A program made the position numbers and the translations under genes. 64,000 nt of DNA, taken from contig NZ_OY759719.1 of NCBI RefSeq assembly GCF_963662555.1, positions 2,066,985 to 2,130,984 on the forward strand, read 5' to 3'. Of this stretch, positions 1-64,000 are shown one piece after another. The stretch comes from Thiomicrorhabdus sp. GTDB lineage: Bacteria > Pseudomonadota > Gammaproteobacteria > Thiomicrospirales > Thiomicrospiraceae. The notes beneath the pieces are model-generated. The model did not search any database, was not told the DNA's origin, and saw nothing but the letters and a program-made list of their open reading frames with translations. The first letter of the stretch is position 1; each line of letters begins with the position of its first letter.

Positions 1-272
1 TGCTCAATGGGCGTGGTAATTTTTTGTAAATCACTCCAAACACCAATATTTTGCAAAAAGACTTGTGATCCTTTTGAAATAGCAAGCACTCGGCCATCAA
101 ATGAATTTTTCACATCTGAGAGATCATTCTCTTCTGGCAAATAACGCTCAGCCAACACGACTTTTTTACCTTGCTGAGACAAGCCTATTGCAAGCATTAA
201 ACCAACAGGACCTCCTCCCGCAATAAAAACATCTGCGTGAGTTTTTTTAGTTTGATTGGTGTTATTTGTCAT
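1..272 (-). CDS. ubiH: UbiH/UbiF-family FAD monooxygenase, N-terminal part
   Basis: Cut by the left edge of the window; about 90 N-terminal residues are present, starting at an ATG read from 272. A Rossmann FAD-binding motif GGGPVG lies at residues 19-24, followed by the acidic end of the second strand (LAERY) and DGRVLAIS, which resembles the conserved motif of the UbiH/UbiF/Coq6 hydroxylases. These enzymes hydroxylate the ring of ubiquinone precursors at the inner face of the membrane. It follows pepP by 76 bp on the same strand, matching the E. coli order ygfB-pepP-ubiH-ubiI, so UbiH is the likely member. Most of the protein is missing, so UbiI or UbiF cannot be excluded. Confidence 0.82.
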   Translation of the reverse strand, partial: MTNNTNQTKKTHADVFIAGGGPVGLMLAIGLSQQGKKVVLAERYLPEENDLSDVKNSFDGRVLAISKGSQVFLQNIGVWSDLQKITTPIE

Positions 273-348
273 AAATGTATTTGCTCAAATTTATTTTCAA
301 TTACCAAAAGAGATAAAGTGAAATTAGCAGAACCTTAGTCCTGACACG

Positions 349-1665
349 TTACTCTTGACAAGATGCCATCCATTGCTCAATCTCGTTAACGGTTCTTGGT
401 AAGCCTGTTGTTAAAACCTCATTACCCGTTTGTGTAACAAGCACATCATCTTCAATACGAATCCCAATATTGTGCCACTTACTATCAACATTTTCGTGTT
501 CTGCTGAAATATACAGGCCAGGTTCAACTGTCACCACCATACCTGCTTCAAAATCTCGCCATTGCTGGTTAACTTTATATTCGCCCACATCATGTACATC
601 CATACCTAACCAGTGGCCAGTACCATGCATAAAAAAGTCTTTATAAGCTTCTGATTCAATCAGCTCATCCACATCACCTTGCAAAATATTTAATTTTACC
701 AGGCCTGTTGTCAACACCTTAACCGATGCCTGATGGGCTTGATCATAACTGCCCCCAGGTTTAATGGCTTGAATGGCTGCTTGCTGAGCATCTAAAACCA
801 GCTCATAAAGCTCTGCTTGAGGTTTTGAAAACTTACCACTGGCAGGAAAAGTTGTGGTGATATCTCCAGCGTAACTTTGCCATTCGGCACCTGCATCAAC
901 CAATAACAATGATTGTTTATTAATTTTTGAACGGTTCTCTGTGTAATGCAAAATACAGGCATTTTCAGCAGAAGCTACAATTGAGCTAAATGCAACCCGC
1001 GGTGACCCTTGCTTTACAAAAGCAGACTCAAGCTCAGCTTGAACTTGATATTCATAATCACTATTTAAAACCGCTTTCATCGCTGCTAAATGACCACTTA
1101 CCGAGATTTGAGCCGCTTTACGCATATACTCAATTTCTTGCTCAGATTTAAACACTCGCATTTCATGAAGAATTTTATCTAAATCACAAATATTAGATGG
1201 AGCAGAAATACCTTTACGAACCTTTTGCTTTAGCAAACCAATCCAATCATTTAAAGATTCATTCCAATCAGCAAGATGAGAAAAACTGATATAAATTGAC
1301 TCTATGTTTTCAAGAAGTTCAATTGCTTTTTCATCAAGCTCGGTAATTGACCAGGCCTGGTCAATTAATAAAGTTTTACTTGCCGCATCAACACCTAAAC
1401 GTCTTCCTTGCCAGGTTTCTTGCTCTGGATCTTTTGGACGCAAAAAAAGCACACTTTGCGTGTTATCTTGCTTAATTAAGAATAGAACGGAGTCAGGTTC
1501 AGTAAAACCGGTTAAATAAATAAAATCACTATCCGCTCTAAAAGGAAATTCTACATCGCGATTTCGAATTTGCTCCTCACCAGAAGCAATAATCGCAACA
1601 CTGTTGTTAGGCATTTTTTCTAGTAAAGATTGGCGGTTTTTTTGATAAAAAAGGGGATTATCCAT
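349..1665 (-). CDS. pepP: Xaa-Pro aminopeptidase (aminopeptidase P)
   Basis: 438 aa, close to E. coli PepP (441 aa). It removes N-terminal residues that precede proline, in the cytoplasm, with two metal ions. The N-terminal half is the creatinase-type domain (residues about 1-165). The C-terminal pita-bread metallopeptidase fold shows the metal ligands: LLVDAGAEW and YAGDITTTF (two Asp), the HGTGHWLGMDVHD His region, a Glu in VTVEPGLY and a Glu in GIRIEDD. It sits between ygfB and ubiH, as in E. coli. Two copies of the window's repeated palindrome fall in it: a near copy at about 699 and a 24-bp perfect palindrome at 1344-1367 encoding QAW. Confidence 0.95.
   Translation of the reverse strand: MDNPLFYQKNRQSLLEKMPNNSVAIIASGEEQIRNRDVEFPFRADSDFIYLTGFTEPDSVLFLIKQDNTQSVLFLRPKDPEQETWQGRRLGVDAASKTLLIDQAWSITELDEKAIELLENIESIYISFSHLADWNESLNDWIGLLKQKVRKGISAPSNICDLDKILHEMRVFKSEQEIEYMRKAAQISVSGHLAAMKAVLNSDYEYQVQAELESAFVKQGSPRVAFSSIVASAENACILHYTENRSKINKQSLLLVDAGAEWQSYAGDITTTFPASGKFSKPQAELYELVLDAQQAAIQAIKPGGSYDQAHQASVKVLTTGLVKLNILQGDVDELIESEAYKDFFMHGTGHWLGMDVHDVGEYKVNQQWRDFEAGMVVTVEPGLYISAEHENVDSKWHNIGIRIEDDVLVTQTGNEVLTTGLPRTVNEIEQWMASCQE
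1344..1367. repeat. CCAGGCCTGG palindrome, inside pepP
   Basis: The core at 1351-1360 is the centre of a perfect 24-bp palindrome, the longest copy in the window. In the pepP frame it reads D-Q-A-W-S. Confidence 0.9.
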
Positions 1666-1747
1666 CGATTTACTCTTTTACTGAATCTTGTTTGTGACTT
1701 AGGCACATTTCAATCTGATTTTTACGTTATTTTATGTATAAGTTGTT

Positions 1748-2335
1748 TTAGTGCAGTGTATCAGAATCAGGCATAGCATCCATAATAGGCGGTGCTTGAG
1801 TTGGATTTAACTCTTCATTAATCGTTAAAATACCCACACGCACAAATTCAACTAATTCCATAAAGTCGGCTTCTTCAGCATCAGTTAATTCTTTTGAATC
1901 ACTTAAACCTGCGACATCAATTCGCGAAATTTGACCAAAATCATCCACTAACTCTCGTACTTCTTTTGGAATCTCATTTTCTGATTCATTTAGAGCACCA
2001 ATTAGCCCCAAACCATATAGAACACCTTCACATAACTGCCCTAACATTGCGGCTCTAAACACTAAAGATTCAGAGTCATCAGGAATACAAAGATTAAGTT
2101 CAAAACCAGAACCATTCATCCCCTTATTCGTCTCTTGAAAGACTTCATCCAAAACTTTTAAAAATGACTCTTTTACCGATTTAATTTGAGCTTCTTCAAT
2201 TAGCTTTTTTATCCAAACCGCTTCTTGAATATCACTATCACCACACAATAAACCAATCAACATACCTTGTATAAAAGCAGGTGACTCGAGTTCTGGAAAA
2301 GGTGCAATCACCTCATTGACTTGATCAAAATCCAT
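1748..2335 (-). CDS. ygfB: YgfB/UPF0149 family protein
   Basis: 195 aa, the usual length for the YgfB family. It is an acidic, mostly helical cytoplasmic protein. Family features visible are an early FPELESPAFIQGMLIGLLCG stretch, a central EGVLYGLGL segment with a Cys just before it (GQLCEGVL), and ADFMELVEFVRVGILTINEEL near the C-terminus. The family's biochemical role is poorly defined; in Pseudomonas, YgfB has been linked to beta-lactamase regulation. It is transcribed with pepP (82 bp downstream) and is divergent from zapA, the standard gammaproteobacterial arrangement. Start ATG at 2335 has an AAGAGA-like site upstream. Confidence 0.88.
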   Translation of the reverse strand: MDFDQVNEVIAPFPELESPAFIQGMLIGLLCGDSDIQEAVWIKKLIEEAQIKSVKESFLKVLDEVFQETNKGMNGSGFELNLCIPDDSESLVFRAAMLGQLCEGVLYGLGLIGALNESENEIPKEVRELVDDFGQISRIDVAGLSDSKELTDAEEADFMELVEFVRVGILTINEELNPTQAPPIMDAMPDSDTLH

Positions 2336-2511
2336 TACAACTATCTCTTGTTAAACTTCTACGATTGGGGAATAATATCATAATTGAAATGGTTAACGCT
2401 TAATCTAATCGTTAAACCAAAACAACAAAAAAGCGATCTGAAGTTTTAAGAAATTAAATCTCCTTTTATTTCAAATGCTTTTCTTTAAAATCAATAGCCA
2501 GGAGTGCCACC

Positions 2512-2796
2512 GTGCTAACGTTAACATTAATGAATCATACTTTTGAAATTCCATGTGAAGCCCACGAGCGTGACAAATTAATTGAGGCGGCCACTCTACT
2601 GGAAGATAAACTTGACCAACTTCCAGGACTTAAAGGCGAAAGCAAAGTTTTAATGGTTGCTCTTAATTTATGCTTTGACTATCTTCAGCTAAAAGAAGAC
2701 ACCACCCAATATACCCTAAGACTAGAAGATCAGTTGGATACCGTTATCAACCAAGTTGCCAACGAAGCTTCTTTAGAAAACACATCAAACTCCTAA
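2512..2796 (+). CDS. zapA: Cell division protein ZapA
   Basis: 94 aa. ZapA binds FtsZ and cross-links its filaments in the Z-ring. The N-terminal strand region resembles the family pattern (MNHTFEIPCEAHERDKLIEAA), followed by a long C-terminal helix suited to coiled-coil tetramer formation (YTLRLEDQLDTVINQVAN). The start is GTG, preceded by a good AGGAG eight bases upstream. ZapA genes lie next to the 6S RNA gene and opposite ygfB in many gammaproteobacteria, as here, which strongly supports the call. Confidence 0.9.
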   Translation: MLTLTLMNHTFEIPCEAHERDKLIEAATLLEDKLDQLPGLKGESKVLMVALNLCFDYLQLKEDTTQYTLRLEDQLDTVINQVANEASLENTSNS

Positions 2797-2936
2797 TCTT
2801 ATAGCAGCTAAACTTATTAGGCAAAACGTAAAACTCTAAGCAAGCCTACTTATTATTAGTGATATTTACATCAATCGATTAATAAAACTAGTCAAAAAAA
2901 CACTCACTCCTCAAGCATTTACTTTAATCAATTTGG

Positions 2937-2942
2937 TATAAT
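2937..2942 (+). promoter_or_regulatory. -10 box of the 6S RNA promoter
   Basis: A perfect TATAAT lies 8 bases before the predicted 5' end of the 6S RNA. No convincing -35 hexamer is visible at the usual spacing. Confidence 0.6.
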
Positions 2943-2949
2943 TACTTCA

Positions 2950-3122
2950 CGGCATATGGTTACCAAACATAAACCCCGTTCCGATAATTACAATATTGGG
3001 GTCAGAAACTTGAAATGGTGTGCATCTCGTTAGCTTGGCTAACCCGAGAAGCCTAAATTTCTTGAGGAGACTGCCACCTGGACTTTACGGTCTAGGGATT
3101 TTAGTTTGGTGGCTATGTGCTT
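2950..3122 (+). ncRNA. ssrS: 6S RNA
   Basis: 6S RNA mimics an open promoter and sequesters the housekeeping RNA polymerase in stationary phase. The ends pair: 2952-2968 with 3104-3120 give a 17-bp closing stem with several G-U pairs. An internal hairpin (CTCG-TTAGC-TTG-GCTAA-CCCGAG) is followed by CCGAGAAGCC, which matches a conserved stretch of E. coli 6S RNA. An ACCCC/GGGGT hairpin lies in the 5' arm. A T-rich run follows the 3' end at 3121-3130. The position between zapA and the 5-formyl-THF cyclo-ligase gene is that of ssrS in E. coli. Ends are approximate to a few bases. Confidence 0.9.
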
Positions 3123-3147
3123 TTTCTTTTATCGAGAACCTCAATCC

Positions 3148-3756
3148 ATGATGACTCTTGACTCAACAAGCTTACGTAAACAGCTTAGAGAAATTCGCCA
3201 AAACTTATCACCTATTCAGCAATCACAACATTCTGAGCAAGCCTTTGAAGCTGTAAAAAAGCTAATTGAAACTTCAACTGAATTTAAAACACCTCAAAAA
3301 ATCGCCTTATTCTTATCCCAAGATGGTGAGTTACACACTCAAAAAACCATAGAATATCTTTGGCAAAACACAGCACATGAAGTGTATTTACCTGTTTTAG
3401 AAACTTTAGATGAATGGCACATGGCCTTTGCTCACTATACTAAAAACAGTAAATTAACCGCCAACCAATTTGGAATATTAGAGCCTTCAGTTCCTCATAG
3501 TGAACATTTAGATGGTAAACAGATAAATTGGGTTTTTATGCCATTAGTTGGTTTTGATAATCAAGGCAATCGCCTAGGTATGGGTGGTGGTTATTACGAT
3601 CGCACCTTTGAATTTAAAATACAAAACAAAACCCATCCAACAAAACTGATCGGCTGGGCTCATGAATGCCAAAGAGTAGAAAAGCTACCAAAAGAACCTT
3701 GGGATGTCCCTTTAGATGGGGTTTTAACTGAAAATGGTTTCAACCTATTTGACTGA
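3148..3756 (+). CDS. fau: 5-formyltetrahydrofolate cyclo-ligase
   Basis: About 202 aa (E. coli YgfA/Fau, 182 aa). It converts 5-formyl-THF to 5,10-methenyl-THF using ATP. The glycine-rich signature LGMGGGYYDRTFE and the preceding FMPLVGFDNQGNR are diagnostic; the N-terminus (LRKQLREIRQNL) is typical. A longer reading from a TTG at 3106 would lie inside the 6S RNA closing stem, so I chose ATG 3148 (ATG 3151 is also possible), which has GAGAA just upstream. It is probably co-transcribed with 6S RNA by read-through, as in E. coli. Confidence 0.92.
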   Translation: MMTLDSTSLRKQLREIRQNLSPIQQSQHSEQAFEAVKKLIETSTEFKTPQKIALFLSQDGELHTQKTIEYLWQNTAHEVYLPVLETLDEWHMAFAHYTKNSKLTANQFGILEPSVPHSEHLDGKQINWVFMPLVGFDNQGNRLGMGGGYYDRTFEFKIQNKTHPTKLIGWAHECQRVEKLPKEPWDVPLDGVLTENGFNLFD

Positions 3757-3845
3757 AGTTAACTTTGAAGTAATCTTTTTATTAGCTTTGTTTAGCCATT
3801 AAATTCTTAATCTAAATTTCTTAATCTAAATTAAGCTCCCTTAAA

Positions 3846-3878
3846 AACAAAAAAGCACCTTCAATAAATGAGGTGCCT
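3846..3878 (-). terminator. Rho-independent terminator of amiC-tsaE
   Basis: On the minus strand a GCACCT/AGGTGC stem with a 10-base loop is followed by TTTTTTGTTTTT, 55 bp beyond the amidase stop codon. Confidence 0.75.
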
Positions 3879-3932
3879 TATAGAATAAATTTGATAATTA
3901 AATTTATTATCTGCTATTTTTTAAATTTAAAG

Positions 3933-5549
3933 CTAGATACCCGCTACCAATTTATCTGATACTGGAATTTTAAGTTTTTTACCAACATAAAGAGAGTTAG
4001 CATTTTTAATGCCGTTAAGTTTCTTTAATGTGTGTGTACTTACCTCATAGCTCGCCGCTATTTGCGAGAGAGTGTCGCCCTTTTGTACTTTATAATGAAC
4101 AAAAAGTGTATCACCCCATTGCGGCTTTCTAGTTTGTTGCTTAACGTACTTATTTAAACCATCAGCAATCGCACTTGCCATTTTGACACGGAAACCATGA
4201 CTCATTAAGTTTCGAGCCTCATGTGGATTTGAAATAAAAGCGGTCTCAATCAACAATGACGGCATATCAATGGATTTTAAAACAGCAAAACCAGCAGACT
4301 GTACCGAATGCTTATGCATTTTGACTTTTTTCTGCATCTCTTTTAAAACTGTCGAAGCTAGCTTGCGACTTGATTTAACATTAGCCTCTCTTGATAAATC
4401 ACTTAAAGCAAATGCAACATCTTGGTCCATACCATCTAAACTTACATCTTGTAATGAAGCATTTTCACTTCTAGCCAGCAATTTGGCCATAGTGCTACTT
4501 GCACCACGCTCAGAAAGTACATAAACAGAACCTCCTCTTACAGAGTGGTCATGAAAAGCATCGGCGTGAATGGAGATAAAAAGATCTGCATTTTTTTCTT
4601 TAGCAATTTTTACACGTTTAGAAAGCGGAATAAAAATATCTCTATCACGCGTAAGAACAGCATGCATGCCTGGTTGAGAATCTATGATTTTCTTCAATTC
4701 TTTAGCCATTTTTAAAGTCGCATCTTTTTCATAGATATGATTATAGCCAATTGCTCCAGTATCTTTACCTCCATGCCCTGCATCAATCGCAACAATAAAT
4801 TCTTGACTAGCCGCTAAAATAGCACTCTCTTTATTAAGAAGGCGTTGCGTATTTTCATCTATAACATTGTCAGGTTTAGACAATTTAAGTGCTTGGCCAG
4901 ATTTATTAACTTTAGCCAATTTAACTAATGGAACGACTTTTTTATTAGTCGTATTAACCACACTCTTATTTTGATTTGAATGTTCTATTAAAGCTTTTTG
5001 AGAAGTCTGCTGGGGTTTGGAATTTGAATTTGCTAGATTAGCTTTGTTTGATGGCTTCACTGCTATAGATGCTTTTGCAACCTTGACATGACTTACTGGT
5101 TTAACTGTTTTTTTAACCGCAACATGAGATATGTTTTTTCTATGCTTATCGGTTAAATCAACAACCAGTCTAGATTTATTGCGTTTGTCATCCAACATAA
5201 AAGCTTTATATTCTGGCGATTTGTGTAAATCTAAAACAACTCTTACACGTTTACGGTTATCTGATACACGAATTTTAAATAATCGACTATCCGTAATAAT
5301 TTTCTTTTTAAATGAGAGTGAATTATCTGTATTGTAAAAATCAACCACTATACGAGCTGGGTTTGCCAGTTCAGTCACTTTATATGTCTGAGCCTTAGTT
5401 AAATCAAACACAACACGCGTTTTATCTTTAACTTGCCCAATACGCATAGATGACAGGTCACCACCAGCAATAGCATTTTGCATCCACAAAAGTGTAAATG
5501 CCGCCAACGTTACGGTAATTGTTTTTTTAGTCAAATTTAGCGATTTCAT
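3933..5549 (-). CDS. N-acetylmuramoyl-L-alanine amidase (AmiB/AmiC type) with AMIN and LysM domains
   Basis: 538 aa periplasmic hydrolase that cuts the peptide from MurNAc in septal peptidoglycan. A signal peptide (about residues 1-28, ending in QNAIAG) is followed by an AMIN domain (about 33-130), a low-complexity Lys/Ser/Asn linker (about 140-240), the Amidase_3 zinc domain (about 250-470) and one LysM domain (about 482-534). Zinc and catalytic residues are seen in IDAGHGGKDTGAIG, IYEKDATL, SIHADAF and LLIETAFISNP. tsaE-amiB adjacency is common in gammaproteobacteria, so the gene is positionally like amiB; the C-terminal LysM is also found in AmiB. The start ATG at 5549 has AAGG upstream. 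Confidence 0.93.
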   Translation of the reverse strand: MKSLNLTKKTITVTLAAFTLLWMQNAIAGGDLSSMRIGQVKDKTRVVFDLTKAQTYKVTELANPARIVVDFYNTDNSLSFKKKIITDSRLFKIRVSDNRKRVRVVLDLHKSPEYKAFMLDDKRNKSRLVVDLTDKHRKNISHVAVKKTVKPVSHVKVAKASIAVKPSNKANLANSNSKPQQTSQKALIEHSNQNKSVVNTTNKKVVPLVKLAKVNKSGQALKLSKPDNVIDENTQRLLNKESAILAASQEFIVAIDAGHGGKDTGAIGYNHIYEKDATLKMAKELKKIIDSQPGMHAVLTRDRDIFIPLSKRVKIAKEKNADLFISIHADAFHDHSVRGGSVYVLSERGASSTMAKLLARSENASLQDVSLDGMDQDVAFALSDLSREANVKSSRKLASTVLKEMQKKVKMHKHSVQSAGFAVLKSIDMPSLLIETAFISNPHEARNLMSHGFRVKMASAIADGLNKYVKQQTRKPQWGDTLFVHYKVQKGDTLSQIAASYEVSTHTLKKLNGIKNANSLYVGKKLKIPVSDKLVAGI

Positions 5550-5645
5550 TCATTTAGCCTTTTTATGTTTTTACTTTCGCTTACTCTCAAGACAATACAA
5601 ACAAATAACGTGCCACTATAAACGCCATTTTTTTGGCATTTTTAA

Positions 5646-6137
5646 CTAGTTTGTAGCCATTATCTGCTGTTCTAGCAACCTGCCTTTATCTGAAACCCCT
5701 TTGACCACAACCTTTCTACCTTCGTCCTGGTAAACAAACTCTAACTCAACGTCAGCTTTAGGTAAAATCGGGGCTCCTTTTTGTGGCCACTCAATTAAAG
5801 CCACATAATTTTTCTTCAGCAAATCCCTTATAGCTAAATACTCTAACTCTTCTGGATCGCAAAGTCTATATAAATCAAGATGATGTATCGTATTTATAGA
5901 ATAATTGTAACTTTCAACTATCGTATAGGTTGGACTTTTGACTTTTTGACCTGGTATAAAATACTGTACAAAAGCACGTGAAAAAAATGACTTTCCAGCA
6001 CCCAAATCACCATATAAATAGACCATTAACCCATCTTTAAAATCACCATTCTTTTCTACCAGACATGCCATTTCCCTTGCAAAATCAATACTTTCAGATT
6101 CATTAAGTAGTTTTATCTCTATACTCATCAGTTTCAC
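5646..6137 (-). CDS. tsaE: tRNA t6A biosynthesis ATPase TsaE
   Basis: 163 aa cytoplasmic P-loop protein that works with TsaB, TsaC and TsaD to form N6-threonylcarbamoyladenosine at tRNA position 37. The Walker A motif GDLGAGKS, the SPTYTIVESY loop and HHLDLYRL are the family signatures. The start may be GTG at 6137 or ATG at 6128, three codons later. It lies 96 bp upstream of the amidase gene and is divergent from queG, the gene order known from E. coli (yjeS / yjeF-yjeE-amiB). The yjeF (nnr) epimerase/dehydratase gene normally present there is absent. Confidence 0.93.
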   Translation of the reverse strand: MKLMSIEIKLLNESESIDFAREMACLVEKNGDFKDGLMVYLYGDLGAGKSFFSRAFVQYFIPGQKVKSPTYTIVESYNYSINTIHHLDLYRLCDPEELEYLAIRDLLKKNYVALIEWPQKGAPILPKADVELEFVYQDEGRKVVVKGVSDKGRLLEQQIMATN

Positions 6138-6307
6138 TCATCTATGTTTAGCAAGGTTAGATATCTGTTCATTACACTCATAAAAATTCCGCCTAACATG
6201 CAATTTATTTCTTGCTACCAACTCAATATGTGGTGCAATTGCAACAATTCTAATTTGATACACTATCACACATGAAACCAGCTCAAATTTGCAACAATTT
6301 ATCCAAT

Positions 6308-7531
6308 ATGACTCCCGAAACGCTTGTCTCACAAATTAAACAGTGGGGAAAAGAACTTGGTTTTGCAGATATTGGTATCTCTGATATTCAGCTATCAGCT
6401 TATGAGGCCGATTATTTTAACTGGATAGGTGAAAATTTTCATGGCGAAATGGCTTATATGGAGCGGCACGGAACAAAACGTACTCGCCCAAACGAACTAG
6501 AGCCGGGTACAACCGCCATTATTAGTGTACGCATGAACTATTTTGACTCTAATTCTAGTCATGCTACTCAGCAACTGCATTCCACCGATAAGGCTTATAT
6601 ATCACGTTATGCATTAGGTAAAGATTATCACAAACTCATGCGTAAACGTTTGCAGGCTTTAGCCAATAAAATTGATGACGTTACTGAAAACTTTCAATAT
6701 CGGGCTTTTTCAGATAGTGCTCCCGTACTTGAAAGGCCGATTGCTGAAAAAGCGGGGCTTGGTTTTATTGGTAAAAACAGTTTGATTATTCATCCTAGAG
6801 CTGGATCTTGGTTCTTTTTAGGTGAAATATACACCAACCTTAATTTACCAGTTGATGCCCCTTTTACCAAACAAGGTTGCGGACCGTGCAACGCGTGTAT
6901 TGTAGAGTGTCCAACCCAAGCAATCGTTGATAATGCGGTTGTTGATGCTAGGCGTTGTATTTCTTATTTAACGATTGAGTTTACAGGTTCAATTCCAACC
7001 GAGTTCAGAGCGTTGATGGGTAACCGTATTTATGGTTGTGATGATTGCCAACTTGTTTGTCCGTGGAATAAATTTACCGAACCAACAAATGAATCTGCGT
7101 TCAAAACCCTGAATGACATGGATTCTGCTACACTTTTAGAACTTTGGGAGTGGACCGAAACCGAATTTATGAAACGTTTTGAAGGTTCAGCAATTCGCCG
7201 TATTGGTTATGCACAGTGGAATCGTAATTTAGCGGTTGCTATTGGCAATATGCAAAGTACGCAGCAAAATACAAATCTAGCCATCACTGCATTACAAAAC
7301 AAACGAGGGTTAATCAGTTCTTTAGTAGATGAGCATATTGATTGGGCTTTAGAACAATTATCAAAATATAATTTTACCAGGCCTGGTAATTTAGCTGAAC
7401 AAGACCTTGATCTAAATCAAATTGAACCAACACAAATAGAATTGAATCAACAAAAACAAGATGCAAACTTAAAGAGCTTGAATTCAATAAAGCCCTTTAT
7501 TGCAAAAAAATACTACTTACCTAAACATTAA
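6308..7531 (+). CDS. queG: Epoxyqueuosine reductase
   Basis: 407 aa from ATG 6308; an in-frame ATG at 6272 would add 12 residues unlike the family, so I prefer 6308. QueG carries out the last step of queuosine synthesis in tRNA using cobalamin and two [4Fe-4S] clusters. The cluster ligands are visible in CGPCNACIVECP plus a downstream CISY, and in GCDDCQLVCPWN. The N-terminus (SQIKQWGKELGFADIGI, HGEMAYMERHG) is typical. The last 45 residues or so form a Gln/Asn-rich tail beyond the usual end. The palindrome at 7374-7389 encodes TRPGN near the start of this tail. Confidence 0.93.
   Translation: MTPETLVSQIKQWGKELGFADIGISDIQLSAYEADYFNWIGENFHGEMAYMERHGTKRTRPNELEPGTTAIISVRMNYFDSNSSHATQQLHSTDKAYISRYALGKDYHKLMRKRLQALANKIDDVTENFQYRAFSDSAPVLERPIAEKAGLGFIGKNSLIIHPRAGSWFFLGEIYTNLNLPVDAPFTKQGCGPCNACIVECPTQAIVDNAVVDARRCISYLTIEFTGSIPTEFRALMGNRIYGCDDCQLVCPWNKFTEPTNESAFKTLNDMDSATLLELWEWTETEFMKRFEGSAIRRIGYAQWNRNLAVAIGNMQSTQQNTNLAITALQNKRGLISSLVDEHIDWALEQLSKYNFTRPGNLAEQDLDLNQIEPTQIELNQQKQDANLKSLNSIKPFIAKKYYLPKH
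7374..7389. repeat. TTACCAGGCCTGGTAA palindrome, inside queG
   Basis: A perfect 16-bp copy read in the T-R-P-G frame, in the poorly conserved 3' part of queG. Confidence 0.9.
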
Positions 7532-7583
7532 ATTTAACCCTAAATTTAAATCCATTTAAACCAACTCAAATCCAATTAAAACA

Positions 7584-8948
7584 CTATAACCTATCAAAAA
7601 TTGAACCCTGAGTTGGAGTAAACAATTTAGCGTAAAGCCTTGAAGCATAGGTATTTGTCATCCCAGCAATATAATCTGAAATAACTCTCTGCTTAGCTTG
7701 TTCGGTCTCAGCTCTTTGATATTTTTCAAACGAGTTAGATGGCAATAAAGCACTTGGGTTTGCTCTAAGTGATTTAAACAACTCCAAAACAATTAACTGG
7801 CCTTTGTATTCCATTTGTTTAACTTCAGGGATGGTAATCACATTCTTAAAAACAAAGTTTTTTAACAACTCCAAAACCGCCGTTTCACCCTCTTTTAAAC
7901 GGGCTTGATAACGCAACAATGGGTGTTCAAAATCGGTATTTTCATCCATAAAAATAGACTCGACCATAATACCTACCATTTTACTGACCGCATGTTTTCG
8001 CCCTTTTGAAGATTCACTAAACAATAAATCCGTCATTGAATCGTCCCATAAAGCGTACTTTTTAAATGAAGGGTTTTCCATCACTTCAGCTTGCCACAAT
8101 TCACGAGCGACCATCTTCATAGCAACGGCATCTTCTAAATCGTGAATACCATAAGCAATATCATCGGCTAACTCCATAATCGTAGTATCTAGTGCTTTAT
8201 ATTGGGTTTGACGATGACAGCCTTTACAGTCAATTAATTGCGTAAAACGCAATTTATCTTCTGTTGAAAATGGAGCCAAAACCCAATCAAACAGGGCTTT
8301 TTCTTCTAGATACAAGCTTTTTGGTGGTGACCAACGATTCATCTGCAAGGTTCTAAAATCATCGACTTGAGGTTCTTGCAGTTGAGCAAGGTATGTTGTG
8401 TTTGAAGCAATAACATCATTATAAATCGCAGGATACTTCATCACCCCCAAAGCCGTTCTGCGCGATAGATCTAAGCCATTTTTAGCGGTGTATTCACCCA
8501 ATTGAGCTAAGATTCTTAAGGTTTGAGCATTGCCTTCAAAGCCACCATAATGTCGCATCATATAATTTAAAGCGACTTCTCCTCCATGACCATAAGGCGG
8601 GTGTCCCAAATCATGTGCTAAACAGATGGCTTCAATCAAATAAAATGACGGTAACCATTCCATGTAATCAGCATCTTTGCCGTTTTCATTCATTCCAATA
8701 GTAATCAGTTGCTCAACCAGGCCAGATCCAATTTGGGCTACTTCCATAGAATGCGTTAACCGAGTACGATAAAAATCAGATTCACTTAACCCAAATATTT
8801 GAGTTTTAGCTTGTAAACGCCTAAACGAAGCTGAATGAATTACTCTAGCTCTATCACGTTGATAAACAATACGTGCAGGCCTGGATGGCAAAGATTGTAA
8901 ATAATCTGAATACCGTTGAGTCCACAGCTGTGTTTCTATTGAATCCAT
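7584..8948 (-). CDS. dgt: dNTP triphosphohydrolase (Dgt family)
   Basis: 454 aa HD-domain enzyme that hydrolyses dNTPs, classically dGTP, to the deoxynucleoside and tripolyphosphate. The HD residues are in RLTHSMEVAQIG and CLAHDLGHPPYGHGGE; a later ELADDIAYGIHDLEDA provides the remaining metal-site Asp. RVIHSASFRRLQAKTQIFG near the N-terminus is also characteristic. The start ATG has AAAGGT six bases upstream. It converges with queG across 52 bp and no terminator-like hairpin is visible there. The dGTP specificity of the E. coli enzyme cannot be assumed. Confidence 0.92.
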   Translation of the reverse strand: MDSIETQLWTQRYSDYLQSLPSRPARIVYQRDRARVIHSASFRRLQAKTQIFGLSESDFYRTRLTHSMEVAQIGSGLVEQLITIGMNENGKDADYMEWLPSFYLIEAICLAHDLGHPPYGHGGEVALNYMMRHYGGFEGNAQTLRILAQLGEYTAKNGLDLSRRTALGVMKYPAIYNDVIASNTTYLAQLQEPQVDDFRTLQMNRWSPPKSLYLEEKALFDWVLAPFSTEDKLRFTQLIDCKGCHRQTQYKALDTTIMELADDIAYGIHDLEDAVAMKMVARELWQAEVMENPSFKKYALWDDSMTDLLFSESSKGRKHAVSKMVGIMVESIFMDENTDFEHPLLRYQARLKEGETAVLELLKNFVFKNVITIPEVKQMEYKGQLIVLELFKSLRANPSALLPSNSFEKYQRAETEQAKQRVISDYIAGMTNTYASRLYAKLFTPTQGSIFDRL

Positions 8949-9212
8949 AATGACCTTTTATTTCTATTTAATGAATGAACACACATCCAAAACGCACAAA
9001 ATTTTGCTTTATTAATGCTTATGATACTGAATAACAACCTGTTTTCCTATCGATATAAAAATGACTACTCCTATTATTTGAAACTACCTCATCAAAAAAT
9101 AGACGTTTTTCATTTTTATAGTTATCCTGATAATTCAGTTCAACTTATATTGTGTTAAATTTCGTTTTTATATAACACTAAACTACGACACAAATAATTT
9201 GCGGGGATCGTT

Positions 9213-9434
9213 ATGAATACTTTATCTATTCTTTACTCAAAAACTATTCACTCAAAAACTAAACTATTAACCTGGTTGTGCATGTTTGTCGTTACTTTCT
9301 CAATTAGTGCTTGCGGCAAATCAGAAGAAAAACTCTGCATTGATAAACAAAGCCATCTCTGGGATAGCAAAACCAATGATAAAAATGCCAATCAAGCTTA
9401 TTGGAATGCCGTTGCCAAATGCAAAAATAAATAA
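9213..9434 (+). CDS. Small lipoprotein upstream of ydbH
   Basis: 73 aa. A basic N-terminus is followed by a hydrophobic stretch and a lipobox ISAC-G with Cys at about residue 34. The mature part is short, lysine-rich and contains two further Cys (KLCIDKQ and AKCKNK), which could form a disulfide. The start has GGGGATCG upstream. The gene ends 14 bp before ydbH on the same strand, so the two are probably one operon. I do not recognise the family; function unknown. By context it may act with the YdbH intermembrane system, which is inference. Confidence 0.65.
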   Translation: MNTLSILYSKTIHSKTKLLTWLCMFVVTFSISACGKSEEKLCIDKQSHLWDSKTNDKNANQAYWNAVAKCKNK

Positions 9435-9448
9435 TGTCGAATTGAACA

Positions 9449-12400
9449 ATGTCCCGGAAAGGTAGTATTTCTAAAATTTTAGTTATCAGTGCACTCTTGC
9501 CAATTGCACTCTTAGCTATTGTCATAACAGCGTCACTCTATTTAATTAATCAGCAACTGACCGAACAAAAAATCAGTAATTACTCCTGGCAGTTTGATGA
9601 AATTAAAGATCGTTCGTTAAACTTTAAAAACATTGATTTCACCTTTAATAACCAACTCGATATCCAACTAGAAAACATTCATTTCTCTTCAAGTGAATCA
9701 GACTCTAAAAACGATATTTTTCCGTATTTGACTTTAAGCAAAGTTGAAATTGGTATTGTTAAAATTAATATTTTAAATTCACAGCAAAATCAAACGAAAG
9801 TGGATACTAAGCACTCTATAGATAAAACGATTGAAAACCTTAAACGTCAACTACAAAACATTCAAAACAAACCTGAATGGTTTGCATTCTTGCCTAAAAA
9901 AATAAACATTACTTCTTTTATTGTTCAAGCACCCTGCCCACAAAGCTCATGCTCAGTTAAAGGTTCAGCAGACTTAAAGATAATTAATACACATACTGAT
10001 ATTCAGGCACAAGGACACCTCAACTTTCATGACCAAGAGATTGCTAGCCCACAGTTAGAAACTCGGCTTTTAATCAAAATACCTAGCAATATAAAAAGCC
10101 ATAATGTTGCTAATGAAAGCAATGCAAATACTTCAAATAATGCATACACAGGTTTGGAATATAAAATTGATAGTGAGCTAAAGGCCGTTAATAGCAACGC
10201 AAATCTCATGCAATTTTCTCAGGCGGGGAAAATTACTGAAAAACAAAAATTACCAGTACTATCAGTACACAACCATTTTTCTGGTTTATTGCCTGGTAAA
10301 AATAATACGATTGATAAAGAGTGGCAAAACATCCAAGCCATCTATCAAAACTGGATTGGCCAGCCATTAGAGTTAGATCATCTTAATCAGTATTTGCCGG
10401 TAAAGACTCCCCACGTTAGTGCCCTCGAGAGTCAGGAGTCTGCAAATTCAAACTCAGACTTTGCTTCTGATTTTGAAGTAAAAACAAATACAACTATTCA
10501 ATTAGATTCTTTGGTAGATTCACTCACAAGTATTAAAACTGAAACAACTATCGCTGAGTTGTTGAACACCATTGCGTTTTCAAATGAAATAAAGGCACAA
10601 TTTAACGCCCCCTTTCCTATCCCATCTATTGGTTCTATTCAAGGCTCAATCAAAGCTAATCTAGCCTTTAAAAATGGCATGATCCAATCCTATGATTTAG
10701 ATGCTAATGGATTTTTTCATAGAAGCCTACCAATCGCGCTATTTGATAATCAACAAATCAAACCCTTTCAAGACTTTAAATTCTTGGCAAGCTCATCTCA
10801 AAAACAAGTAACAGAGATTGATAAACTTAACTCCTTACCTTTTAAACTGTCTATAAACTCAATCAATTCAATCAATTCAAAAAATGCGACTGATGCCGTT
10901 GCCAAACTTCAAGCAGAGGGTGTAGTTCAACTTTCTAAAACGCCAGAGTTAAACATAAATAGTGGGTTGCTAAATTTCTCGCAAGTTAATCTTGCTTTAA
11001 CAAATCAAAAATTACTCAATGAGCTATCTGGCGAGATTCAATTGAATGGCAAGTTAGATGTTTCTAATATTAATCTGCAAATACCTAAATTTAATGTAAC
11101 GGGTGTTTATTCAGATAAAGACCAAAACTTAGTTCTAAGCAAAATGCAGATTAATACAAATAATCTCATCCTGAACAGCAAACCAGCTTTGTTTTTAGAT
11201 GAAATACAAGCTTCAGCGAAGTCGATTAACATTAAAGCAGATTTGAATTATTCGCCCAAAGACAAGCAACAGATATTAATGAAGAATATCGATTTAGTGC
11301 TGTCTAATCCAAAATTAGCACCTAAATTTGATGCAAAAAATCCAAATAACACTGACCATGTTAACAAACTGAATACAAAGCAATTCACCGCTAAATATAT
11401 ATTAAAAACAGATCGCGTTGAGCAACAAAACCTACAGCCACTTGCATGGACTTTGAGAGGCAAAATTCAATCCCAGCTACCAAATACATTAAGCTCAATC
11501 AATCAACTCAATATTCAAGGCAGTGTTTCAAATAAAGCAGGCCTGGTCGTTTTTCATAATGCTTTTTATAAACCTAACAATCTATACACTGATTGGGAAA
11601 TCCCCAATATTTACCTCTTGGCAGGCAATCCAATTCAAAAAACCTTTAAAGATTGGCCTAAACTCCTCACCCTAGGAAGTGGCCAATTAAAAGCTAAAGG
11701 CAATACACAACTCAACTTATCCTCTTTAAATGATAATACCAATTTGCTAAATATCCTTTATACAAAGGCCGAAATAGATACCAAAGGTATAAGTGGCATT
11801 TATAATGAAACAACTCTAAACCAAGTAAGCAGCAAGATTAATTTAAGCTTAAATCATGGCGTTTTAAAAACAGAGTTTAATAACTTAGAAATTAAACAAA
11901 TTAATCATGGTTTAATTTTTGGTCCCACCGTCTTTAACGGAAACTACCAAACATCGATTGATTCATGGTTACAAGGCAAACTCAAATTAACGCAATTTAA
12001 TACTAAACTATTTAATGGTCAGGCCTGGTTAGACAATCAAACATTTGATTTAAGCCAACCGATTAACAGCCAACTTCATCTGTCTCAAATTGATATTAAA
12101 GCCTTATTAGAGCAATACCCATCAGCAGAAATTAAAGGTAGCGGTATTATTCATGGCAATTTACCATTTAGTCTAAACTTGCAAGAGCAGCCTTTTTTTA
12201 CTCTAGATAAAGGAGCAATCAAAGCAAAGTCTCCTGGTGGATTAATACAATATAAAGCGGCTCCGAGCATTAAACAAACTCATCAAAGTATGCAGTTTGT
12301 GTTTACCGTACTTGAAGACTTTCATTATTCTGTTTTAGACAGTAATGTCACTTATGATGCCAATAAAACATTACACTTAACACTGCATTTACAAGGTAAA

Positions 12401-12544
12401 AATCCGAATGTTGAAAATGGTAGACAAGTCAATTTTAATATTAATTTAGAAGAGGACTTACCAGCCTTAATCACAACTATGCAGTTAAGTAATCAAGTTA
12501 GTGAAACCATTAAAAAACGCATCCAAGAAAAGCTTCAACAATAA
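9449..12544 (+). CDS. ydbH: YdbH-like intermembrane phospholipid transport protein (AsmA superfamily)
   Basis: 1031 aa. One N-terminal transmembrane helix (about residues 10-33) anchors a very long periplasmic region rich in beta-strand repeats. The C-terminal part has the YdbH domain: LPFSLNLQEQPFFTLDKG, then SPGGLIQYK and a final LEEDLPALITTMQLS region. In E. coli YdbH, with TamB and YhdP, bridges inner and outer membranes for phospholipid transport. Downstream ynbE and ydbL complete the known operon. A 9-nt duplication creates the run SINSINSINS around 10855-10885. Near copies of the palindrome lie at 11537-11546 and 12019-12028. Confidence 0.87.
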   Translation: MSRKGSISKILVISALLPIALLAIVITASLYLINQQLTEQKISNYSWQFDEIKDRSLNFKNIDFTFNNQLDIQLENIHFSSSESDSKNDIFPYLTLSKVEIGIVKINILNSQQNQTKVDTKHSIDKTIENLKRQLQNIQNKPEWFAFLPKKINITSFIVQAPCPQSSCSVKGSADLKIINTHTDIQAQGHLNFHDQEIASPQLETRLLIKIPSNIKSHNVANESNANTSNNAYTGLEYKIDSELKAVNSNANLMQFSQAGKITEKQKLPVLSVHNHFSGLLPGKNNTIDKEWQNIQAIYQNWIGQPLELDHLNQYLPVKTPHVSALESQESANSNSDFASDFEVKTNTTIQLDSLVDSLTSIKTETTIAELLNTIAFSNEIKAQFNAPFPIPSIGSIQGSIKANLAFKNGMIQSYDLDANGFFHRSLPIALFDNQQIKPFQDFKFLASSSQKQVTEIDKLNSLPFKLSINSINSINSKNATDAVAKLQAEGVVQLSKTPELNINSGLLNFSQVNLALTNQKLLNELSGEIQLNGKLDVSNINLQIPKFNVTGVYSDKDQNLVLSKMQINTNNLILNSKPALFLDEIQASAKSINIKADLNYSPKDKQQILMKNIDLVLSNPKLAPKFDAKNPNNTDHVNKLNTKQFTAKYILKTDRVEQQNLQPLAWTLRGKIQSQLPNTLSSINQLNIQGSVSNKAGLVVFHNAFYKPNNLYTDWEIPNIYLLAGNPIQKTFKDWPKLLTLGSGQLKAKGNTQLNLSSLNDNTNLLNILYTKAEIDTKGISGIYNETTLNQVSSKINLSLNHGVLKTEFNNLEIKQINHGLIFGPTVFNGNYQTSIDSWLQGKLKLTQFNTKLFNGQAWLDNQTFDLSQPINSQLHLSQIDIKALLEQYPSAEIKGSGIIHGNLPFSLNLQEQPFFTLDKGAIKAKSPGGLIQYKAAPSIKQTHQSMQFVFTVLEDFHYSVLDSNVTYDANKTLHLTLHLQGKNPNVENGRQVNFNINLEEDLPALITTMQLSNQVSETIKKRIQEKLQQ

Positions 12545-12652
12545 AACTGACTAAAAAGTAAAGCTAATATAAAAATTAATAACAAGATTACAGCTGATGT
12601 TTATTAATCTGCTAAACTTGAATTAAGTTATTTAACCTAGATGGAGTCTTCT

Positions 12653-12892
12653 ATGCTCTCACACACAACACCAATGAATTTATTAACCCATCAAAAAAAG
12701 AGCTTATTAAGTGCATTTATTATTGCAACCTTTGCCTTTAGCTCACTAACAGCTTGCACCCCTTCTGTTCAAGTTGCGTTACCTAATGAACCTATAAACA
12801 TCAACTTAAACGTTAAGATTCAACATGAGATTCTAATTAAAATCGATAAACAACTCGATAACATGTTTAGCAGCTCTAGCGGCTTATTTTAG
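12653..12892 (+). CDS. ynbE: YnbE-family lipoprotein
   Basis: 79 aa from ATG 12653, chosen because GGAG lies six bases before it; an ATG at 12641 would sit on that ribosome-binding site. A hydrophobic stretch ends in the lipobox LTAC-T. The mature part (LPNEPININLNVKIQHEILI followed by KIDKQLDNMF) matches the pattern of E. coli YnbE, an outer-membrane lipoprotein that joins the C-terminal end of YdbH to extend its bridge. It lies between ydbH and ydbL. Confidence 0.87.
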   Translation: MLSHTTPMNLLTHQKKSLLSAFIIATFAFSSLTACTPSVQVALPNEPININLNVKIQHEILIKIDKQLDNMFSSSSGLF

Positions 12893-12899
12893 GAGAGTA

Positions 12900-13259
12900 A
12901 TGATGACTACTTTATTTAAATCGACACAAGTTTTAATGCTGAGCATTTTATTAGCTTTTTCTGCCAACGTTTGGTCAATGGATTTATCTGCAGCGATGAG
13001 TCAGTTAGGATCTGCTAAATCTCAAGGCCTGGTGGGTGAACAACCTAATGGCTATTTAGGTGTCATAAAAAACCAAAACGATGCTCAAGAAGTTGTAAAA
13101 CTGATTAACCAAGCACGTAAAGAGCAATATCAAAAGCTTGCTCAAAACCATAACGTTCCTTTAAGTGAAATTGAAGTTTTAGCAGGTAAAAAAGCTATTC
13201 AAAAGACACCTTCTGGCTTATACATCCAAATAGATGGAAAATGGATTAAAAAACCCTAA
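12900..13259 (+). CDS. ydbL: YdbL-family periplasmic protein (DUF1318)
   Basis: 119 aa with a signal peptide (about 1-25, ANVWS-M). The mature protein shows the YdbL pattern: AMSQLGSAKSQGLVGEQPNGYLG, then VVKLINQARKEQYQKLA and the ending GKWIKKP. In E. coli YdbL is thought to assist or control YdbH-YnbE assembly. The ribosome-binding site AGGAG overlaps the ynbE stop codon, and two adjacent ATGs (12900 and 12903) are possible starts. A near copy of the palindrome (AAGGCCTGG) lies at 13024-13032. Confidence 0.88.
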   Translation: MMTTLFKSTQVLMLSILLAFSANVWSMDLSAAMSQLGSAKSQGLVGEQPNGYLGVIKNQNDAQEVVKLINQARKEQYQKLAQNHNVPLSEIEVLAGKKAIQKTPSGLYIQIDGKWIKKP

Positions 13260-13518
13260 ATATTCTTGAACATTTTTTGATCTTTTCTTGACCACTTTTA
13301 ACCCGCCCATTCAAAGAATTAGGTACATTGATAAAATTTATTAAATGTACCTATTTTTGTCTACACGCCTATCCAATAAAGCTAAAGATCTTGCTTTTAG
13401 TTTGAATCAAGTTTGAAACTAGTTAACTTAAAATTCATAAACTAAAGATTGATTCGTCTTACTCATCTGTTAATATTCTTTATATTAAAAGCTCGTAAAA
13501 ATACGATGGAGTCATCAC

Positions 13519-15861
13519 ATGAAAGCATTTGGTTTAATTCTTAAAGTTTTAGCTGGTTTCGTTGCCGTAATTATTATTGCCGTTGCGGTAATTGTGGTTA
13601 CAGTCGATCCAAATGATTACCGTGATGAAATTACCACCTTAGTCAAAAAAGAGACAGGCCGCGACTTTAAAGTTGAAACGATGAGTCTTTCAATCTTTCC
13701 GCATCTAGGAATTAACTTAGAATCCGCATCACTCAGCAATGCAAAAGGATTTAATGACACTCCATTTATAAAAATAGACAAAGTCCAACTCGGTGCAGCC
13801 ATACTGCCGTTACTGAGCAAAAAACTAGAAGTGGACACTCTTACCCTGCACGGACTTTCATTAAATCTTGAACGCAACGCTGAAGGTAAAACCAACTGGG
13901 ATGACTTAGTTAAACCAAGCACAGAAACAAGCGATCATGAGAAAAAAGACAACGAGTCTTCTGAAAACCCAATGGATAAATTGGCCGCTTTAAATTTTGG
14001 CGGAATTGATATCAAAGATGGTCTTGTAAAATGGCATGATGCACAAAACCAGCAAGATGTGACCTTAAAAAACCTAAACCTTAGTAGTGGTGCAATTAAT
14101 TTTGGTGAGTTCTTTTCTATCGCCCTATCTGCTGATACTGAAGTAAGTAAGCCAGAACTGTCTAATAAATTAGCCATCAATGTAGAAGCTAAACTAGATA
14201 AAGACGGTCAGTATGCCATTCGCAACCTGAACATTGAAAATACGGTTAGCGGTAAAGGCATCCCAGTTAAGCAGGCCACAACTAAAATTAATCTACCCGA
14301 ATTTGCAATTAAAGACGATGTGCTTTCTCTCCCTAACCTATCAATTGATTATGATGTGGACGGTGGAGAATCATTCCCTTTAGAAAAAATTAAAGGGCAA
14401 CTAAATATCACCGATTTAAGCGGAAATATTAAAAACCAGTCTTTTAGTGCCAAACAGATTGCTTTAAATTCAGACGTTAAAGGAGAAAGTATTCCTAATG
14501 GTTCGGCTACTATTGATCTTAATACCTCCGCTAACATCGATCTTACAAAACAAACTGCTGAGCTTCCTAAACTGACTTTAAAACTATTAAATTTAACCGC
14601 AGATGGAAGTGTAAAAGCCACTCAAATCACTTCTGATGCAATTGTTGATGCCAACTTGAATATTGCTCAAACCAATTTACGTGACCTACTTACACAACTG
14701 AAAGTCACCTTACCTGAAATGAGCGATAAAACCACGTTAACTAAGTTTGCAGCTAAGTTAGGCGTGCAATTTGCGAGTAAAACCCAAGCCGTTAAAGTCA
14801 ACAACCTAAAACTGACTTTAGACGACAGTGAACTAACAGGTAAGGCATCGGTCAGCCAGTTTGATGCGCCAAATATCAGTTATGATTTAGCGTTAAATAA
14901 AATTAATGTAAATCGTTATTTACCGCCTAAATCAGAAAAAGCTACTCCTGCTCCAGAAACAAAGGCAACTGAAGAGGCCAAAATTGAACTGCCTGTTGAA
15001 TTACTGCGTAAATTAACAATTGATGGAACAATCAAAGTAGGTAGTGCAACTTACGATAAACTCAACCCAAAAAATATCATTATGACGACAAAAGGTTCGA
15101 AGGGTAAATTAACGGTGAACCCTCTTAAAGCTGATATTTTCAATACTCAAGCAGTTGTTATAGCAGGTTTAGATGTAAGTGGAAAAATACCTAAATATAG
15201 CGTTAAAACTAACACCAAGAATTTACCAATTGGCGATGTGCTACTTGCCGTTGCCGATACCGACAAAGTTCAAGGAACTGGTACAGTTAATGCCGATATA
15301 ACCACCAAAGGTGAACGTGTAAGTGAATTTAAGAAAAATCTAAACGGAACTGCCAAAGTGAATTTAAAAGACGGTGCTATTAAAGGCTTTAACTTAGCTC
15401 AAACGATTCGTGACGCTCAAGCTAAAATCAGCGGTAAACCAGCAACCGTTCAAGATAAAACACCACAAACAGACTTTAGCTCTTTAATTGCCGATGTCAC
15501 TATTAAAAATGGTGTCGTGAATACTAATACACTGTCTGCTCAAGCACCTTTTATGCGTGTTAATGGTTCAGGAACAGTAGATATTGCCAAAGAACAACTT
15601 AACTATCTTGTTAAAACAAAAATTGTTGCTTCAGATAAAGGCCAAGGGGGTGAAGATCTTAAGGATTTAAATGGTTTAACCATTCCAGTTAAACTTAAAG
15701 GAAATTTAACAGATCCTTCTATCTCTCTTGATTTAGCCTCTTTAATTGAGGGCAAAGCCAAAGCCGAAATTGAAAAGAAAAAAGATGAAGTTGTGAAAGA
15801 TGTTCAGAAAAAAGTAGAAGATAAACTGAAAGACTCTTTATTAAAAGGCTTTAAATTCTAA
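13519..15861 (+). CDS. AsmA-family membrane-anchored periplasmic protein
   Basis: 780 aa. One N-terminal transmembrane helix (about residues 5-30) precedes VDPNDYRDEITTLVKKETGRDF, the usual start of AsmA-like proteins. The body is repetitive beta-strand sequence, with an AsmA_2-like C-terminal part (GTGTVNADITTKG, KNLNGTAKVNLKDGAIKGFNL, INGSGTVD-like strands). The protein ends in a charged Lys/Glu/Asp helix. The family is linked to outer-membrane lipid homeostasis. It starts after a GGAG site 259 bp downstream of ydbL, so it may have its own promoter. Confidence 0.88.
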   Translation: MKAFGLILKVLAGFVAVIIIAVAVIVVTVDPNDYRDEITTLVKKETGRDFKVETMSLSIFPHLGINLESASLSNAKGFNDTPFIKIDKVQLGAAILPLLSKKLEVDTLTLHGLSLNLERNAEGKTNWDDLVKPSTETSDHEKKDNESSENPMDKLAALNFGGIDIKDGLVKWHDAQNQQDVTLKNLNLSSGAINFGEFFSIALSADTEVSKPELSNKLAINVEAKLDKDGQYAIRNLNIENTVSGKGIPVKQATTKINLPEFAIKDDVLSLPNLSIDYDVDGGESFPLEKIKGQLNITDLSGNIKNQSFSAKQIALNSDVKGESIPNGSATIDLNTSANIDLTKQTAELPKLTLKLLNLTADGSVKATQITSDAIVDANLNIAQTNLRDLLTQLKVTLPEMSDKTTLTKFAAKLGVQFASKTQAVKVNNLKLTLDDSELTGKASVSQFDAPNISYDLALNKINVNRYLPPKSEKATPAPETKATEEAKIELPVELLRKLTIDGTIKVGSATYDKLNPKNIIMTTKGSKGKLTVNPLKADIFNTQAVVIAGLDVSGKIPKYSVKTNTKNLPIGDVLLAVADTDKVQGTGTVNADITTKGERVSEFKKNLNGTAKVNLKDGAIKGFNLAQTIRDAQAKISGKPATVQDKTPQTDFSSLIADVTIKNGVVNTNTLSAQAPFMRVNGSGTVDIAKEQLNYLVKTKIVASDKGQGGEDLKDLNGLTIPVKLKGNLTDPSISLDLASLIEGKAKAEIEKKKDEVVKDVQKKVEDKLKDSLLKGFKF

Positions 15862-15889
15862 ATATTGGTATTAACAGGATTTTTTAGAA

Positions 15890-18256
15890 ATGACAACGAA
15901 GCAACTTAACTCTTCTTTGAATAACAAAAAGAATACATACTTTTCTAAAAAAAGGTTAATTCAATCAAGTCTCACTATCCTTATCGCCTCAAGCCTAACC
16001 GCTTGCGGCGGAGGAGGTGGTGGCGGTGAAACCATTATACCCGCCGACAATACGCCCACTGTCATCTATGTTGATGGAGATCCACTTGTTCCGGTAACCT
16101 ATGACTCATTAGGTACATCAGCAATATCTGGAACCCTAGAACAACAAACAGTAATCAATGCAACCGCGGCTTGGGATGCCGGCTATAAAGGTCAAGGCAT
16201 TACGATCGGTACTATCGATACTGGTGTCAACCCCAACCACATCGAGTTTTATAGAGATGATGGAACCAGTCGAGTCAATTATCTAGATGCTGCTGGAATT
16301 GAATATGATGCAATTAACGACCAGCTAATTTATTCTGATAATTACATAGATACTGATACCGATTATCATCACGGAACTCATGTTGCCTCTATTGCATTAG
16401 GCCGCGAATATGGTATTGCACCTGAAGCAACTCTATTACCTGTTAATGTGTTTCAAGATAACGTAGAAACCTACAACATTGCGGTTCTCGCCGCAGCAGA
16501 CTATTTAGCTGATAAAACTCCTATTATGAATACTTCAATCAGCGGTATGGTAAATCTTTCTACACAGGGTGGAACCTCTAGCGAATTAAATGCCTATAAA
16601 ACAATTTTAGAAAACAACGATACAGCCCTAATTGTGTCGGCTGGTAATGGGGGAGATGACGAAATTGGTGACCCTGTTGGAGCTGAACATTTTATCAATA
16701 ATAACACCGCAAAAAATCTAGCTATACAAACGGGTATTGATAACCAGGTTTTATCGGTTATTGCTTTAGACGATAGTGGTAGTATCGCTAGCTTTTCAAA
16801 CTATCCAGGAAATTGTAGTGATGTACCAGGAACTTCCGACACCAGTTGTGATGGAACGGTGATGTCAGCAATTCAAAATACATTTATTTCCGTCCCTGGT
16901 GTCACTATTAAAGCGGCTGACGGTAGTACGACGACAGGAACGGTTTCTTATAGTGGAACATCTATGGCCGCTCCAATTGTAAGTGGAAGCTTAGCGGTAT
17001 TATTATCTTCATGGGATCAACTTACTATTCAGCAAGCCGTAGAGATTTTAAAGACAACCGCCAATAACAGTGGGATTTACGCTGCTCCAGAAACATACGG
17101 CGTAGGCCTTTTAGATTTACAAGCTGCCTTAACACCTGTTGGCAACTTGAAATCTACTGCATCAACTCAGCAAACCCAACAAAGCTACACACTAAGCGAG
17201 TCAACCCTTAAAGTACCTGCCTCATTAAGCGGCTTGGCTAGCTTATCGGCATTAAAATCCGTCGCCTATTTTGACAATTACAACCGTGATTTTTCAGTAG
17301 ATATTACTCCCGCCATTCAAATTGAAAAAACACCTATTGAATGGAACCGTTATTGGGCCAATGCTCAACCTGGTTTGACCACGCAAGCTGAAGTTGCCAA
17401 GTTTACAGTGAGTGCTGGTTTTGATTACAACAATGAGAATAATTTAAAAAACCTTAAAATCTCAGACGATCAACTCGCAATTCAATACGCTCGTAATAGC
17501 TCAAATGGTTTTGTAGAGTCTCAATTTACCCCTTTAAGCCAAAACTTTTATTCTAATAATCTAAACGATTTTGGTAATTCTTTAGCTATTATGCAAAACA
17601 TCACTCCAGGTTTATTTGTATATAGTGCTGTTCAAGAACAACAAACCCCTACCCTAAAAGGTGTGCAAAATAACCATACCTTTGCCAAGCTGCAATCTGT
17701 GGGTGTTAATTACCATTTAACACCTAGTTTTGCGATTAATGTTTCTTCTCAATTACGAGAAGAGCAGGATGCGTTAATGGGAATACAAGGAACAGGAACT
17801 TTCTCTTTTGGTGATAAAAACCTAAGCCAAATGAATACCTTTGCTTTGCAGTACAACAACAACGGAACCCAATTATTTGGACAATATCAAACAGGCCAAT
17901 TGCTAAATTCTCAATTGGCCAGCGGTAGTTATTTAGACGTTAAAAATGTTGAACTAGGTCAATTTAAATTTGGTGTTTTACAGCAAGTAAACAACCATTC
18001 TAGCTGGGGTGTGCAAGCCTATAACTACAATACTTTGTTAAATTCCGATATTAATTTAACCCTGCCAACCGGCATGAATGCTAATGGAGATATTGAAACT
18101 CAAACCGTTAAATATCATCAAAAAGGCAATATTAATCCAGATACGGTAGAGCTCTTCTTTAACTTTAAAACAACCAAACAATCTCACTTGCAGCTAAACG
18201 CAATCAATAATCCGGACGATTCTGGTATAGGAATCAGTATGAACCAGCGTTTTTAA
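15890..18256 (+). CDS. Subtilisin-like S8 protease, probable lipidated autotransporter
   Basis: 788 aa. The N-terminal signal ends in the lipobox LTAC with Cys39, followed by seven glycines. The S8 catalytic triad is Asp110 (TIDTGV), His161 (HGTHVAS) and Ser358 (GTSMAAPIVSG). The C-terminal region (about 430-788) is rich in alternating polar/hydrophobic segments with frequent aromatics and ends in Phe (MNQRF), as in outer-membrane barrels. This resembles the surface lipoprotein autotransporter proteases NalP of Neisseria and SphB1 of Bordetella, which trim other surface proteins. The barrel is inferred from composition. It starts 28 bp after the AsmA-like gene and may share its transcript. 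Confidence 0.85.
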   Translation: MTTKQLNSSLNNKKNTYFSKKRLIQSSLTILIASSLTACGGGGGGGETIIPADNTPTVIYVDGDPLVPVTYDSLGTSAISGTLEQQTVINATAAWDAGYKGQGITIGTIDTGVNPNHIEFYRDDGTSRVNYLDAAGIEYDAINDQLIYSDNYIDTDTDYHHGTHVASIALGREYGIAPEATLLPVNVFQDNVETYNIAVLAAADYLADKTPIMNTSISGMVNLSTQGGTSSELNAYKTILENNDTALIVSAGNGGDDEIGDPVGAEHFINNNTAKNLAIQTGIDNQVLSVIALDDSGSIASFSNYPGNCSDVPGTSDTSCDGTVMSAIQNTFISVPGVTIKAADGSTTTGTVSYSGTSMAAPIVSGSLAVLLSSWDQLTIQQAVEILKTTANNSGIYAAPETYGVGLLDLQAALTPVGNLKSTASTQQTQQSYTLSESTLKVPASLSGLASLSALKSVAYFDNYNRDFSVDITPAIQIEKTPIEWNRYWANAQPGLTTQAEVAKFTVSAGFDYNNENNLKNLKISDDQLAIQYARNSSNGFVESQFTPLSQNFYSNNLNDFGNSLAIMQNITPGLFVYSAVQEQQTPTLKGVQNNHTFAKLQSVGVNYHLTPSFAINVSSQLREEQDALMGIQGTGTFSFGDKNLSQMNTFALQYNNNGTQLFGQYQTGQLLNSQLASGSYLDVKNVELGQFKFGVLQQVNNHSSWGVQAYNYNTLLNSDINLTLPTGMNANGDIETQTVKYHQKGNINPDTVELFFNFKTTKQSHLQLNAINNPDDSGIGISMNQRF

Positions 18257-18350
18257 TTAATAACTTGGTAGACGTTTTTTAAAACTTATAAAAATATCAA
18301 AATACATCAAAAACTTAGTGCAAACTTAGTCCAATATTTTTAGGAAATGG

Positions 18351-19565
18351 ATGAAAACGACCTTAAAGCGAAGTTTGTCGCTTCCCCAACTTATTTTATA
18401 TGGGCTAGGAACAACGATTGGTGCTGGCATTTATGCACTAGTTGGTGAATTAGCCAATCAAGCTGGGTACTTAGCTCCTATTGCATTTTTAACCGCTGCC
18501 ATTCTTGCTGGACTTACCGCCCTATCTTTTGCAGAACTCTCTTGTCGTTACCCTTATACCGCAGGTGCTGCACTTTATACACAACAGGGTTTTCACTCTT
18601 CTAAATTTGCTTTATTCATTGGTATTTTGGTCATTTTTGCAGGCCTGGTCTCTGCCGCCGCCTTGCTCAATGCCTTTTCTGGCTATATTCAACAGCTCAT
18701 CAATATTGATACAAATATCACCATTATATTAATCGCCCTATTTTTAACCGCTTTAGCCATTTATGGCATTGCAGAGTCGGTATTTCTTGCCAGCTTAATC
18801 ACGTTAATAGAGGTAGGTGGTTTAATCTGGATGATTTATATCAGTAAAGGTGCCATTAGCCACCTACCCGAACTGGGTAATCTGTTAATTCCTGACTTTA
18901 ACCTAACCAGTTTAGGCATTATTTTTAGTGGAGCCCTATTGGCTTTTTACGCCTTTATTGGTTTTGAAGATATGGTGGATGTTGCTGAAGAGGTAAAAAA
19001 TGTAAAATATAATTTGCCTATGGCAATATTTTTGACTCTTATTATTACCACCATTCTTTACATACTGATTATGTTATTGGCCATTCTTTCTATTGCTCCG
19101 CAAGAGTTAGCCAAAAGCCAAGCCCCATTGGCGACTTTATATACATTTCATACAGGGCAATCTGCACAAATTATTTCCATTATCAGTATTTTAGCGATTA
19201 TTAATGGCTCTTTAATTCAGATTATTATGGCATCCAGAGTCATACACGGCCTAAGCAGCCGCCATCAATTACCCAGTTTTTTAGGGCGTGTAAACTCTAT
19301 AACTCAAACCCCTGTTGTTGCCACAGTCATTGCAGGACTTATCGTTTTAATTATGGCCTTAATTGGTAATTTAGCTTCCTTAGCTGAATTAACTTCTTTA
19401 ATAATGTTGATTGTTTTTTCTGTTATAAACCTAGCCTTATGGAAAATAAAAGCCCAGCAACCTAAAGTTGAAAACTGTTTTAATTCACCGCGTTTTATTT
19501 CGTTAATCGCGTTCTTCAGTAGTACCGTTTTTGTGATTATTGAGATAGGTTCACGTTTGTTATAA
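18351..19565 (+). CDS. APC-superfamily amino-acid permease
   Basis: 404 aa polytopic inner-membrane protein with about 11-12 hydrophobic helices. The first helix has the APC signature LPQLILYGLGTTIGAGIYALVG (the substrate-binding GxG region), and helix 6 shows AFYAFIGFEDMVDVAEEVKN, as in cationic or neutral amino-acid transporters. Substrate cannot be read from the sequence. AGGA precedes the start. A near copy of the palindrome (GCAGGCCTGG, 18639-18648) encodes AGLV in a membrane helix. Confidence 0.85.
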   Translation: MKTTLKRSLSLPQLILYGLGTTIGAGIYALVGELANQAGYLAPIAFLTAAILAGLTALSFAELSCRYPYTAGAALYTQQGFHSSKFALFIGILVIFAGLVSAAALLNAFSGYIQQLINIDTNITIILIALFLTALAIYGIAESVFLASLITLIEVGGLIWMIYISKGAISHLPELGNLLIPDFNLTSLGIIFSGALLAFYAFIGFEDMVDVAEEVKNVKYNLPMAIFLTLIITTILYILIMLLAILSIAPQELAKSQAPLATLYTFHTGQSAQIISIISILAIINGSLIQIIMASRVIHGLSSRHQLPSFLGRVNSITQTPVVATVIAGLIVLIMALIGNLASLAELTSLIMLIVFSVINLALWKIKAQQPKVENCFNSPRFISLIAFFSSTVFVIIEIGSRLL

Positions 19566-19637
19566 CCCTCTTGTAAGAAGCAAAAAGCTCTCTACAATAA
19601 ACATCAAAAATCAAAATAAGAGTTATTGAGAGTTATT

Positions 19638-20402
19638 ATGAAAAACCAAGTTGCACTAATCACAGGAGCATCAAGCGGAATCGGCAAAGCGACCGCACAG
19701 GTTTTGGCTAGACAAGGCGTTAAACTTATTCTTTTAGCCCGCCGAGAGTCACTGCTTAATCAATTAAAAACTGAGCTTTCTGAGTTTAGTGAGTGCCACA
19801 CTATTGCTTGCGACATCAATGACCACCCTCAATTATTAAAAGCATTTGAACAACTACCAGAGCCGTTTAAACAAATTGATATTCTCATAAATAATGCAGG
19901 CTTAGCACTGGGATTAAACCCTGCTCATCAAACGGATTGGTTAGATTGGCAAACAATGATTAATACCAACTGTCTATCATTAGCTTTTTTAACTCGCCAA
20001 ATTTTACCAGGCCTGGTAAAACGTAATCACGGACATATTATTAATATTGGTTCTATTGCCGGTAGCTATGCTTACAGAGGTGCCAATGTATATGGTGCAA
20101 CCAAAGCCTTTGTGGAACAGTTCTCAAGTAATTTACGTTCAGATTTATTAGGCACGGCAATCCGCGTAACCAATATTGAACCAGGCATGTTAAATGAAAG
20201 TGAATTCTCTTTAGTACGTTTTAAAGGTAATAAAGAACAAGCCAATCAAGTCTATGAAGGACTTGAACCGTTAAGGTCTGAAGATGTAGCAGAAACCATT
20301 CGTTGGGTATTAGCACAACCTGCTCACGTTAATATCAATAACATTGAGATAATGCCGGTACATCAAGCTCTTGCTGGCCCAACAACCATCAAAAACCTAT
20401 AA
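19638..20402 (+). CDS. Short-chain dehydrogenase/reductase (YdfG-like)
   Basis: 254 aa from ATG 19638; a TTG at 19626 is in frame but less likely. A classical SDR: NAD(P) motif TGASSGIG (about residues 9-16), LARRE favouring NADP, NNAG, and the catalytic Ser-Tyr-Lys in IGSIAGSYAYRGANVYGATKA. The C-terminal pattern (NIEPGM, FSLVRFKG, EDVAETIRWVLAQPAHVNINNIEIMP) resembles NADP-dependent 3-hydroxy acid / malonic semialdehyde reductases of the YdfG group. The palindrome at 20002-20021 encodes LPGLVK. Confidence 0.87.
   Translation: MKNQVALITGASSGIGKATAQVLARQGVKLILLARRESLLNQLKTELSEFSECHTIACDINDHPQLLKAFEQLPEPFKQIDILINNAGLALGLNPAHQTDWLDWQTMINTNCLSLAFLTRQILPGLVKRNHGHIINIGSIAGSYAYRGANVYGATKAFVEQFSSNLRSDLLGTAIRVTNIEPGMLNESEFSLVRFKGNKEQANQVYEGLEPLRSEDVAETIRWVLAQPAHVNINNIEIMPVHQALAGPTTIKNL
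20002..20021. repeat. CCAGGCCTGG palindrome, inside the SDR gene
   Basis: A perfect 20-bp palindrome read as L-P-G-L-V-K, in a surface segment just before the catalytic Ser region. Confidence 0.9.
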
Positions 20403-20489
20403 CTTTTAATACCTCCTTTCACCCGTTAGTCAAACTAACTCCATGATTTAGCAGGTTAAAGATTAGACTTATCTGATATACTCAAAAAT

Positions 20490-21023
20490 ATGATTAGATA
20501 CCTAAAACTGAAAGTGCATCGTATTGGCAGAGCAACCAAACGTTCTGCATTTCTAAATAAGCATTTCCCCAAATTTCAAGATCGCATTTACTGGGCTGGT
20601 GACCGTAAGTCATTTGCTCGTGCCGGATTAATTGGCTCATTTTGTATGATGCTGCCGGTGCCATTTCAAATGGTTTTAGGTTCTGTGTTTGCATACTTCT
20701 TTAGAGCGAATATCCCATTGGCCACCGCTCTTGCTTGGGTGACGAATCCGTTAACAATGTGGCCAATTTGGTATGGTGGCTATGAATTTGGTACTTGGAT
20801 GTTAGGAACGCCAGATTTATTCACCGCCTCTGCACATATTACAGTTGGCTCGCAACTTTGGTTTGATCAAGTCTTTCCGCTTATCTGGAAACCGTTTTAC
20901 ATTGGCAATATGGTTTTAGGTACTCTTATTGGCTTGGTGATGTACACCTTTATTGCCCATTTTCACTGGGCAAGTATCAGTTTATTTATTCGCCGCACTA
21001 TCCTGCGTCAAAAGGTATCTTAG
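20490..21023 (+). CDS. DUF2062 family membrane protein
   Basis: 177 aa. The DUF2062 pattern is clear: RKSFARAGLIGSFCMMLPVP, then VFAYFFRANIPLATALAWVTNPLTM (the conserved NP motif) and a final LIGLVMYTF helix, giving about four membrane segments. The family is widespread in proteobacteria and has no established function. It lies downstream of the SDR gene by 87 bp on the same strand. A 12-bp perfect stem overlaps its stop codon. Confidence 0.85.
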   Translation: MIRYLKLKVHRIGRATKRSAFLNKHFPKFQDRIYWAGDRKSFARAGLIGSFCMMLPVPFQMVLGSVFAYFFRANIPLATALAWVTNPLTMWPIWYGGYEFGTWMLGTPDLFTASAHITVGSQLWFDQVFPLIWKPFYIGNMVLGTLIGLVMYTFIAHFHWASISLFIRRTILRQKVS

Positions 21024-21047
21024 GTTAAGCTTAGATTAACCTAAGAT
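21017..21047. repeat. Perfect 12-bp inverted repeat over the DUF2062 stop codon
   Basis: ATCTTAGGTTAA (21017-21028) pairs with TTAACCTAAGAT (21036-21047) around a 7-base loop, and includes the stop codon. No T-run follows, so it may protect the 3' end or act on translation rather than terminate. Confidence 0.6.
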
Positions 21048-21106
21048 AAATCAAAATAACTCACAATAGCCCAAAATAACCCAAAATAAACTTAGCAAAC
21101 TACAAT

Positions 21107-21128
21107 AATTTACCAGGCCTGGTAAATT
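21107..21128. repeat. CCAGGCCTGG palindrome, intergenic before proS
   Basis: A perfect 22-bp palindrome in the 231-bp gap between the DUF2062 gene and proS, preceded by short repeats of CCCAAAATAA. Confidence 0.9.
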
Positions 21129-21254
21129 CAAACATCCTTTAATAATGCCAAAAATCAAATCCGTATTGATAACATAATCATTTTTCAGAACCTTTTGGCA
21201 TGCTAAAATACGCCCAATTTAATCGTTTTGAAAATTCAAGGTCATTTCCCTATC

Positions 21255-22970
21255 ATGAGAACTTCTAACTTACTTATTTCTACCACACGTGAAACCCCAT
21301 CTGATGCCGTGGTTATCAGTCACCAACTCATGCTTAGAGCTGGCATTATCCGCCCTTTAGCTGGCGGCTTATACAACTGGCTACCTTTAGGTGTGCGTGT
21401 TTTAAGAAAAGTAGAGGCCATTATTCGTGAAGAGATGAATCGTTCTGGTGCTCAAGAAGTTTTAATGCCAGTTGTACAACCAATGGAACTATGGGAAGAA
21501 TCAGGTCGTGCTCAAGATTACGGCCCAGAACTGTTACGTTTTGTTGACCGTCACGGCAGAGACTTTGCACTTGGGCCAACTCACGAAGAAATCATCACTG
21601 ATTTAGTCCGTAAAGAGATTCGTAGTTATAAACAATTACCAGCAAACTTCTTTCAAATCCAAACCAAATTCCGTGACGAGATTCGCCCTCGTTTTGGGGT
21701 AATGCGTTCTCGTGAATTTATTATGAAAGATGCCTACTCTTTTCATATGGATCGCGAAAGCCTGCAAGAAACTTATGATGAAATGTTTAATGCTTATAAT
21801 CGTATTTTTAGCCGTTTAGGTCTAGATTTTCGCCCTGTGCAAGCCGATACAGGCTCAATTGGTGGCGACGGTTCTCACGAATTTCATGTATTGGCTGAAT
21901 CGGGTGAAGATGATATTGCATTCTCAACAGGGTCAGATTTTGCCGCTAACGTTGAATTAGCAGAAGCTTTGGCACCACGTGGTGAACGTGCAGAAGCGAC
22001 CGAAACTTTGACCGAAGTTGAAACTCCAAACAAACACACAATTGAAGAAGTGTGCGATTTCTTACAGCTTAAGAAAAAGAAAATTGTTAAAACTTTATTA
22101 GTTAAAGGTGCTACGGAACAAGCACCTGTTGTGGCTTTAGTGATTCGCGGAGACCACGAATTAAATGAGATCAAAGCCGAAAAATTAGATTTAGTTGCTG
22201 AACCATTTGAAATGGCAACTGATGAAGAAATTCAAGCTGCTGTAGGTTGTAAAGCAGGCTCTATTGGTCCATGTGGTTTAACGATTCCGGTCATTGTTGA
22301 TCGTACTGCGGCTCACATGAGTGACTTTGTATGTGGTGCCAATAAAGACGGCTATCACATGACAGGTGCAAACTGGGATCGTGATGCAACCGCGACGCTA
22401 GTGGCTGACATTCGCAATGTAGTCAAAGGTGATCCAAGCCCATGTGGTAATGGCAAAATTGAGATTCGTCGTGGAATTGAAGTTGGGCACATCTTCCAAC
22501 TTGGTAATAAATATTCAACCGCTTTAAATGCCACCGTTCAAAATGAAAATAGTCGCTCTCAAGTCTTAGAAATGGGTTGTTATGGTATTGGTGTGACCCG
22601 TGTGGTTGCCGCAGCCATTGAACAGAATAATGATGATAAAGGAATTATTTGGCCTGAATCTATCGCTCCATTCCAAGTATGTATCGTGCCGATGCAAATG
22701 CATAAGTCTCCGCGTGTAAAAGAGGCTGCTGAAGCGATGTATAAAGAACTAACGGCTCAAGGTATTGAAGTATTGTTTGATGACCGTAGCGAACGCCCAG
22801 GTGTTATGTTCTCAGATATGGATTTAATTGGTATTCCACATCGTATCGTTATTGGTGAACGTGGTTTAGATAATGGTCAAATTGAATACAAATATCGTCG
22901 TGATGAAAAAGCACAAGATGTTGATGCTGATGGTTTCATGGATTTCTTAATGGCTAAATTAAACGCTTAA
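21255..22970 (+). CDS. proS: Prolyl-tRNA synthetase
   Basis: 571 aa from ATG 21255, matching E. coli ProS (572 aa, also starting MRTS); a TTG at 21228 would add nine residues. A class II synthetase: motif 2 around [26 protein letters not shown], motif 3 around [14 protein letters not shown]. The long insert between motifs 2 and 3 (about residues 230-385) is the bacterial-type editing domain that clears Ala-tRNA(Pro). The C-terminal anticodon-binding domain contains [28 protein letters not shown] strong terminator follows 12 bp after the stop. Confidence 0.96.
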
Positions 22971-22981
22971 TCACGTCCCAT

Positions 22982-23014
22982 AAACAGCCTCGATATTTAG
23001 CATCGAGGCTGTTT
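22982..23014 (+). terminator. Terminator of proS
   Basis: AAACAGCCTCGAT and ATCGAGGCTGTTT form a perfect 13-bp stem around a 7-base loop, followed by a short T-rich stretch. Confidence 0.75.
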
Positions 23015-23127
23015 AATCTTATCTATTTCAATCTCTATCCACTTTTTCTACTTGATGTTTTCGGTTCATATCTATACCCTTTAACCAATAAAAATTATTA
23101 AATTTCAGATAATTACTGAGGTTTTAT

Positions 23128-23799
23128 ATGCACTCAAAAATGCTCCCCCCTATTCCAAACCGCTCTATTGCTGGTCAGTGGCTATCTCAGCTAATACTTA
23201 ATAAGCCTTTATACAGCAAGCCGTTAATTCTTGCACTTCCTCGAGGAGGTGTTCCTGTAGCTTATGAGATTGCAAAATCTTTACACGCACCACTTGATCT
23301 TATACTGGTTAGAAAGTTAGGCGTTCCACAATTTCCTGAACTTGCCATGGGAGCTATCGCGAGTGGTAATATTGAAACCCTCAATCAATCGGTAATACAA
23401 AGTTATAGAATTCAACAAGACATTAATGAAGTAAAAGCTCGTGAACTTAAAGAACTCAAACGTCGAGAAATATTATATAAAGGCGAAAAGCCATCCCTCG
23501 AGCTGACTAATCAAAACATTATCTTAGTTGACGACGGGTTAGCAACTGGCTCAACCATGCTAGCAGCAATAAAAGCCGTTAAAAGCCAAAACCCAAAGTC
23601 TATTACCGTTGCTGTTCCAGTCGCACCTGAAGAGACAATTCAAGAAATTAGTCAATTGGTCGATAATGTTATCTGCCCTATACAACCTAATGACTTAGGC
23701 TCTATAGGCCAATATTACATTGATTTTACTCAGGTGAGTGATGCAGAAGTAAAAACGCAATTAAGCCAGGCCTGGCAAAATAACGCTAGCGAAAGATAA
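23128..23799 (+). CDS. Phosphoribosyltransferase family protein
   Basis: 223 aa. A type I PRTase fold is shown by the PRPP-binding loop IILVDDGLATGSTMLAAIKAVK (about residues 130-152) and the N-terminal LALPRGGVPVAYEIAKSL. PLDLILVRKLGVPQFPELAMGAI is typical of the stand-alone 'predicted phosphoribosyltransferase' group often paired with hydrolases, whose substrate is unknown. No partner gene lies next to it. The palindrome at 23765-23776 encodes QAW near the C-terminus. Confidence 0.82.
   Translation: MHSKMLPPIPNRSIAGQWLSQLILNKPLYSKPLILALPRGGVPVAYEIAKSLHAPLDLILVRKLGVPQFPELAMGAIASGNIETLNQSVIQSYRIQQDINEVKARELKELKRREILYKGEKPSLELTNQNIILVDDGLATGSTMLAAIKAVKSQNPKSITVAVPVAPEETIQEISQLVDNVICPIQPNDLGSIGQYYIDFTQVSDAEVKTQLSQAWQNNASER
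23765..23776. repeat. CCAGGCCTGG palindrome, inside the phosphoribosyltransferase gene
   Basis: The core is extended to a 12-bp palindrome (GCCAGGCCTGGC) and read as S-Q-A-W-Q near the C-terminus. Confidence 0.9.
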
Positions 23800-23910
23800 T
23801 AGTCATATCTTACAAATAATTATTTTATACCTGCCTATTTTTATTCCATAACCATGCAAAAAATATAAGGTTATAATTATATTAAATCTGACTTCACAGT
23901 ATTACATACA

Positions 23911-25449
23911 ATGACAAATACACTGCTATTCTTAACTCGTCCTCTAGTTATCTTATTACTATGGATTAGTCTCGCTGTATGTCTTTGGTATACCTTATCT
24001 CCTCCTTTTCTTATTGATATATCTTTTTTACCTTGGAGTTCAGAACAAGTTCTTATTGTTCTTTTTATCATTCTATTCGCCTTATCGCTACTTAGTACTT
24101 TGCAAACCCGAAGCATACAAAAAGTAATTGCATGGCAATCTCAACAAAATAAACAGGCGATTAAGGCACTTAAACAAGCTCACCAAAAAGAAAACTATCG
24201 AATTCAAGCCTTAACAGAAAACGAGCAATTTGCCTATTGGGAATGGAATGTAAAAACCAACGAGGTTCAATATTCATCACAATGGAAGAAAATGCTGGGC
24301 CTTGAGCAAGATGTACTATTAAATAATCTGCACGACATGCAAAACCGCATACATCCTAAAGATCAAAAAGCGGTACAACAAAAACTTCTTAAAGTCTTGA
24401 GTGGTAAAGAGCACTTATTCGAGTGTACTCACCGTATTCAGCATGAAGACGGCCACTACATTTGGGTTCATGATAAAGGTCAAGTTTATTTGAATAATAA
24501 TGGCGAGATTGAACGTATTTTTGCCATTCGCATAGATGTGAGTGAACAAAAATGGATAGAGAGCGAATTAGAAGTAGACTCCATTATTATTGAACACGCT
24601 TTTGAAGGTATTGCCATTACAGGTGATGATCTAAAAATTCAACGATGCAACAATACGCTTTGCCAATCGTTAAACCAAACTCGAGAAGAGTTAAAGGGCT
24701 CTAACCTCATTGAGTTAATTAACGGGTTACAAAATGAAGTTGACGACTCCATCATTGCAACTTTTGAGTCAGAAGGAGCTTGGCGTGGAGAATTAACCTT
24801 ATTTGATGATAATAATGAAATCAGCCTGGCAAGTCGTATTAGCATTCAAAAAATCTTTCATGAGACAACTCAAACAACCCATTACAGCTTTATTCATTCG
24901 GACATTACTCACCTGAAAAAGACACAAGCCGCCTTAGATAACCTGGCTAACGTGGATAGCGTAACTGGCTTGGCTAACCGTCATAAACTTTACAATACTT
25001 TGGAAAATGTCCTAAATTCTAAGACTGAAATAACCTTGATGTTTTTAGACCTAGATAACTTCAAAAACGTTAACGATACGCTGGGTCATGACATTGGAGA
25101 TGTATTGCTTAAACAAGTTGGTCAAGAGATTAGTAAACTGATTCCAAACAATTCATTACTCGCTCGTGTAGGTGGGGATGAGTTCGTTTTTTACTATGAA
25201 CCACATTCTAGTAGTCTGTCGTCAACGGAAATTGCTCAACGTATTACAGATAGACTCAAACAGCCTTTTTATATCAAAGACAATGAAATTAATATTGGAT
25301 CAAGTATTGGTATTGCCCACTATCCTCAACACTCTTTTGACCGCCACTCACTTCTAAAAGCGTCGGATATGGCCATGTATCAAGCCAAGCGTGCTGGTAA
25401 AGGTCAGTTTAGAGAGTTTTCTGAAGAATTAACCGCTGTAAATCAATAA
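23911..25449 (+). CDS. Membrane PAS-GGDEF diguanylate cyclase
   Basis: 512 aa. Two N-terminal transmembrane helices (about residues 8-30 and 45-66), a short coiled coil, a PAS/PAC pair (about 100-215, YWEWNVKTNEVQYS ... GEIERIFAIRIDVSEQK), a second PAS-like region (about 220-335) and a C-terminal GGDEF domain (about 345-510) with an intact GGDEF at about 421. The active-site motif is complete, so it should make cyclic di-GMP. No RxxD inhibitory site precedes the motif and there is no EAL domain. Confidence 0.9.
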   Translation: MTNTLLFLTRPLVILLLWISLAVCLWYTLSPPFLIDISFLPWSSEQVLIVLFIILFALSLLSTLQTRSIQKVIAWQSQQNKQAIKALKQAHQKENYRIQALTENEQFAYWEWNVKTNEVQYSSQWKKMLGLEQDVLLNNLHDMQNRIHPKDQKAVQQKLLKVLSGKEHLFECTHRIQHEDGHYIWVHDKGQVYLNNNGEIERIFAIRIDVSEQKWIESELEVDSIIIEHAFEGIAITGDDLKIQRCNNTLCQSLNQTREELKGSNLIELINGLQNEVDDSIIATFESEGAWRGELTLFDDNNEISLASRISIQKIFHETTQTTHYSFIHSDITHLKKTQAALDNLANVDSVTGLANRHKLYNTLENVLNSKTEITLMFLDLDNFKNVNDTLGHDIGDVLLKQVGQEISKLIPNNSLLARVGGDEFVFYYEPHSSSLSSTEIAQRITDRLKQPFYIKDNEINIGSSIGIAHYPQHSFDRHSLLKASDMAMYQAKRAGKGQFREFSEELTAVNQ

Positions 25450-25553
25450 CTCGAGCCAATACGAGCCAATACGAGCAAGTTCACAAGGTCTACTAGATTT
25501 TCTCATGCTACAATTTGTAATTAAATTTAATGACTAGTTAACTGGATTTTACC

Positions 25554-25793
25554 GTGGATATTTTTCAAAAAATCTTTCTCTATTTAGGTGCTTTGATTGC
25601 AGCCTGTTTTTTAATTGTTGCTTTAGTAGCACTTTCTACCCAAGAAAACGGCCAACTAACCGTTGAAGGCCTTTCGCATTTAGAGGGGCAATTTACCTCT
25701 TTTTATGAATTTGCACGTTGGTTTGTATATGTATGGATGATTTCTGCCATTTTCTTATTTGGACGATTTTTATTAAGAATGTTCCGTAAATAA
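25554..25793 (+). CDS. Small two-helix membrane protein
   Basis: 79 aa, starting at GTG. Two hydrophobic helices (about residues 7-28 and 52-74) flank a polar loop (TQENGQLTVEGLSHLEGQFTSF); the C-terminus is basic (RFLLRMFRK), suggesting a cytoplasmic tail. I do not recognise the family. It is followed by a long inverted repeat and then a convergent hypothetical gene. Confidence 0.6.
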   Translation: MDIFQKIFLYLGALIAACFLIVALVALSTQENGQLTVEGLSHLEGQFTSFYEFARWFVYVWMISAIFLFGRFLLRMFRK

Positions 25794-25811
25794 ATAGCAT
25801 CAAACCTGATT

Positions 25812-25847
25812 GCATAGATAATTCATTTAAAATGAATTTATCTATGC
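25812..25847. repeat. Inverted repeat between convergent genes
   Basis: GCATAGATA-ATTCATTT pairs with AAATGAATTTATCTATGC, interrupted by one bulged base. It lies between the small membrane protein and the convergent 110-aa gene and may act as a terminator in both directions, though no T-run is present. Confidence 0.5.
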
Positions 25848-25865
25848 TTACCTGCCCTTAAGTTT

Positions 25866-26198
25866 TCATCCTGATAAATAATCCATTAGATGGATATAGA
25901 GTTTTTCTAACACTTTAATATTATAGAGAGTGGTCTCTTGATCACAGTCTGCGTATGTAAGTGCTTCTTTGTTTAAATACCAAAGTCTTTTACACGTTTG
26001 AATGGTTATTCGTAATTCGTATGGAGTTGGGTTTCCTGGTTCTGCCCATTGACCAGGCATCATATCGACTTCTTTGTCTTTGAACTGGCAAACCTGATTA
26101 TGTGTTTGACCATTTTGATTTGAGATGGTGGCTGAACGAACTGGAATATAAGTTTGTTCAGCACTCATCTTAGGCATTAGATTTGCAACAGTAGCCAC
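25866..26198 (-). CDS. Hypothetical protein, 110 aa
   Basis: I chose GTG at 26198 because AAGGAGT lies just upstream; a longer reading to 26222 would include that site. There is no signal peptide and the sequence is soluble-looking, with two Cys in the C-terminal half (IQTCKRLWYLN and TYADCDQET) and one earlier (QVCQFKD). No family recognised. It is a single gene, convergent with the small membrane protein. Confidence 0.6.
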   Translation of the reverse strand: MATVANLMPKMSAEQTYIPVRSATISNQNGQTHNQVCQFKDKEVDMMPGQWAEPGNPTPYELRITIQTCKRLWYLNKEALTYADCDQETTLYNIKVLEKLYIHLMDYLSG

Positions 26199-26622
26199 AA
26201 TAGGACTCCTTAATTTAAACACTAAAGATCCCGAAATTGTTTTGTTAGCTATTTACTTATTTATTACCTCACTTCCAGTATAAAAACCTAGTAAAAAAGT
26301 AGGAAATTATATTTTTTAATATGTTCATAAATTTATATTATCCTTAACTAACCCTTCTTATTACTGGTCTCTATATAATTTTTGCCTCTTTTTGACATCA
26401 ATAAGCAAAAACTCAAATCCAAAAAAAAGCCCTAAAAATAAATTTTAGGGCTGTGTTTAAACTTAAATTAATAATTGGTCTTTTGTTTTTATGTAAATCT
26501 GTATGGCCGTATTTATTTGGGCGTCATATAACCTTGATTGCTTTTTAAGACCGCAAACAAGACTTTATTTGAAGGCCTTACAGAAAAGAGCTTCTTCTAT
26601 AAACAATTTATAATTGATGGCT
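26199..26622. other. Gene-free interval
   Basis: Contains the ribosome-binding site of the 110-aa gene and a minus-strand terminator at 26421-26452. The remainder is AT-rich with no convincing gene, RNA or promoter visible by eye. Confidence 0.5.
26421..26452 (-). terminator. Terminator downstream of the DUF2189 gene
   Basis: On the minus strand AGCCCTAAAA pairs with TTTTAGGGCT around a 5-base loop and is followed by TTTTTTT. It is about 170 bp beyond the DUF2189 stop codon. Confidence 0.75.
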
Positions 26623-27432
26623 TTAATCATCCACTTCAATCAAGTCATTAAATGCATGCCAGCTTGCGTAACCTAAAAGAGGCATCACAACAATCATAGC
26701 CAATCCTAAAGTGACCAAGCCCAAAGTGATTAAGCTTGCAATCAACACTGCCCAAACAGCCATAGTTAATTTATTTTCCATTGCCACTTTAAAGCTCAAC
26801 ACCATGGCAGAAATTACACCAACTTTGTTATCTCTTAACAGTAATGGGATGGTCACTACACTAATTGCAAATACAAATGCAGAGACAAATGCCGCACCAA
26901 TTAAGAAGTAGACCATAAATGTCATACCTGAATCAGAAGCGATAAAACCCATAACCCCCATATCTGGGTTTACAATTAATAGACTATTCGATTTAACAAT
27001 AGCCGCAATTAAAGGAGTGATTCGCCCCCAAATTGCGATAACAATACCAAGCACTAATGCAAACAATGCAAACTCAGTGGTATTTTTACGCCAAGCAAAC
27101 ATTGAATGGGACAGATCGGGCTTTTGCCCTTTAGAGAGGTTAATCGAAATGGCATACAGCCCGGTTGCCAAAAATGGCGTTAACATAATGAAAAAGGTGG
27201 ATAAATTAAATAGCATTAATGGTTCATTTTTAAACACAGCATGCACTGCATAAACTGTGAAAGCCATTAAGACACCATAAAACAAAGAGGCTAATGGTGC
27301 ATGAGCGATGTCCATCCAACCCTGTTTTAACCATGTACCAATTCTAGCAACACCGACATCTTTTGAAACAATATGTTCGCCGCTTTCAGTGTAATGGTGA
27401 TGTGTATTTTGTGTACTAATTACTTGAGCCAT
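26623..27432 (-). CDS. DUF2189 family membrane protein
   Basis: 269 aa with about six transmembrane helices. The cytoplasmic N-terminus leads into VARIGTWLKQGWMDIAHAPLASLFYGVLMA, the characteristic start of DUF2189 proteins, followed by a glycine/alanine-rich helix bundle ending in GYASWHAFNDLIEVDD. Function unknown; the family is common in proteobacteria, where it is sometimes annotated as related to cytochrome oxidase subunit I without good evidence. It appears to be a single-gene unit. Confidence 0.8.
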   Translation of the reverse strand: MAQVISTQNTHHHYTESGEHIVSKDVGVARIGTWLKQGWMDIAHAPLASLFYGVLMAFTVYAVHAVFKNEPLMLFNLSTFFIMLTPFLATGLYAISINLSKGQKPDLSHSMFAWRKNTTEFALFALVLGIVIAIWGRITPLIAAIVKSNSLLIVNPDMGVMGFIASDSGMTFMVYFLIGAAFVSAFVFAISVVTIPLLLRDNKVGVISAMVLSFKVAMENKLTMAVWAVLIASLITLGLVTLGLAMIVVMPLLGYASWHAFNDLIEVDD

Positions 27433-27718
27433 GACGCCCTCCTATGAAACTAGTTTAAGAATACAAAACCAACCTATTTACTAGGTTATTATCATTAAGA
27501 CATATCCTAAATTTAATTTCAAACATATTAGTCATTGTTAATAAACGACTTTTTAATAATAGACCATCAAAGCAAACAAAAAAACAATACAAGTTCATTT
27601 TGTTACATTGCTGAAATTACATGACATTAAAAACGATTTTATAGTTCTGTCCGTTATAATATGGGCATTCTGAAAACAGATGATTTACTCTCAATTGACG
27701 TAAAAAGTAGGTAATAAA

Positions 27719-28663
27719 ATGGCAATTCAATGGTATCCAGGTCACATGCACAAAGCTCAAAAAGAAGTGCGTGAAATATTTAACCAAGTGGATGTTTTTA
27801 TTGAAGTGCTTGATGCTCGCATTCCTTATAGCAGTCAAAACCCGCTTATTGAAGAAATTCGCCAAGATAAACCTACCATTAAAATCTTAAGCAAAACGGA
27901 TTTAGCTGATCCTGAAATTACTGAAACTTGGCAACAACATATGGAGCAAGAAAGCACCATTAAAACCTTAGCATTTAATACACAGAATGCCGATAAACGC
28001 CAACAGCTACTTAGTCTTATTAAAAAAATGGTGCCAGAAAAAGCCAATAGCGTTAAAACCATTCACGCATTGATTATTGGTATTCCAAATGTGGGTAAAT
28101 CAACCTTAATCAACAATATTACAGGACGGACCATTGCCAAAACAGGAAACGAACCAGCGGTAACCAAAAATCAACAACGTATTAAATTAGAAGAGAACAT
28201 TACTCTAATTGATACTCCCGGTATGCTTTGGCCCAATATTGAAAATGAAAACAGTGGTTATCGTCTAGCCATCACAGGTGGAATAAAAGAAACCGCGTTT
28301 GAACTCCCAGATATTGCCTCTTATGCAGCAGAATATTTTCTTGAAGCCTATCCACAAGAGATAAAAACACGTTTTAACTTAGAACAATTACCGCATACAG
28401 ATATGGAACTTCTTGAAGCTATTGGTCGCCAACGTGGTTGCTTACGTTCTGGCGGTATGGTCGATTTAGATAAAGTATCCAGAATTTTAATTATGGAATA
28501 TCGTGATAATTCTATCGGTAACCTCTCATTAGAAACCCCAGAGATGATAGAACAAGAATTAAAACAAGTGGCCATACAAAGACTCTTAAAAGAAGAGAAA
28601 AAACAGGCTCGCGAACAAGCTAAAAAAGAACGTAGAGCACGCTATAAAAAGAACAAACGTTAA
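27719..28663 (+). CDS. ylqF: Ribosome biogenesis GTPase YlqF (RbgA)
   Basis: 314 aa. A circularly permuted GTPase: the G4 motif (LSKTDLAD) comes before G1 (GIPNVGKSTLINN) and G3 (IDTPGMLWP). The N-terminus IQWYPGHMHKAQKEV is the family signature, and the C-terminus ends in a strongly basic RNA-binding tail (KKEERRARYKKNKR-like). RbgA acts late in 50S subunit assembly in Bacillus. It is likely co-transcribed with rlmJ, 86 bp downstream, although hairpins lie between them. Confidence 0.93.
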   Translation: MAIQWYPGHMHKAQKEVREIFNQVDVFIEVLDARIPYSSQNPLIEEIRQDKPTIKILSKTDLADPEITETWQQHMEQESTIKTLAFNTQNADKRQQLLSLIKKMVPEKANSVKTIHALIIGIPNVGKSTLINNITGRTIAKTGNEPAVTKNQQRIKLEENITLIDTPGMLWPNIENENSGYRLAITGGIKETAFELPDIASYAAEYFLEAYPQEIKTRFNLEQLPHTDMELLEAIGRQRGCLRSGGMVDLDKVSRILIMEYRDNSIGNLSLETPEMIEQELKQVAIQRLLKEEKKQAREQAKKERRARYKKNKR

Positions 28664-28713
28664 TCTCTTTGATTTAAGAGAGACTTTTTTGCACCTCACT
28701 CATGAAAGTCTCT
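28664..28713 (+). terminator. Alternative hairpins between ylqF and rlmJ
   Basis: TCTCTT (28664-28669) pairs with AAGAGA (28676-28681) ahead of GACTTTTTT, a terminator-like arrangement. The overlapping AGAGACTTT (28679-28687) can instead pair with AAAGTCTCT (28705-28713). The two hairpins exclude each other, so partial termination is possible. Confidence 0.5.
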
Positions 28714-28749
28714 AAGAGAATAAACGGTTATTATTAAGGTAAAAATTTT

Positions 28750-29601
28750 ATGTTGAGTTATTTACACTCATTTCATGCAGGCAACTTTGCAGATGTTTTA
28801 AAACACAGTATTAGTGCACATATTCTTAACTACTTAACAGAAAAACCTAACCCTGTTTTTTATCTCGACACACACTCAGGTACAGGGGCATTTTCTTTAA
28901 AAGACAAAGAAGCTCAAAAAACCCAAGAGTATATAAATGGTATTGCTAAACTCTGGAACTTATCAGAGCAAGAGGCAAACAATTTACCAGGCCTGGTAAA
29001 AACCTATATTAGTTTAATTAAAACCTTTAATACCACAGAAACCTTAGAAACCTACCCGGGCTCTCCTTGGTTTGCACAACATTTATTACGTGAACAAGAT
29101 CGTATGAGTCTTTTTGAGCTACACCCAAGAGAGTTTAAGAGTTTGCTGCAAAACATTAGAGGAGATCGCAGAATTAAAGCGTTTCAAAAAGATGGCTTTC
29201 ACGCATGTATAAGCCAGCTACCGCCAAAAGAACGCCGTGGTTATGTTTTGATGGATCCACCTTATGAGGTTAAACAAGATTATAAAACCGCAACGGACAC
29301 TTTAATTCAAGCCCATAAGAAGTTTGCAACTGGAACTTACGCACTGTGGTACCCAGTAGTTGACCGCTACCGTATTGATGAAATAGAAAAAGCGTTTATT
29401 AAAAGTGGTATTAAAAATATTCAGTTATTTGAATTAGGCATTGAAAAAGACAAAGCACCAGGCATGACATCAAGTGGCATGATTGTCATTAATCCTCCTT
29501 GGACCTTAATGAAACAAGCCAAAGAATCTTTACCTCTACTTGCCAAGCAGTTAGCAGGTTCAAGAGGGATTTATCGCTGTGAGCAGTTAGTCCCAGAATA
29601 A
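28750..29601 (+). CDS. rlmJ: 23S rRNA (adenine(2030)-N6)-methyltransferase
   Basis: 283 aa (E. coli RlmJ, 280 aa). The start MLSYLHSFHAGNFADVLKH is diagnostic. SAM binding is shown by YLDTHSGTGAFSL, and the catalytic N6-adenine motif is DPPYE in YVLMDPPYEVKQDY. The ending GIYRCEQLVPE is also typical. It methylates A2030 before ribosome assembly. The palindrome at 28983-29000 encodes LPGLVK. Confidence 0.94.
   Translation: MLSYLHSFHAGNFADVLKHSISAHILNYLTEKPNPVFYLDTHSGTGAFSLKDKEAQKTQEYINGIAKLWNLSEQEANNLPGLVKTYISLIKTFNTTETLETYPGSPWFAQHLLREQDRMSLFELHPREFKSLLQNIRGDRRIKAFQKDGFHACISQLPPKERRGYVLMDPPYEVKQDYKTATDTLIQAHKKFATGTYALWYPVVDRYRIDEIEKAFIKSGIKNIQLFELGIEKDKAPGMTSSGMIVINPPWTLMKQAKESLPLLAKQLAGSRGIYRCEQLVPE
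28983..29000. repeat. CCAGGCCTGG palindrome, inside rlmJ
   Basis: A perfect 18-bp palindrome, read as L-P-G-L-V-K, the same six codons as in the SDR gene although the proteins are unrelated. Confidence 0.9.
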
Positions 29602-29612
29602 AACATCAGACA

Positions 29613-29640
29613 TAAAAAAACCCAAACTTAATCGGGCTTT
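29613..29640 (-). terminator. Minus-strand terminator after the 86-aa gene
   Basis: On the minus strand AAGCCC pairs with GGGTTT around GATTAAGTTT and runs into TTTTTTT. It lies 45 bp beyond the stop codon of the gene at 29685-29945. Confidence 0.6.
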
Positions 29641-29684
29641 AAAAAATAAAAACGACTATTCCGTTAACTCTATGGTTTTTAAGT

Positions 29685-29945
29685 CTATTTTGGTTTGAAG
29701 CCCAATGCAATACATTCAGACTCAGGCAACCAGCCTAAGCAACTACGTACTTTTAAAGATTGATAGTTTCTTAAAATCGGAAAAACCGTTAACACTCCAA
29801 ATAAAATTTGATACCAGTGCCAACCAATTGCAGAAGGCTGTTGAGCCCACCACAAATTATTTACACCAAAGTGTTTTGTCTTAAAAATAAGGTGAATAGC
29901 CAACTTCCAATATTTAAAACCATATTTTAGACGTGTTTGCAGCAT
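29685..29945 (-). CDS. Hypothetical protein, 86 aa
   Basis: The ATG has AAGGA eight bases upstream and a terminator lies after the gene, so it is probably real. The protein is basic and aromatic-rich (four Trp, several Tyr), with one moderately hydrophobic stretch (YQILFGVLTVFPIL, about residues 45-58) and a C-terminal GWLPESECIALGFKPK containing a Cys. I do not recognise it. Confidence 0.55.
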   Translation of the reverse strand: MLQTRLKYGFKYWKLAIHLIFKTKHFGVNNLWWAQQPSAIGWHWYQILFGVLTVFPILRNYQSLKVRSCLGWLPESECIALGFKPK

Positions 29946-29987
29946 GTTAATCCTTATTCATATAAACGTTAAAGTGACTTTACAATT

Positions 29988-30022
29988 TACCAGGCCTGGT
30001 ATGCCCAGGTATGCCCTGTGGC
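29988..30022. repeat. Long form of the palindrome with GCCACAG arm, intergenic
   Basis: CCAGGCCTGG at 29990-29999 is extended to 14 bp. On the minus strand it is preceded by GCCACAGGGCATACCTGGGCATA, which shares GCCACAGGGCAT with the copy at 62613 and carries an internal duplication of GGGCATACC. It lies between the 86-aa gene and the adaptor gene. Confidence 0.8.
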
Positions 30023-30073
30023 TATAATCCCTTATAAACTTAGAGAAAATTGTTTTATTTTTTTTAAAGTCTT

Positions 30074-30610
30074 TTATTGTGACTCTAACTCTAACATTGG
30101 GGTATTTTCTTTATATACCGTGGTGCCTTTAGGAGCGAGTATTTTAGCAACTTTGCCATCAATTGGTGATTTAACATACACATATTTTGACCAAGCTCGG
30201 TGTAATGCCACTGCCGCTTTGGTTTCTTGGTAGTGAGCTTGGGCAATATCATAACGTAACTGAGAAGCATCTAAGGCTCGTTTTGAAGTCACGGTTCTAT
30301 CATACAAGTCTTTAGCTTGGTTCAACTCAATCTTGGCATCATCTAGCGTTAATTTAGCCATATTTTGTTGTGCTTTAAGCAAACTTAACTTAGCCTGATA
30401 ACGACTTGAATCAATCTCAAGTAATTTATCACCCGCTTTGACGGTTTGCCCTTCTGTTACATACAGCTTAGTGACTTGACCCGTTACTAAAGCACCAATT
30501 TTAACGGCTGCATTCTCTGCATGAGCCATACTGCTTGCCAACAATAATGTCGCAAGCATTAACCCTTGTTTAATCTGTTTAGTCACGTTGGTTTCCTTAA
30601 TTTTCATCAT
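30074..30610 (-). CDS. Miniature HlyD/MFP-type periplasmic adaptor
   Basis: 178 aa with a signal peptide (ASSMAHA-E, about residues 15-31). The mature protein has a split lipoyl-like domain (GQVTKLYVTEGQTVKAGDKLLEIDSSRYQ and KSPIDGKVAKILAPKGTTVYKENTPML) around a short alpha-helical hairpin (about 60-125). It lacks the beta-barrel and membrane-proximal domains of full-size adaptors (usually 350 aa or more). It follows the TolC-type gene by 76 bp on the same strand, so the two probably act together; no inner-membrane pump is encoded nearby. Confidence 0.8.
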   Translation of the reverse strand: MMKIKETNVTKQIKQGLMLATLLLASSMAHAENAAVKIGALVTGQVTKLYVTEGQTVKAGDKLLEIDSSRYQAKLSLLKAQQNMAKLTLDDAKIELNQAKDLYDRTVTSKRALDASQLRYDIAQAHYQETKAAVALHRAWSKYVYVKSPIDGKVAKILAPKGTTVYKENTPMLELESQ

Positions 30611-30686
30611 TATAGGATTACTCTTTTAAATCGGTTATTCAAATTTTGGCATTGCTTCTGATATTGCTCTTAATAAACATTTCAGT

Positions 30687-32183
30687 TTATTTAGCAACAT
30701 CCGTTTGAGCTAGTTGATTTTTATCTGGCGTTATAGAGACGGTTTTGCCTTGTAGATAATCTAACTGCAGCCATAGTAAAGCTTGCTTAAATCTCCAGGC
30801 CACCATATCGTAATTGGCTTCTGATAAACGAACCATCGCATCCCCTAAATCGGTTGAGCTTTCGTTTTCGTATAAGCCACGACTATAATCTAAATACAAA
30901 TCTGCATAATCACCAAAAACTTGATGTTGTTTCTTTTCAGCACCTAGAAGTTTCAATTTAAAATAAATATCAGATACTTCAGATCTTAACGTTTGCTCTA
31001 ACTGCTGAGATTCTGCCTTAACCTTATTTAATTGAGCTTGTACCTTAGCCATAGCAGAGCTTTTTGCACCGCCGTCATACAAAGGTACATCAACTGATAG
31101 CGTGGCCATCCAATTGCCTTCTTTGGTTTCAGGGTAGCTAGATAACGGACCAACCCAAGCATCTGCCCTTATTGTTGGCGATGAGGTTTTTTGAGCATTC
31201 TGTAAAGCATAAATTTGTGCTTGTTGTGCCTGTTTTAAGGCTTTTAATTGAGGGTTATTTGCCAATACCTGCTTTTGTAAATCTTGCAATTGCACATCTT
31301 TAACTGAACGATTATTAAAAGCTTTTAAATCAGGTAATTTTAATTCATCAGGCCGGGTATCAGGCAAACCGATTACGTTAGCTAATTCAATACGTGTCTG
31401 CAGTTGCATCTGCTCAGCTTGTTGACGTTTAACCAACGAATTCTGATATTTTTGCTCAGATAAAAGTAAATCTACATCTGATAACTGGCCAATAGCATGT
31501 CTATCTTTAACCTTATCATAACTAACATACTCTACCGCCATCGCTTCGTTATCAATACGATATTGAAAGTCTGCTAACAAGACATTTAAATATGCCTTAA
31601 CAACATTCAATCGCTGTTTGTTTTCCATCAAACTAAGCATTTCAGTTTGTTGGGCTAATTTAGATTGATCTGATTGCAATAAACTGTCAGAACGATCAAA
31701 ATCGTAAAGAACTTTACCCACATGTAAAGCTAATAAATTGTATGGCTGACTCTCTTCTGCAAATTCCCTTCGCCCTAAACGTCCTTCAATATTGGCTTTC
31801 CAAGCATTACCAACTTGATTTCCGTCCAGGCTAGCCTTTGCCAAATCAATATTTGCCATTTGCATATCAATCTCAGGAGATTTATCCGCATAAGTGTTTA
31901 GCAGTGTATTTAAATCTAATGGATTTGGTAGGCTTGGTGCAGGTTGTTCTGCCACAGGTTTTGAAGAGGCTTGCTGAGCATTTTCGGTAGAATCCGTTTG
32001 GGCTTTCACCACTGAAGAGCAGGTTAAAGAGGCCGTTAAAAAAAGAGTCAAAACAGGCCAAGTTTTTAGTCTATTTTTCTGACGGGTTAATGCCGCAACA
32101 GAGGTCGCAGCTACCGAACTATTAAGCCTATGCTGAATTACTCGGCTTAAATCTGGCGGTGTATTAATAAGTTTGTTGATCAA
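30687..32183 (-). CDS. TolC-family outer-membrane efflux protein
   Basis: 498 aa from TTG 32183, chosen because GAGG lies eight bases upstream; another TTG at 32213 is in frame. An unusually long N-terminal leader precedes the hydrophobic signal core (TWPVLTLFLTASLTCSSVVKA). Two OEP repeats follow (about residues 105-290 and 300-475), with typical helices: LNVVKAYLNVLLADFQY, KVKDRHAIGQLSDVDLLLSEQKY, and DVPLYDGGAKSSAMAKVQ. It would form the trimeric channel of an efflux or secretion system. It lies between a secreted thioredoxin-fold gene and the miniature adaptor. Confidence 0.88.
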   Translation of the reverse strand: MINKLINTPPDLSRVIQHRLNSSVAATSVAALTRQKNRLKTWPVLTLFLTASLTCSSVVKAQTDSTENAQQASSKPVAEQPAPSLPNPLDLNTLLNTYADKSPEIDMQMANIDLAKASLDGNQVGNAWKANIEGRLGRREFAEESQPYNLLALHVGKVLYDFDRSDSLLQSDQSKLAQQTEMLSLMENKQRLNVVKAYLNVLLADFQYRIDNEAMAVEYVSYDKVKDRHAIGQLSDVDLLLSEQKYQNSLVKRQQAEQMQLQTRIELANVIGLPDTRPDELKLPDLKAFNNRSVKDVQLQDLQKQVLANNPQLKALKQAQQAQIYALQNAQKTSSPTIRADAWVGPLSSYPETKEGNWMATLSVDVPLYDGGAKSSAMAKVQAQLNKVKAESQQLEQTLRSEVSDIYFKLKLLGAEKKQHQVFGDYADLYLDYSRGLYENESSTDLGDAMVRLSEANYDMVAWRFKQALLWLQLDYLQGKTVSITPDKNQLAQTDVAK

Positions 32184-32249
32184 TGATATGACCTCATATT
32201 GACTGTATAACAAATTAAAGACTAAGAATGTTGTAACAACTGACTTAAC

Positions 32250-32801
32250 TTATTCTCTTTCTGCTTTTTTTCGGGCACGTTTGTAAGCAGTAAATGACTC
32301 TTTTTTGTAACTACCATCAATCACATAATCTGCCAACCATTTAAACTCTTGTTTGGTTCTTGTTGGGCCAGTGTATCTAACCATTGGTTTGCCATCTAAA
32401 CCAAAAATCATCATTACTGGTGTTGCTCTTACACGGTATTTTTTTTCAGCAAGTTCTTGAGCAGTGCCAGTTGTACCATCAAAATCAGTAATTTCATTAC
32501 TACCCTCAATATCATGCATCAAAGTAATAAAGTTATCTTTATATAACTTAATCACGTCCGGATCTTTCATAAAGGTAGTTTGCATGCGGTGACAAAATGG
32601 ACAATCATCCATATGAAAGAAGATAAATACCCCTTTTTTACCCTGTTCTTTTGCTGTTTCTAATTCATCTTGATAATTACCAAAGGTTTCATCAAAGAAT
32701 GCATCATCAGCTGACCAAGCTTGATGACTTATTAACAGCATAAAAGTACTCAATAAAAAAGCCAGCAAAGTTTTTGTATTCATAAAATTTCTTTTCAACA
32801 T
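32250..32801 (-). CDS. Secreted thioredoxin-fold protein (SoxW/thioredoxin_7-like)
   Basis: 183 aa. A signal peptide (about residues 7-30, HQAWSA-D) is followed by a thioredoxin fold with the redox motif CPFC in FFHMDDCPFCHRMQTTFMKD and a cis-Pro region RATPVMMIFGLDG. The ATG at 32801 has GAGG six bases upstream. The arrangement resembles SoxW and other periplasmic thioredoxins that keep cysteines reduced. It lies 104 bp downstream of the TlpA-like gene; both are probably periplasmic redox partners, but their targets are unknown. Confidence 0.85.
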   Translation of the reverse strand: MLKRNFMNTKTLLAFLLSTFMLLISHQAWSADDAFFDETFGNYQDELETAKEQGKKGVFIFFHMDDCPFCHRMQTTFMKDPDVIKLYKDNFITLMHDIEGSNEITDFDGTTGTAQELAEKKYRVRATPVMMIFGLDGKPMVRYTGPTRTKQEFKWLADYVIDGSYKKESFTAYKRARKKAERE

Positions 32802-32905
32802 AATGCCCTCTTTGTTTTCAATCTAATGGCTTTAATTAAAAACCAAAGTAAATAATAACCAAATATATCATCAATTTTTATTTTGTTTAATGATAAAAGT
32901 TACTA

Positions 32906-33439
32906 CTATTTTTTGTCAGTTTCTTCTTTTTTGTCTTGCATTGAAGTGTAACGTGACATAAAGGTATCTAACATCTTTTGGTCAACCATTCCCACTCTTG
33001 CTGCAACAACATCACCTTCTGGCGTTACCATATAAGTGGTAGGTAATCCCTTTAAAGGACCAAATGGAGTGGTTTTACCATCTACTTTTCCTTTAAAACG
33101 AACTACAGGATAATTAATCATTTGTGATTCGGCAAAATTTTTCACCTTTTGCGGGTCGTTTGACTCATAGTTCACCCCTAAAACAACCGCATCTTTACCT
33201 TTGTGTGCATCTTGAAACATAACTAAATCAGGAATTTCTACCAAACATGGTGGACACCAAGTTGCCCATAAATTAATAATTACCCACTTACCTTTATAGT
33301 CTGACAAATGAATCGATTTACCATCTAAATCAACAAATTCAACATCTTGTGATTGCTCTTTAGCATAAGAAGTATTCATACTTACCAAGAAACTCATGGC
33401 AATCATAAAAGTTGTAAAGACTATTTTTTTTAAATACAT
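32906..33439 (-). CDS. TlpA-family periplasmic thiol-disulfide protein
   Basis: 177 aa. A signal peptide (about 1-26, SYA-K) precedes an AhpC/TSA-type thioredoxin domain: VEFVDLDGKSIHLSDYKGKWVIINLWATWCPPC (active site WCPPC at about residues 61-65), then LGVNYESND and the cis-Pro loop LKGLPTTYMVTPEGDVV. Such proteins reduce periplasmic disulfides, for instance in cytochrome c or copper-site assembly. The gene leads the minus-strand cluster at 29685-33439. Confidence 0.88.
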   Translation of the reverse strand: MYLKKIVFTTFMIAMSFLVSMNTSYAKEQSQDVEFVDLDGKSIHLSDYKGKWVIINLWATWCPPCLVEIPDLVMFQDAHKGKDAVVLGVNYESNDPQKVKNFAESQMINYPVVRFKGKVDGKTTPFGPLKGLPTTYMVTPEGDVVAARVGMVDQKMLDTFMSRYTSMQDKKEETDKK

Positions 33440-33516
33440 TTTTATTCCTTAATTCATTCTGTCAGACAAAAAGTTATTTGCCATACGATTAATAAGTCGC
33501 TTTAACAAATAGCTTG

Positions 33517-34224
33517 TTACGCCTGTTTTAAAACTTGTTTTACAAACGGTAGGGTTAAACGTCTTTTTTCAACCAAAGTCGCTTGCTCTAATAATTTAAG
33601 TACCGCAAGCAACTCTTGTAAATCCGTAGAAAACTGTTTAACCAAAAAATTACCCACTTCACTAGGTAAGTCAAACCCCATTTTTGTACTATGTCTTTTG
33701 AGAGCCTCAATCACTTCGGCTTTTTCTTCTAAACCTTGCATATGAATCGGCAAGACATTCATCAGGGCTTTAGCCAATTCTTGGGTGCGAATATCCCAAT
33801 CGTTAATCGCTTTTTCGCCAGAAAGCACAATCGTATGACCTTGCACGCTTGATTTTGTGATGAGATTTGCCAAGGCAATCTCCCACTTTGCATCCCCTAT
33901 CAAGTGGTTCATATCATCTAAACACACCAATGGTGTTTGTTCTAAACCATGCAATACGTCGGGTATTAAAGGTAGCCCGACATCACTCATGGGTAAATAC
34001 ACACTGGCTTTCTCTTTTTCAGTTACAAAACGACATGCCGCCTGTAATAAATGAGTTTTACCTACCCCGCCCTTACCGTAAAGATAAAAAGCATTACCAC
34101 TGTTTTTTAACAATGCGGCCTGTAAACTATTGAGAGCAACCGCCAAAGACTCTTGCTCAGTTACAAAGGTTTGAAAGCATGCATCATCTCTTAAGCCTAT
34201 TTTTAATGGCATTTGTACAAACAT
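33517..34224 (-). CDS. hda: DnaA inactivator Hda
   Basis: 235 aa, E. coli Hda size. With the sliding clamp, Hda stimulates ATP hydrolysis by DnaA to prevent re-initiation. The N-terminus (MFVQMPLKIGLRDD) holds a likely clamp-binding motif (QMPLKIGL), followed by an AAA+ domain with Walker A YGKGGVGKTHLL, Walker B VCLDDMNHL, and a C-terminal helical lid. The gene starts 11 bp after the DUF2066 gene, an arrangement common in gammaproteobacteria. Confidence 0.92.
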   Translation of the reverse strand: MFVQMPLKIGLRDDACFQTFVTEQESLAVALNSLQAALLKNSGNAFYLYGKGGVGKTHLLQAACRFVTEKEKASVYLPMSDVGLPLIPDVLHGLEQTPLVCLDDMNHLIGDAKWEIALANLITKSSVQGHTIVLSGEKAINDWDIRTQELAKALMNVLPIHMQGLEEKAEVIEALKRHSTKMGFDLPSEVGNFLVKQFSTDLQELLAVLKLLEQATLVEKRRLTLPFVKQVLKQA

Positions 34225-34235
34225 TAACGAACCTT

Positions 34236-35402
34236 TTATCTATCCGACTGACTAGCAGGCTCGGTTTTATTTTGAAATTGTGGTTTAAAGCTCTGCTCTA
34301 TCGCGTTGACATCCAGTTCTTGTTTATCCGCAGATAAACTAACAAATTGGATCTTATTCCAACTTTTCAACCAATCAAGAACGCTCTGTAAATCACCCTG
34401 GTATTCAATATCAAACTGTGCACCAGCCGCTGACAGACTGATTAAATCGGCACTTCTAATCATCGGCTGCTGAGACTTTAAGTCTTGTTCAAGCTGATTT
34501 ACTTCATCCGCATACTTTAATTGATTTACGTTGATTAAGATGTGATTTTTACGTATATTTTTAACCGCCGCTAACTTAACATATTGTTGTATGACAGATT
34601 CAAACATTTGCTGCATTAATGCTTGGCGATCTTGACCATAATAACTGTCCTTTAATAAGGTTTTACCTGACAAACTAAATAGATACCAAACCAGTTCATA
34701 CTGGCCTTTTCCTTTAGCAAGCAATTTAAAGCTCAATAAATTTTGTTGAGAATGGCTCAGCAGTGCTTCTTGAATTCTGGCATAGCCATGTTCTGGATCC
34801 ACTGGATATATCCATCCCGTATTTTCATCTGGAATATAAACAGGTAAACCCAATGTTTTAGGATAGTCTCTAAAATCAACATCCACACGATAGTTTAAAA
34901 TTTCTGTATTCAGTTTAACTAAACGTCCTTGCTGGACAAAAGAACCCATTACTAAAGTTTTTGGACGCTCAAAAGCAGACCAAAGTTTAATATGATTCTC
35001 TTCAAAAGATTTTTTAAGACGAGTCTCATCAAAATTTAATTCAACATTTTGACCAACCGTTACACCATCTTCTTGTCTTGCTTTAAAGTTGTAGCTTGCC
35101 AACCAACTATCTGCTTTCTGAATATAGTTTTGGCCGATTTTAGAATTCAACAACCGTTGTTGACCAGTAAGACGCAATAATAAAGTTCTCATGCCTTGTT
35201 GAGCTTTTTGAGAGAGCAAACTGTTCGCATTTGAGTTTTTATCACTTGGCGTTTTTACCCCATCCAACTCTTCATCATAAGGTAGCGTAATACTAAAAAA
35301 AGCTTGTGGCATCACAGCAGACATAACAGCAGAATTAGCCCAAGAGTTGAGCGACATTGCCAACAAACCTAAAATTACCAATAATTGGTGAAAACTTCTC
35401 AT
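34236..35402 (-). CDS. DUF2066 family protein
   Basis: 388 aa with a signal peptide (about 1-22, NSWA-N). The DUF2066 pattern is seen in the N-terminal third (SLLSQKAQQGMRTLLLRLTGQQ, QNYIQKADSWLASYNFK) and central region (LPVYIPDENTGWIYPVDPEHG). Function unknown; it is regularly encoded between purM and hda, as here, and is divergent from purM. GAGAG precedes the start. Confidence 0.85.
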   Translation of the reverse strand: MRSFHQLLVILGLLAMSLNSWANSAVMSAVMPQAFFSITLPYDEELDGVKTPSDKNSNANSLLSQKAQQGMRTLLLRLTGQQRLLNSKIGQNYIQKADSWLASYNFKARQEDGVTVGQNVELNFDETRLKKSFEENHIKLWSAFERPKTLVMGSFVQQGRLVKLNTEILNYRVDVDFRDYPKTLGLPVYIPDENTGWIYPVDPEHGYARIQEALLSHSQQNLLSFKLLAKGKGQYELVWYLFSLSGKTLLKDSYYGQDRQALMQQMFESVIQQYVKLAAVKNIRKNHILINVNQLKYADEVNQLEQDLKSQQPMIRSADLISLSAAGAQFDIEYQGDLQSVLDWLKSWNKIQFVSLSADKQELDVNAIEQSFKPQFQNKTEPASQSDR

Positions 35403-35625
35403 ATCAGACTCTCAAAATTTCGTTACAATATCATAATATTTTTTCGTAAAGTCAGTATAGACTTTTACCTGACATGGTCAGCTTTTTTCAACGCTTAAAC
35501 GCAACAATAACGTTAAACCTTGAAAATTACGAAATACTACTGACAAATTACATCAGTATCTAAGTCAGTAACCAAACTCATTTTAAAACCCGCATTTTAA
35601 ACCGTTAAATGATAGATTCGAGAAT

Positions 35626-36675
35626 ATGACAACAAATACACAATCCATTAGTTACAAAGACGCTGGTGTTGATATTGATGCAGGTAATGCATTGGTTGAT
35701 GCCATCAAACCCATTGCTAAAGCCACAACTCGTCCAGAGGTTCCTGCTTCATTAGGCGGTTTTGGTGCTTTATTTGAATTGGATATGACCAAGTACAAAA
35801 ATCCAATTTTGGTTTCAGGTACCGATGGCGTTGGCACAAAATTGCGTTTGGCTATCGATAGCGGCAAACATGACAAAGTGGGTATTGATTTAGTTGCAAT
35901 GTGTGTAAATGACTTAATTGTCCAAGGTGCAGAGCCTTTATTTTTCTTAGACTATTATGCAACAGGTAAATTAGACCTACCTGTAGCCACTGACGTTGTA
36001 AAAGGAATTGGTGAAGGTTGCTTACAATCAGGCTGTGCATTAATTGGTGGTGAAACCGCTGAGATGCCTGGTATGTACCCAGATGGTGATTATGATTTAG
36101 CTGGTTTCTGTGTAGGTATTGTTGAAAAGTCTGATTTAATTGATGGTTCTAAAGTAAAAGCTGGCGATATTATGCTTGGTTTAGCATCAACAGGTCCTCA
36201 CTCTAACGGTTACTCTTTAATTCGTAAAATTTTAGAAGTTAGTAATGCTGATTTACAAATGGATATGGATGGTCAACCACTTATTGATGCATTAATGGCT
36301 CCTACTAAGATTTATGTTAAATCTTTATTAGAGTTAATGAAATCAGTTGATATTCATGCCGTATCACACATTACTGGTGGTGGTTTATTAGAAAACCTAC
36401 CACGTGTTATGCCTACCAACACAATGGCTAACATTAATACCAATAGCTGGAATCGTCCTGCGGTATTTGATTGGATTCAAGCTAACGGCAATGTTGAATT
36501 TGAAGAGATGCATCGCACATTAAACTGCGGTATTGGTTTAGTTATTGTGGTTGATGAATCTGTTAAAGATCAAGCGATTGAGATTTTAACTAATGCTGGT
36601 GAAACCGTTTCAGTTATTGGTCAAATTGAAGCTTCAAAGCAAACCGAACCATCCGTAAAACTGGTTCAAGGTTAA
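35626..36675 (+). CDS. purM: Phosphoribosylformylglycinamidine cyclo-ligase
   Basis: 349 aa (E. coli PurM, 345 aa). It makes AIR from FGAM with ATP in purine synthesis. Signatures: [31 protein letters not shown], the [11 protein letters not shown] loop, and the [14 protein letters not shown] motif. Standard start near [14 protein letters not shown]. Divergent from DUF2066-hda. A long hairpin separates it from purN. Confidence 0.96.
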
Positions 36676-36684
36676 TTACATCGT

Positions 36685-36721
36685 TTAATTCCCTTTCAAA
36701 CTAAGTTTGAGGGGGAATTAA
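36685..36721 (+). terminator. Long hairpin between purM and purN
   Basis: TTAATTCCCTTTCAAACT (36685-36702) pairs with AGTTTGAGGGGGAATTAA (36704-36721) in an 18-bp near-perfect stem with G-U pairs. No immediate T-run follows, but AATTTTT lies about 10 bases on. It could reduce read-through into purN or protect the purM message. Confidence 0.55.
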
Positions 36722-36842
36722 TTCAGGTTAATTTTTAAAAGAAACAACAATAATTGTTTTAAAGACTCTTTTAAAAATTATCTTTCCACAAAAGCTCATC
36801 ACTGTTTTTATTCAAGCCTCACAAGAAAATCAGCCAATCAAT

Positions 36843-37511
36843 ATGCTATCAACCAAGACTAAAACCCCTAAAAAAATCGCTGTACTTATCTCAGGCAATG
36901 GCTCTAACTTGCAGGCTATTATTGATCACCAAAAATCTCACTCAGATTTATATGAAATAGCCCTGGTTATCTCTAACCGTCCGAATGCTTATGGCATTAC
37001 CCGAGCTCAAAATGCCAATATCCAAACTTTAGTGGTTGACCATAAACTGTACGACACACGTGACTCTTTTGATGCCGTTTTGCAAAAAGCTCTTGATGAA
37101 GTTGAGATTGATTTAGTGGTGCTAGCAGGCTTTATGCGTATTTTGACCACTGAATTTACCAAACATTATTTAGGCAAAATGCTTAATATCCATCCATCCC
37201 TTCTTCCTAAATACACGGGGTTAAATACACACCAACGTGCTCTTGAGGCAGGCGATTCTAAACACGGTCTTAGTGTTCATTTTGTAACAGCTGAACTTGA
37301 TGGTGGGCCAGTTATTTTGCAAGCCGAAGTGAATATTAACGCTGAGGATACCGAAGAAACTCTTGCTAATAAAGTCCACACCTTAGAACATATTGCGTAC
37401 CCGCAAGTAGTTGAATGGTTTGTTTCTGGTAAACTGGAATTAAAAAACAACCAGGCCTGGTTAAATCAAAGCTGTATTCACACTCCGCTATTGTTAAATA
37501 CACTGAATTAA
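36843..37511 (+). CDS. purN: Phosphoribosylglycinamide formyltransferase
   Basis: 222 aa. PurN transfers a formyl group from 10-formyl-THF to GAR. Visible motifs are KIAVLISGNGSNLQAIID (phosphate binding), DLVVLAGFMRIL, NIHPSLLPKYTGLNTHQRAL (catalytic Asn and His, formyltransferase signature), and SVHFVTAELDGGPVILQAEV with the catalytic Asp. It lies 167 bp after purM. The palindrome at 37449-37462 encodes NQAWLN near the C-terminus. Confidence 0.95.
   Translation: MLSTKTKTPKKIAVLISGNGSNLQAIIDHQKSHSDLYEIALVISNRPNAYGITRAQNANIQTLVVDHKLYDTRDSFDAVLQKALDEVEIDLVVLAGFMRILTTEFTKHYLGKMLNIHPSLLPKYTGLNTHQRALEAGDSKHGLSVHFVTAELDGGPVILQAEVNINAEDTEETLANKVHTLEHIAYPQVVEWFVSGKLELKNNQAWLNQSCIHTPLLLNTLN
37449..37462. 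repeat. CCAGGCCTGG palindrome, inside purN
   Basis: The core is extended to 14 bp (AACCAGGCCTGGTT) and is read as N-Q-A-W-L near the end of purN. Confidence 0.9.
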
Positions 37512-37559
37512 CGCATGCTGTAAATATTACTCGCTTTGCTTGTTAAATGGAGACACTCT

Positions 37560-38363
37560 ATGTTGGCAAAAGAAAATAATATAATTTACCCAAAGAGCTT
37601 AGCTAAAAACAGCCTTTTGCTAGACCGCTCAAATAAAGTTTGTCAAAGCTTAGTGGGCTTTATCATGTTATTTCTGAGTTTATTTATTTCTCTACCGGCA
37701 TATTCTGTTGAGCTACCAAACTTTAAAGCGGTATTTGATGTGGAAGCGATAGGCATTACTCTTGGACAAGCCAAACAAAGTTTTATTTGCCAACAACAAA
37801 AGTGCACATTAAAAAGTGATGCTAAGCCATCAGGTTTAGCAGCTGCATTTTTTAAAGACTCATCTCATGAAACGGTTCAGCTTCTTCAAAACGACAATCA
37901 ACTAAATTGGTTAAGCTACCACAAGCTGGGTATCAGCTATAAAGGTGATAAAGCCAAAGAAAAACACCTCAATCTCACCTATAACGCTAAAACAGACATG
38001 GTTGATTACCCACAAAAAAAACGTGAATGGCCAATGAGAGAAAATCTATTTGATAGTGTCTCGATTGCTTATGCCATTCAGCACGCTATATTAAACAAAC
38101 AACCAATTGACAACTTCACACTTCAAGATAGCAATTTTCAAGATAAGCTTATCCATAAAGCCACTGATAAGCACAATTTTGTTGATTTAGACTTTGCTGA
38201 TGACAGTTTAGATGCGGTTAAATACAGCTTTACTAGCAACCATGTAAATATTGAGTTGTGGTTATTACCAAAATATAATTATTTTCCAGGTAAAATACGC
38301 ATAGTTAATAAAGAAGAAAAAACCATAACACTCTCTTTAGCAGAGCCACCCAACTTTTTGTAA
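37560..38363 (+). CDS. DUF3108 periplasmic protein
   Basis: 267 aa from ATG 37560, preceded by GGAG; a TTG at 37536 is in frame but lies ahead of that site. A hydrophobic segment (about residues 30-55) serves as signal or anchor, ending in PAYSV. The mature part matches DUF3108: FKAVFDVEAIGITLGQAKQSF, repeated polar strands, LFDSVSIAYAI and a final FPGKIRIVNKE. Family function is unknown. purM-purN-DUF3108 is a recurrent gammaproteobacterial order. Confidence 0.8.
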   Translation: MLAKENNIIYPKSLAKNSLLLDRSNKVCQSLVGFIMLFLSLFISLPAYSVELPNFKAVFDVEAIGITLGQAKQSFICQQQKCTLKSDAKPSGLAAAFFKDSSHETVQLLQNDNQLNWLSYHKLGISYKGDKAKEKHLNLTYNAKTDMVDYPQKKREWPMRENLFDSVSIAYAIQHAILNKQPIDNFTLQDSNFQDKLIHKATDKHNFVDLDFADDSLDAVKYSFTSNHVNIELWLLPKYNYFPGKIRIVNKEEKTITLSLAEPPNFL

Positions 38364-38384
38364 AAAAACATTGAAAACAACCAT

Positions 38385-39002
38385 ATGAAACTAAGTGATA
38401 GAGACATCATCCAACATCTTAAGATTGGTAAAATCGTCATAAGCCCAGAACCAGGCCCTGAAAAAATCAAAGGCATCAGTGTTGATTTACGTTTAGACAA
38501 TCGTTTTAGAGTCTTTAATGACCACACCGCACCTTACATTGATCTAAGTGGTCCAAAAGACGAAGTTCAAAAAATCATGGATACCGTAATGGGTGATGAA
38601 ATTTTAATCGCTGAAGATCAAGCGTTCTTTTTACACCCTGGTGAACTCGCTCTTGCAGCGACTTTTGAATCTATAACCATTCCTGACGATTTAGTTGGCT
38701 GGCTTGATGGTCGTTCAAGTTTAGCTCGACTTGGCTTGATGGTTCACGTTACCGCTCACCGAATTGATCCAGGCTGGCATGGCCAGATTGTTTTAGAAAT
38801 ATTTAACAGTGGTAAATTACCTTTAGCCCTTAGACCAGGCATGGATATTTGTGCCATCAACTTTGAAACACTCTCAAGTGCCGCATCAAAACCATACAAT
38901 AAACGTGCCGATGCCAAATACAAAAACCAAACAGGACCAACTTCAAGCCGTATTAATGAAGATCAAAAGCTTAATGAACGCCAATTAGACTTACTTAATT
39001 AA
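38385..39002 (+). CDS. dcd: dCTP deaminase
   Basis: 205 aa (E. coli Dcd, 193 aa). It deaminates dCTP to dUTP, feeding thymidylate synthesis. The family motifs are present: [40 protein letters not shown] (Ser, Arg and His of the trimeric active site), [21 protein letters not shown], and [15 protein letters not shown] near the end. It starts 21 bp after the DUF3108 gene and is probably co-transcribed. Confidence 0.95.
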
Positions 39003-39258
39003 AGTTTACTTAACTTTTACTTAACATATATTTACACCGCTTAGTTTTTGCACGCCCTGCACTCACCTTGGGTAAAGACTAATCATCAATACTCTGCAAT
39101 ATTCTCATTGTCATAATGATTTAAGAGTTATATTGAAAATCTAGTTCTATAATTAGAGCTAGATAAATGCAGTATTGTTTGTGCATCTTATCATTCTTAA
39201 CCCAAACCAAATTCTTATCTTTTTGAGTTTTAACTCTATATTCTGAGACCTCTAAATC

Positions 39259-39684
39259 ATGAAAACCATACTTAAAAAAAACATATTAAAAGCATCTCTT
39301 TTCTTACTTATTAGCTTTGGCATGACAACACCTTCTTATGCTGAAAACATGAGTGGTTTAGATACTCCAAATATGAGAGACATGATTGCTCAGATGAACA
39401 AAATGCAAGAGTGTTTAATGCAGGTAGATGAAAACGAATTACTAAACTACCAATCAGAAAGCAACCAACTTGAAAACGAACTGAATACACTTTGCAAACA
39501 AGGTAAACGTGAAGAAGCTCAAAGCAAAGCGGTAGCTTTTGGTAAGAAAATAACTAACTCAAAAGCGTTTAAAACCATTCAATCTTGCACGAAGGATATG
39601 GAAAAAAACCAATTTATGCCTAGCCCTCCAAGTTTTGATGAGTTAGAAAAATACAACATTTGTGATCAGCTTAATAAACAATAA
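39259..39684 (+). CDS. Hypothetical secreted protein with four cysteines
   Basis: 141 aa. A signal peptide (about residues 1-28, PSYA-E) is followed by a short helical, Met/Gln/Asn-rich region. The mature protein has four Cys (MQECLMQ, NTLCKQG, IQSCTKD, YNICDQL), which could form two disulfides. No family recognised. The copper-binding character suggested by the Met-rich start (GLDTPNMRDMIAQMNKMQEC) is speculation. Confidence 0.65.
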   Translation: MKTILKKNILKASLFLLISFGMTTPSYAENMSGLDTPNMRDMIAQMNKMQECLMQVDENELLNYQSESNQLENELNTLCKQGKREEAQSKAVAFGKKITNSKAFKTIQSCTKDMEKNQFMPSPPSFDELEKYNICDQLNKQ

Positions 39685-39886
39685 TGGCATCTTAGTAGCC
39701 CTCACCCTTTACATAGGCGTATAGGCGGCTCACAACATATTAGATAAAACTAATTTGCTTTAGTATTAAATATACTGAATTGACCCTAGATGAAATAATC
39801 TGGATACTCTAAGGTCTCTTAATGAAAGGCCCTTTTTTTAAATTATTTAGGCCAATTTGTCACTGAAGTTAGATAAGGAGCAAAGT

Positions 39887-40627
39887 ATGCTCGATGTGTT
39901 TAAAAATTTATGGTTTCGAGATGTAAAGGAGCAAACCCTTTTTATCAATGATGTTGCCGTTCGTATTCGTGCAGGGATCCTACTCTTAATTCCAATCTTT
40001 ATGGGGATAACACTTTTTGATGCGGTTTTTGGTAGCCATTGGGTTGTAGATGGAAACACAGCCGTAGATACTTACGATACAAACTGGGATGACCAAATCA
40101 TCTACCAAGTAGAAGCAACAAGACGTGTCTATGACTGGACTCTTCAAACAGGTGTGCTTTTTTATGGATTGTTTGAAATGATTGCAGGTATGTTTGTCAT
40201 CACCTCAAGACTTTCACCAACCGTTTATATTTCTGCTTTTTTAGCCCGTAAGGTTCCACCTGTTTGGAAACCTCTTGTTCCAAAACGTTTTGCTTGGACT
40301 TTAGGCTCTTCGTTTATTTTGGTATGTTTAGTATTCTTTAATCCAAGCACCGTTGCAGGATGGGTCAATGCGATTGCTGGTTCTACTTTATTACCAGAAA
40401 CTTACAACTTCTTGCCTTACTGGATTCCATTAACACTGGTATGGGTTTGTTTTGGTTTTATGTGGCTTGAAGCAACGCTTGGTTTTTGCGTAGGCTGTAA
40501 AATTCACTCTTTACTCGTTATGCTTGGTATTCTTAAAGAAGAGTGCGTAGAGTGTAACAATATAGATTGGGATGAAATCGCCCGCAAACATAAAGAGAAA
40601 CAGTTAGCAGAAAACCCTGCAAACTAA
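39887..40627 (+). CDS. DUF4395-like membrane protein
   Basis: 246 aa from ATG 39887, which has AAGGAG upstream; an earlier in-frame start at 39857 lacks one. About four transmembrane helices (near residues 28-46, 88-110, 138-158, 180-205). NDVAVRIRAG at the N-terminus, the FAWTLGSSF region and the terminal LEATLGFCVGCKIHSLL match DUF4395. The CVGC pair and a following CVEC give four Cys near the C-terminus, suggestive of metal or redox function. Related proteins are often seen with thioredoxins or sulfur metabolism genes; role unknown. Confidence 0.7.
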   Translation: MLDVFKNLWFRDVKEQTLFINDVAVRIRAGILLLIPIFMGITLFDAVFGSHWVVDGNTAVDTYDTNWDDQIIYQVEATRRVYDWTLQTGVLFYGLFEMIAGMFVITSRLSPTVYISAFLARKVPPVWKPLVPKRFAWTLGSSFILVCLVFFNPSTVAGWVNAIAGSTLLPETYNFLPYWIPLTLVWVCFGFMWLEATLGFCVGCKIHSLLVMLGILKEECVECNNIDWDEIARKHKEKQLAENPAN

Positions 40628-40651
40628 TTCATCATCCATTTTATGTTTTTT

Positions 40652-40683
40652 ACAGGCCTGGTATTACCAGGCCTGTTTATTTA
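40652..40683 (+). terminator. Terminator-like hairpin built from two palindrome copies
   Basis: ACAGGCCTGGTA (40652-40663) pairs with TACCAGGCCTGT (40665-40676) across one base, followed by TTATTTAT. Each arm is itself a near copy of the window's CCAGGCCTGG repeat. It lies 25 bp after the DUF4395-like gene. Confidence 0.75.
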
Positions 40684-40693
40684 TAAAACAAAT

Positions 40694-40729
40694 TTCTAAT
40701 ATTAGTTCTAATATTGGTTCTCTAATATT
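40694..40729. repeat. Short tandem repeat of TTCTAATATT
   Basis: Three copies with a 12-bp period, the last slightly altered, in the gap between the convergent DUF4395-like and arfB genes. Confidence 0.6.
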
Positions 40730-40796
40730 AATAAAGTAAAAGTAATTACCACTGTCAAATTTGGCAATACCAAGCACACTCTTTACATCTACTCTA

Positions 40797-41210
40797 TTAA
40801 TAATCCAACTTACCACGCAATGATTTAATCTGACTACGTTTAGACTTACCTTCTAAACGCCTTTTTTGGGAACCTTTTGTTGGTTTTGTAGCAACTCTCA
40901 CCTTCTCCACGACCGTTACTGATTTAACCAACTCAATTAATCGTTGAATCGCATCTTCTCTATTTTTTTCTTGGGTACGAAACTTTTGAGCTTTAATAAT
41001 CAGCACCCCTTCTTTACTGATTCGTTTATCTCGTAAAGCAAGCAGTTTAGACTTATAAATTTCTGGGAGTGTAGAGGCATTAATATCAAACCGTAAGTGT
41101 ATTGCTGAAGCGACCTTATTCACATTTTGACCACCCGCACCCTGTGAACGAATCGCGATTAATTCAACTTCATCATCAGGTATCGATACATACTTAGAAA
41201 TACAAATCAT
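40797..41210 (-). CDS. arfB: Alternative ribosome-rescue factor ArfB
   Basis: 137 aa (E. coli YaeJ/ArfB, 140 aa). It hydrolyses peptidyl-tRNA on stalled ribosomes. The catalytic GGQ is residues 26-28 in RSQGAGGQNVNKVASAIHLRFD, and the basic C-terminal tail (RRLEGKSKRSQIKSLRGK) is the part that enters the empty mRNA channel. The start MICISKYVSIPDDEVEL aligns with the family. Confidence 0.93.
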   Translation of the reverse strand: MICISKYVSIPDDEVELIAIRSQGAGGQNVNKVASAIHLRFDINASTLPEIYKSKLLALRDKRISKEGVLIIKAQKFRTQEKNREDAIQRLIELVKSVTVVEKVRVATKPTKGSQKRRLEGKSKRSQIKSLRGKLDY

Positions 41211-41241
41211 AAAAAATCACCTAATAGGCGTGTAATTAAAT

Positions 41242-41270
41242 AATAAAAAACCATGACTAGCATGGTTTCT
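41242..41270 (-). terminator. Minus-strand terminator of ilvA
   Basis: On the minus strand AAACCATG and CATGGTTT pair around a 5-base loop and are followed by TTTATTATTT, 35 bp past the ilvA stop. Confidence 0.75.
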
Positions 41271-41304
41271 AATTAACAAACAATTAATAGTAACTAAGGT
41301 TACT

Positions 41305-42834
41305 TTAGTCATTTTTAGGGCGTAAAAACAACTGATATCCAGGATTTTCTTGCTCATTAACAAAAGGATAACCCAAACTTTCTAAATAAGCCTCAAAGTC
41401 TGCATGTTGTTCTGGGGGCACTTGAACACCAACCAAAACACGGCCATAGGCTGCACCATGATTACGGTAATGAAACAGGCTGATATTCCACTCTTCACTC
41501 ATGTGAATTAAAAAGTTTAATAATGCACCAGGACGTTCTGGAAATTGAAAACGATACAACAACTCATTCTGTACGCCGTTAGCATGGCCACCTACCATAT
41601 ACCGTAAATGCAACTTAGCCATTTCATTATCAGTCATATCCTGAACAGGATAGTTTGCATTTTTTAGCTCTGACAAAATAGCTTCTTTTTCAGCAATTCC
41701 ACCTTCAGTTCGTACACCTACAAAAACAACCGCATGATTTTCATCTGAAAAACGATAATTAAATTCTGTAATTGAACGGCGTTTACCTAACAATTCACAA
41801 AACTGTTTAAAACTACCTGGCGTCTCATCGATAGTAACCGCATAAATTGCTTCACGTTTTTCACCTAATTCCGTTCTTTCAGAAATATGGCGTAAACGAT
41901 CAAAATTCATATTGGCACCACTCACTGTGGCCGCCATATTCAGTCCAGATATTTGGTATTTCTCAACAAACTTTTTGACCCCTGCTACAGCTAAAGCCCC
42001 TGCGGGTTCAGCAATTGCTCGAGTATCTTCAAAAATATCTTTTACCGCTGCAGATATTTCATCCGTTGTAACGGTAATCATTTCATCCACACAGGTTGTA
42101 GCAATTCTAAAAGGAATCTCCCCTACTTGGGCAACGGCTACACCATCAGCAAAAATTCCAACCTCATCTAAAACTACTCTGCTGTTGGCTTTTAAAGCTT
42201 CAGTCATACATGCCGCATCTTCTGGTTCAACTCCAATCACTCTGGTTTTAGGAGAAACCTGTTTAATGACAGAAGCAATACCCGCAATCAAACCACCACC
42301 ACCAACACAAACAAAAATCACATCAAACGGTTTGCTTTTTTGACGTATCATCTCAAGAGCTACAGTAGCTTGACCGGCAATAACATCTAAATCGTCATAA
42401 GGATGAATATAGGTTAACTTTTGTTCCTCAACCAACTTCTTTGCATACGCTGAAGCCTGGTCATAAGAATCGCCAATTAACACCACATTGCCGCCCATGT
42501 CTTTAACTGCATTTACCTTAATAGGAGGTGTGGTTTCAGGCATTACAATCGTGGCTTTAACACCAAGTTTACCGGCTGCCAAAGCAACACCTTGAGCATG
42601 ATTTCCTGCTGATGCAGCAATAACACCAGCTTTTTTCTCTTCATCACTTAATTGCACCATGCGATTATAAGCACCGCGTAATTTAAATGAAAAAACAGGC
42701 TGTAAGTCTTCTCGCTTTAACCAAATATTATTTTGTAGTCTTTTTGATAATAATGGAGCAAGTTCCAGAGGGGTTTCTCTAGCAACATCATAAATAGGAG
42801 CCATTAAGGCTCTTTTGAGAATTTCTTCTGGCAT
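41305..42834 (-). CDS. ilvA: Threonine ammonia-lyase, biosynthetic
   Basis: 509 aa (E. coli IlvA, 514 aa). It deaminates threonine to 2-oxobutanoate, the first step to isoleucine. The PLP domain (about 1-320) shows the Schiff-base Lys in VFSFKLRGAYNRM, the ASAGNHAQGVA loop and GGGGLIAGIA. Two C-terminal ACT-like domains (about 328-400 and 420-500), the second with FQFPERPGALLNFLI, are the regulatory part that gives isoleucine feedback in homologues. The length shows the biosynthetic, not catabolic, form. Confidence 0.94.
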   Translation of the reverse strand: MPEEILKRALMAPIYDVARETPLELAPLLSKRLQNNIWLKREDLQPVFSFKLRGAYNRMVQLSDEEKKAGVIAASAGNHAQGVALAAGKLGVKATIVMPETTPPIKVNAVKDMGGNVVLIGDSYDQASAYAKKLVEEQKLTYIHPYDDLDVIAGQATVALEMIRQKSKPFDVIFVCVGGGGLIAGIASVIKQVSPKTRVIGVEPEDAACMTEALKANSRVVLDEVGIFADGVAVAQVGEIPFRIATTCVDEMITVTTDEISAAVKDIFEDTRAIAEPAGALAVAGVKKFVEKYQISGLNMAATVSGANMNFDRLRHISERTELGEKREAIYAVTIDETPGSFKQFCELLGKRRSITEFNYRFSDENHAVVFVGVRTEGGIAEKEAILSELKNANYPVQDMTDNEMAKLHLRYMVGGHANGVQNELLYRFQFPERPGALLNFLIHMSEEWNISLFHYRNHGAAYGRVLVGVQVPPEQHADFEAYLESLGYPFVNEQENPGYQLFLRPKND

Positions 42835-43252
42835 TTATATTCCTAAAAATAAGCAGTATTTATTCAGAGTTTAAATCAAAACAGAACCACTGCAATGCAA
42901 TGTTTAAAATTTAATTTATTATAGCATTCAGGCAGAGCAATAACTTATGCATATAGAGGCTTATTTATAATTGTTTAACCATTTATTCTGGTGAATTTTA
43001 TTTAGATCAGCTGTAACTAATAAACATGTTAAATATTCACTAATTAATTCTCTAAATACTCCATCAAAAATAATTTTAATCACCTATTTATCGTTTTCTT
43101 AACCCTTATCAACAATCAAAACTTACTCAATAGTATACTCATCACCTGTTAAGCTTTGAGCCTTATACTCATCACTTTCTTAAAAGTGTTTTACTTGCTC
43201 AATACTTACAATACACCGCAATTCAATTAATAATATTTACGTAGAGGTAGAG
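42835..43252. other. Regulatory gap upstream of the copper cluster
   Basis: 418 bp between divergent ilvA and the TonB-dependent receptor. It contains two direct repeats of TATACTCATCAC and, just before the receptor, an AGAGGTAGAG ribosome-binding site. The rest is AT-rich without a reading frame I can support. Confidence 0.55.
43134..43175. promoter_or_regulatory. Pair of 12-bp direct repeats, possible operator
   Basis: TATACTCATCAC occurs exactly at 43134-43145 and 43164-43175, a 30-bp spacing that is close to three helical turns. It lies about 80-120 bp upstream of the copper receptor start. The binding protein is unknown. Confidence 0.45.
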
Positions 43253-45280
43253 ATGTTTTCATACAAAAAAATCAATATTGCGATACTTACAGCTTGCTTA
43301 GCACCAGGCTATGCTTTTGCAACAGATTTAGATCCAATTGAGGTTTCTACAACAAAAGAACAAACGCAACAAACCACAGTAGAAGCATCTGCATTATTGG
43401 ATACCGGAAACTCAGAAACAGGTACAACTTTACGTCAAATACCAGGTGTTGACGCTTCTCGCATGGGAGGTCACGGTGTAGATCTAGTGATTCGTGGACA
43501 AAGTGCTTCACAGTTAAACGTACTGATTGATGGTGCTAAAATTGAAGGTGGTTGCCCTAACCGCATGGATCCACCAACTGCTTATGCAGAAATGAGTAGC
43601 TTTGATGAAGTTACTGTTATTAAAGGTGTTAAATCAGTTACTTACGGTTCAGGAGGTACAGGTGGTACTGTTCTTTTTGAACGTAATGCACCAACCTTTG
43701 AAGAAGGTAAACCTTATAACGGTGAAATTAATTTAGGCACAACAAGTAATGGTTTAACTAAAGATATGAACGCCACCGTTTCTGCAGGTGGTAATAAAGG
43801 TTACATTGTTCTACAAGGCTCAAAAAAATCAGCTGATAACTATAAAGATGGTGATAACAATACTGTTAAATCAAGCTATGAAAGCCAGCAAGGCCACGTA
43901 GATTTAGGTTGGACTCCTAATGAAAACAATGAACTTCGTTTCTCTTATGAAAACACCTTAGTTGAAGACGCTCTATTTGCTGGTGCATCAATGGATTCAC
44001 CAAAATCCGATGGTACAACCACACGTTTAAACTATAAAGGCTCCAACCTTTCTGAAAACATTCAAAATATTGAAGTTAATCTCTACAACTCAGAAGTTGA
44101 CCATGTTATGGATAACTACACCTTAAGAGATAATACGACTGGTAAGTTGTCTGTAAACAAGACCAATGTTAAAACACAGGGCGCAAAAATAAAAGCGACG
44201 AGTATGTTCGGACATACTAAACTGGATTACGGTGTGCAGTTTGAAGGCGTTGAGAAAATGTCTACATTATCAAATGCCCAAAATGATAAAAGCATGTGGT
44301 TTATGTGGCCTGATGTTAAAACAGAAACTAAGAGTATCTTTGCTGAATCTACCTCATTCTTTAAAGACAACCAAAAGGTTATTTTAGGTCTTCGTTACGA
44401 TGCTGTTGAATCAAAAGCCAATAAAGCCAATACTGCAACAGATACTGGAAACCTAGCAACTAACTTATACTCTTCAACTTACGCAACTACATATAACGGT
44501 GAAACAAAGAACGATGATGCTAATTTAAATGGCTTAATTCGTTATGAACGTACTTACGATAATAATTTAAATGTGTTCACAGCTTTAAGCCGAACTCACC
44601 GTTATCCTGATGCAACTGAATTGTATATAGTTAAAGGTGGCACTGGAGCATGGGTAGGTAATCCAAACCTAAAACCAGAGCAACACAACCAGTTTGATAT
44701 TGGTGTCTCACAAGATTTTAAAGATTCAAACTGGTCATTATCGGCATACTATGATGTTGTTAATGATTATATTTTGCGTGACTCTAGTAACAATCAAGCA
44801 TCTATTACACCTGCAAATAGAACCGTTTACTTAAATAAAGATGCAACATTATTCGGTATTGAAGCATCTGGTAGTGTTAAAGCGACAAAACACATCACTG
44901 TTGGTGGTAATGCAAGCTTAGCTAATGGAACCAATGAAACCGATCATCGCAACCTAAGCAATATTGCACCGCTTTCGGGTAGTGTTTTTGCAGATTACTC
45001 AGCTTCTAACTGGAACGTAGGTTCACGCTTTAACTTTGCAACAAACCAAGATTCAGTCAATAGTGAGTTTAATGAACTAGCTACTCCTGGTTGGAATACG
45101 GTTGATGTATTTGGTCATTATAAAATTAATAAAATGTTTAAACTTTCTGCCGGAGTTGATAATTTATTTGACCACGCCTATTACACATATATGAACCGCA
45201 CAGACGTTACGTCTGGTAATACTTATAAAGTCTATGAACCTGGCCGTGTTATTTGGGCTAAGTTAAACGCTAAATTTTAA
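43253..45280 (+). CDS. TonB-dependent copper receptor (OprC/NosA type)
   Basis: 675 aa outer-membrane receptor. A signal peptide (GYAFA-T, about 1-23) precedes a plug domain (about 30-150) and a 22-strand-type barrel ending in Phe. The plug contains GGCPNRMDPPTAY, which is characteristic of the OprC/NosA family. Cys101 and Met105 (CxxxM) and His283-x-Met285 (DHVMD) match the CxxxM-HxM copper site known in Pseudomonas OprC, with nearly the same separation. SCO and PCuAC genes follow, which supports copper import for oxidase assembly. AGAGGTAGAG precedes the start. Confidence 0.92.
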   Translation: MFSYKKINIAILTACLAPGYAFATDLDPIEVSTTKEQTQQTTVEASALLDTGNSETGTTLRQIPGVDASRMGGHGVDLVIRGQSASQLNVLIDGAKIEGGCPNRMDPPTAYAEMSSFDEVTVIKGVKSVTYGSGGTGGTVLFERNAPTFEEGKPYNGEINLGTTSNGLTKDMNATVSAGGNKGYIVLQGSKKSADNYKDGDNNTVKSSYESQQGHVDLGWTPNENNELRFSYENTLVEDALFAGASMDSPKSDGTTTRLNYKGSNLSENIQNIEVNLYNSEVDHVMDNYTLRDNTTGKLSVNKTNVKTQGAKIKATSMFGHTKLDYGVQFEGVEKMSTLSNAQNDKSMWFMWPDVKTETKSIFAESTSFFKDNQKVILGLRYDAVESKANKANTATDTGNLATNLYSSTYATTYNGETKNDDANLNGLIRYERTYDNNLNVFTALSRTHRYPDATELYIVKGGTGAWVGNPNLKPEQHNQFDIGVSQDFKDSNWSLSAYYDVVNDYILRDSSNNQASITPANRTVYLNKDATLFGIEASGSVKATKHITVGGNASLANGTNETDHRNLSNIAPLSGSVFADYSASNWNVGSRFNFATNQDSVNSEFNELATPGWNTVDVFGHYKINKMFKLSAGVDNLFDHAYYTYMNRTDVTSGNTYKVYEPGRVIWAKLNAKF

Positions 45281-45316
45281 TACTTAATTACTTTTTAGCA
45301 AAAAATATCTTTATAC

Positions 45317-45353
45317 AATAAAGCCATTCATTGCCAAAATGAATGGCTTTATT
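45317..45353 (+). terminator. Strong terminator after the copper receptor
   Basis: AATAAAGCCATTCATT pairs with AATGAATGGCTTTATT over 16 bp around a 5-base loop, 37 bp past the receptor stop. The SCO and PCuAC genes therefore probably have their own promoter or depend on read-through. Confidence 0.8.
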
Positions 45354-45405
45354 GTCTTTAAAGAAGTAAAAAATTAACCTTTTATAACAAAATAAAGAGA
45401 TTTCA

Positions 45406-46008
45406 ATGAATACAAAAGTCGTATTATTTATCGTTGCTTTAAGTATTGTTCTAGGAACTATTTGGGTTGCTCAACCTTTTAAACAACCGCAAAACAATCA
45501 TGCAAAAATTATCTCTGATGAAAAACCTAAAGGTGGTGATTTTACCTTGAAAGGCATTAACGGCAATATCAAGTTAAGTGATTTTAAAGGCAAACTTGTA
45601 TTACTTTATTTTGGTTACACTTTTTGCCCTGACATCTGCCCAACCAACTTAGGTAACATTTCTGTTGCTTATCATCAACTTACTCAAAAACAAAAAGACG
45701 GTTTACAAATTATTTTTGTCTCAGTTGATCCTGAACGTGATACCCCAAAACGTTTACAGCAGTACGTAAACTATTTTGATGCCAATATGATTGGATTAAC
45801 CAGTGATCCCGCCACAATTGCGAAAGTGGCAAAAAAATATGGCGTTGTATACGCTAAGGTAGATGATCCAAATAACGGTACTAACTATGCCGTTGACCAC
45901 TCAGCCTTTACTTATGTAGTAGATCCAAATGGCAAACTGCAAAAACAACTTCCTCATGCCACTTCACCGGATGTGTTTGTAAAAACCGTTCAAGAATATG
46001 AAAAATAA
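45406..46008 (+). CDS. SCO1/SenC-family copper chaperone
   Basis: 200 aa. An N-terminal membrane anchor (about residues 5-24) holds a periplasmic thioredoxin fold. The copper ligands are Cys74 and Cys78 in FCPDICPTNL and His165 in AVDHSAFTY. SCO proteins deliver copper to the CuA site of cytochrome c oxidase and can reduce it. It lies between the copper receptor and the PCuAC gene. Confidence 0.93.
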   Translation: MNTKVVLFIVALSIVLGTIWVAQPFKQPQNNHAKIISDEKPKGGDFTLKGINGNIKLSDFKGKLVLLYFGYTFCPDICPTNLGNISVAYHQLTQKQKDGLQIIFVSVDPERDTPKRLQQYVNYFDANMIGLTSDPATIAKVAKKYGVVYAKVDDPNNGTNYAVDHSAFTYVVDPNGKLQKQLPHATSPDVFVKTVQEYEK

Positions 46009-46211
46009 ATAACAATGAGAGCGTTGCACGAGATCACAAACAAATAAAAATGGCTAAAATTTAACTGCTTTTTGTTCTAAAACTTGTTAATAGCTAGCTA
46101 TTAACTGCGTTTCAGGCCTCAATCAGTAAAAATTTTTACCCTCAAGGGGTACTTACGTCAATTTTTCTTTCGTCCATGACTCATGCAAAGCTCTCAAAAA
46201 AGGAATACACC

Positions 46212-46757
46212 ATGAAAAAAACACTTAGTATTTTATCTTTAAGCATTATCACCTCTCTAACCAGCTTAGCGGCATTTGCCAATGAAGCTGAAGAAGCAAC
46301 CATTTCTGCCCCCTTTGCTCGCGAAGTTCCTCCTGGAGCTCCTGCAAGTGCAAGCTTTATGACCATTGAGAATAAATCTAATAAACCTTTAAAAATCATT
46401 TCAGCAGAATCAGGTGTAGCAAAAACCGTTGAACTACACACTCATACAAACGATAACGGTGTCATGCGTATGCGTAAGATTCCATTTATTGAGGTGCCAG
46501 CAGACGGAAAAACTGAACTAAAACCTGGCGGCTTGCACATTATGTTAATTGGCCCACACCAACCTTTAAAAATGGGACAAACAGTTAACGTTAAACTTAA
46601 CTTTGAAGACGGTAGCTCCAAAACGGTGTCAATGCCGGTTAAATCAATTAAAGGCATGATGATGAATCATAAAATGCCTATGCCGAAACAGAATATGAAT
46701 CAGGAAGAGCATAATCATGAACATATGATGGAGCATTCACAAGAGCATATGCATTAA
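46212..46757 (+). CDS. PCuAC periplasmic copper chaperone
   Basis: 181 aa from ATG 46212, which has AGGA eight bases upstream; an earlier ATG at 46176 is less likely. A signal peptide (AAFA-N) is followed by the PCuAC domain with its Cu(I) ligands in the spaced pattern ELHTH, MRMRKI and GGLHIMLIG (H-x-M). The C-terminus carries an extra Met/His-rich tail (about 150-181: NHKMPMPKQNMNQ, NHEHMMEHSQEHMH) that likely binds more copper. It would feed SCO or the oxidase directly. Confidence 0.93.
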   Translation: MKKTLSILSLSIITSLTSLAAFANEAEEATISAPFAREVPPGAPASASFMTIENKSNKPLKIISAESGVAKTVELHTHTNDNGVMRMRKIPFIEVPADGKTELKPGGLHIMLIGPHQPLKMGQTVNVKLNFEDGSSKTVSMPVKSIKGMMMNHKMPMPKQNMNQEEHNHEHMMEHSQEHMH

Positions 46758-46819
46758 TTAATTTTTTCCTGGTAGAATCTACCACCAATTAAATTTTATT
46801 AGCAAAATAGAAGAACGTT

Positions 46820-47335
46820 ATGAGAACAAATATAAAACAAGCCTCTATGGCAATCGGGTTAATGGTTGTATCGTCAATGGCTACTTATGCTCATGCTCAG
46901 ACGGATGCCGCAAAAAAAGTTTTAGAACGTGATGGTTCCTTATCAAAAGTACCCACGCTTGATTTGTGTGTTGAATATTCAACATTAACTACTGACGAAG
47001 ATCGTGCTAAACACATGAAAGAGTTAGACTTGCGCTCACAACTTAGTGAAAAAGATCATAAGTTAATTGACCAACACAAAGTAGAAACCAGTATGACAAT
47101 GTGCGGCATGTATATGTCTCGCGGCAAACCAATAGCTGAAAAATCTCGTCAAATTGCTCCAATGACATTTAAATCAGTTCATGTTTATCCAGATATGTAC
47201 TATGTTACTCAGTCTGGTGTAGTGGTTGAAATGTACCCACGAGAAAAAGGTTCTGTACCACCGGCACTGATCCCTAAAGTACCAAAGGTTCAAGAGTCGC
47301 CAACGCTTAAAGAAGCCAAGCCTTTAAAAGAGTAA
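46820..47335 (+). CDS. Unknown periplasmic protein in the copper cluster
   Basis: 171 aa. A signal peptide (about residues 1-26, AHA-Q) is followed by a region with two Cys (LDLCVEYS and MTMCGMYMS); the second sits in a Met-rich stretch that could bind copper. The C-terminus is a Pro/Lys-rich tail (VPPALIPKVPKVQESPTLKEAKPLKE-like). No family recognised. It lies 62 bp after the PCuAC gene with no terminator between, so it is probably co-transcribed. A role in copper handling is inferred only from context. Confidence 0.7.
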   Translation: MRTNIKQASMAIGLMVVSSMATYAHAQTDAAKKVLERDGSLSKVPTLDLCVEYSTLTTDEDRAKHMKELDLRSQLSEKDHKLIDQHKVETSMTMCGMYMSRGKPIAEKSRQIAPMTFKSVHVYPDMYYVTQSGVVVEMYPREKGSVPPALIPKVPKVQESPTLKEAKPLKE

Positions 47336-47403
47336 TTAAGCCAAATTTGTTGCTCATTTAAGGCTTCTCAAAATGAATCAACAACATTCAATTTAGCTTT
47401 GAA

Positions 47404-47443
47404 AATAACCAGTTCTGAATTACCAGGCCTGGTTATTTTTTTA
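47404..47443 (+). terminator. Terminator containing a palindrome copy
   Basis: AATAACCAG (47404-47412) pairs with CTGGTTATT (47429-47437), followed by TTTTTT. The core CCAGGCCTGG at 47423-47432 supplies part of the 3' arm. It ends the copper cluster. Confidence 0.7.
47422..47433. repeat. CCAGGCCTGG palindrome, intergenic after the copper cluster
   Basis: A 12-bp palindrome lying inside the terminator of the 171-aa gene. Confidence 0.9.
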
Positions 47444-47609
47444 ACCTTCAGAAAAAACTCATTCCCAGCTAATTTAACAAACTTTATAGCAATTCAAACT
47501 CCTGCCTAATCTTAAACAATCCGTAATATCCCCTATACATTACCTCAACAATTGATTAGAATTGTCGGTTACAAAAAATAAAACAATAACTATTTAGAAG
47601 AGGTCTCTC

Positions 47610-48275
47610 ATGACACAAGATGAACTAAAACAAAAAGTGGCTCAAGCAGCAATTGAATACGTTGTTCCAGATACCATTATTGGTGTAGGTACAGGTTCAA
47701 CAGCCAACTTTTTTATTGACGAGCTTGCAAAAATCAAAGGGACTATTGAAGGTGCAGTAGCCAGCTCTGAAGCAACCGCAGAACGTCTTAAAGGTCACGG
47801 AATTCCTGTTTTTGATTTAAACAGTGTTGCTGAAATGTCAGTTTATATTGATGGTGCTGATGAAGCTGATCCAGGTCTTCACCTTGTAAAAGGTGGTGGT
47901 GGTGCTTTAACTCGTGAAAAGATTGTATTAGCAGTAGCCAAAAAGTTTATTTGTATTGCCGATGACAGCAAAAAAGTAGATGTTTTAGGTAAGTTTCCGC
48001 TACCTGTTGAAGTGATTCCAATGGCACGTAGCTATGTTGCTCGTGAAATTGTTAAGCGTTTTAGAGGTGAACCTGTTTTACGTGATGGTTTTATAACAGA
48101 TAACGGTAATGTAATTTTAGACATTCATGGTTTAGAAATTGTTGACCCTGTTGCAATGGAAAATGAATTGAACAGCATTGTAGGTGTGGTAACAAACGGA
48201 TTGTTTGCAGCTCGTAAAGCGGATATTTTCTTATGCGGAACAGCAAACGGCGTAGAAACTATTACTGAAGAATAA
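47610..48275 (+). CDS. rpiA: Ribose-5-phosphate isomerase A
   Basis: 221 aa (E. coli RpiA, 219 aa). It interconverts ribose-5-phosphate and ribulose-5-phosphate. Motifs: [41 protein letters not shown] (phosphate and catalytic residues) and the C-terminal [26 protein letters not shown] precedes the start. A structured 3' region and a terminator follow. Confidence 0.95.
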
Positions 48276-48282
48276 TGAAAAA

Positions 48283-48389
48283 AGTCTGACAATGAAAGTT
48301 AACTAGTTGCCATTTACCTGCAACGACGTAATATTCTAAGCAGACTAAGAAAACCAGAAAAGGGTCATTTTTAAGATGACCTTTTTTTA
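48283..48389 (+). ncRNA. Structured 3' region of rpiA, possible small RNA, with terminator
   Basis: AGTCTG (48283-48288) can pair with CAGACT (48341-48346), enclosing a GTTGC/GCAAC hairpin (48306-48324). A terminator follows: GGTCAT (48363-48368) pairs with ATGACC (48376-48381) and leads into TTTTTTT. The terminator is clear; a separate small RNA is only a possibility. Confidence 0.45.
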
Positions 48390-48538
48390 TGCCTGAGCAA
48401 TAACTATTTTAATAATCGTTTATTATAACTATTAGCCTTTGCTCTATTTGTACTCAAACCATTAGTACAAATATAATAGTCTCATTATTACAACGCATTA
48501 AGTAAACATTAACTAATAACGTACACCTCGAGAAGAAT

Positions 48539-49042
48539 ATGGAAAATATCGGTAGTAAAATTTTTGGACTTTTTGTTGTAGGTTTACTTTCTACCCTACT
48601 TTATCTCACTGTGTTTTCTGATGGATTAGGCAACGCACCTGACGTAACCGTTACCAGTAAAGAAGGCCAAACCATTCAATTAAGCAAACCTATGAAACCC
48701 ATTTTAGTGAACTTTTGGGCCACTTCTTGTCCTGGTTGCATTAAAGAGATGCCTGACCTTGCTAAAATGAAAAAGACATTAGGTGATCGTTTTGAACTGG
48801 TTGCCGTATCAATGGATTATGATCCTGCTAAACAAGTAGAAAAGTTTATTAAAGCCAACCCATACCCATTTACATTTGTAATGGATACGGATGGCAAACT
48901 GGCTAAAGCATTTGGTGATGTTTTACTCACACCAACAAGCTTTTTAATTGCTCCAAATGGCAAAATTGTTTATCAGCAAGTAGGCGAATTACAATTTGAC
49001 AAAGTGACCGAACGCATCAAACAAATGAGCCCACAACTTTAA
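48539..49042 (+). CDS. TlpA-family membrane-anchored thioredoxin
   Basis: 167 aa. An N-terminal hydrophobic anchor (about residues 8-26) is followed by a TlpA/AhpC-type domain: VTVTSKEGQTIQLSKPMKPILVNFWATSCPGC, with the redox motif SCPGC in place of the common WCxxC, and the cis-Pro loop VLLTPTSFLIAPNGKI. It is a probable periplasmic reductant. It is 32 bp upstream of thiE, so the two may be co-transcribed, though no functional link is evident. Confidence 0.87.
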   Translation: MENIGSKIFGLFVVGLLSTLLYLTVFSDGLGNAPDVTVTSKEGQTIQLSKPMKPILVNFWATSCPGCIKEMPDLAKMKKTLGDRFELVAVSMDYDPAKQVEKFIKANPYPFTFVMDTDGKLAKAFGDVLLTPTSFLIAPNGKIVYQQVGELQFDKVTERIKQMSPQL

Positions 49043-49074
49043 TCTAAAGCCCTTTCCTCCTTACTCAAAACATA

Positions 49075-49767
49075 ATGAGTAAGGAGTACCTATCTTTTCT
49101 CAACAGAAATACTTTTATGACCCAGCCCACGTACAAACCTTTATCTGGTTTATATGTCATTACTGATACTCAGTTAATGAATAGTAGCAACATCCTAGCA
49201 ATGGTTGAACAAGCACTTTTAGGTGGTGCTCAAATTGTTCAGTTTAGGGACAAAGTCAATAACCCAGCAATAAAACTTGAACTCGCCACAAAGCTCAAAG
49301 GGCTTTGCCAAAATTACCAGGCCTGGTTCATTATTAATGACGATATTCAACTCGCTAAAAATGTACAGGCTCACGGTATTCATATTGGCAAAAATGATGC
49401 TGATATTACTTTAGCTCGTGAAAAATTAGGGCCGAATGCAATAATTGGCGTGAGCTGTTATAACGATATTAATCGTGCCAAAAAAATGCAAAGTCTAGGA
49501 GCTAACTATGTGGCTTTTGGTCGTTTCTATCCATCAAAAACCAAACCTAATGCTCCACAAGCAGAAATATCTACCTTAACAATTGCTAAACAACAATTAC
49601 AGATCCCTATTGTGGCAATTGGCGGAATTACCATAGACAATGCACACCAGCTCATAGAAGCCGGAGCCGATTCTGTTGCCGTAATTCAAGGTGTCTTTGC
49701 TCATAAAGATATACAACAAAAAGCCAAAAAGATTCAGCTTTTGTTTGAGCAGAATAATCAGCATTAA
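49075..49767 (+). CDS. thiE: Thiamine-phosphate synthase
   Basis: 230 aa from ATG 49075, or 216 aa from ATG 49117, which fits the usual length (about 211) better; neither has a clear ribosome-binding site. The enzyme joins HMP-PP and THZ-P to give thiamine phosphate. Motifs: LYVITDTQL, GGAQIVQFRDK, INDDIQLA, GIHIGKNDAD, IIGVSCYND, YVAFGRFYPSKTK and VAIGGITIDNAHQLIEAGADSVAVI. No TPP riboswitch is visible upstream. The palindrome at 49316-49327 encodes YQAWF. Confidence 0.93.
   Translation: MSKEYLSFLNRNTFMTQPTYKPLSGLYVITDTQLMNSSNILAMVEQALLGGAQIVQFRDKVNNPAIKLELATKLKGLCQNYQAWFIINDDIQLAKNVQAHGIHIGKNDADITLAREKLGPNAIIGVSCYNDINRAKKMQSLGANYVAFGRFYPSKTKPNAPQAEISTLTIAKQQLQIPIVAIGGITIDNAHQLIEAGADSVAVIQGVFAHKDIQQKAKKIQLLFEQNNQH
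49316..49327. repeat. CCAGGCCTGG palindrome, inside thiE
   Basis: A 12-bp palindrome read as Y-Q-A-W-F, immediately before the substrate-site motif INDD. Confidence 0.9.
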
Positions 49768-49960
49768 CCAACATTAACAAATATTAATAATCCACCTTAA
49801 ACAAACTTGTACAAACTTAAACAAACTTAATTAACCGCAATAAGCTCGCTTATAATTAACAACAATTCACGCTATAATACCGACACAATTTAGCGAACCT
49901 ATTCTGCTTTTTAAAGGCCAAAAAATCTGCCTCTAACAGCTTTACCAAAAAGGAATCTCC

Positions 49961-51241
49961 ATGAGTAAGTCACATGATCTATTTGAAGCCGCCCAAAAAC
50001 ATATTCCAGGTGGCGTAAACTCACCCGTTAGAGCGTTTAAAGGGGTTGGTGGAGATCCTGTATTTTTTAAAGAAGCCAAAGGGGCTTATTTAATTGATGC
50101 CGATGATAGACAGTACATTGACTATGTTGGTTCTTGGGGTCCTGCAATCTTAGGTCATGCCAACCCAGAAGTGGTTAAAGTTGTTCAGCAACAAGCCGAA
50201 AAAGGTTTAAGTTTTGGTGCCCCAACTGAAATTGAAACGACAATGGCCGATTTGGTTTGTGACTTAATTCCATCAATGGATATGGTTCGTATGGTGAGCT
50301 CAGGAACCGAAGCTACGATGACCGCCATTCGTTTAGCACGTGGCTATACCGGGCGTGACAAAATTGTTAAATTTGAAGGCTGTTACCACGGTCACTCAGA
50401 TTCATTATTAGTAAAAGCCGGTTCTGGTGCTTTAACGCTTGGTGTACCTTCATCCCCTGGTGTGCCAGCTGCCCTTGCAGAAGAAACCCTAACCTTAACT
50501 CATAACGATTCGGATGAAGTGCGTAAAGTATTTGCTGAAATTGGTGATCAAATCGCTTGTATTATTGTTGAACCCGTTGCGGGCAATATGAACTGCATTC
50601 CTCCTGAAGAAGGTTTTTTACAAACGCTTCGCGAAGTCTGTGACGAGTCTGGTGCGGTACTGATTTTTGATGAAGTCATGTGTGGTTTCCGTGTTGGTCT
50701 ACAAGGTGCACAAGGTTTATATAACGTACAACCAGACTTAACCACTTACGGTAAAGTGATTGGTGGCGGTATGCCAGTTGGTGCATTTGGTGGTAAACGT
50801 GAAGTCATGCAACATATCGCCCCGCTTGGCCCTGTTTATCAAGCTGGTACTTTATCTGGTAACCCACTAGCGATGGCGGCAGGTTTAAAGACTTTACAAA
50901 TGATTCAAGAAGACGGTTTCTTTGAAAACTTAACCGCTAAAACAGCAAAATTATTAGCAGGCATGCAAGCGGCTGCCGATGAAAATAACATTCCATTCAC
51001 CACCAATCAGGTGGGCGGTATGTTTGGTTTCTTCTTTACTGAAGAGAAAAATATCCGTCGCTTTGCCCAAGTAGCCAAAGGCGATATGGATCGATTTAGA
51101 GCCTTTTACCACGGCATGTTAAATGAAGGCATCTACCTTGCCCCATCGGCCTTTGAGGCTGGCTTTATCTCTGCAAAACATACCGATGAAGACGTAGAAA
51201 AAACCATTGCAGCCGCACGTAAAGTTATGGCCTGTTTATAA
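49961..51241 (+). CDS. hemL: Glutamate-1-semialdehyde 2,1-aminomutase
   Basis: 426 aa (E. coli HemL, 426 aa). It produces 5-aminolevulinate for heme. The class III aminotransferase motifs are [49 protein letters not shown] and the PLP Lys in [23 protein letters not shown] precedes the start. A complex terminator follows. Codon use is more optimised-looking than in neighbours, as expected for a well-expressed gene. Confidence 0.96.
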
Positions 51242-51250
51242 AAACTGATT

Positions 51251-51311
51251 TTACCAGGCCTTTATCACCCCCTTACGGGGTGTGATAATTTACTTTTACC
51301 AGGCCTGGTAA
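51251..51311 (+). terminator. Nested hairpin terminator after hemL
   Basis: The inner hairpin TTATCACCCCC-TTAC-GGGGTGTGATAA (51262-51288) is flanked by TTACCAGGCCT (51251-51261) and its reverse complement AGGCCTGGTAA (51301-51311). The outer arms are copies of the window's palindrome. Confidence 0.75.
51296..51311. repeat. TTACCAGGCCTGGTAA palindrome, intergenic after hemL
   Basis: A perfect 16-bp copy that forms the right outer arm of the hemL terminator; a truncated copy (CCAGGCCT) at 51254 forms the left arm. Confidence 0.9.
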
Positions 51312-51341
51312 TTCTATTCATCTTCGATTACTCAAAATCTC

Positions 51342-51869
51342 ATGTCCCACACTCCAGATACCCTTGTAACGCTTTTCAATCAAACCTTTATTCCAAGTCA
51401 TAACACTCAATTAATTTGCTGTGAAGAAGAACCTGTTTATCGCCCTGCTGATGAGAACCACCCACACCATAGAATTATTTTTGCCCATGGCTTTTTTGCC
51501 AGTGCCTTGCATGAAATTTCACACTGGTGTGTTGCAGGTAAAGAGCGGCGATTACTAGAAGACTTTGGTTATTGGTATGAACCAGACGGTCGCTCAGAGC
51601 AGCGCCAGGCCGAATTTGAAAGAGTAGAAATCAAACCACAAGCTTTAGAATGGATATTCTCAGAGTCAGCCGACTTTACCTTTCATTTTAGTGCCGATAA
51701 TATTGCTTTAAACAACCAACCATCAGAGCCTTTTAAACAAGCGGTACTTGAACAAGTTCAAGAATATTTAGAAAAGGGTCTACCTAGACGTGCTCAAATA
51801 TGGTCTGATGTACTCTTAAAGCACTATCGGCCCAACAAGCCACTTGATAAAAAGGTTTTTGCCCTATAA
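51342..51869 (+). CDS. epmC: Elongation factor P hydroxylase EpmC
   Basis: 175 aa (E. coli YfcM, 182 aa). EpmC hydroxylates the beta-lysylated Lys34 of EF-P after EpmA and EpmB action. The metal site is in RIIFAHGFFASALHEISHWCVAG (HExxH-like), with YRPADENHPHHRI before it and SEQRQAEFERVEIKPQALEW after it, as in YfcM. The gene starts within 40 bp of the hemL terminator. epmA and epmB are not in this window. Confidence 0.92.
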   Translation: MSHTPDTLVTLFNQTFIPSHNTQLICCEEEPVYRPADENHPHHRIIFAHGFFASALHEISHWCVAGKERRLLEDFGYWYEPDGRSEQRQAEFERVEIKPQALEWIFSESADFTFHFSADNIALNNQPSEPFKQAVLEQVQEYLEKGLPRRAQIWSDVLLKHYRPNKPLDKKVFAL

Positions 51870-51908
51870 TTCAGCTCAACAATAGATATTAATCATCAGG
51901 AAGACAAT

Positions 51909-52223
51909 ATGAAAAAGAAAAGCGGTTTATTATTACTTCTCTCTTGGTTAGCTGGCGTAGTTGGTCTCATTTTAGGCCTTACCCTCGAACCACTTTGGTT
52001 TGCTCGTTTTGGGAGCTTAATTGTACTTTTTGCGGTAATGAGCGAATACTCTTTATTACACGGTGAACTTAAAATCCTTTACGACAGTTTAGAAAGCCAC
52101 AACACCATTAAAGAGTTAGACGATATTACCCCATCTCGTTGGCATCAAAAGAAAGTCCATCTAACGCACATTACCTTAATAACCGGGACATTAATCTGGG
52201 GCTTTGGTGACTTACTTATTTAA
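51909..52223 (+). CDS. Small membrane protein, 104 aa
   Basis: Three hydrophobic stretches (about residues 5-25, 29-46 and 84-102) suggest three transmembrane helices with a polar loop (EYSLLHGELKILYDSLESHN) between the second and third. AGGAAG precedes the start. No family recognised. It follows epmC by 39 bp and is convergent with the SMR gene. Confidence 0.6.
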   Translation: MKKKSGLLLLLSWLAGVVGLILGLTLEPLWFARFGSLIVLFAVMSEYSLLHGELKILYDSLESHNTIKELDDITPSRWHQKKVHLTHITLITGTLIWGFGDLLI

Positions 52224-52252
52224 AGCATTTCTCTTGCAAAAATCGCTTAAAA

Positions 52253-52582
52253 CTAATGAGCGGATGTTTTAGAAAACACCTGAATCACAACCACTCCAGC
52301 CAAAATTAGTGCCATACCTATCCAAGCCGCCATATCTGGCACCTGCTTAAAAAAGACCATGCCTATAATCGCCAATAAAATAATGCCAAGCCCTGCCCAA
52401 ATGGCGTAAGTAATCCCAATAGGCAAATGTTTTAACGTTAGTCCTAAAAAATAAAAAGCCAACCCATACCCAACCACCACAATCACGCTAGGCCATAAGT
52501 TAGTAAACCCTTCAGTCAGCTTTAAAAAACTGGTCGCAACCACCTCAAAAAAAATCGCTAAACCCAAATACAAATAAACCAT
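52253..52582 (-). CDS. SMR-family small multidrug exporter (EmrE/QacE-like)
   Basis: 109 aa from ATG 52582, which has AAGGA nine bases upstream; a longer reading to 52615 adds 11 residues the family lacks. Four transmembrane helices. The proton/drug-binding Glu is Glu13 (LAIFFEVVATSFLKLTEGF), and GITYAIWAGLGIILLA matches the conserved third helix of EmrE with its Trp. It exports cationic drugs by proton exchange, probably as an antiparallel dimer. Confidence 0.9.
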   Translation of the reverse strand: MVYLYLGLAIFFEVVATSFLKLTEGFTNLWPSVIVVVGYGLAFYFLGLTLKHLPIGITYAIWAGLGIILLAIIGMVFFKQVPDMAAWIGMALILAGVVVIQVFSKTSAH

Positions 52583-52615
52583 ATTTATTTCCTTTAAAAA
52601 ACCCTTAATCAACAT

Positions 52616-53028
52616 GGTTTAATCATGCACTATTAAACCCTAAATAGTAAGAACATCTACGTCCGTTTGCAACAACCGTTTTCAGTAGAAATCGCATATT
52701 ATTTTCAGCGTAATTCACTACGAATTTATTTTAGTAACTAGGTTTCTTGTCATGCTTGTATAACTAACTTCCTTAATTACAGTTATACCTTAAGAAAAAC
52801 AATAACCTTTTATATTAAATATTAAAACGGAATTACCAGGCCTGGTAAACCTGTTTTTGGTTTTATATTAATTGGCATAATGGCTTTCCAAAGGCTTAAG
52901 TAACGATCTCAAACTTTCTGCTTTAACAAGTCTCTAAAGCGTTCTGCGTAAACGCTGTACGCTTCTCTTAATCGTTAATGCTAAGATATGGAGACAATAG
53001 AATAAGCTGGCTTTGACTGGAATCAATA
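52616..53028. other. Gene-free interval with one palindrome
   Basis: Contains the palindrome at 52833-52848 and otherwise AT-rich sequence. I see no gene or RNA that I can support. Confidence 0.5.
52833..52848. repeat. TTACCAGGCCTGGTAA palindrome, intergenic
   Basis: A perfect 16-bp copy in the gap between the SMR gene and the 198-aa gene, not close to a visible terminator. Confidence 0.9.
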
Positions 53029-53625
53029 ATGATTAAAACCATTTTTATAACAATTAGCACTACATTGATAGTTGCTACTTTTGTGGTATCGACATTTCTA
53101 AATGGAATCTTAGGCCTTTTTGGCCTCGCCTCTACTTCTACTAAAACACTGAATGAACTAAGAAATTCCAAACAGGTCGTTGAAAACATGAAAAAACGAC
53201 ATGCTGAGAAAAAGCTGGCTGTATCAAAAAAATATGTTAAGCGTTCAAGTCAAAAAATTGCTTCCTCAGCGGTAGCTGCTGCAACTATTGGAACAGCAGG
53301 AGTGGTAGTAACTATAGCAGGGCTTGAGGTTTATGAATATTGTGAAGATAAAAAAGAACTTCAAGAAGATGAAAACATATTGTTCAATAAGAAAGAAGAA
53401 TTCAATTTTAACGAGTGCTTAATTGCTGCAAACGAAGACTCAAAAGAAATAGTTACATCGGTAAAAAAAGCCGTACCCGAAATAGTCGATCAGGCCTGGG
53501 AAGATACAAAGGGCTTTAGCAGTGAAACTTGGGAAACAACCAAAGCAATGAGCGCCAGTGTTTGGAGTAATTCTCTAGACACGTTGGATGGTTTGTGGAA
53601 AAAATTCACGGATTGGATAAATTAG
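53029..53625 (+). CDS. Hypothetical membrane-associated protein, 198 aa
   Basis: A hydrophobic N-terminus (about residues 3-38) and a second hydrophobic stretch (about 82-105, SSAVAAATIGTAGVVVTIAG) could both span the membrane. Between them is a Lys-rich helix. The C-terminal third is acidic and Trp-rich with short repeats (VDQAWEDTKGF, SSETWETTKAM, SASVWSNSLD), like an amphipathic helix with Trp at regular spacing. No family recognised. A near copy of the palindrome (CAGGCCTGG, 53491-53499) encodes QAW in this Trp repeat. Confidence 0.65.
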   Translation: MIKTIFITISTTLIVATFVVSTFLNGILGLFGLASTSTKTLNELRNSKQVVENMKKRHAEKKLAVSKKYVKRSSQKIASSAVAAATIGTAGVVVTIAGLEVYEYCEDKKELQEDENILFNKKEEFNFNECLIAANEDSKEIVTSVKKAVPEIVDQAWEDTKGFSSETWETTKAMSASVWSNSLDTLDGLWKKFTDWIN

Positions 53626-53702
53626 TTATAAAAATGAAAGTCAGATAATTATTATCTCTATATCTTTCAAAACACTAAAATTTAACTCGCAGGAATATAG
53701 AA

Positions 53703-54155
53703 ATGAAGAGATTAATACCATTAGCTTTAGTTTTATTTTGTACATCATTTTCAGTTGTTGCTGATGATGGTTTGGTTAAATACCAAAGTCATTATTCGGT
53801 AAAAGAAACGGCTGACCGTTTTGAAAATATTGCCAAAAGCAAAGGGATAACTGTATTTGCAAGAATCGACCATCAAAAAAATGCCAGTGGTGTAAATTTA
53901 ACATTACGACCAACCGAAGTGATTATTTTTGGTAATCCTAAAGTGGGGACACGTTTAATGCAGTGTGCTCAAGATATTGCGATAGATTTACCTCAAAAGG
54001 TAATGGTAACTGAAGATGCCAATCATTTAGTTTGGTTAACTTATAACAATCCTGATTACCTAAAGAAACGCCATCAGGTTAAAGGCTGTGATGAGGTATT
54101 TAATAAGATATCTGGCCTGCTAAAAACGTTATCAAAAGCAGCGATAGCAAAATAA
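53703..54155 (+). CDS. DUF302 domain secreted protein
   Basis: 150 aa. A signal peptide (about residues 1-20, SVVA-D) precedes a DUF302 domain: YQSHYSVKETADRFENIAKSKGITVFARIDHQKNA, then IIFGNPKVGTRLMQCAQDIAIDLPQKVMV and WLTYNNPDYL. DUF302 proteins are small and of unknown function. AGGAAT precedes the start. The stop is followed in the same frame by a 38-codon open stretch. Confidence 0.85.
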   Translation: MKRLIPLALVLFCTSFSVVADDGLVKYQSHYSVKETADRFENIAKSKGITVFARIDHQKNASGVNLTLRPTEVIIFGNPKVGTRLMQCAQDIAIDLPQKVMVTEDANHLVWLTYNNPDYLKKRHQVKGCDEVFNKISGLLKTLSKAAIAK

Positions 54156-54263
54156 GCATTGTCTAAAAATACGTTAATGCCAAATGGATATATTCATGGA
54201 GCAATGCACCAACTCCGTTTGCCAGAAGAAATACATTTACCCAATGCTTACATAATTTTTATT

Positions 54264-54288
54264 GCCACAGAACATGCCAGGCCTGGTA
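54264..54288. repeat. Long form of the palindrome with GCCACAG arm, intergenic
   Basis: GCCACAGAACATG directly precedes CCAGGCCTGG (54277-54286). The sequence before it (ATGCTTACA about 20 bases upstream) also resembles the copy near 62590. Confidence 0.8.
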
Positions 54289-54371
54289 TTTAAGCCTAAT
54301 TGAAAAGGTGACCAGGCTATTATGCTTTTTTGTAGAGTGTGGTTTCGAGCTGCGGTAACGTTTCTATACAT

Positions 54372-54458
54372 TCACTTAGGTGGCTTGGGTGGTATTATCA
54401 TCCAAACAATCCACCCTACTACTAAGAGTAAGATGGCTATTTCTAATAATGCCCACAT
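54372..54458 (-). CDS. Possible 28-aa membrane microprotein downstream of mpl
   Basis: An ATG at 54458 opens a 28-codon frame ending in TGA at 54372, starting 14 bp after the mpl stop. The peptide begins MWALLEIAILLLVVGWIVWM and ends IIPPKPPK: a single hydrophobic helix with a short basic, Pro-rich tail, a composition unlikely by chance. A weak AAGG lies upstream. Function unknown. Confidence 0.45.
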   Translation of the reverse strand: MWALLEIAILLLVVGWIVWMIIPPKPPK

Positions 54459-54472
54459 AGTCTTTATTGGCC

Positions 54473-55867
54473 TTAACGTTCTTGTAATGCGGTAAATAAA
54501 TTTTGGTGAATACCACCAAAACTGCCATTACTCATTATCACAACGGTATCACCAGGTTGTAATTCATTCACTAACTGTTCTAACAAAGCTTCATAGCTAT
54601 TTTGTACGTGTACAGGTTGGCTAAATTGTTCTGTTGGTAATTGCCAATTCCAATCATCATCAATAAACGCATAGACGGCATCGGCTTCTTTAAAAGCTAA
54701 CGGCAAAGTCGCTTTATGAATCCCCATTCGCATAGTATTTGAGCGAGGTTCAAACACCGCAATCAATCTACCAGATTTACCAGGCCTGGTAGATTTTGAC
54801 AGTTGATTTTTCGCCCCTTTTAAAGTGGTTTCAATTGCAGTTGGGTGATGAGCAAAATCATCATAGATTTTAATGCCCTGCTTTGGACCTGATTGAACTT
54901 CGCCAATTAATGTCATTCTGCGACGAATCCCAGTAAACTTAGATAGCCCTTCTACCGCTATACGTGCAGGTACGCCACAATGAACGGCTGCAGCTACCGC
55001 GCTAAGTGCGTTTCTTACATTGTGTAATCCTGTTAATGGCCAAACCACACGCCCTAAGCAACTGCCTTGAAACATCACTTCAAACTCAGAACCATCTTGC
55101 TCATAAAGCTTATAACTCCATTCAGCACTTGAGCCTTGCTTTTCAATTGGTGTCCAGCAACCTTGTGTGATGACTTCATCTAAATTAGGTTCATAATTAG
55201 GCATAACAATCAAGCCATTGCCCGGCACCGTACGAACTAAGTGATGAAACTGTTTTTGAATATCTTTGACCGAATCAAAAATATCGGCATGGTCAAATTC
55301 AAGGTTATTAAGTACACAGGTTCTTGGGTGGTAATGGACAAATTTTGAGCGTTTATCAAAAAATGCCGTGTCATATTCATCGGCTTCTACTACAAAAAAT
55401 GGCGAATCACCTAAACGGGCGGAAACACCAAAGTTTTCTGGCACGCCGCCAATTAAAAATCCAGGGTTCAATTTAGCAAACTCTAAAATCCACGCCACCA
55501 TAGAGGCGGTTGAGGTTTTGCCATGCGTACCCGCAACTGCGACTACCCAGCGATCTTTTAAAATGTGTTCTGCCAGCCATTGTGGACCTGAGGTATACAC
55601 TTGCTGTGCATTTAACGTGGCTTCTACTGCAACGTGACCTCGGCTTTTAGCATTACCCACCACAACCGCATCAGGCTCGTGTTTTAAAAATTCAATTGAA
55701 TCGTCATCCATTACGCCAATGCCCGCTTGTTCTAATTGCGTGCTCATTGGAGGATAAATCGCTTTATCAGATCCCGTAACCTCATGCCCCATGGCTTTGG
55801 CAATTTGGGCGATACCACCCATAAAGGTTCCGGCAATGCCTAATATGTGTATTTTTTGCGGTTTCAC
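54473..55867 (-). CDS. mpl: UDP-MurNAc:L-alanyl-gamma-D-glutamyl-meso-DAP ligase
   Basis: 464 aa. Mpl re-attaches recycled murein tripeptide to UDP-MurNAc, in the cytoplasm. N-terminal IHILGIAGTFMGGIAQIAKAMGHEVTGSD, ATP loop AVAGTHGKTSTASMVAW, FVVEADEYDTAFFDKRSKFVHY, and YDDFAHHPTAIETTLKGA are all typical; the length is close to E. coli Mpl (457). The palindrome at 54778-54791 encodes TRPGK. A 28-codon frame follows the stop. Confidence 0.95.
   Translation of the reverse strand: MKPQKIHILGIAGTFMGGIAQIAKAMGHEVTGSDKAIYPPMSTQLEQAGIGVMDDDSIEFLKHEPDAVVVGNAKSRGHVAVEATLNAQQVYTSGPQWLAEHILKDRWVVAVAGTHGKTSTASMVAWILEFAKLNPGFLIGGVPENFGVSARLGDSPFFVVEADEYDTAFFDKRSKFVHYHPRTCVLNNLEFDHADIFDSVKDIQKQFHHLVRTVPGNGLIVMPNYEPNLDEVITQGCWTPIEKQGSSAEWSYKLYEQDGSEFEVMFQGSCLGRVVWPLTGLHNVRNALSAVAAAVHCGVPARIAVEGLSKFTGIRRRMTLIGEVQSGPKQGIKIYDDFAHHPTAIETTLKGAKNQLSKSTRPGKSGRLIAVFEPRSNTMRMGIHKATLPLAFKEADAVYAFIDDDWNWQLPTEQFSQPVHVQNSYEALLEQLVNELQPGDTVVIMSNGSFGGIHQNLFTALQER
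54778..54791. repeat. CCAGGCCTGG palindrome, inside mpl
   Basis: A 14-bp palindrome read as S-T-R-P-G-K in a variable loop of Mpl, about 490 bp from the long copy at 54264. Confidence 0.9.
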
Positions 55868-55915
55868 TGATTTATCCTTGCTCTAATAGTAACTAACTTT
55901 TAAACTTGACTGACT

Positions 55916-57103
55916 ATGACAAATCAAGCCTATATATCGATTCTGACTGAATCACAACTAAATGACTACTGCCAACAGATTCTAGCAAATTCCACCATCA
56001 CATGGATTGCGATTGACACAGAATTTGTGCGCGTTGATACTTATTTTTCTGAATTAAGCTTGGTACAAATTCAGGATTGCTTAGGACAAGCGGCGATTAT
56101 TGACCCTATCGCCATTAAAGAAACCGCTGAAAGTGACCAGCCTCTTAATGCTCTTGTAAAATTATTAGCCGATACATCGGTGGTTAAAGTATTTCATTCC
56201 GCTCGCCAAGACATTGAGGTGTTGTATCAACTACAAAACCAAATGCCTGCCGCTATTTTTGATACCCAAATCGCCGCTATTTTTAAAAAACATGGCGATA
56301 TTGCAGGATTTGCCCGAGTTATTGAGAACGAACTCAATACGAAATTAGACAAAAGCCAAACTCGAACTAATTGGCATCATCGCCCATTAACCGATAAACA
56401 AATAGAATACGCTTTAGACGATGTTCGCTACTTAGCACCGCTTTATGAAAAATACCTTGTAGAATTGAGTGATACTCAACTGCAAGCGGTGATAGAAGAT
56501 TGTAACGCTCTGCTAGATAAATCACTGTATGAGCCTAACCCTCTTAAGGCAGGCGAAAAAGTCAAAGGTACCAAAGGACTACGTGGCAAAGGGTTGGCAA
56601 TTGTAAATACCTTGGCTAAGTGGCGAGAAGAGTTTGCCATTGAAAACAACCGCCCTAAAAAATGGGTTATGAGTGATGAAGTCATTGTGCATATTGCCAA
56701 ACGACCACCGCAAACCGTGCAAGCATTATATAAAGTGCCTAATATTAAGGCCTCGTCAGTTAAGGGGTATGGTGAACAGTGGATTGAACTGATTGATGAA
56801 GTATTTAACCTTCCACAAGACAGTTTACCAAAGCAAGAAGCGAAGCCTACAAAAGAGACGCCTCAAGAAGAAGTTTTAATGCATTTTGCTAATGCGTATA
56901 TTCACCAGATTGCTCTTGAGTACAATATCATGGCGAATCATTTAATTAATAAAACGGATTTACTCTCACTGGTTAGAAATCCTAATCAAGCATTATTAAC
57001 AGGTTGGCGTGAAGAATTAATTGGCCATTCACTGGTTGCTCTTTTAACAGGTCTGGTAGAATTAAAAATACAAAACCAACAAGTGGTACTTGTTCATAAA
57101 TAA
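55916..57103 (+). CDS. rnd: Ribonuclease D
   Basis: 395 aa (E. coli RNase D, 375 aa). It trims the 3' ends of tRNA and other small RNAs. The DEDD exonuclease motifs are IAIDTEFVRVDTY (Exo I), VVKVFHSARQDIEVL (Exo II) and IEYALDDVRYL (Exo III, with the Tyr form). A first HRDC domain follows (about 215-290) and a second, less conserved, C-terminal HRDC-like region. The extra linker (about 295-320, QEAKPTKETPQEE) is unusually charged. It is divergent from mpl across 48 bp. Confidence 0.92.
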   Translation: MTNQAYISILTESQLNDYCQQILANSTITWIAIDTEFVRVDTYFSELSLVQIQDCLGQAAIIDPIAIKETAESDQPLNALVKLLADTSVVKVFHSARQDIEVLYQLQNQMPAAIFDTQIAAIFKKHGDIAGFARVIENELNTKLDKSQTRTNWHHRPLTDKQIEYALDDVRYLAPLYEKYLVELSDTQLQAVIEDCNALLDKSLYEPNPLKAGEKVKGTKGLRGKGLAIVNTLAKWREEFAIENNRPKKWVMSDEVIVHIAKRPPQTVQALYKVPNIKASSVKGYGEQWIELIDEVFNLPQDSLPKQEAKPTKETPQEEVLMHFANAYIHQIALEYNIMANHLINKTDLLSLVRNPNQALLTGWREELIGHSLVALLTGLVELKIQNQQVVLVHK

Positions 57104-57273
57104 TTAGCAATATTCAAATTGACTCTCTTTATAATTTAATTTTCTAGAAAGCTTTGTACGGATCATGGTTGAAACAAGTTTTAAAACCAAAAGCAGTGAG
57201 ATTTTAGCCATTTTTACTCATTTGTGAGCTCGTACAAAACGCTCTTCTTTTTCAAAAAAATAACTCAGGAAAT

Positions 57274-58569
57274 ATGACCGTGAATGTAGCTCAACCACAA
57301 CAGCCTAAAAATATACTTTATGCACAAGCTGGTGGAGTAACCGCCGTAATTAATGCCAGTGCTGCTGCAGTGCTTGAAACCATTCAACAACACCCCAACG
57401 TTTTTGGTAAAACCTACGCCGCTATTAATGGTATTAAAGGTGTACTTGAAGAAGATTTGGTAGATTTGTCTGATATTGACGATGCCACAATAGACCAACT
57501 TAAATACCAACCTGGAGCGGCTTTTCAAGCATGCCGTTTTGACCTTGATCCTTTAGAGCATAACCCCGAGCAATATCAGCGTGTGTTAGAAGTATTTAAA
57601 ACTTACGATATTGGCTATTTCTTGTATAACGGTGGTAATGGCTCAATGGTTACCGCTCAGAAAGTTGCTGACTATTGTTGTGAAAATGGTCACCCAGTTA
57701 TATGCGTTGGCGTAGCTAAAACTGTTGATAATGACTTAGATATCTCTCATTGCAGTCCTGGTTTTGGGAGTGCCGCAAAGTACGTTGCAACCAGTTTTAT
57801 AGAAGCCACATTAGACGTAATGTCAATGTATCAAACATCAACCAAGTTTTATATTATGGAAGCTATGGGGCGCAATACAGGTTGGTTAACTATTGCTGCA
57901 GGCCTGGTAAAGGAAGTTATCCCGGATGCTCCGTTAATCGTTTTACCCGCTGAATGCAAGTTTAATAAACAGGCTTTTTTAGATAAAGTAGACGCCTTAG
58001 TTGCCTCTAAAGGTTTTTGTGTTTGTGCGGTATCAGAAGGGTTAATGGATGAGAATGGTGAATATATTTCTATTGCCACAATTGAACATACTCATGAACG
58101 AGACTATATTCAACTGGGTGGTGTGGGTTCAACCCTTGCACACTTAGTAGGGCAACATTTAAACAGCAAAACGCATTACAGTGTTCCTGACTATTGCCAA
58201 CGCTCAGCAAGTCACTTAGTCTCTGAAACCGACTGGCAAATTGCTTACCAAGCAGGTAAAGCCTCAGTAATGGCGGCAATAAAAGGAGAACACGGTGTAT
58301 TGCCAATTGTAAAAGTGACTTCTGAAGCCCCATTTACCTTTGAATTTATTAATGTGCCATTAATTGAAGTAGCTAACCTAGAAAAAACTGTGCCTAAACA
58401 CTTTCTAACTGAAGACGGAATGGATGTAACACAACAGGCTATAGACTACTTAAAGCCGCTTGTTCAGGGCGAAAAAAGTGCACCATTTAAAAATGGTTTA
58501 CCAGACATAACACCTATAAAATTTAAAACGGTTAAACCGAAAATGCAGCAATTTATTGCCATTAAATAA
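57274..58569 (+). CDS. pfp: 6-phosphofructokinase (PPi-type family)
   Basis: 431 aa, longer than ATP-PFK (about 320). It phosphorylates fructose-6-phosphate, or acts reversibly with PPi. The fold is shown by YAQAGGVTAVINASAAAV, the nucleotide loop YNGGNGS, catalytic TVDNDLD, and MEAMGRNTGWLTIAAGL. The donor is not clear: Lys149 just before TVDND is typical of PPi enzymes, while Gly123 (GGNG) replaces the Asp of GGDD that they usually carry. AGGAAA precedes the start. A near palindrome (GCAGGCCTGG) at 57898-57907 encodes AGLV. Confidence 0.88.
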   Translation: MTVNVAQPQQPKNILYAQAGGVTAVINASAAAVLETIQQHPNVFGKTYAAINGIKGVLEEDLVDLSDIDDATIDQLKYQPGAAFQACRFDLDPLEHNPEQYQRVLEVFKTYDIGYFLYNGGNGSMVTAQKVADYCCENGHPVICVGVAKTVDNDLDISHCSPGFGSAAKYVATSFIEATLDVMSMYQTSTKFYIMEAMGRNTGWLTIAAGLVKEVIPDAPLIVLPAECKFNKQAFLDKVDALVASKGFCVCAVSEGLMDENGEYISIATIEHTHERDYIQLGGVGSTLAHLVGQHLNSKTHYSVPDYCQRSASHLVSETDWQIAYQAGKASVMAAIKGEHGVLPIVKVTSEAPFTFEFINVPLIEVANLEKTVPKHFLTEDGMDVTQQAIDYLKPLVQGEKSAPFKNGLPDITPIKFKTVKPKMQQFIAIK

Positions 58570-58604
58570 ACGTTAATCTGTAAATCCGCACACAACCTAT
58601 GGCT

Positions 58605-58641
58605 TAAAAAACCCACTTTTTAAATTTTTAAAAATTGGGTT
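58605..58641 (-). terminator. Terminator between convergent genes
   Basis: AACCCA (58610-58615) and TGGGTT (58636-58641) pair around an A/T-rich loop that can itself pair (TTTTTAAA / TTTAAAAA). On the minus strand it runs into TTTTTTAAG, ending the PAS-GGDEF-EAL gene 27 bp downstream of its stop. Confidence 0.55.
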
Positions 58642-58667
58642 AATCTTAAGTGAGTTAATCTTAAAAT

Positions 58668-61592
58668 TTATAACCAAGGTTTTATAATCAGCGGAATATC
58701 TTCAGAAGGAACGGGTTTTGAGTAATAGTAACCCTGTATTAACTGACAACCGTTCTGTAATAAGAAGTCTTTTTGCTCAACGGTTTCAACACCTTCTGCA
58801 ACAACTTCTAAACTTAAACTCTCTGCCATAGAAATAATGGTTTTAGTAATGGTGCAATCTTCTTCGTCATTAGGCAAATCTTTAATGAAAGATCTATCTA
58901 TTTTTAATTTGGTGACTGGTAAACGTTTTAAATACGACAACGATGAATAACCAGTACCAAAATCATCAATCGCAATCTTCACTCCCATTTCACCCAAATC
59001 AAGCAGTAAAGAATTGATGACTTCTAGGTTTTTCATAATATCGCTTTCAGTCACTTCAAAAACCAACCACTCTGGCTTACACTGGCTACGAACTAGGCAA
59101 TCTTTTAAATAGTAAATAAAATCTGCTTTCTGAAGTTGTTTAGCCGCTAAGTTGATAGATAAAATCCCTGGATCAATACCTTGTTGATGCCAGTCGGACC
59201 ATTGTTGCATAGCGGTTTTCATGACCAACCTATCTAGCTCAACAATCAAGCCCGTCTCCTCTGCTAAAGGAATAAAGGTATTGGGTACCACTAAGCCTAA
59301 AGCGGGATGCATCCAGCGGACTAAAGCCTCCATACCTACAATTTTATTGGTTGCGGCATTAATTTGTGGCTGGTAGTGAATTATGAATTCATTTTTATTG
59401 ATCGCTTGCCTTAAACTTGCTTGCATAGCAACATGTTCAAAGGCAGCTAAGGTCATATCTCGGGTATAAAATTGAAAATTGTCTCTACCCTGTTCCTTCG
59501 CTCTATACATTGCTGCGTCTGCACACTTAAGCAATGCCTCTGTTGTTTGACCATCTTTGGGGTAAACACTTATACCTAAACTGCTAGAAAGATAAAAAAC
59601 TTGTTCTTTTATAAATACAGGCTCTTTAGAAATATCAATGAGTTTCTTAGCAAAAATAGAGATGTCATTTAACTGCTCTACTTCATTCATAATAATGGTA
59701 AATTCATCACCGCCAATTCTTGCAAGAGTGTCTGAGTCTCGAATACAGGTATGTAATTTTTTACCCACTTCTTGAAGAACCTGATCCCCAACATCATGCC
59801 CCATAGAGTCATTAATCTGTTTAAACTGGTCTAAATCTAAGAAGATAAGTGCAAATTTTTGTCTGTGACGTTTTGTTTGTTGAATAGCATGCTCGAGCCG
59901 GTCCTCTAACATAAGACGATTTGGCAGCCCTGTTAAAGCATCATGATAAGCTTGATAGTGCAAATTCTCTTGCTGGCTAATCAGCATTTGTTCATTCTTG
60001 CGTTGTTGAGTCACATCTTCATAGGTGCCTAAAACACCAATAACTTCTCCATTTACACCTTCCAAAGGTACCTTGGATGTTGAAAGAATAATGTCTTTAC
60101 CTCTTCCTTTAATTTGGTTTTCTTCAAATTGCAAAAGTGGCTTGCCAGTACTCATAACCTGAATATCATCTTTACGATATTGTTCTGCATTGGAACTGGC
60201 CCAAACCATATCTTCATCGGTTTTTCCAATAAGATCTTCCTGAGACTCTAGTTCAGCATCTTGCAAGAATAATTTATTAGCTCCCAAATAGCAGCCGTTT
60301 AAATCTTTCCAAAAAATTCTAACTGGCACAGTATCGACTATTTTTTGCAGTAAATTTAACTGCGTTTTTAATGCCTCTTGTACCGCATGTAATTCTGAAA
60401 TATCGGCATCAAAAATGGCGTAACACATTTTCCCTTTATAAGAAACTCGCTGAAGAGTGGCGTGCACGGGATAAGTCGTGCCATCTTTACGTTTATGTAA
60501 AGAGATATTACTCATTCTATTAAGATTATCGCCAACCTCTTTAAGGTGTTTAACGTGTTCGGGTGTAAGCATAGGATTAAGTTCATATATCGTAAAACTC
60601 AAAATCTCTTCATTGGAATAACCCGTGTTCAAAGAAGCACTTTCATTAGCATATAAATAGCGATCGGTGTCGTAGTCAACGATATAAAGTTCTTGGTGAG
60701 CAACTCTGATTAAATCTGCCAATTCATTGCTTTGATTTTGTAAGTTGACTTTATCGCTAATATCAAGTGATGAACCAAGAACCTTTATTGCTTGATGATT
60801 TTCATCATAAATTGCTTCAAAAAATGTTTCTAAATAGACAAAATCATCTTCATTGTCACCAATAGGAACTTTTTCTCTAACTGAAACACGCTCGCCAGTT
60901 TCGATTGTTTTTTCAATCATTGCTTGAATTAATTTTTTTTCTTCTTCAGAAATCTTGGAATAAAATTTATCAAGCGTAGGTTGAAATGATTCATGGTCCT
61001 CACCCAAAATGTGATACATCTCTTCAGACCACTTTAGGGAGCCGTCAAGCAAGTTAATTTCCCAACTACCAATTTTGGCAATACGCTGAGTTTCAGCTAA
61101 TAACTGCTCACTTATTTTTAAATCTTGGTTTTTTTGAAATAAACGTTCAGATTTAGTCTGTAGAGATTGAATAACCTCATCGGGAGTATCGGTTTCAACA
61201 AAAACAATTAAATGATAATCGCCAACCACTCTTTTTTCAGGATGCGCTGTAACCTGAAACCAACGATCAGCCCCATCTTTACAACGAATTTTGACTGATA
61301 AAGAGGTAAATTTTGTTTGATTCTTTCGATTAGATTCCATAGACGAATACCAAGAATGGGTAATATAGTCTCTATAAGATTCTTCTGGGCAGGATTTTTC
61401 AAACCAGGTCTTATCATCTGGAATATCATCAACGGTGTAACCAATTGAATTGACGAAGGCAGGGTTTACATAAACAAATTCATCACTTGAATAGTCGCTA
61501 TCTGTACACTCTTGGTATCTATTAATCACCACAGGATTAGGCAATAAAGAAATAACAGAAATAAGCTGCTCTAAATCAACTGAATCAGGCAT
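58668..61592 (-). CDS. Multi-PAS GGDEF-EAL cyclic di-GMP protein
   Basis: 974 aa, no transmembrane segment, so a cytoplasmic sensor. About four PAS/PAC modules (near residues 10-135, 165-290, 295-405 and 415-545) precede a GGDEF domain (about 550-715) and an EAL domain (about 725-974). GGDEF is intact at about 626, with an RxxD inhibitory site (RDSD) five residues upstream. The EAL motif is intact at about 754 (EALVRW) and DDFGTGYSSLSYLKRLP is complete. Both synthesis and breakdown of cyclic di-GMP look possible. The ligand of the PAS domains is unknown. Confidence 0.92.
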   Translation of the reverse strand: MPDSVDLEQLISVISLLPNPVVINRYQECTDSDYSSDEFVYVNPAFVNSIGYTVDDIPDDKTWFEKSCPEESYRDYITHSWYSSMESNRKNQTKFTSLSVKIRCKDGADRWFQVTAHPEKRVVGDYHLIVFVETDTPDEVIQSLQTKSERLFQKNQDLKISEQLLAETQRIAKIGSWEINLLDGSLKWSEEMYHILGEDHESFQPTLDKFYSKISEEEKKLIQAMIEKTIETGERVSVREKVPIGDNEDDFVYLETFFEAIYDENHQAIKVLGSSLDISDKVNLQNQSNELADLIRVAHQELYIVDYDTDRYLYANESASLNTGYSNEEILSFTIYELNPMLTPEHVKHLKEVGDNLNRMSNISLHKRKDGTTYPVHATLQRVSYKGKMCYAIFDADISELHAVQEALKTQLNLLQKIVDTVPVRIFWKDLNGCYLGANKLFLQDAELESQEDLIGKTDEDMVWASSNAEQYRKDDIQVMSTGKPLLQFEENQIKGRGKDIILSTSKVPLEGVNGEVIGVLGTYEDVTQQRKNEQMLISQQENLHYQAYHDALTGLPNRLMLEDRLEHAIQQTKRHRQKFALIFLDLDQFKQINDSMGHDVGDQVLQEVGKKLHTCIRDSDTLARIGGDEFTIIMNEVEQLNDISIFAKKLIDISKEPVFIKEQVFYLSSSLGISVYPKDGQTTEALLKCADAAMYRAKEQGRDNFQFYTRDMTLAAFEHVAMQASLRQAINKNEFIIHYQPQINAATNKIVGMEALVRWMHPALGLVVPNTFIPLAEETGLIVELDRLVMKTAMQQWSDWHQQGIDPGILSINLAAKQLQKADFIYYLKDCLVRSQCKPEWLVFEVTESDIMKNLEVINSLLLDLGEMGVKIAIDDFGTGYSSLSYLKRLPVTKLKIDRSFIKDLPNDEEDCTITKTIISMAESLSLEVVAEGVETVEQKDFLLQNGCQLIQGYYYSKPVPSEDIPLIIKPWL

Positions 61593-61724
61593 TTAAACTC
61601 ACTTTACACACTTAACATTACTAAAAAGGTTGGAATTTATAACATTCTCAGTATATCTGTATTTTATCTATGAGTCATTAAATTATGGCTCTGTCATTAG
61701 AAGGTATAAGTTCAGTCCTTAAAA

Positions 61725-61754
61725 ACAAAAAAAGCCCGAAATTCGGGCTTTTTA
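61725..61754 (-). terminator. Terminator of the repeat lipoprotein gene
   Basis: AAAGCCCGAA (61731-61740) and TTCGGGCTTT (61742-61751) form a perfect 10-bp stem with T-runs on both sides. On the minus strand it ends the lipoprotein gene 26 bp past its stop. Confidence 0.8.
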
Positions 61755-61779
61755 TACAACTAAATGCTAAATTTAGTTA

Positions 61780-62358
61780 CTAAGAACCTGCATGCATTGC
61801 CTTAAACTTTGCAATTAAATCAACCGGTTTTTTCTTTTTATTTTGTTTGTTTAAAACAAATACAACTGTCTCACCATTTGGTCCTGCACCAATGTCGGTA
61901 AACATAAAGGTAGGCTCACCAATTTTACGAACAAAATCCATGTCATCTTTGTTATCAAATACATAGATTCGATTATTTGCATAGATTTCACCGTAAAAAT
62001 TATCGTAGCTTGTTTTACCATCCCAAAGCATAGCAGCAGGTGTGTTTGCCCCTTTTTTCTTATCTTCTTTTGGCAAACCAAATACAACCGTTTCACCATT
62101 TGGACCAGCACCAATACGAGTCAATCTAAAAGAGGTTTCTCCAACTGATTTATATCCTTTAAAAGTTGGAAGATCGTAAAAAATATTTATACGTCCTTCA
62201 TCATGAGACTCAAACAAGGTAATTGAAGTTGCTGTAACTTCTGCCGCTTTACTTGCGACAGGCTTAGATTCTGCTTGTTTTGTTTCAGTTGAATTACAAC
62301 CAGTTAATGCCATTGAAGCTGTTAAAGTCGTTACTGCAAATAAAGAAAATAAACGCAT
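61780..62358 (-). CDS. Lipoprotein with two IGAGPNGETVVF repeats
   Basis: 192 aa. The signal ends in the lipobox LTGC with Cys about residue 21. Two homologous halves follow: IFYDLPTFKGYKSVGETSFRLTRIGAGPNGETVVFGLPKEDKKKG and IYVFDNKDDMDFVRKIGEPTFMFTDIGAGPNGETVVFVLNKQNKKK, each about 45 residues, separated by a linker (AAMLWDGKTSYDNFYGEI). The repeat suggests an internal duplication. No family recognised; outer-membrane lipoprotein by the lipobox. Confidence 0.75.
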   Translation of the reverse strand: MRLFSLFAVTTLTASMALTGCNSTETKQAESKPVASKAAEVTATSITLFESHDEGRINIFYDLPTFKGYKSVGETSFRLTRIGAGPNGETVVFGLPKEDKKKGANTPAAMLWDGKTSYDNFYGEIYANNRIYVFDNKDDMDFVRKIGEPTFMFTDIGAGPNGETVVFVLNKQNKKKKPVDLIAKFKAMHAGS

Positions 62359-62768
62359 AGTGTTTTCCTAAAATATAAAACTAATAAATATCATTTGTTT
62401 AGATAATATTGTTCAAATTACTTGCTCAATACGAATCACTTAAAACCTATGCAATACAAGCAAAATGTTAATAAGTCTCCGCAGAGGAATCTCAACAATA
62501 GAATCTAAACAAAACTCAAAACTTGCGTTTATTCTAAAAAGGTTTTTTAAAACTTAAGTAACAAATAGATGACAGTTTTGTGACTTACCCTATGCTTACA
62601 AAGTTTTAGATGGCCACAGGGCATGCCAGGCCTGGTAAATATGTATTTATAAAAATAGCCCTAGTACATAAAAGCGTTTATAAACCAAATAGACGACAAA
62701 TACGCTAAAATACAAACCAAGAAAACCTTAACAAATAACCACTATTTACATACCTAAAGGGAACATCC
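62359..62768. other. Gene-free interval with one long palindrome copy
   Basis: 410 bp between divergent genes. It holds the long palindrome form at 62613-62637; the rest is AT-rich with no supported gene or RNA. Confidence 0.5.
62613..62637. repeat. Long form of the palindrome with GCCACAG arm, intergenic
   Basis: GCCACAGGGCATG directly precedes CCAGGCCTGG (62626-62635), followed by TAAAT. GGCATGCC is a second palindrome overlapping the first. Confidence 0.8.
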
Positions 62769-63608
62769 ATGCTTGTTACTCACTCAGGTCGCTTTCATGC
62801 CGACGAAGTCTTTGCCATATCAATGGTGCTAATGGTTGAAAAGCGTCAAATTACTCGAACTAGAGACGAGGAGATTATTAAACAAGCCGATATCGTTTTG
62901 GATGTTGGTGCTGAATACAATCCAGAAACATTACGTTTTGACCATCACCAAAATAGTTTTACTGAAGAACGTGACAACGGAATCCCATTTGCTACAGCAG
63001 GCCTAATTTGGCGACATTACGCCAAACGCATTTTTAATATAAAAGGGTTAAAAGGTGATTATGAAGTTGCTTTTGCAACCCAATGGGTAGATGACAAACT
63101 GATTGCCGATATTGATGCCGTAGATAATGGCATGTATTTAGATGACCCTCGCCCATCAGTTTCTCAAATTATTGCGATGATGAACGAATCTTCTGACGAG
63201 CCTGAGAAACAAGAAATTGCTTTTAATAAAGCCATAGAGTTTACTACTGAGATACTCAATAATTTTATCAAGGCGGCGATAAAAGAGGCTGAAGTCGTAG
63301 TGGAATTAGAAGAGTATGCTAAAACAGTTGAAAACGGTATTTTAGTATTAGACAAAAACTTACCTTTTAAAGATTTCATTACCTCACATCCAGAAATAAA
63401 ACGCGTCGTTTACCCAAGAAGTGAAGAGCAATTTGGTGTGTACTGTAATGGCCAAGAAAATCACTTACCTCAAAGGTTTAGAGGTTTAAGAGATACTGAA
63501 CTGAATGAAGTAACCGGTTTAACTGACACTATTTTTTGCCATAAATCAGGTTTTATGTCAGTAAGCCTTAGCTTAGAAAGTGCCCTTTTTATGGCCAATA
63601 GCCAATAA
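62769..63608 (+). CDS. MYG1-family metal-dependent protein
   Basis: 279 aa. The MYG1 (UPF0160) family pattern is clear: VTHSGRFHADEVFAISMV at the start, IVLDVGAEYNPETLRFDHHQNSF (DHH-type motif), VDAVDNGMYLD, and the end GFMSVSLSLESALFMANS-like. The fold is related to DHH phosphoesterases; eukaryotic MYG1 has 3'-5' exonuclease activity. Function in bacteria is not well defined. Nothing nearby points to a specific role. Confidence 0.85.
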   Translation: MLVTHSGRFHADEVFAISMVLMVEKRQITRTRDEEIIKQADIVLDVGAEYNPETLRFDHHQNSFTEERDNGIPFATAGLIWRHYAKRIFNIKGLKGDYEVAFATQWVDDKLIADIDAVDNGMYLDDPRPSVSQIIAMMNESSDEPEKQEIAFNKAIEFTTEILNNFIKAAIKEAEVVVELEEYAKTVENGILVLDKNLPFKDFITSHPEIKRVVYPRSEEQFGVYCNGQENHLPQRFRGLRDTELNEVTGLTDTIFCHKSGFMSVSLSLESALFMANSQ

Positions 63609-63626
63609 AACTAAACAAAAAATAGA

Positions 63627-63668
63627 AAAAAGCAATAAGTTACAAAACACCGTAAATTATTGCTTTTT
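63627..63668 (+). terminator. Hairpin after the MYG1-like gene
   Basis: AAAAAGCAATAA (63627-63638) pairs with TTATTGCTTTTT (63657-63668), and the loop contains a further TTAC/GTAA pair. The 3' arm ends in TTTTT, as expected of a terminator. Confidence 0.7.
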
Positions 63669-63867
63669 GTTACAGATCATAACCAGTATTTTCTACTATT
63701 TAGAATACAATAAATCAAAATACCCGTCTTTATAGCAAGCGTATAGATGTCCAATAGATGACGTCATCCCCTCTTTATTTATACTCAATATATAACTTTA
63801 TCATTCAAAATATGAATAAGTTAGCGTTATAATTACGTAAACTTTATTCACTAATTGAAAGATTGAC

Positions 63868-64000
63868 ATGATTCCTAAACAACCACAAAGCTTAGACCTG
63901 CATATTGGTAAAACAATCAATAAAGCCAGAAAAAAACAGAGTCTTACTATTGCTGATATAGCTGAACAATCAGGCATTAGTAGAGGAATGTTAAGTAAAA
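63868..64000 (+). CDS. HTH (XRE-type) transcriptional regulator, N-terminal part
   Basis: Cut by the right edge; about 44 residues are present. MIPKQPQSLDLHIGKTINKA is followed by RKKQSLTIADIAEQSGISRG, the first helices of an XRE helix-turn-helix (about residues 15-44). The C-terminal domain is outside the window; XRE-cupin regulators often begin like this, but that is a guess. Start ATG at 63868 has GAAAG upstream. Confidence 0.75.
   Translation, partial: MIPKQPQSLDLHIGKTINKARKKQSLTIADIAEQSGISRGMLSK

What the first reader, a model, noticed from the sequence alone, without database searches (positions are those of the whole stretch)
1..64000. Highly iterated palindrome CCAGGCCTGG across the window
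Seen directly: 15 exact copies with cores at 1351, 7377, 20007, 21113, 23766, 28987, 29990, 37451, 47423, 49317, 51299, 52836, 54277, 54780 and 62626, plus near copies (one or two core bases changed or missing) near 699, 8875, 11537, 12019, 13024, 18639, 40652, 40667, 51254, 53490 and 57898. Several extend to perfect palindromes of 16-24 bp. For an AT-rich window the chance number of a given GC-rich 10-mer is far below one. In genes it occurs in all three frames (QAW; P/AGLV; RPG) in unrelated proteins, so selection or insertion acts on DNA, not protein. Seven of the 15 exact copies are intergenic although most of the window is coding. It joins two CCWGG sites around AGGCCT. It could be a HIP1-like iterated palindrome, an uptake or packaging signal, a site for a nucleoid protein, or a product of methylation and very-short-patch repair.
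Basis: partly seen in the sequence, partly recalled or inferred. Interest (0 to 1): 0.82.

Follow-up and report, generated by a model that had tools for sequence, protein, structure and literature searches.

The report
Genome-wide palindrome, likely DNA-uptake signal
A sulfur-oxidising bacterium carries hundreds of copies of one short mirror-image DNA word, and its relatives carry different versions of the word, which looks like a self-recognition tag for taking up DNA in a bacterial family where none was known.

Summary
In detail: 15 exact CCAGGCCTGG in the window and 590 in the 2.70 Mb genome, 0 for the reversed control. The host is a Thiomicrorhabdus. The unit is really CAGGCCTG (904 copies, control 1) inside a symmetric, roughly 22-bp motif, AATTTAC-CAGGCCTG-GTAAATT. 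Of 62 family genomes, 38 carry this or a related iterated motif; 24 carry none of the patterns tested. Relatives use "dialects": CAGGCCTG without the outer C/G; ACCGGCCGGT (CCGGCCGG 1217 times in one genome); and two NON-palindromic forms, AAAAYTCAACAGGCCGGGT (core 537 times in one genome) and AAAATCTRCCAGGYTGGGG (core 334-383 times in three). Methylation is an unlikely cause: 16 of 38 carriers, including this genome, have no hit to either DNA-methyltransferase family searched, and CCAGG or AGGCCT outside the motif is not clearly enriched. Strong core consensus, an A-tract beside a GC core, many copies inside genes, gain consistent with substitution, and dialects resemble the Pasteurellaceae and Neisseriaceae uptake signals. 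Best reading: DNA-uptake signal sequences in a third family, partly palindromic. Uptake itself is untested and no receptor was found.

The parts
1351..1360 (.). exact CCAGGCCTGG, in coding ORF 349-1665(-)
7377..7386 (.). exact copy, in coding ORF 6272-7531
20007..20016 (.). exact copy, coding; motif present at the aligned place in 4 of 7 relatives
21113..21122 (.). exact copy, intergenic, upstream of proS
23766..23775 (.). exact copy, coding
28987..28996 (.). exact copy, coding; motif also at the aligned place in L011
29990..29999 (.). exact copy, intergenic
37451..37460 (.). exact copy, coding
47423..47432 (.). exact copy, intergenic
49317..49326 (.). exact copy, coding
51299..51308 (.). exact copy, intergenic
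52836..52845 (.). exact copy, intergenic
54277..54286 (.). exact copy, intergenic
54780..54789 (.). exact copy, coding
62626..62635 (.). exact copy, intergenic
700..707 (.). core CAGGCCTG with one outer base changed
8876..8883 (.). core CAGGCCTG with one outer base changed
11538..11545 (.). core CAGGCCTG with one outer base changed; core also in L011
12020..12027 (.). core CAGGCCTG with one outer base changed; core also in L011
18640..18647 (.). core CAGGCCTG with one outer base changed
40653..40660 (.). core CAGGCCTG, one outer base changed; first of two copies 15 bp apart
40668..40675 (.). core CAGGCCTG, one outer base changed; second of two copies 15 bp apart
53491..53498 (.). core CAGGCCTG with one outer base changed
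57899..57906 (.). core CAGGCCTG with one outer base changed

Best explanation
[quoted passage not shown] Inferred working: a surface DNA receptor of the type IV pilus/competence machinery prefers DNA carrying a GC-rich core next to an A-tract. Fragments with the motif are taken up and recombined more often, so copies created by point mutation accumulate over the genome (molecular drive) until density, coding constraint and drift balance. Changes of receptor specificity give new dialects, and loss of specificity lets the motif decay. In this genome both flanks match the A/T element, so the site is symmetric and has no direction. Shown: the enrichment, the anatomy, the dialects, the patchy distribution, a ComEC gene and pilin-like genes. 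Inferred: uptake, receptor and drive.
For: Copy number and consensus: 590 and 904 copies, controls 0 and 1. Perfect copies outnumber single-mismatch copies: 97 against 65 (0.07 and 2.76 expected by composition), and 62 against 13 in the CCGGCCGG genome. Of 41 sites one mismatch from ACCAGGCCTGGT, only 6 differ inside the octamer; singly mismatched octamers total 111, near the 82 expected. PMC1626085 (passages) names such a strong consensus as a puzzling trait shared by USS and DUS. Architecture: the asymmetric dialects have one A-tract, three bases, then the GC core, the A-tract positions being A in 57-90% of copies inside genes; the H. influenzae USS core reads ACCGCACTT in reverse, with AT-rich motifs on one side. 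Dialects within one family, as for DUS (PMC3630211 passages); H. ducreyi's proposed USS differs by a two-base excision (PMC1852404 passages). Placement: 90 of 150 sites coding here, intergenic enriched 3-fold; random spacing, CV 0.95 of 99 intervals. Origin: no clean block insertion of the motif in 15 aligned site-locus pairs. Inverted pairs in asymmetric dialects (4 pairs among 34 sites, 2 among 42) and preference for convergent gaps (15 of 21 intergenic sites in H. marinus), like USS terminators. ComEC passes the curated cut-off here.
Against: Two searches of an open-access library listed no uptake or transformation study in this family. ComEC is found in 56 of 62 genomes, carriers or not; of the six without it, two are carriers (G016, G017, fragmented assemblies) and four are not, so machinery does not predict the motif. 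ComP_DUS, the neisserial receptor family: 0 of 62 genomes over cut-off. The orphan pilin tried as receptor occurs in 9 of 18 carrier and 1 of 14 non-carrier Thiomicrorhabdus genomes. Known uptake sequences are not palindromic (recalled). Density (about 1 octamer per 3 kb) is below the near 1 per kb of H. influenzae and Neisseria. For the 14-mer chosen for the H. marinus dialect, perfect copies (14) do not exceed singly mismatched ones (19). The A/T flank is weak in G052 and G055.
Confidence: 0.62

Rival explanations
1. A HIP1-like iterated palindrome with an intracellular role not tied to methylation (mismatch repair, recombination, nucleoid organisation): an unknown cytoplasmic DNA-binding protein or repair process favours the site, as proposed without proof for cyanobacterial HIP1.
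For: Palindromic 8-mer core, one-off variants concentrated at the outer positions, patchy presence and replacement by other GC-rich words, all as described for HIP1 (PMC4390886 abstract and one section).
Against: Two dialects are not palindromic and carry a one-sided A-tract, which I know of in no HIP (recalled). For Chi/KOPS-like roles the asymmetric dialect should be strongly oriented; the listed plus-strand copies show only a mild unevenness (64 of 187 and 64 of 188 in the first 43% and 42% of the contig), but minus-strand places were not listed and the origin position is not known.
Confidence: 0.24
2. Methylation-driven HIP: a methyltransferase for CCWGG, GGCC, AGGCCT or the whole 10-mer, with mismatch or very-short-patch repair, creates and keeps the sites.
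For: The 10-mer abuts two CCWGG sites around AGGCCT; alternate HIPs in cyanobacteria go with a cognate methyltransferase (PMC4390886 abstract).
Against: PF00145 over cut-off in 11 of 38 carriers and 12 of 24 non-carriers; PF01555 in 13 of 38 and 8 of 24. 16 of 38 carriers have no hit to either at E 0.001 (two of these are under 90% complete), including this genome and G007, whose CCGGCCGG core holds no adenine. CCAGG, AGGCCT and GGCC outside the motif are 444/494, 82/73 and 748/1053 observed/expected (second-order Markov). Other methyltransferase families (type I HsdM, Dam-like, Eco57I-like) and Vsr were not searched.
Confidence: 0.06
3. A regulatory or terminator element: sites bound by a transcription factor or acting as hairpins.
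For: Intergenic enrichment about 3-fold; convergent gaps favoured, strongly in H. marinus; in the pooled relatives intergenic arms pair more than expected, for example 0.54 against 0.27 at the third base, part of which may come from pooling species.
Against: 90 of 150 copies lie inside genes and all gap types are used; arms do not clearly covary in this genome; hundreds of near-identical copies are unlike ordinary factor sites. Terminator use is probably secondary.
Confidence: 0.05
4. A mobile or copied repeat (REP/MITE-like) that inserts itself.
For: High copy number and strong consensus.
Against: Copies share only about 22 bp and relatives show base substitutions at the site; 4 of 15 aligned site-locus pairs have small gaps nearby, none that adds or removes the motif as a block (6 of 24 window sites had an alignment).
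Confidence: 0.03

Closest known systems
Uptake signal sequence (USS) of Pasteurellaceae, Hin and Apl types
   Same: Hundreds to thousands of copies, very strong core consensus, AT-rich element beside a GC-containing core (ACCGCACTT when reversed), coding and intergenic copies, origin by mutation, subclade dialects, terminator use (passages)
   Different: Different family and core; the window's dialect is symmetric with A/T elements on both sides; uptake bias untested; lower density
DNA uptake sequence (DUS) of Neisseriaceae and its dialects
   Same: Several dialects within one family with a partly conserved core (passages)
   Different: DUS is described as lacking flanking motifs and is read by ComP; ComP_DUS has no match over cut-off here; core unrelated beyond the trinucleotide CTG/CAG
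HIP1 (GCGATCGC) and alternate HIPs of cyanobacteria
   Same: Palindromic, iterated, replaced by other GC-rich words in some species, one-off variants at outer positions (abstract)
   Different: HIPs generally go with cognate methyltransferases; here no association with the two families searched, an extended A/T flank, and non-palindromic dialects
Chi / KOPS-type oriented chromosome motifs (recalled)
   Same: Short, over-represented, genome-wide
   Different: Symmetric here, far higher enrichment; the asymmetric dialect's plus-strand copies are spread along the chromosome with only mild unevenness

Membership tests
DNA uptake sequence (USS/DUS) | Hundreds or more dispersed copies far above composition | tested here: met
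   590/904 copies, controls 0/1; 150 vs 3.46 expected in 464 kb
DNA uptake sequence (USS/DUS) | Perfect copies exceed singly mismatched ones | tested here: met
   Perfect vs one-mismatch: D1 97 vs 65, D3 62 vs 13, D4 32 vs 20, D2 28 vs 23; not so for the 14-mer chosen for D5, 14 vs 19
DNA uptake sequence (USS/DUS) | AT-rich element beside the core (USS type) | tested here: met
   Logos of D1, D3, D4, D5, kept in coding copies; weak in G052 and G055
DNA uptake sequence (USS/DUS) | Dialects among relatives | tested here: met
   Five forms in 38 of 62 genomes
DNA uptake sequence (USS/DUS) | Competence machinery in carriers | tested here: inconclusive
   ComEC in 56 of 62 genomes, carriers and non-carriers alike; 2 of the 6 without are carriers; other competence genes not searched
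DNA uptake sequence (USS/DUS) | Known receptor (ComP) | tested here: not met
   PF16732: 0 of 62 over cut-off; this is the DUS receptor, the USS receptor being unproven
DNA uptake sequence (USS/DUS) | Motif-dependent DNA uptake by competent cells | not testable with these tools
   Needs an uptake assay; it is the defining feature, so membership is not claimed as proven
HIP1-type iterated palindrome | Palindromic iterated octamer or similar | tested here: met
   CAGGCCTG; but D4 and D5 of relatives are not palindromic
HIP1-type iterated palindrome | Cognate methyltransferase in carrier genomes | tested here: not met
   16 of 38 carriers have no PF00145 or PF01555 hit; other methyltransferase families not searched
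Dcm/Vsr-driven CCWGG excess | C5 methyltransferase and general CCWGG excess | tested here: not met
   No PF00145 hit in the genome; CCAGG outside motif 444 vs 494 expected; Vsr not searched
Chi-like recombination site | Oriented with replication | tested here: inconclusive
   The palindrome cannot be oriented; D5 plus-strand copies 64 of 187 and 64 of 188 in the first 43% and 42% of the contig, minus strand not listed

The most novel reading that the evidence does not exclude
Thiomicrospiraceae have a third, independently evolved DNA-uptake-sequence system in which the signal can be a perfect palindrome (no direction) and has switched between palindromic and asymmetric dialects, even within one genus, so that each species' genome is rewritten by the taste of its DNA receptor.
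Probability: 0.55. Interest if true: 0.88.

Novelty: new variant of a known kind. Interest (0 to 1): 0.78.

Why it matters
Sequence-preferring uptake is described from two families (introduction passage of PMC7811141). A third family of free-living sulfur oxidisers, with at least five dialects plus losses among close relatives, would let the open question of how uptake specificity arises, switches and is lost be tested by comparison and by simple uptake assays. A palindromic signal would also constrain how receptor and kinked DNA meet. If it is not uptake, it is a HIP-like system without the methyltransferase link seen for HIP1, which is also of interest.

Tried and rejected
Methylation: no association with PF00145 or PF01555. 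Hairpin or palindrome-extension: arms do not clearly covary in this genome. ComP-type receptor: no match over cut-off. Orphan pilin as receptor: genus-level Fisher p 0.019, not corrected for relatedness; absent from 9 of 18 carriers, so rejected as the general receptor. A sixth dialect suspected in G010 (AACAGCGGGT, 5 bins in 40 kb) was not among the top words in 200 kb: taken as chance. Dense repeat arrays gave false top words in G001, G031, G036, G039 and G055; binning reduced this in the genomes where it was run. Viral contigs: the 18-mer TTTACCAGGCCTGGTAAA has 0 matches, uninformative about phages of this family. Literature: the 10-mer gives 49 papers, 20 listed, none on bacterial iterated motifs by title; CAGGCCTG/CCGGCCGG with uptake gives 199 papers, 10 listed; of two Neisseria DNA-binding papers among them I opened one, where the octamer is part of a non-DUS control oligonucleotide (PMC4527729 passages); the other (PMC2885667) was not opened. 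Limits: non-carriers were tested for the dialect patterns only; 7 Thiomicrorhabdus non-carriers (G005, G009, G010, G011, G023, G030, G031) were sampled for unknown words, 40 to 200 kb each, and four short named loci without a motif (L013, L021, L023, L032) plus L026. Some non-carriers keep a weak octamer excess (for example G048-G051: 62, 64, 67, 35 against controls 12, 7, 31, 17). Gene calls for placement are my own ORF script, not an annotation. The G003 and G039 stretches were chosen where the listings showed copies, so their densities are not representative. 12 of the 62 genomes miss the 90% complete / 5% contaminated mark.
Full report
WHAT IS THERE. The window holds 15 exact CCAGGCCTGG at the stated positions and 24 copies of the inner octamer CAGGCCTG. 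Up to one mismatch gives 26 matches; shuffles give 0.57 on average and at most 3. The window lies in a 2,696,250-base single-contig genome with 590 copies of the 10-mer (reversed control 0) and 904 of the octamer (control 1). Its prolyl-tRNA synthetase is 92% identical to that of Thiomicrorhabdus sp. Milos-T2.

IS IT MORE THAN CHANCE. In 464 kb of this genome (window plus 20 stretches) the octamer occurs 150 times against 3.46 expected and the 10-mer 97 times against 0.175 (third-order Markov from motif-masked sequence). The parts are not clearly enriched outside the motif: CCAGG 444 against 494, AGGCCT 82 against 73, GGCC 748 against 1053 (second-order Markov). Spacing of the first 100 genomic copies is random (CV 0.95 of 99 intervals).

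ANATOMY. The symmetrised logo of 149 sites is AATTTAC-CAGGCCTG-GTAAATT; information falls to near background beyond seven bases from the octamer. Of 41 sites one mismatch away from ACCAGGCCTGGT, 35 differ at the two outer positions and 6 inside the octamer. The 12 kinds of singly mismatched octamer total 111 against 82 expected. Left and right flank quality are weakly correlated (r = 0.15, n = 150) and arms do not clearly covary beyond column frequencies in this genome, so hairpins are not what is kept; in pooled relatives the intergenic arms do pair more than expected, partly perhaps from pooling. By my own ORF calls, 90 of 150 sites are coding and 60 intergenic against 19.6 expected; reading frames are used 44, 32 and 14 times. 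Over the 12 genomes the coding share runs from 15 of 28 (G004) to 42 of 47 (G052).

FAMILY-WIDE DISTRIBUTION AND DIALECTS. Counting patterns in 62 genomes of the family gives 38 carriers and 24 genomes without a large excess of any tested word. D1/D2 (octamer at 236 or more copies): 32 genomes, 15 of them in the window's genus. D3: G007 has 1217 CCGGCCGG (control 22), consensus ACCGGCCGGT with weaker A/T flanks, from 72 sites. D4 and D5 are not palindromes: 42 D4 sites of G003 read AAAA-YTC-AA-CAGGCCGGG-T and 34 D5 sites of G039 AAAA-TCT-R-CCAGGTTGG-GG, each with one A-tract. The A-tract is nearly as clear in coding copies (21 of 42 D4 sites, 13 of 34 D5 sites) as in intergenic ones. In 26 more distant loci (L034-L059) the 10-mer was absent. 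On a proS tree of 26 rows the D4 species T. cannonii lies in a group of six in which T. chilensis, ZW0627 and zzn3 use D2 and T. heinhorstiae shows no motif in 21.7 kb, so switches and losses look recent; that tree is a single gene with several weak forks.

MECHANISM. Three known processes give such words: methylation-linked HIPs, uptake sequences and, much more weakly, oriented chromosome motifs (this ranking is recalled). Methylation fails the association test: PF00145 over cut-off in 11 of 38 carriers and 12 of 24 non-carriers, PF01555 in 13 of 38 and 8 of 24, and 16 of 38 carriers, this genome and G007 among them, hit neither at E 0.001. Other methyltransferase families were not searched. 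Features that mark uptake sequences were then compared with what papers say. PMC1626085 (passages) gives the reversed USS core ACCGCACTT with AT-rich motifs on one side, more perfect than singly mismatched copies, many coding copies, and origin by mutation. Here: AAATTTACC(A)GG... with A/T elements; perfect above one-mismatch in D1, D2, D3 and D4 but not for the 14-mer chosen for D5; coding copies; and no block insertion of the motif in the 15 aligned site-locus pairs, which cover 6 of 24 window sites (4 pairs have small gaps nearby). PMC3630211 (passages) describes dialects in Neisseriaceae. H. ducreyi's proposed USS differs by a two-base excision (PMC1852404 passages), much as CCAGGCCTGG and CCGGCCGG differ by loss of A and T. 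In H. marinus 15 of 21 intergenic sites lie in convergent gaps and 4 close inverted pairs occur among 34 sites, like the terminator use reported for USS. Orientation: the listed plus-strand D5 copies are 64 of 187 (G038) and 64 of 188 (G039) in the first 43% and 42% of the contig, a mild unevenness; strong orientation as for Chi is not seen but the test is partial.

WHAT IS MISSING. No uptake study in this family was listed by two searches. ComEC is confirmed here (304 bits, cut-off 190) and found in 56 of 62 genomes, carriers or not; of the six without it, G016 and G017 are carriers in fragmented assemblies and G024, G030, G050 and G051 are non-carriers. ComP_DUS is absent over cut-off. An orphan pilin-like protein of this genome has counterparts (57% identity or more) in 10 of 32 Thiomicrorhabdus genomes, itself included: 9 of 18 carriers and 1 of 14 non-carriers, so it cannot be the general receptor. 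The receptor is unknown.

NOVELTY. PMC7811141 (introduction passage) names two families with sequence-preferring uptake, and a 2026 survey of terminators reports uptake motifs in those two (PMC13020248 passages). My searches listed no report, by title or shown abstract, of an iterated motif in Thiomicrospiraceae; they cover an open-access library only, lists were capped, and I opened passages of a few papers. I call it a new variant of a known kind: uptake-signal-like sequences in a third family, including a palindromic form.

Noticed in passing
L229:3043-3600 (-), G000 C1:2586046-2586600: Gene for a prepilin-like protein of 185 aa with a strongly conserved C-terminal part (..FKATWGGSSGANYGLIAG..QLCM), patchy in the genus and with different neighbours in the three places looked at.
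   Followed up: partly
window 40653-40675: Two octamer copies 15 bp apart, each with one outer base changed; exact copies 24 bp apart also occur at G000 37841/37865 and 221431/221455.
   Followed up: no
window 51253-51308: A half-intact copy (left half complete, two bases changed on the right) lies 46 bp before the exact copy at 51299, with an inverted repeat between them.
   Followed up: no
G039 stretches (L165, L166, L185-L191): In H. marinus the asymmetric motif is concentrated in convergent gene gaps (15 of 21 intergenic sites) and forms close inverted pairs, probably doubling as terminators.
   Followed up: partly
G001 stretches L115-L118: About 38 copies of words such as GTGGATTGAAAC, which look like a CRISPR array (type not checked).
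   Followed up: no
G031 (L161, L162) and G039 (L165, L166): Dense repeated words, about 97-100 and 19-38 copies in 40 kb, that look like long tandem-repeat genes.
   Followed up: no
G052 and G055 stretches (L143-L150): In the family's genus g6 the octamer is abundant but the A/T flank is weak, so the flank may be an optional part of the signal.
   Followed up: no
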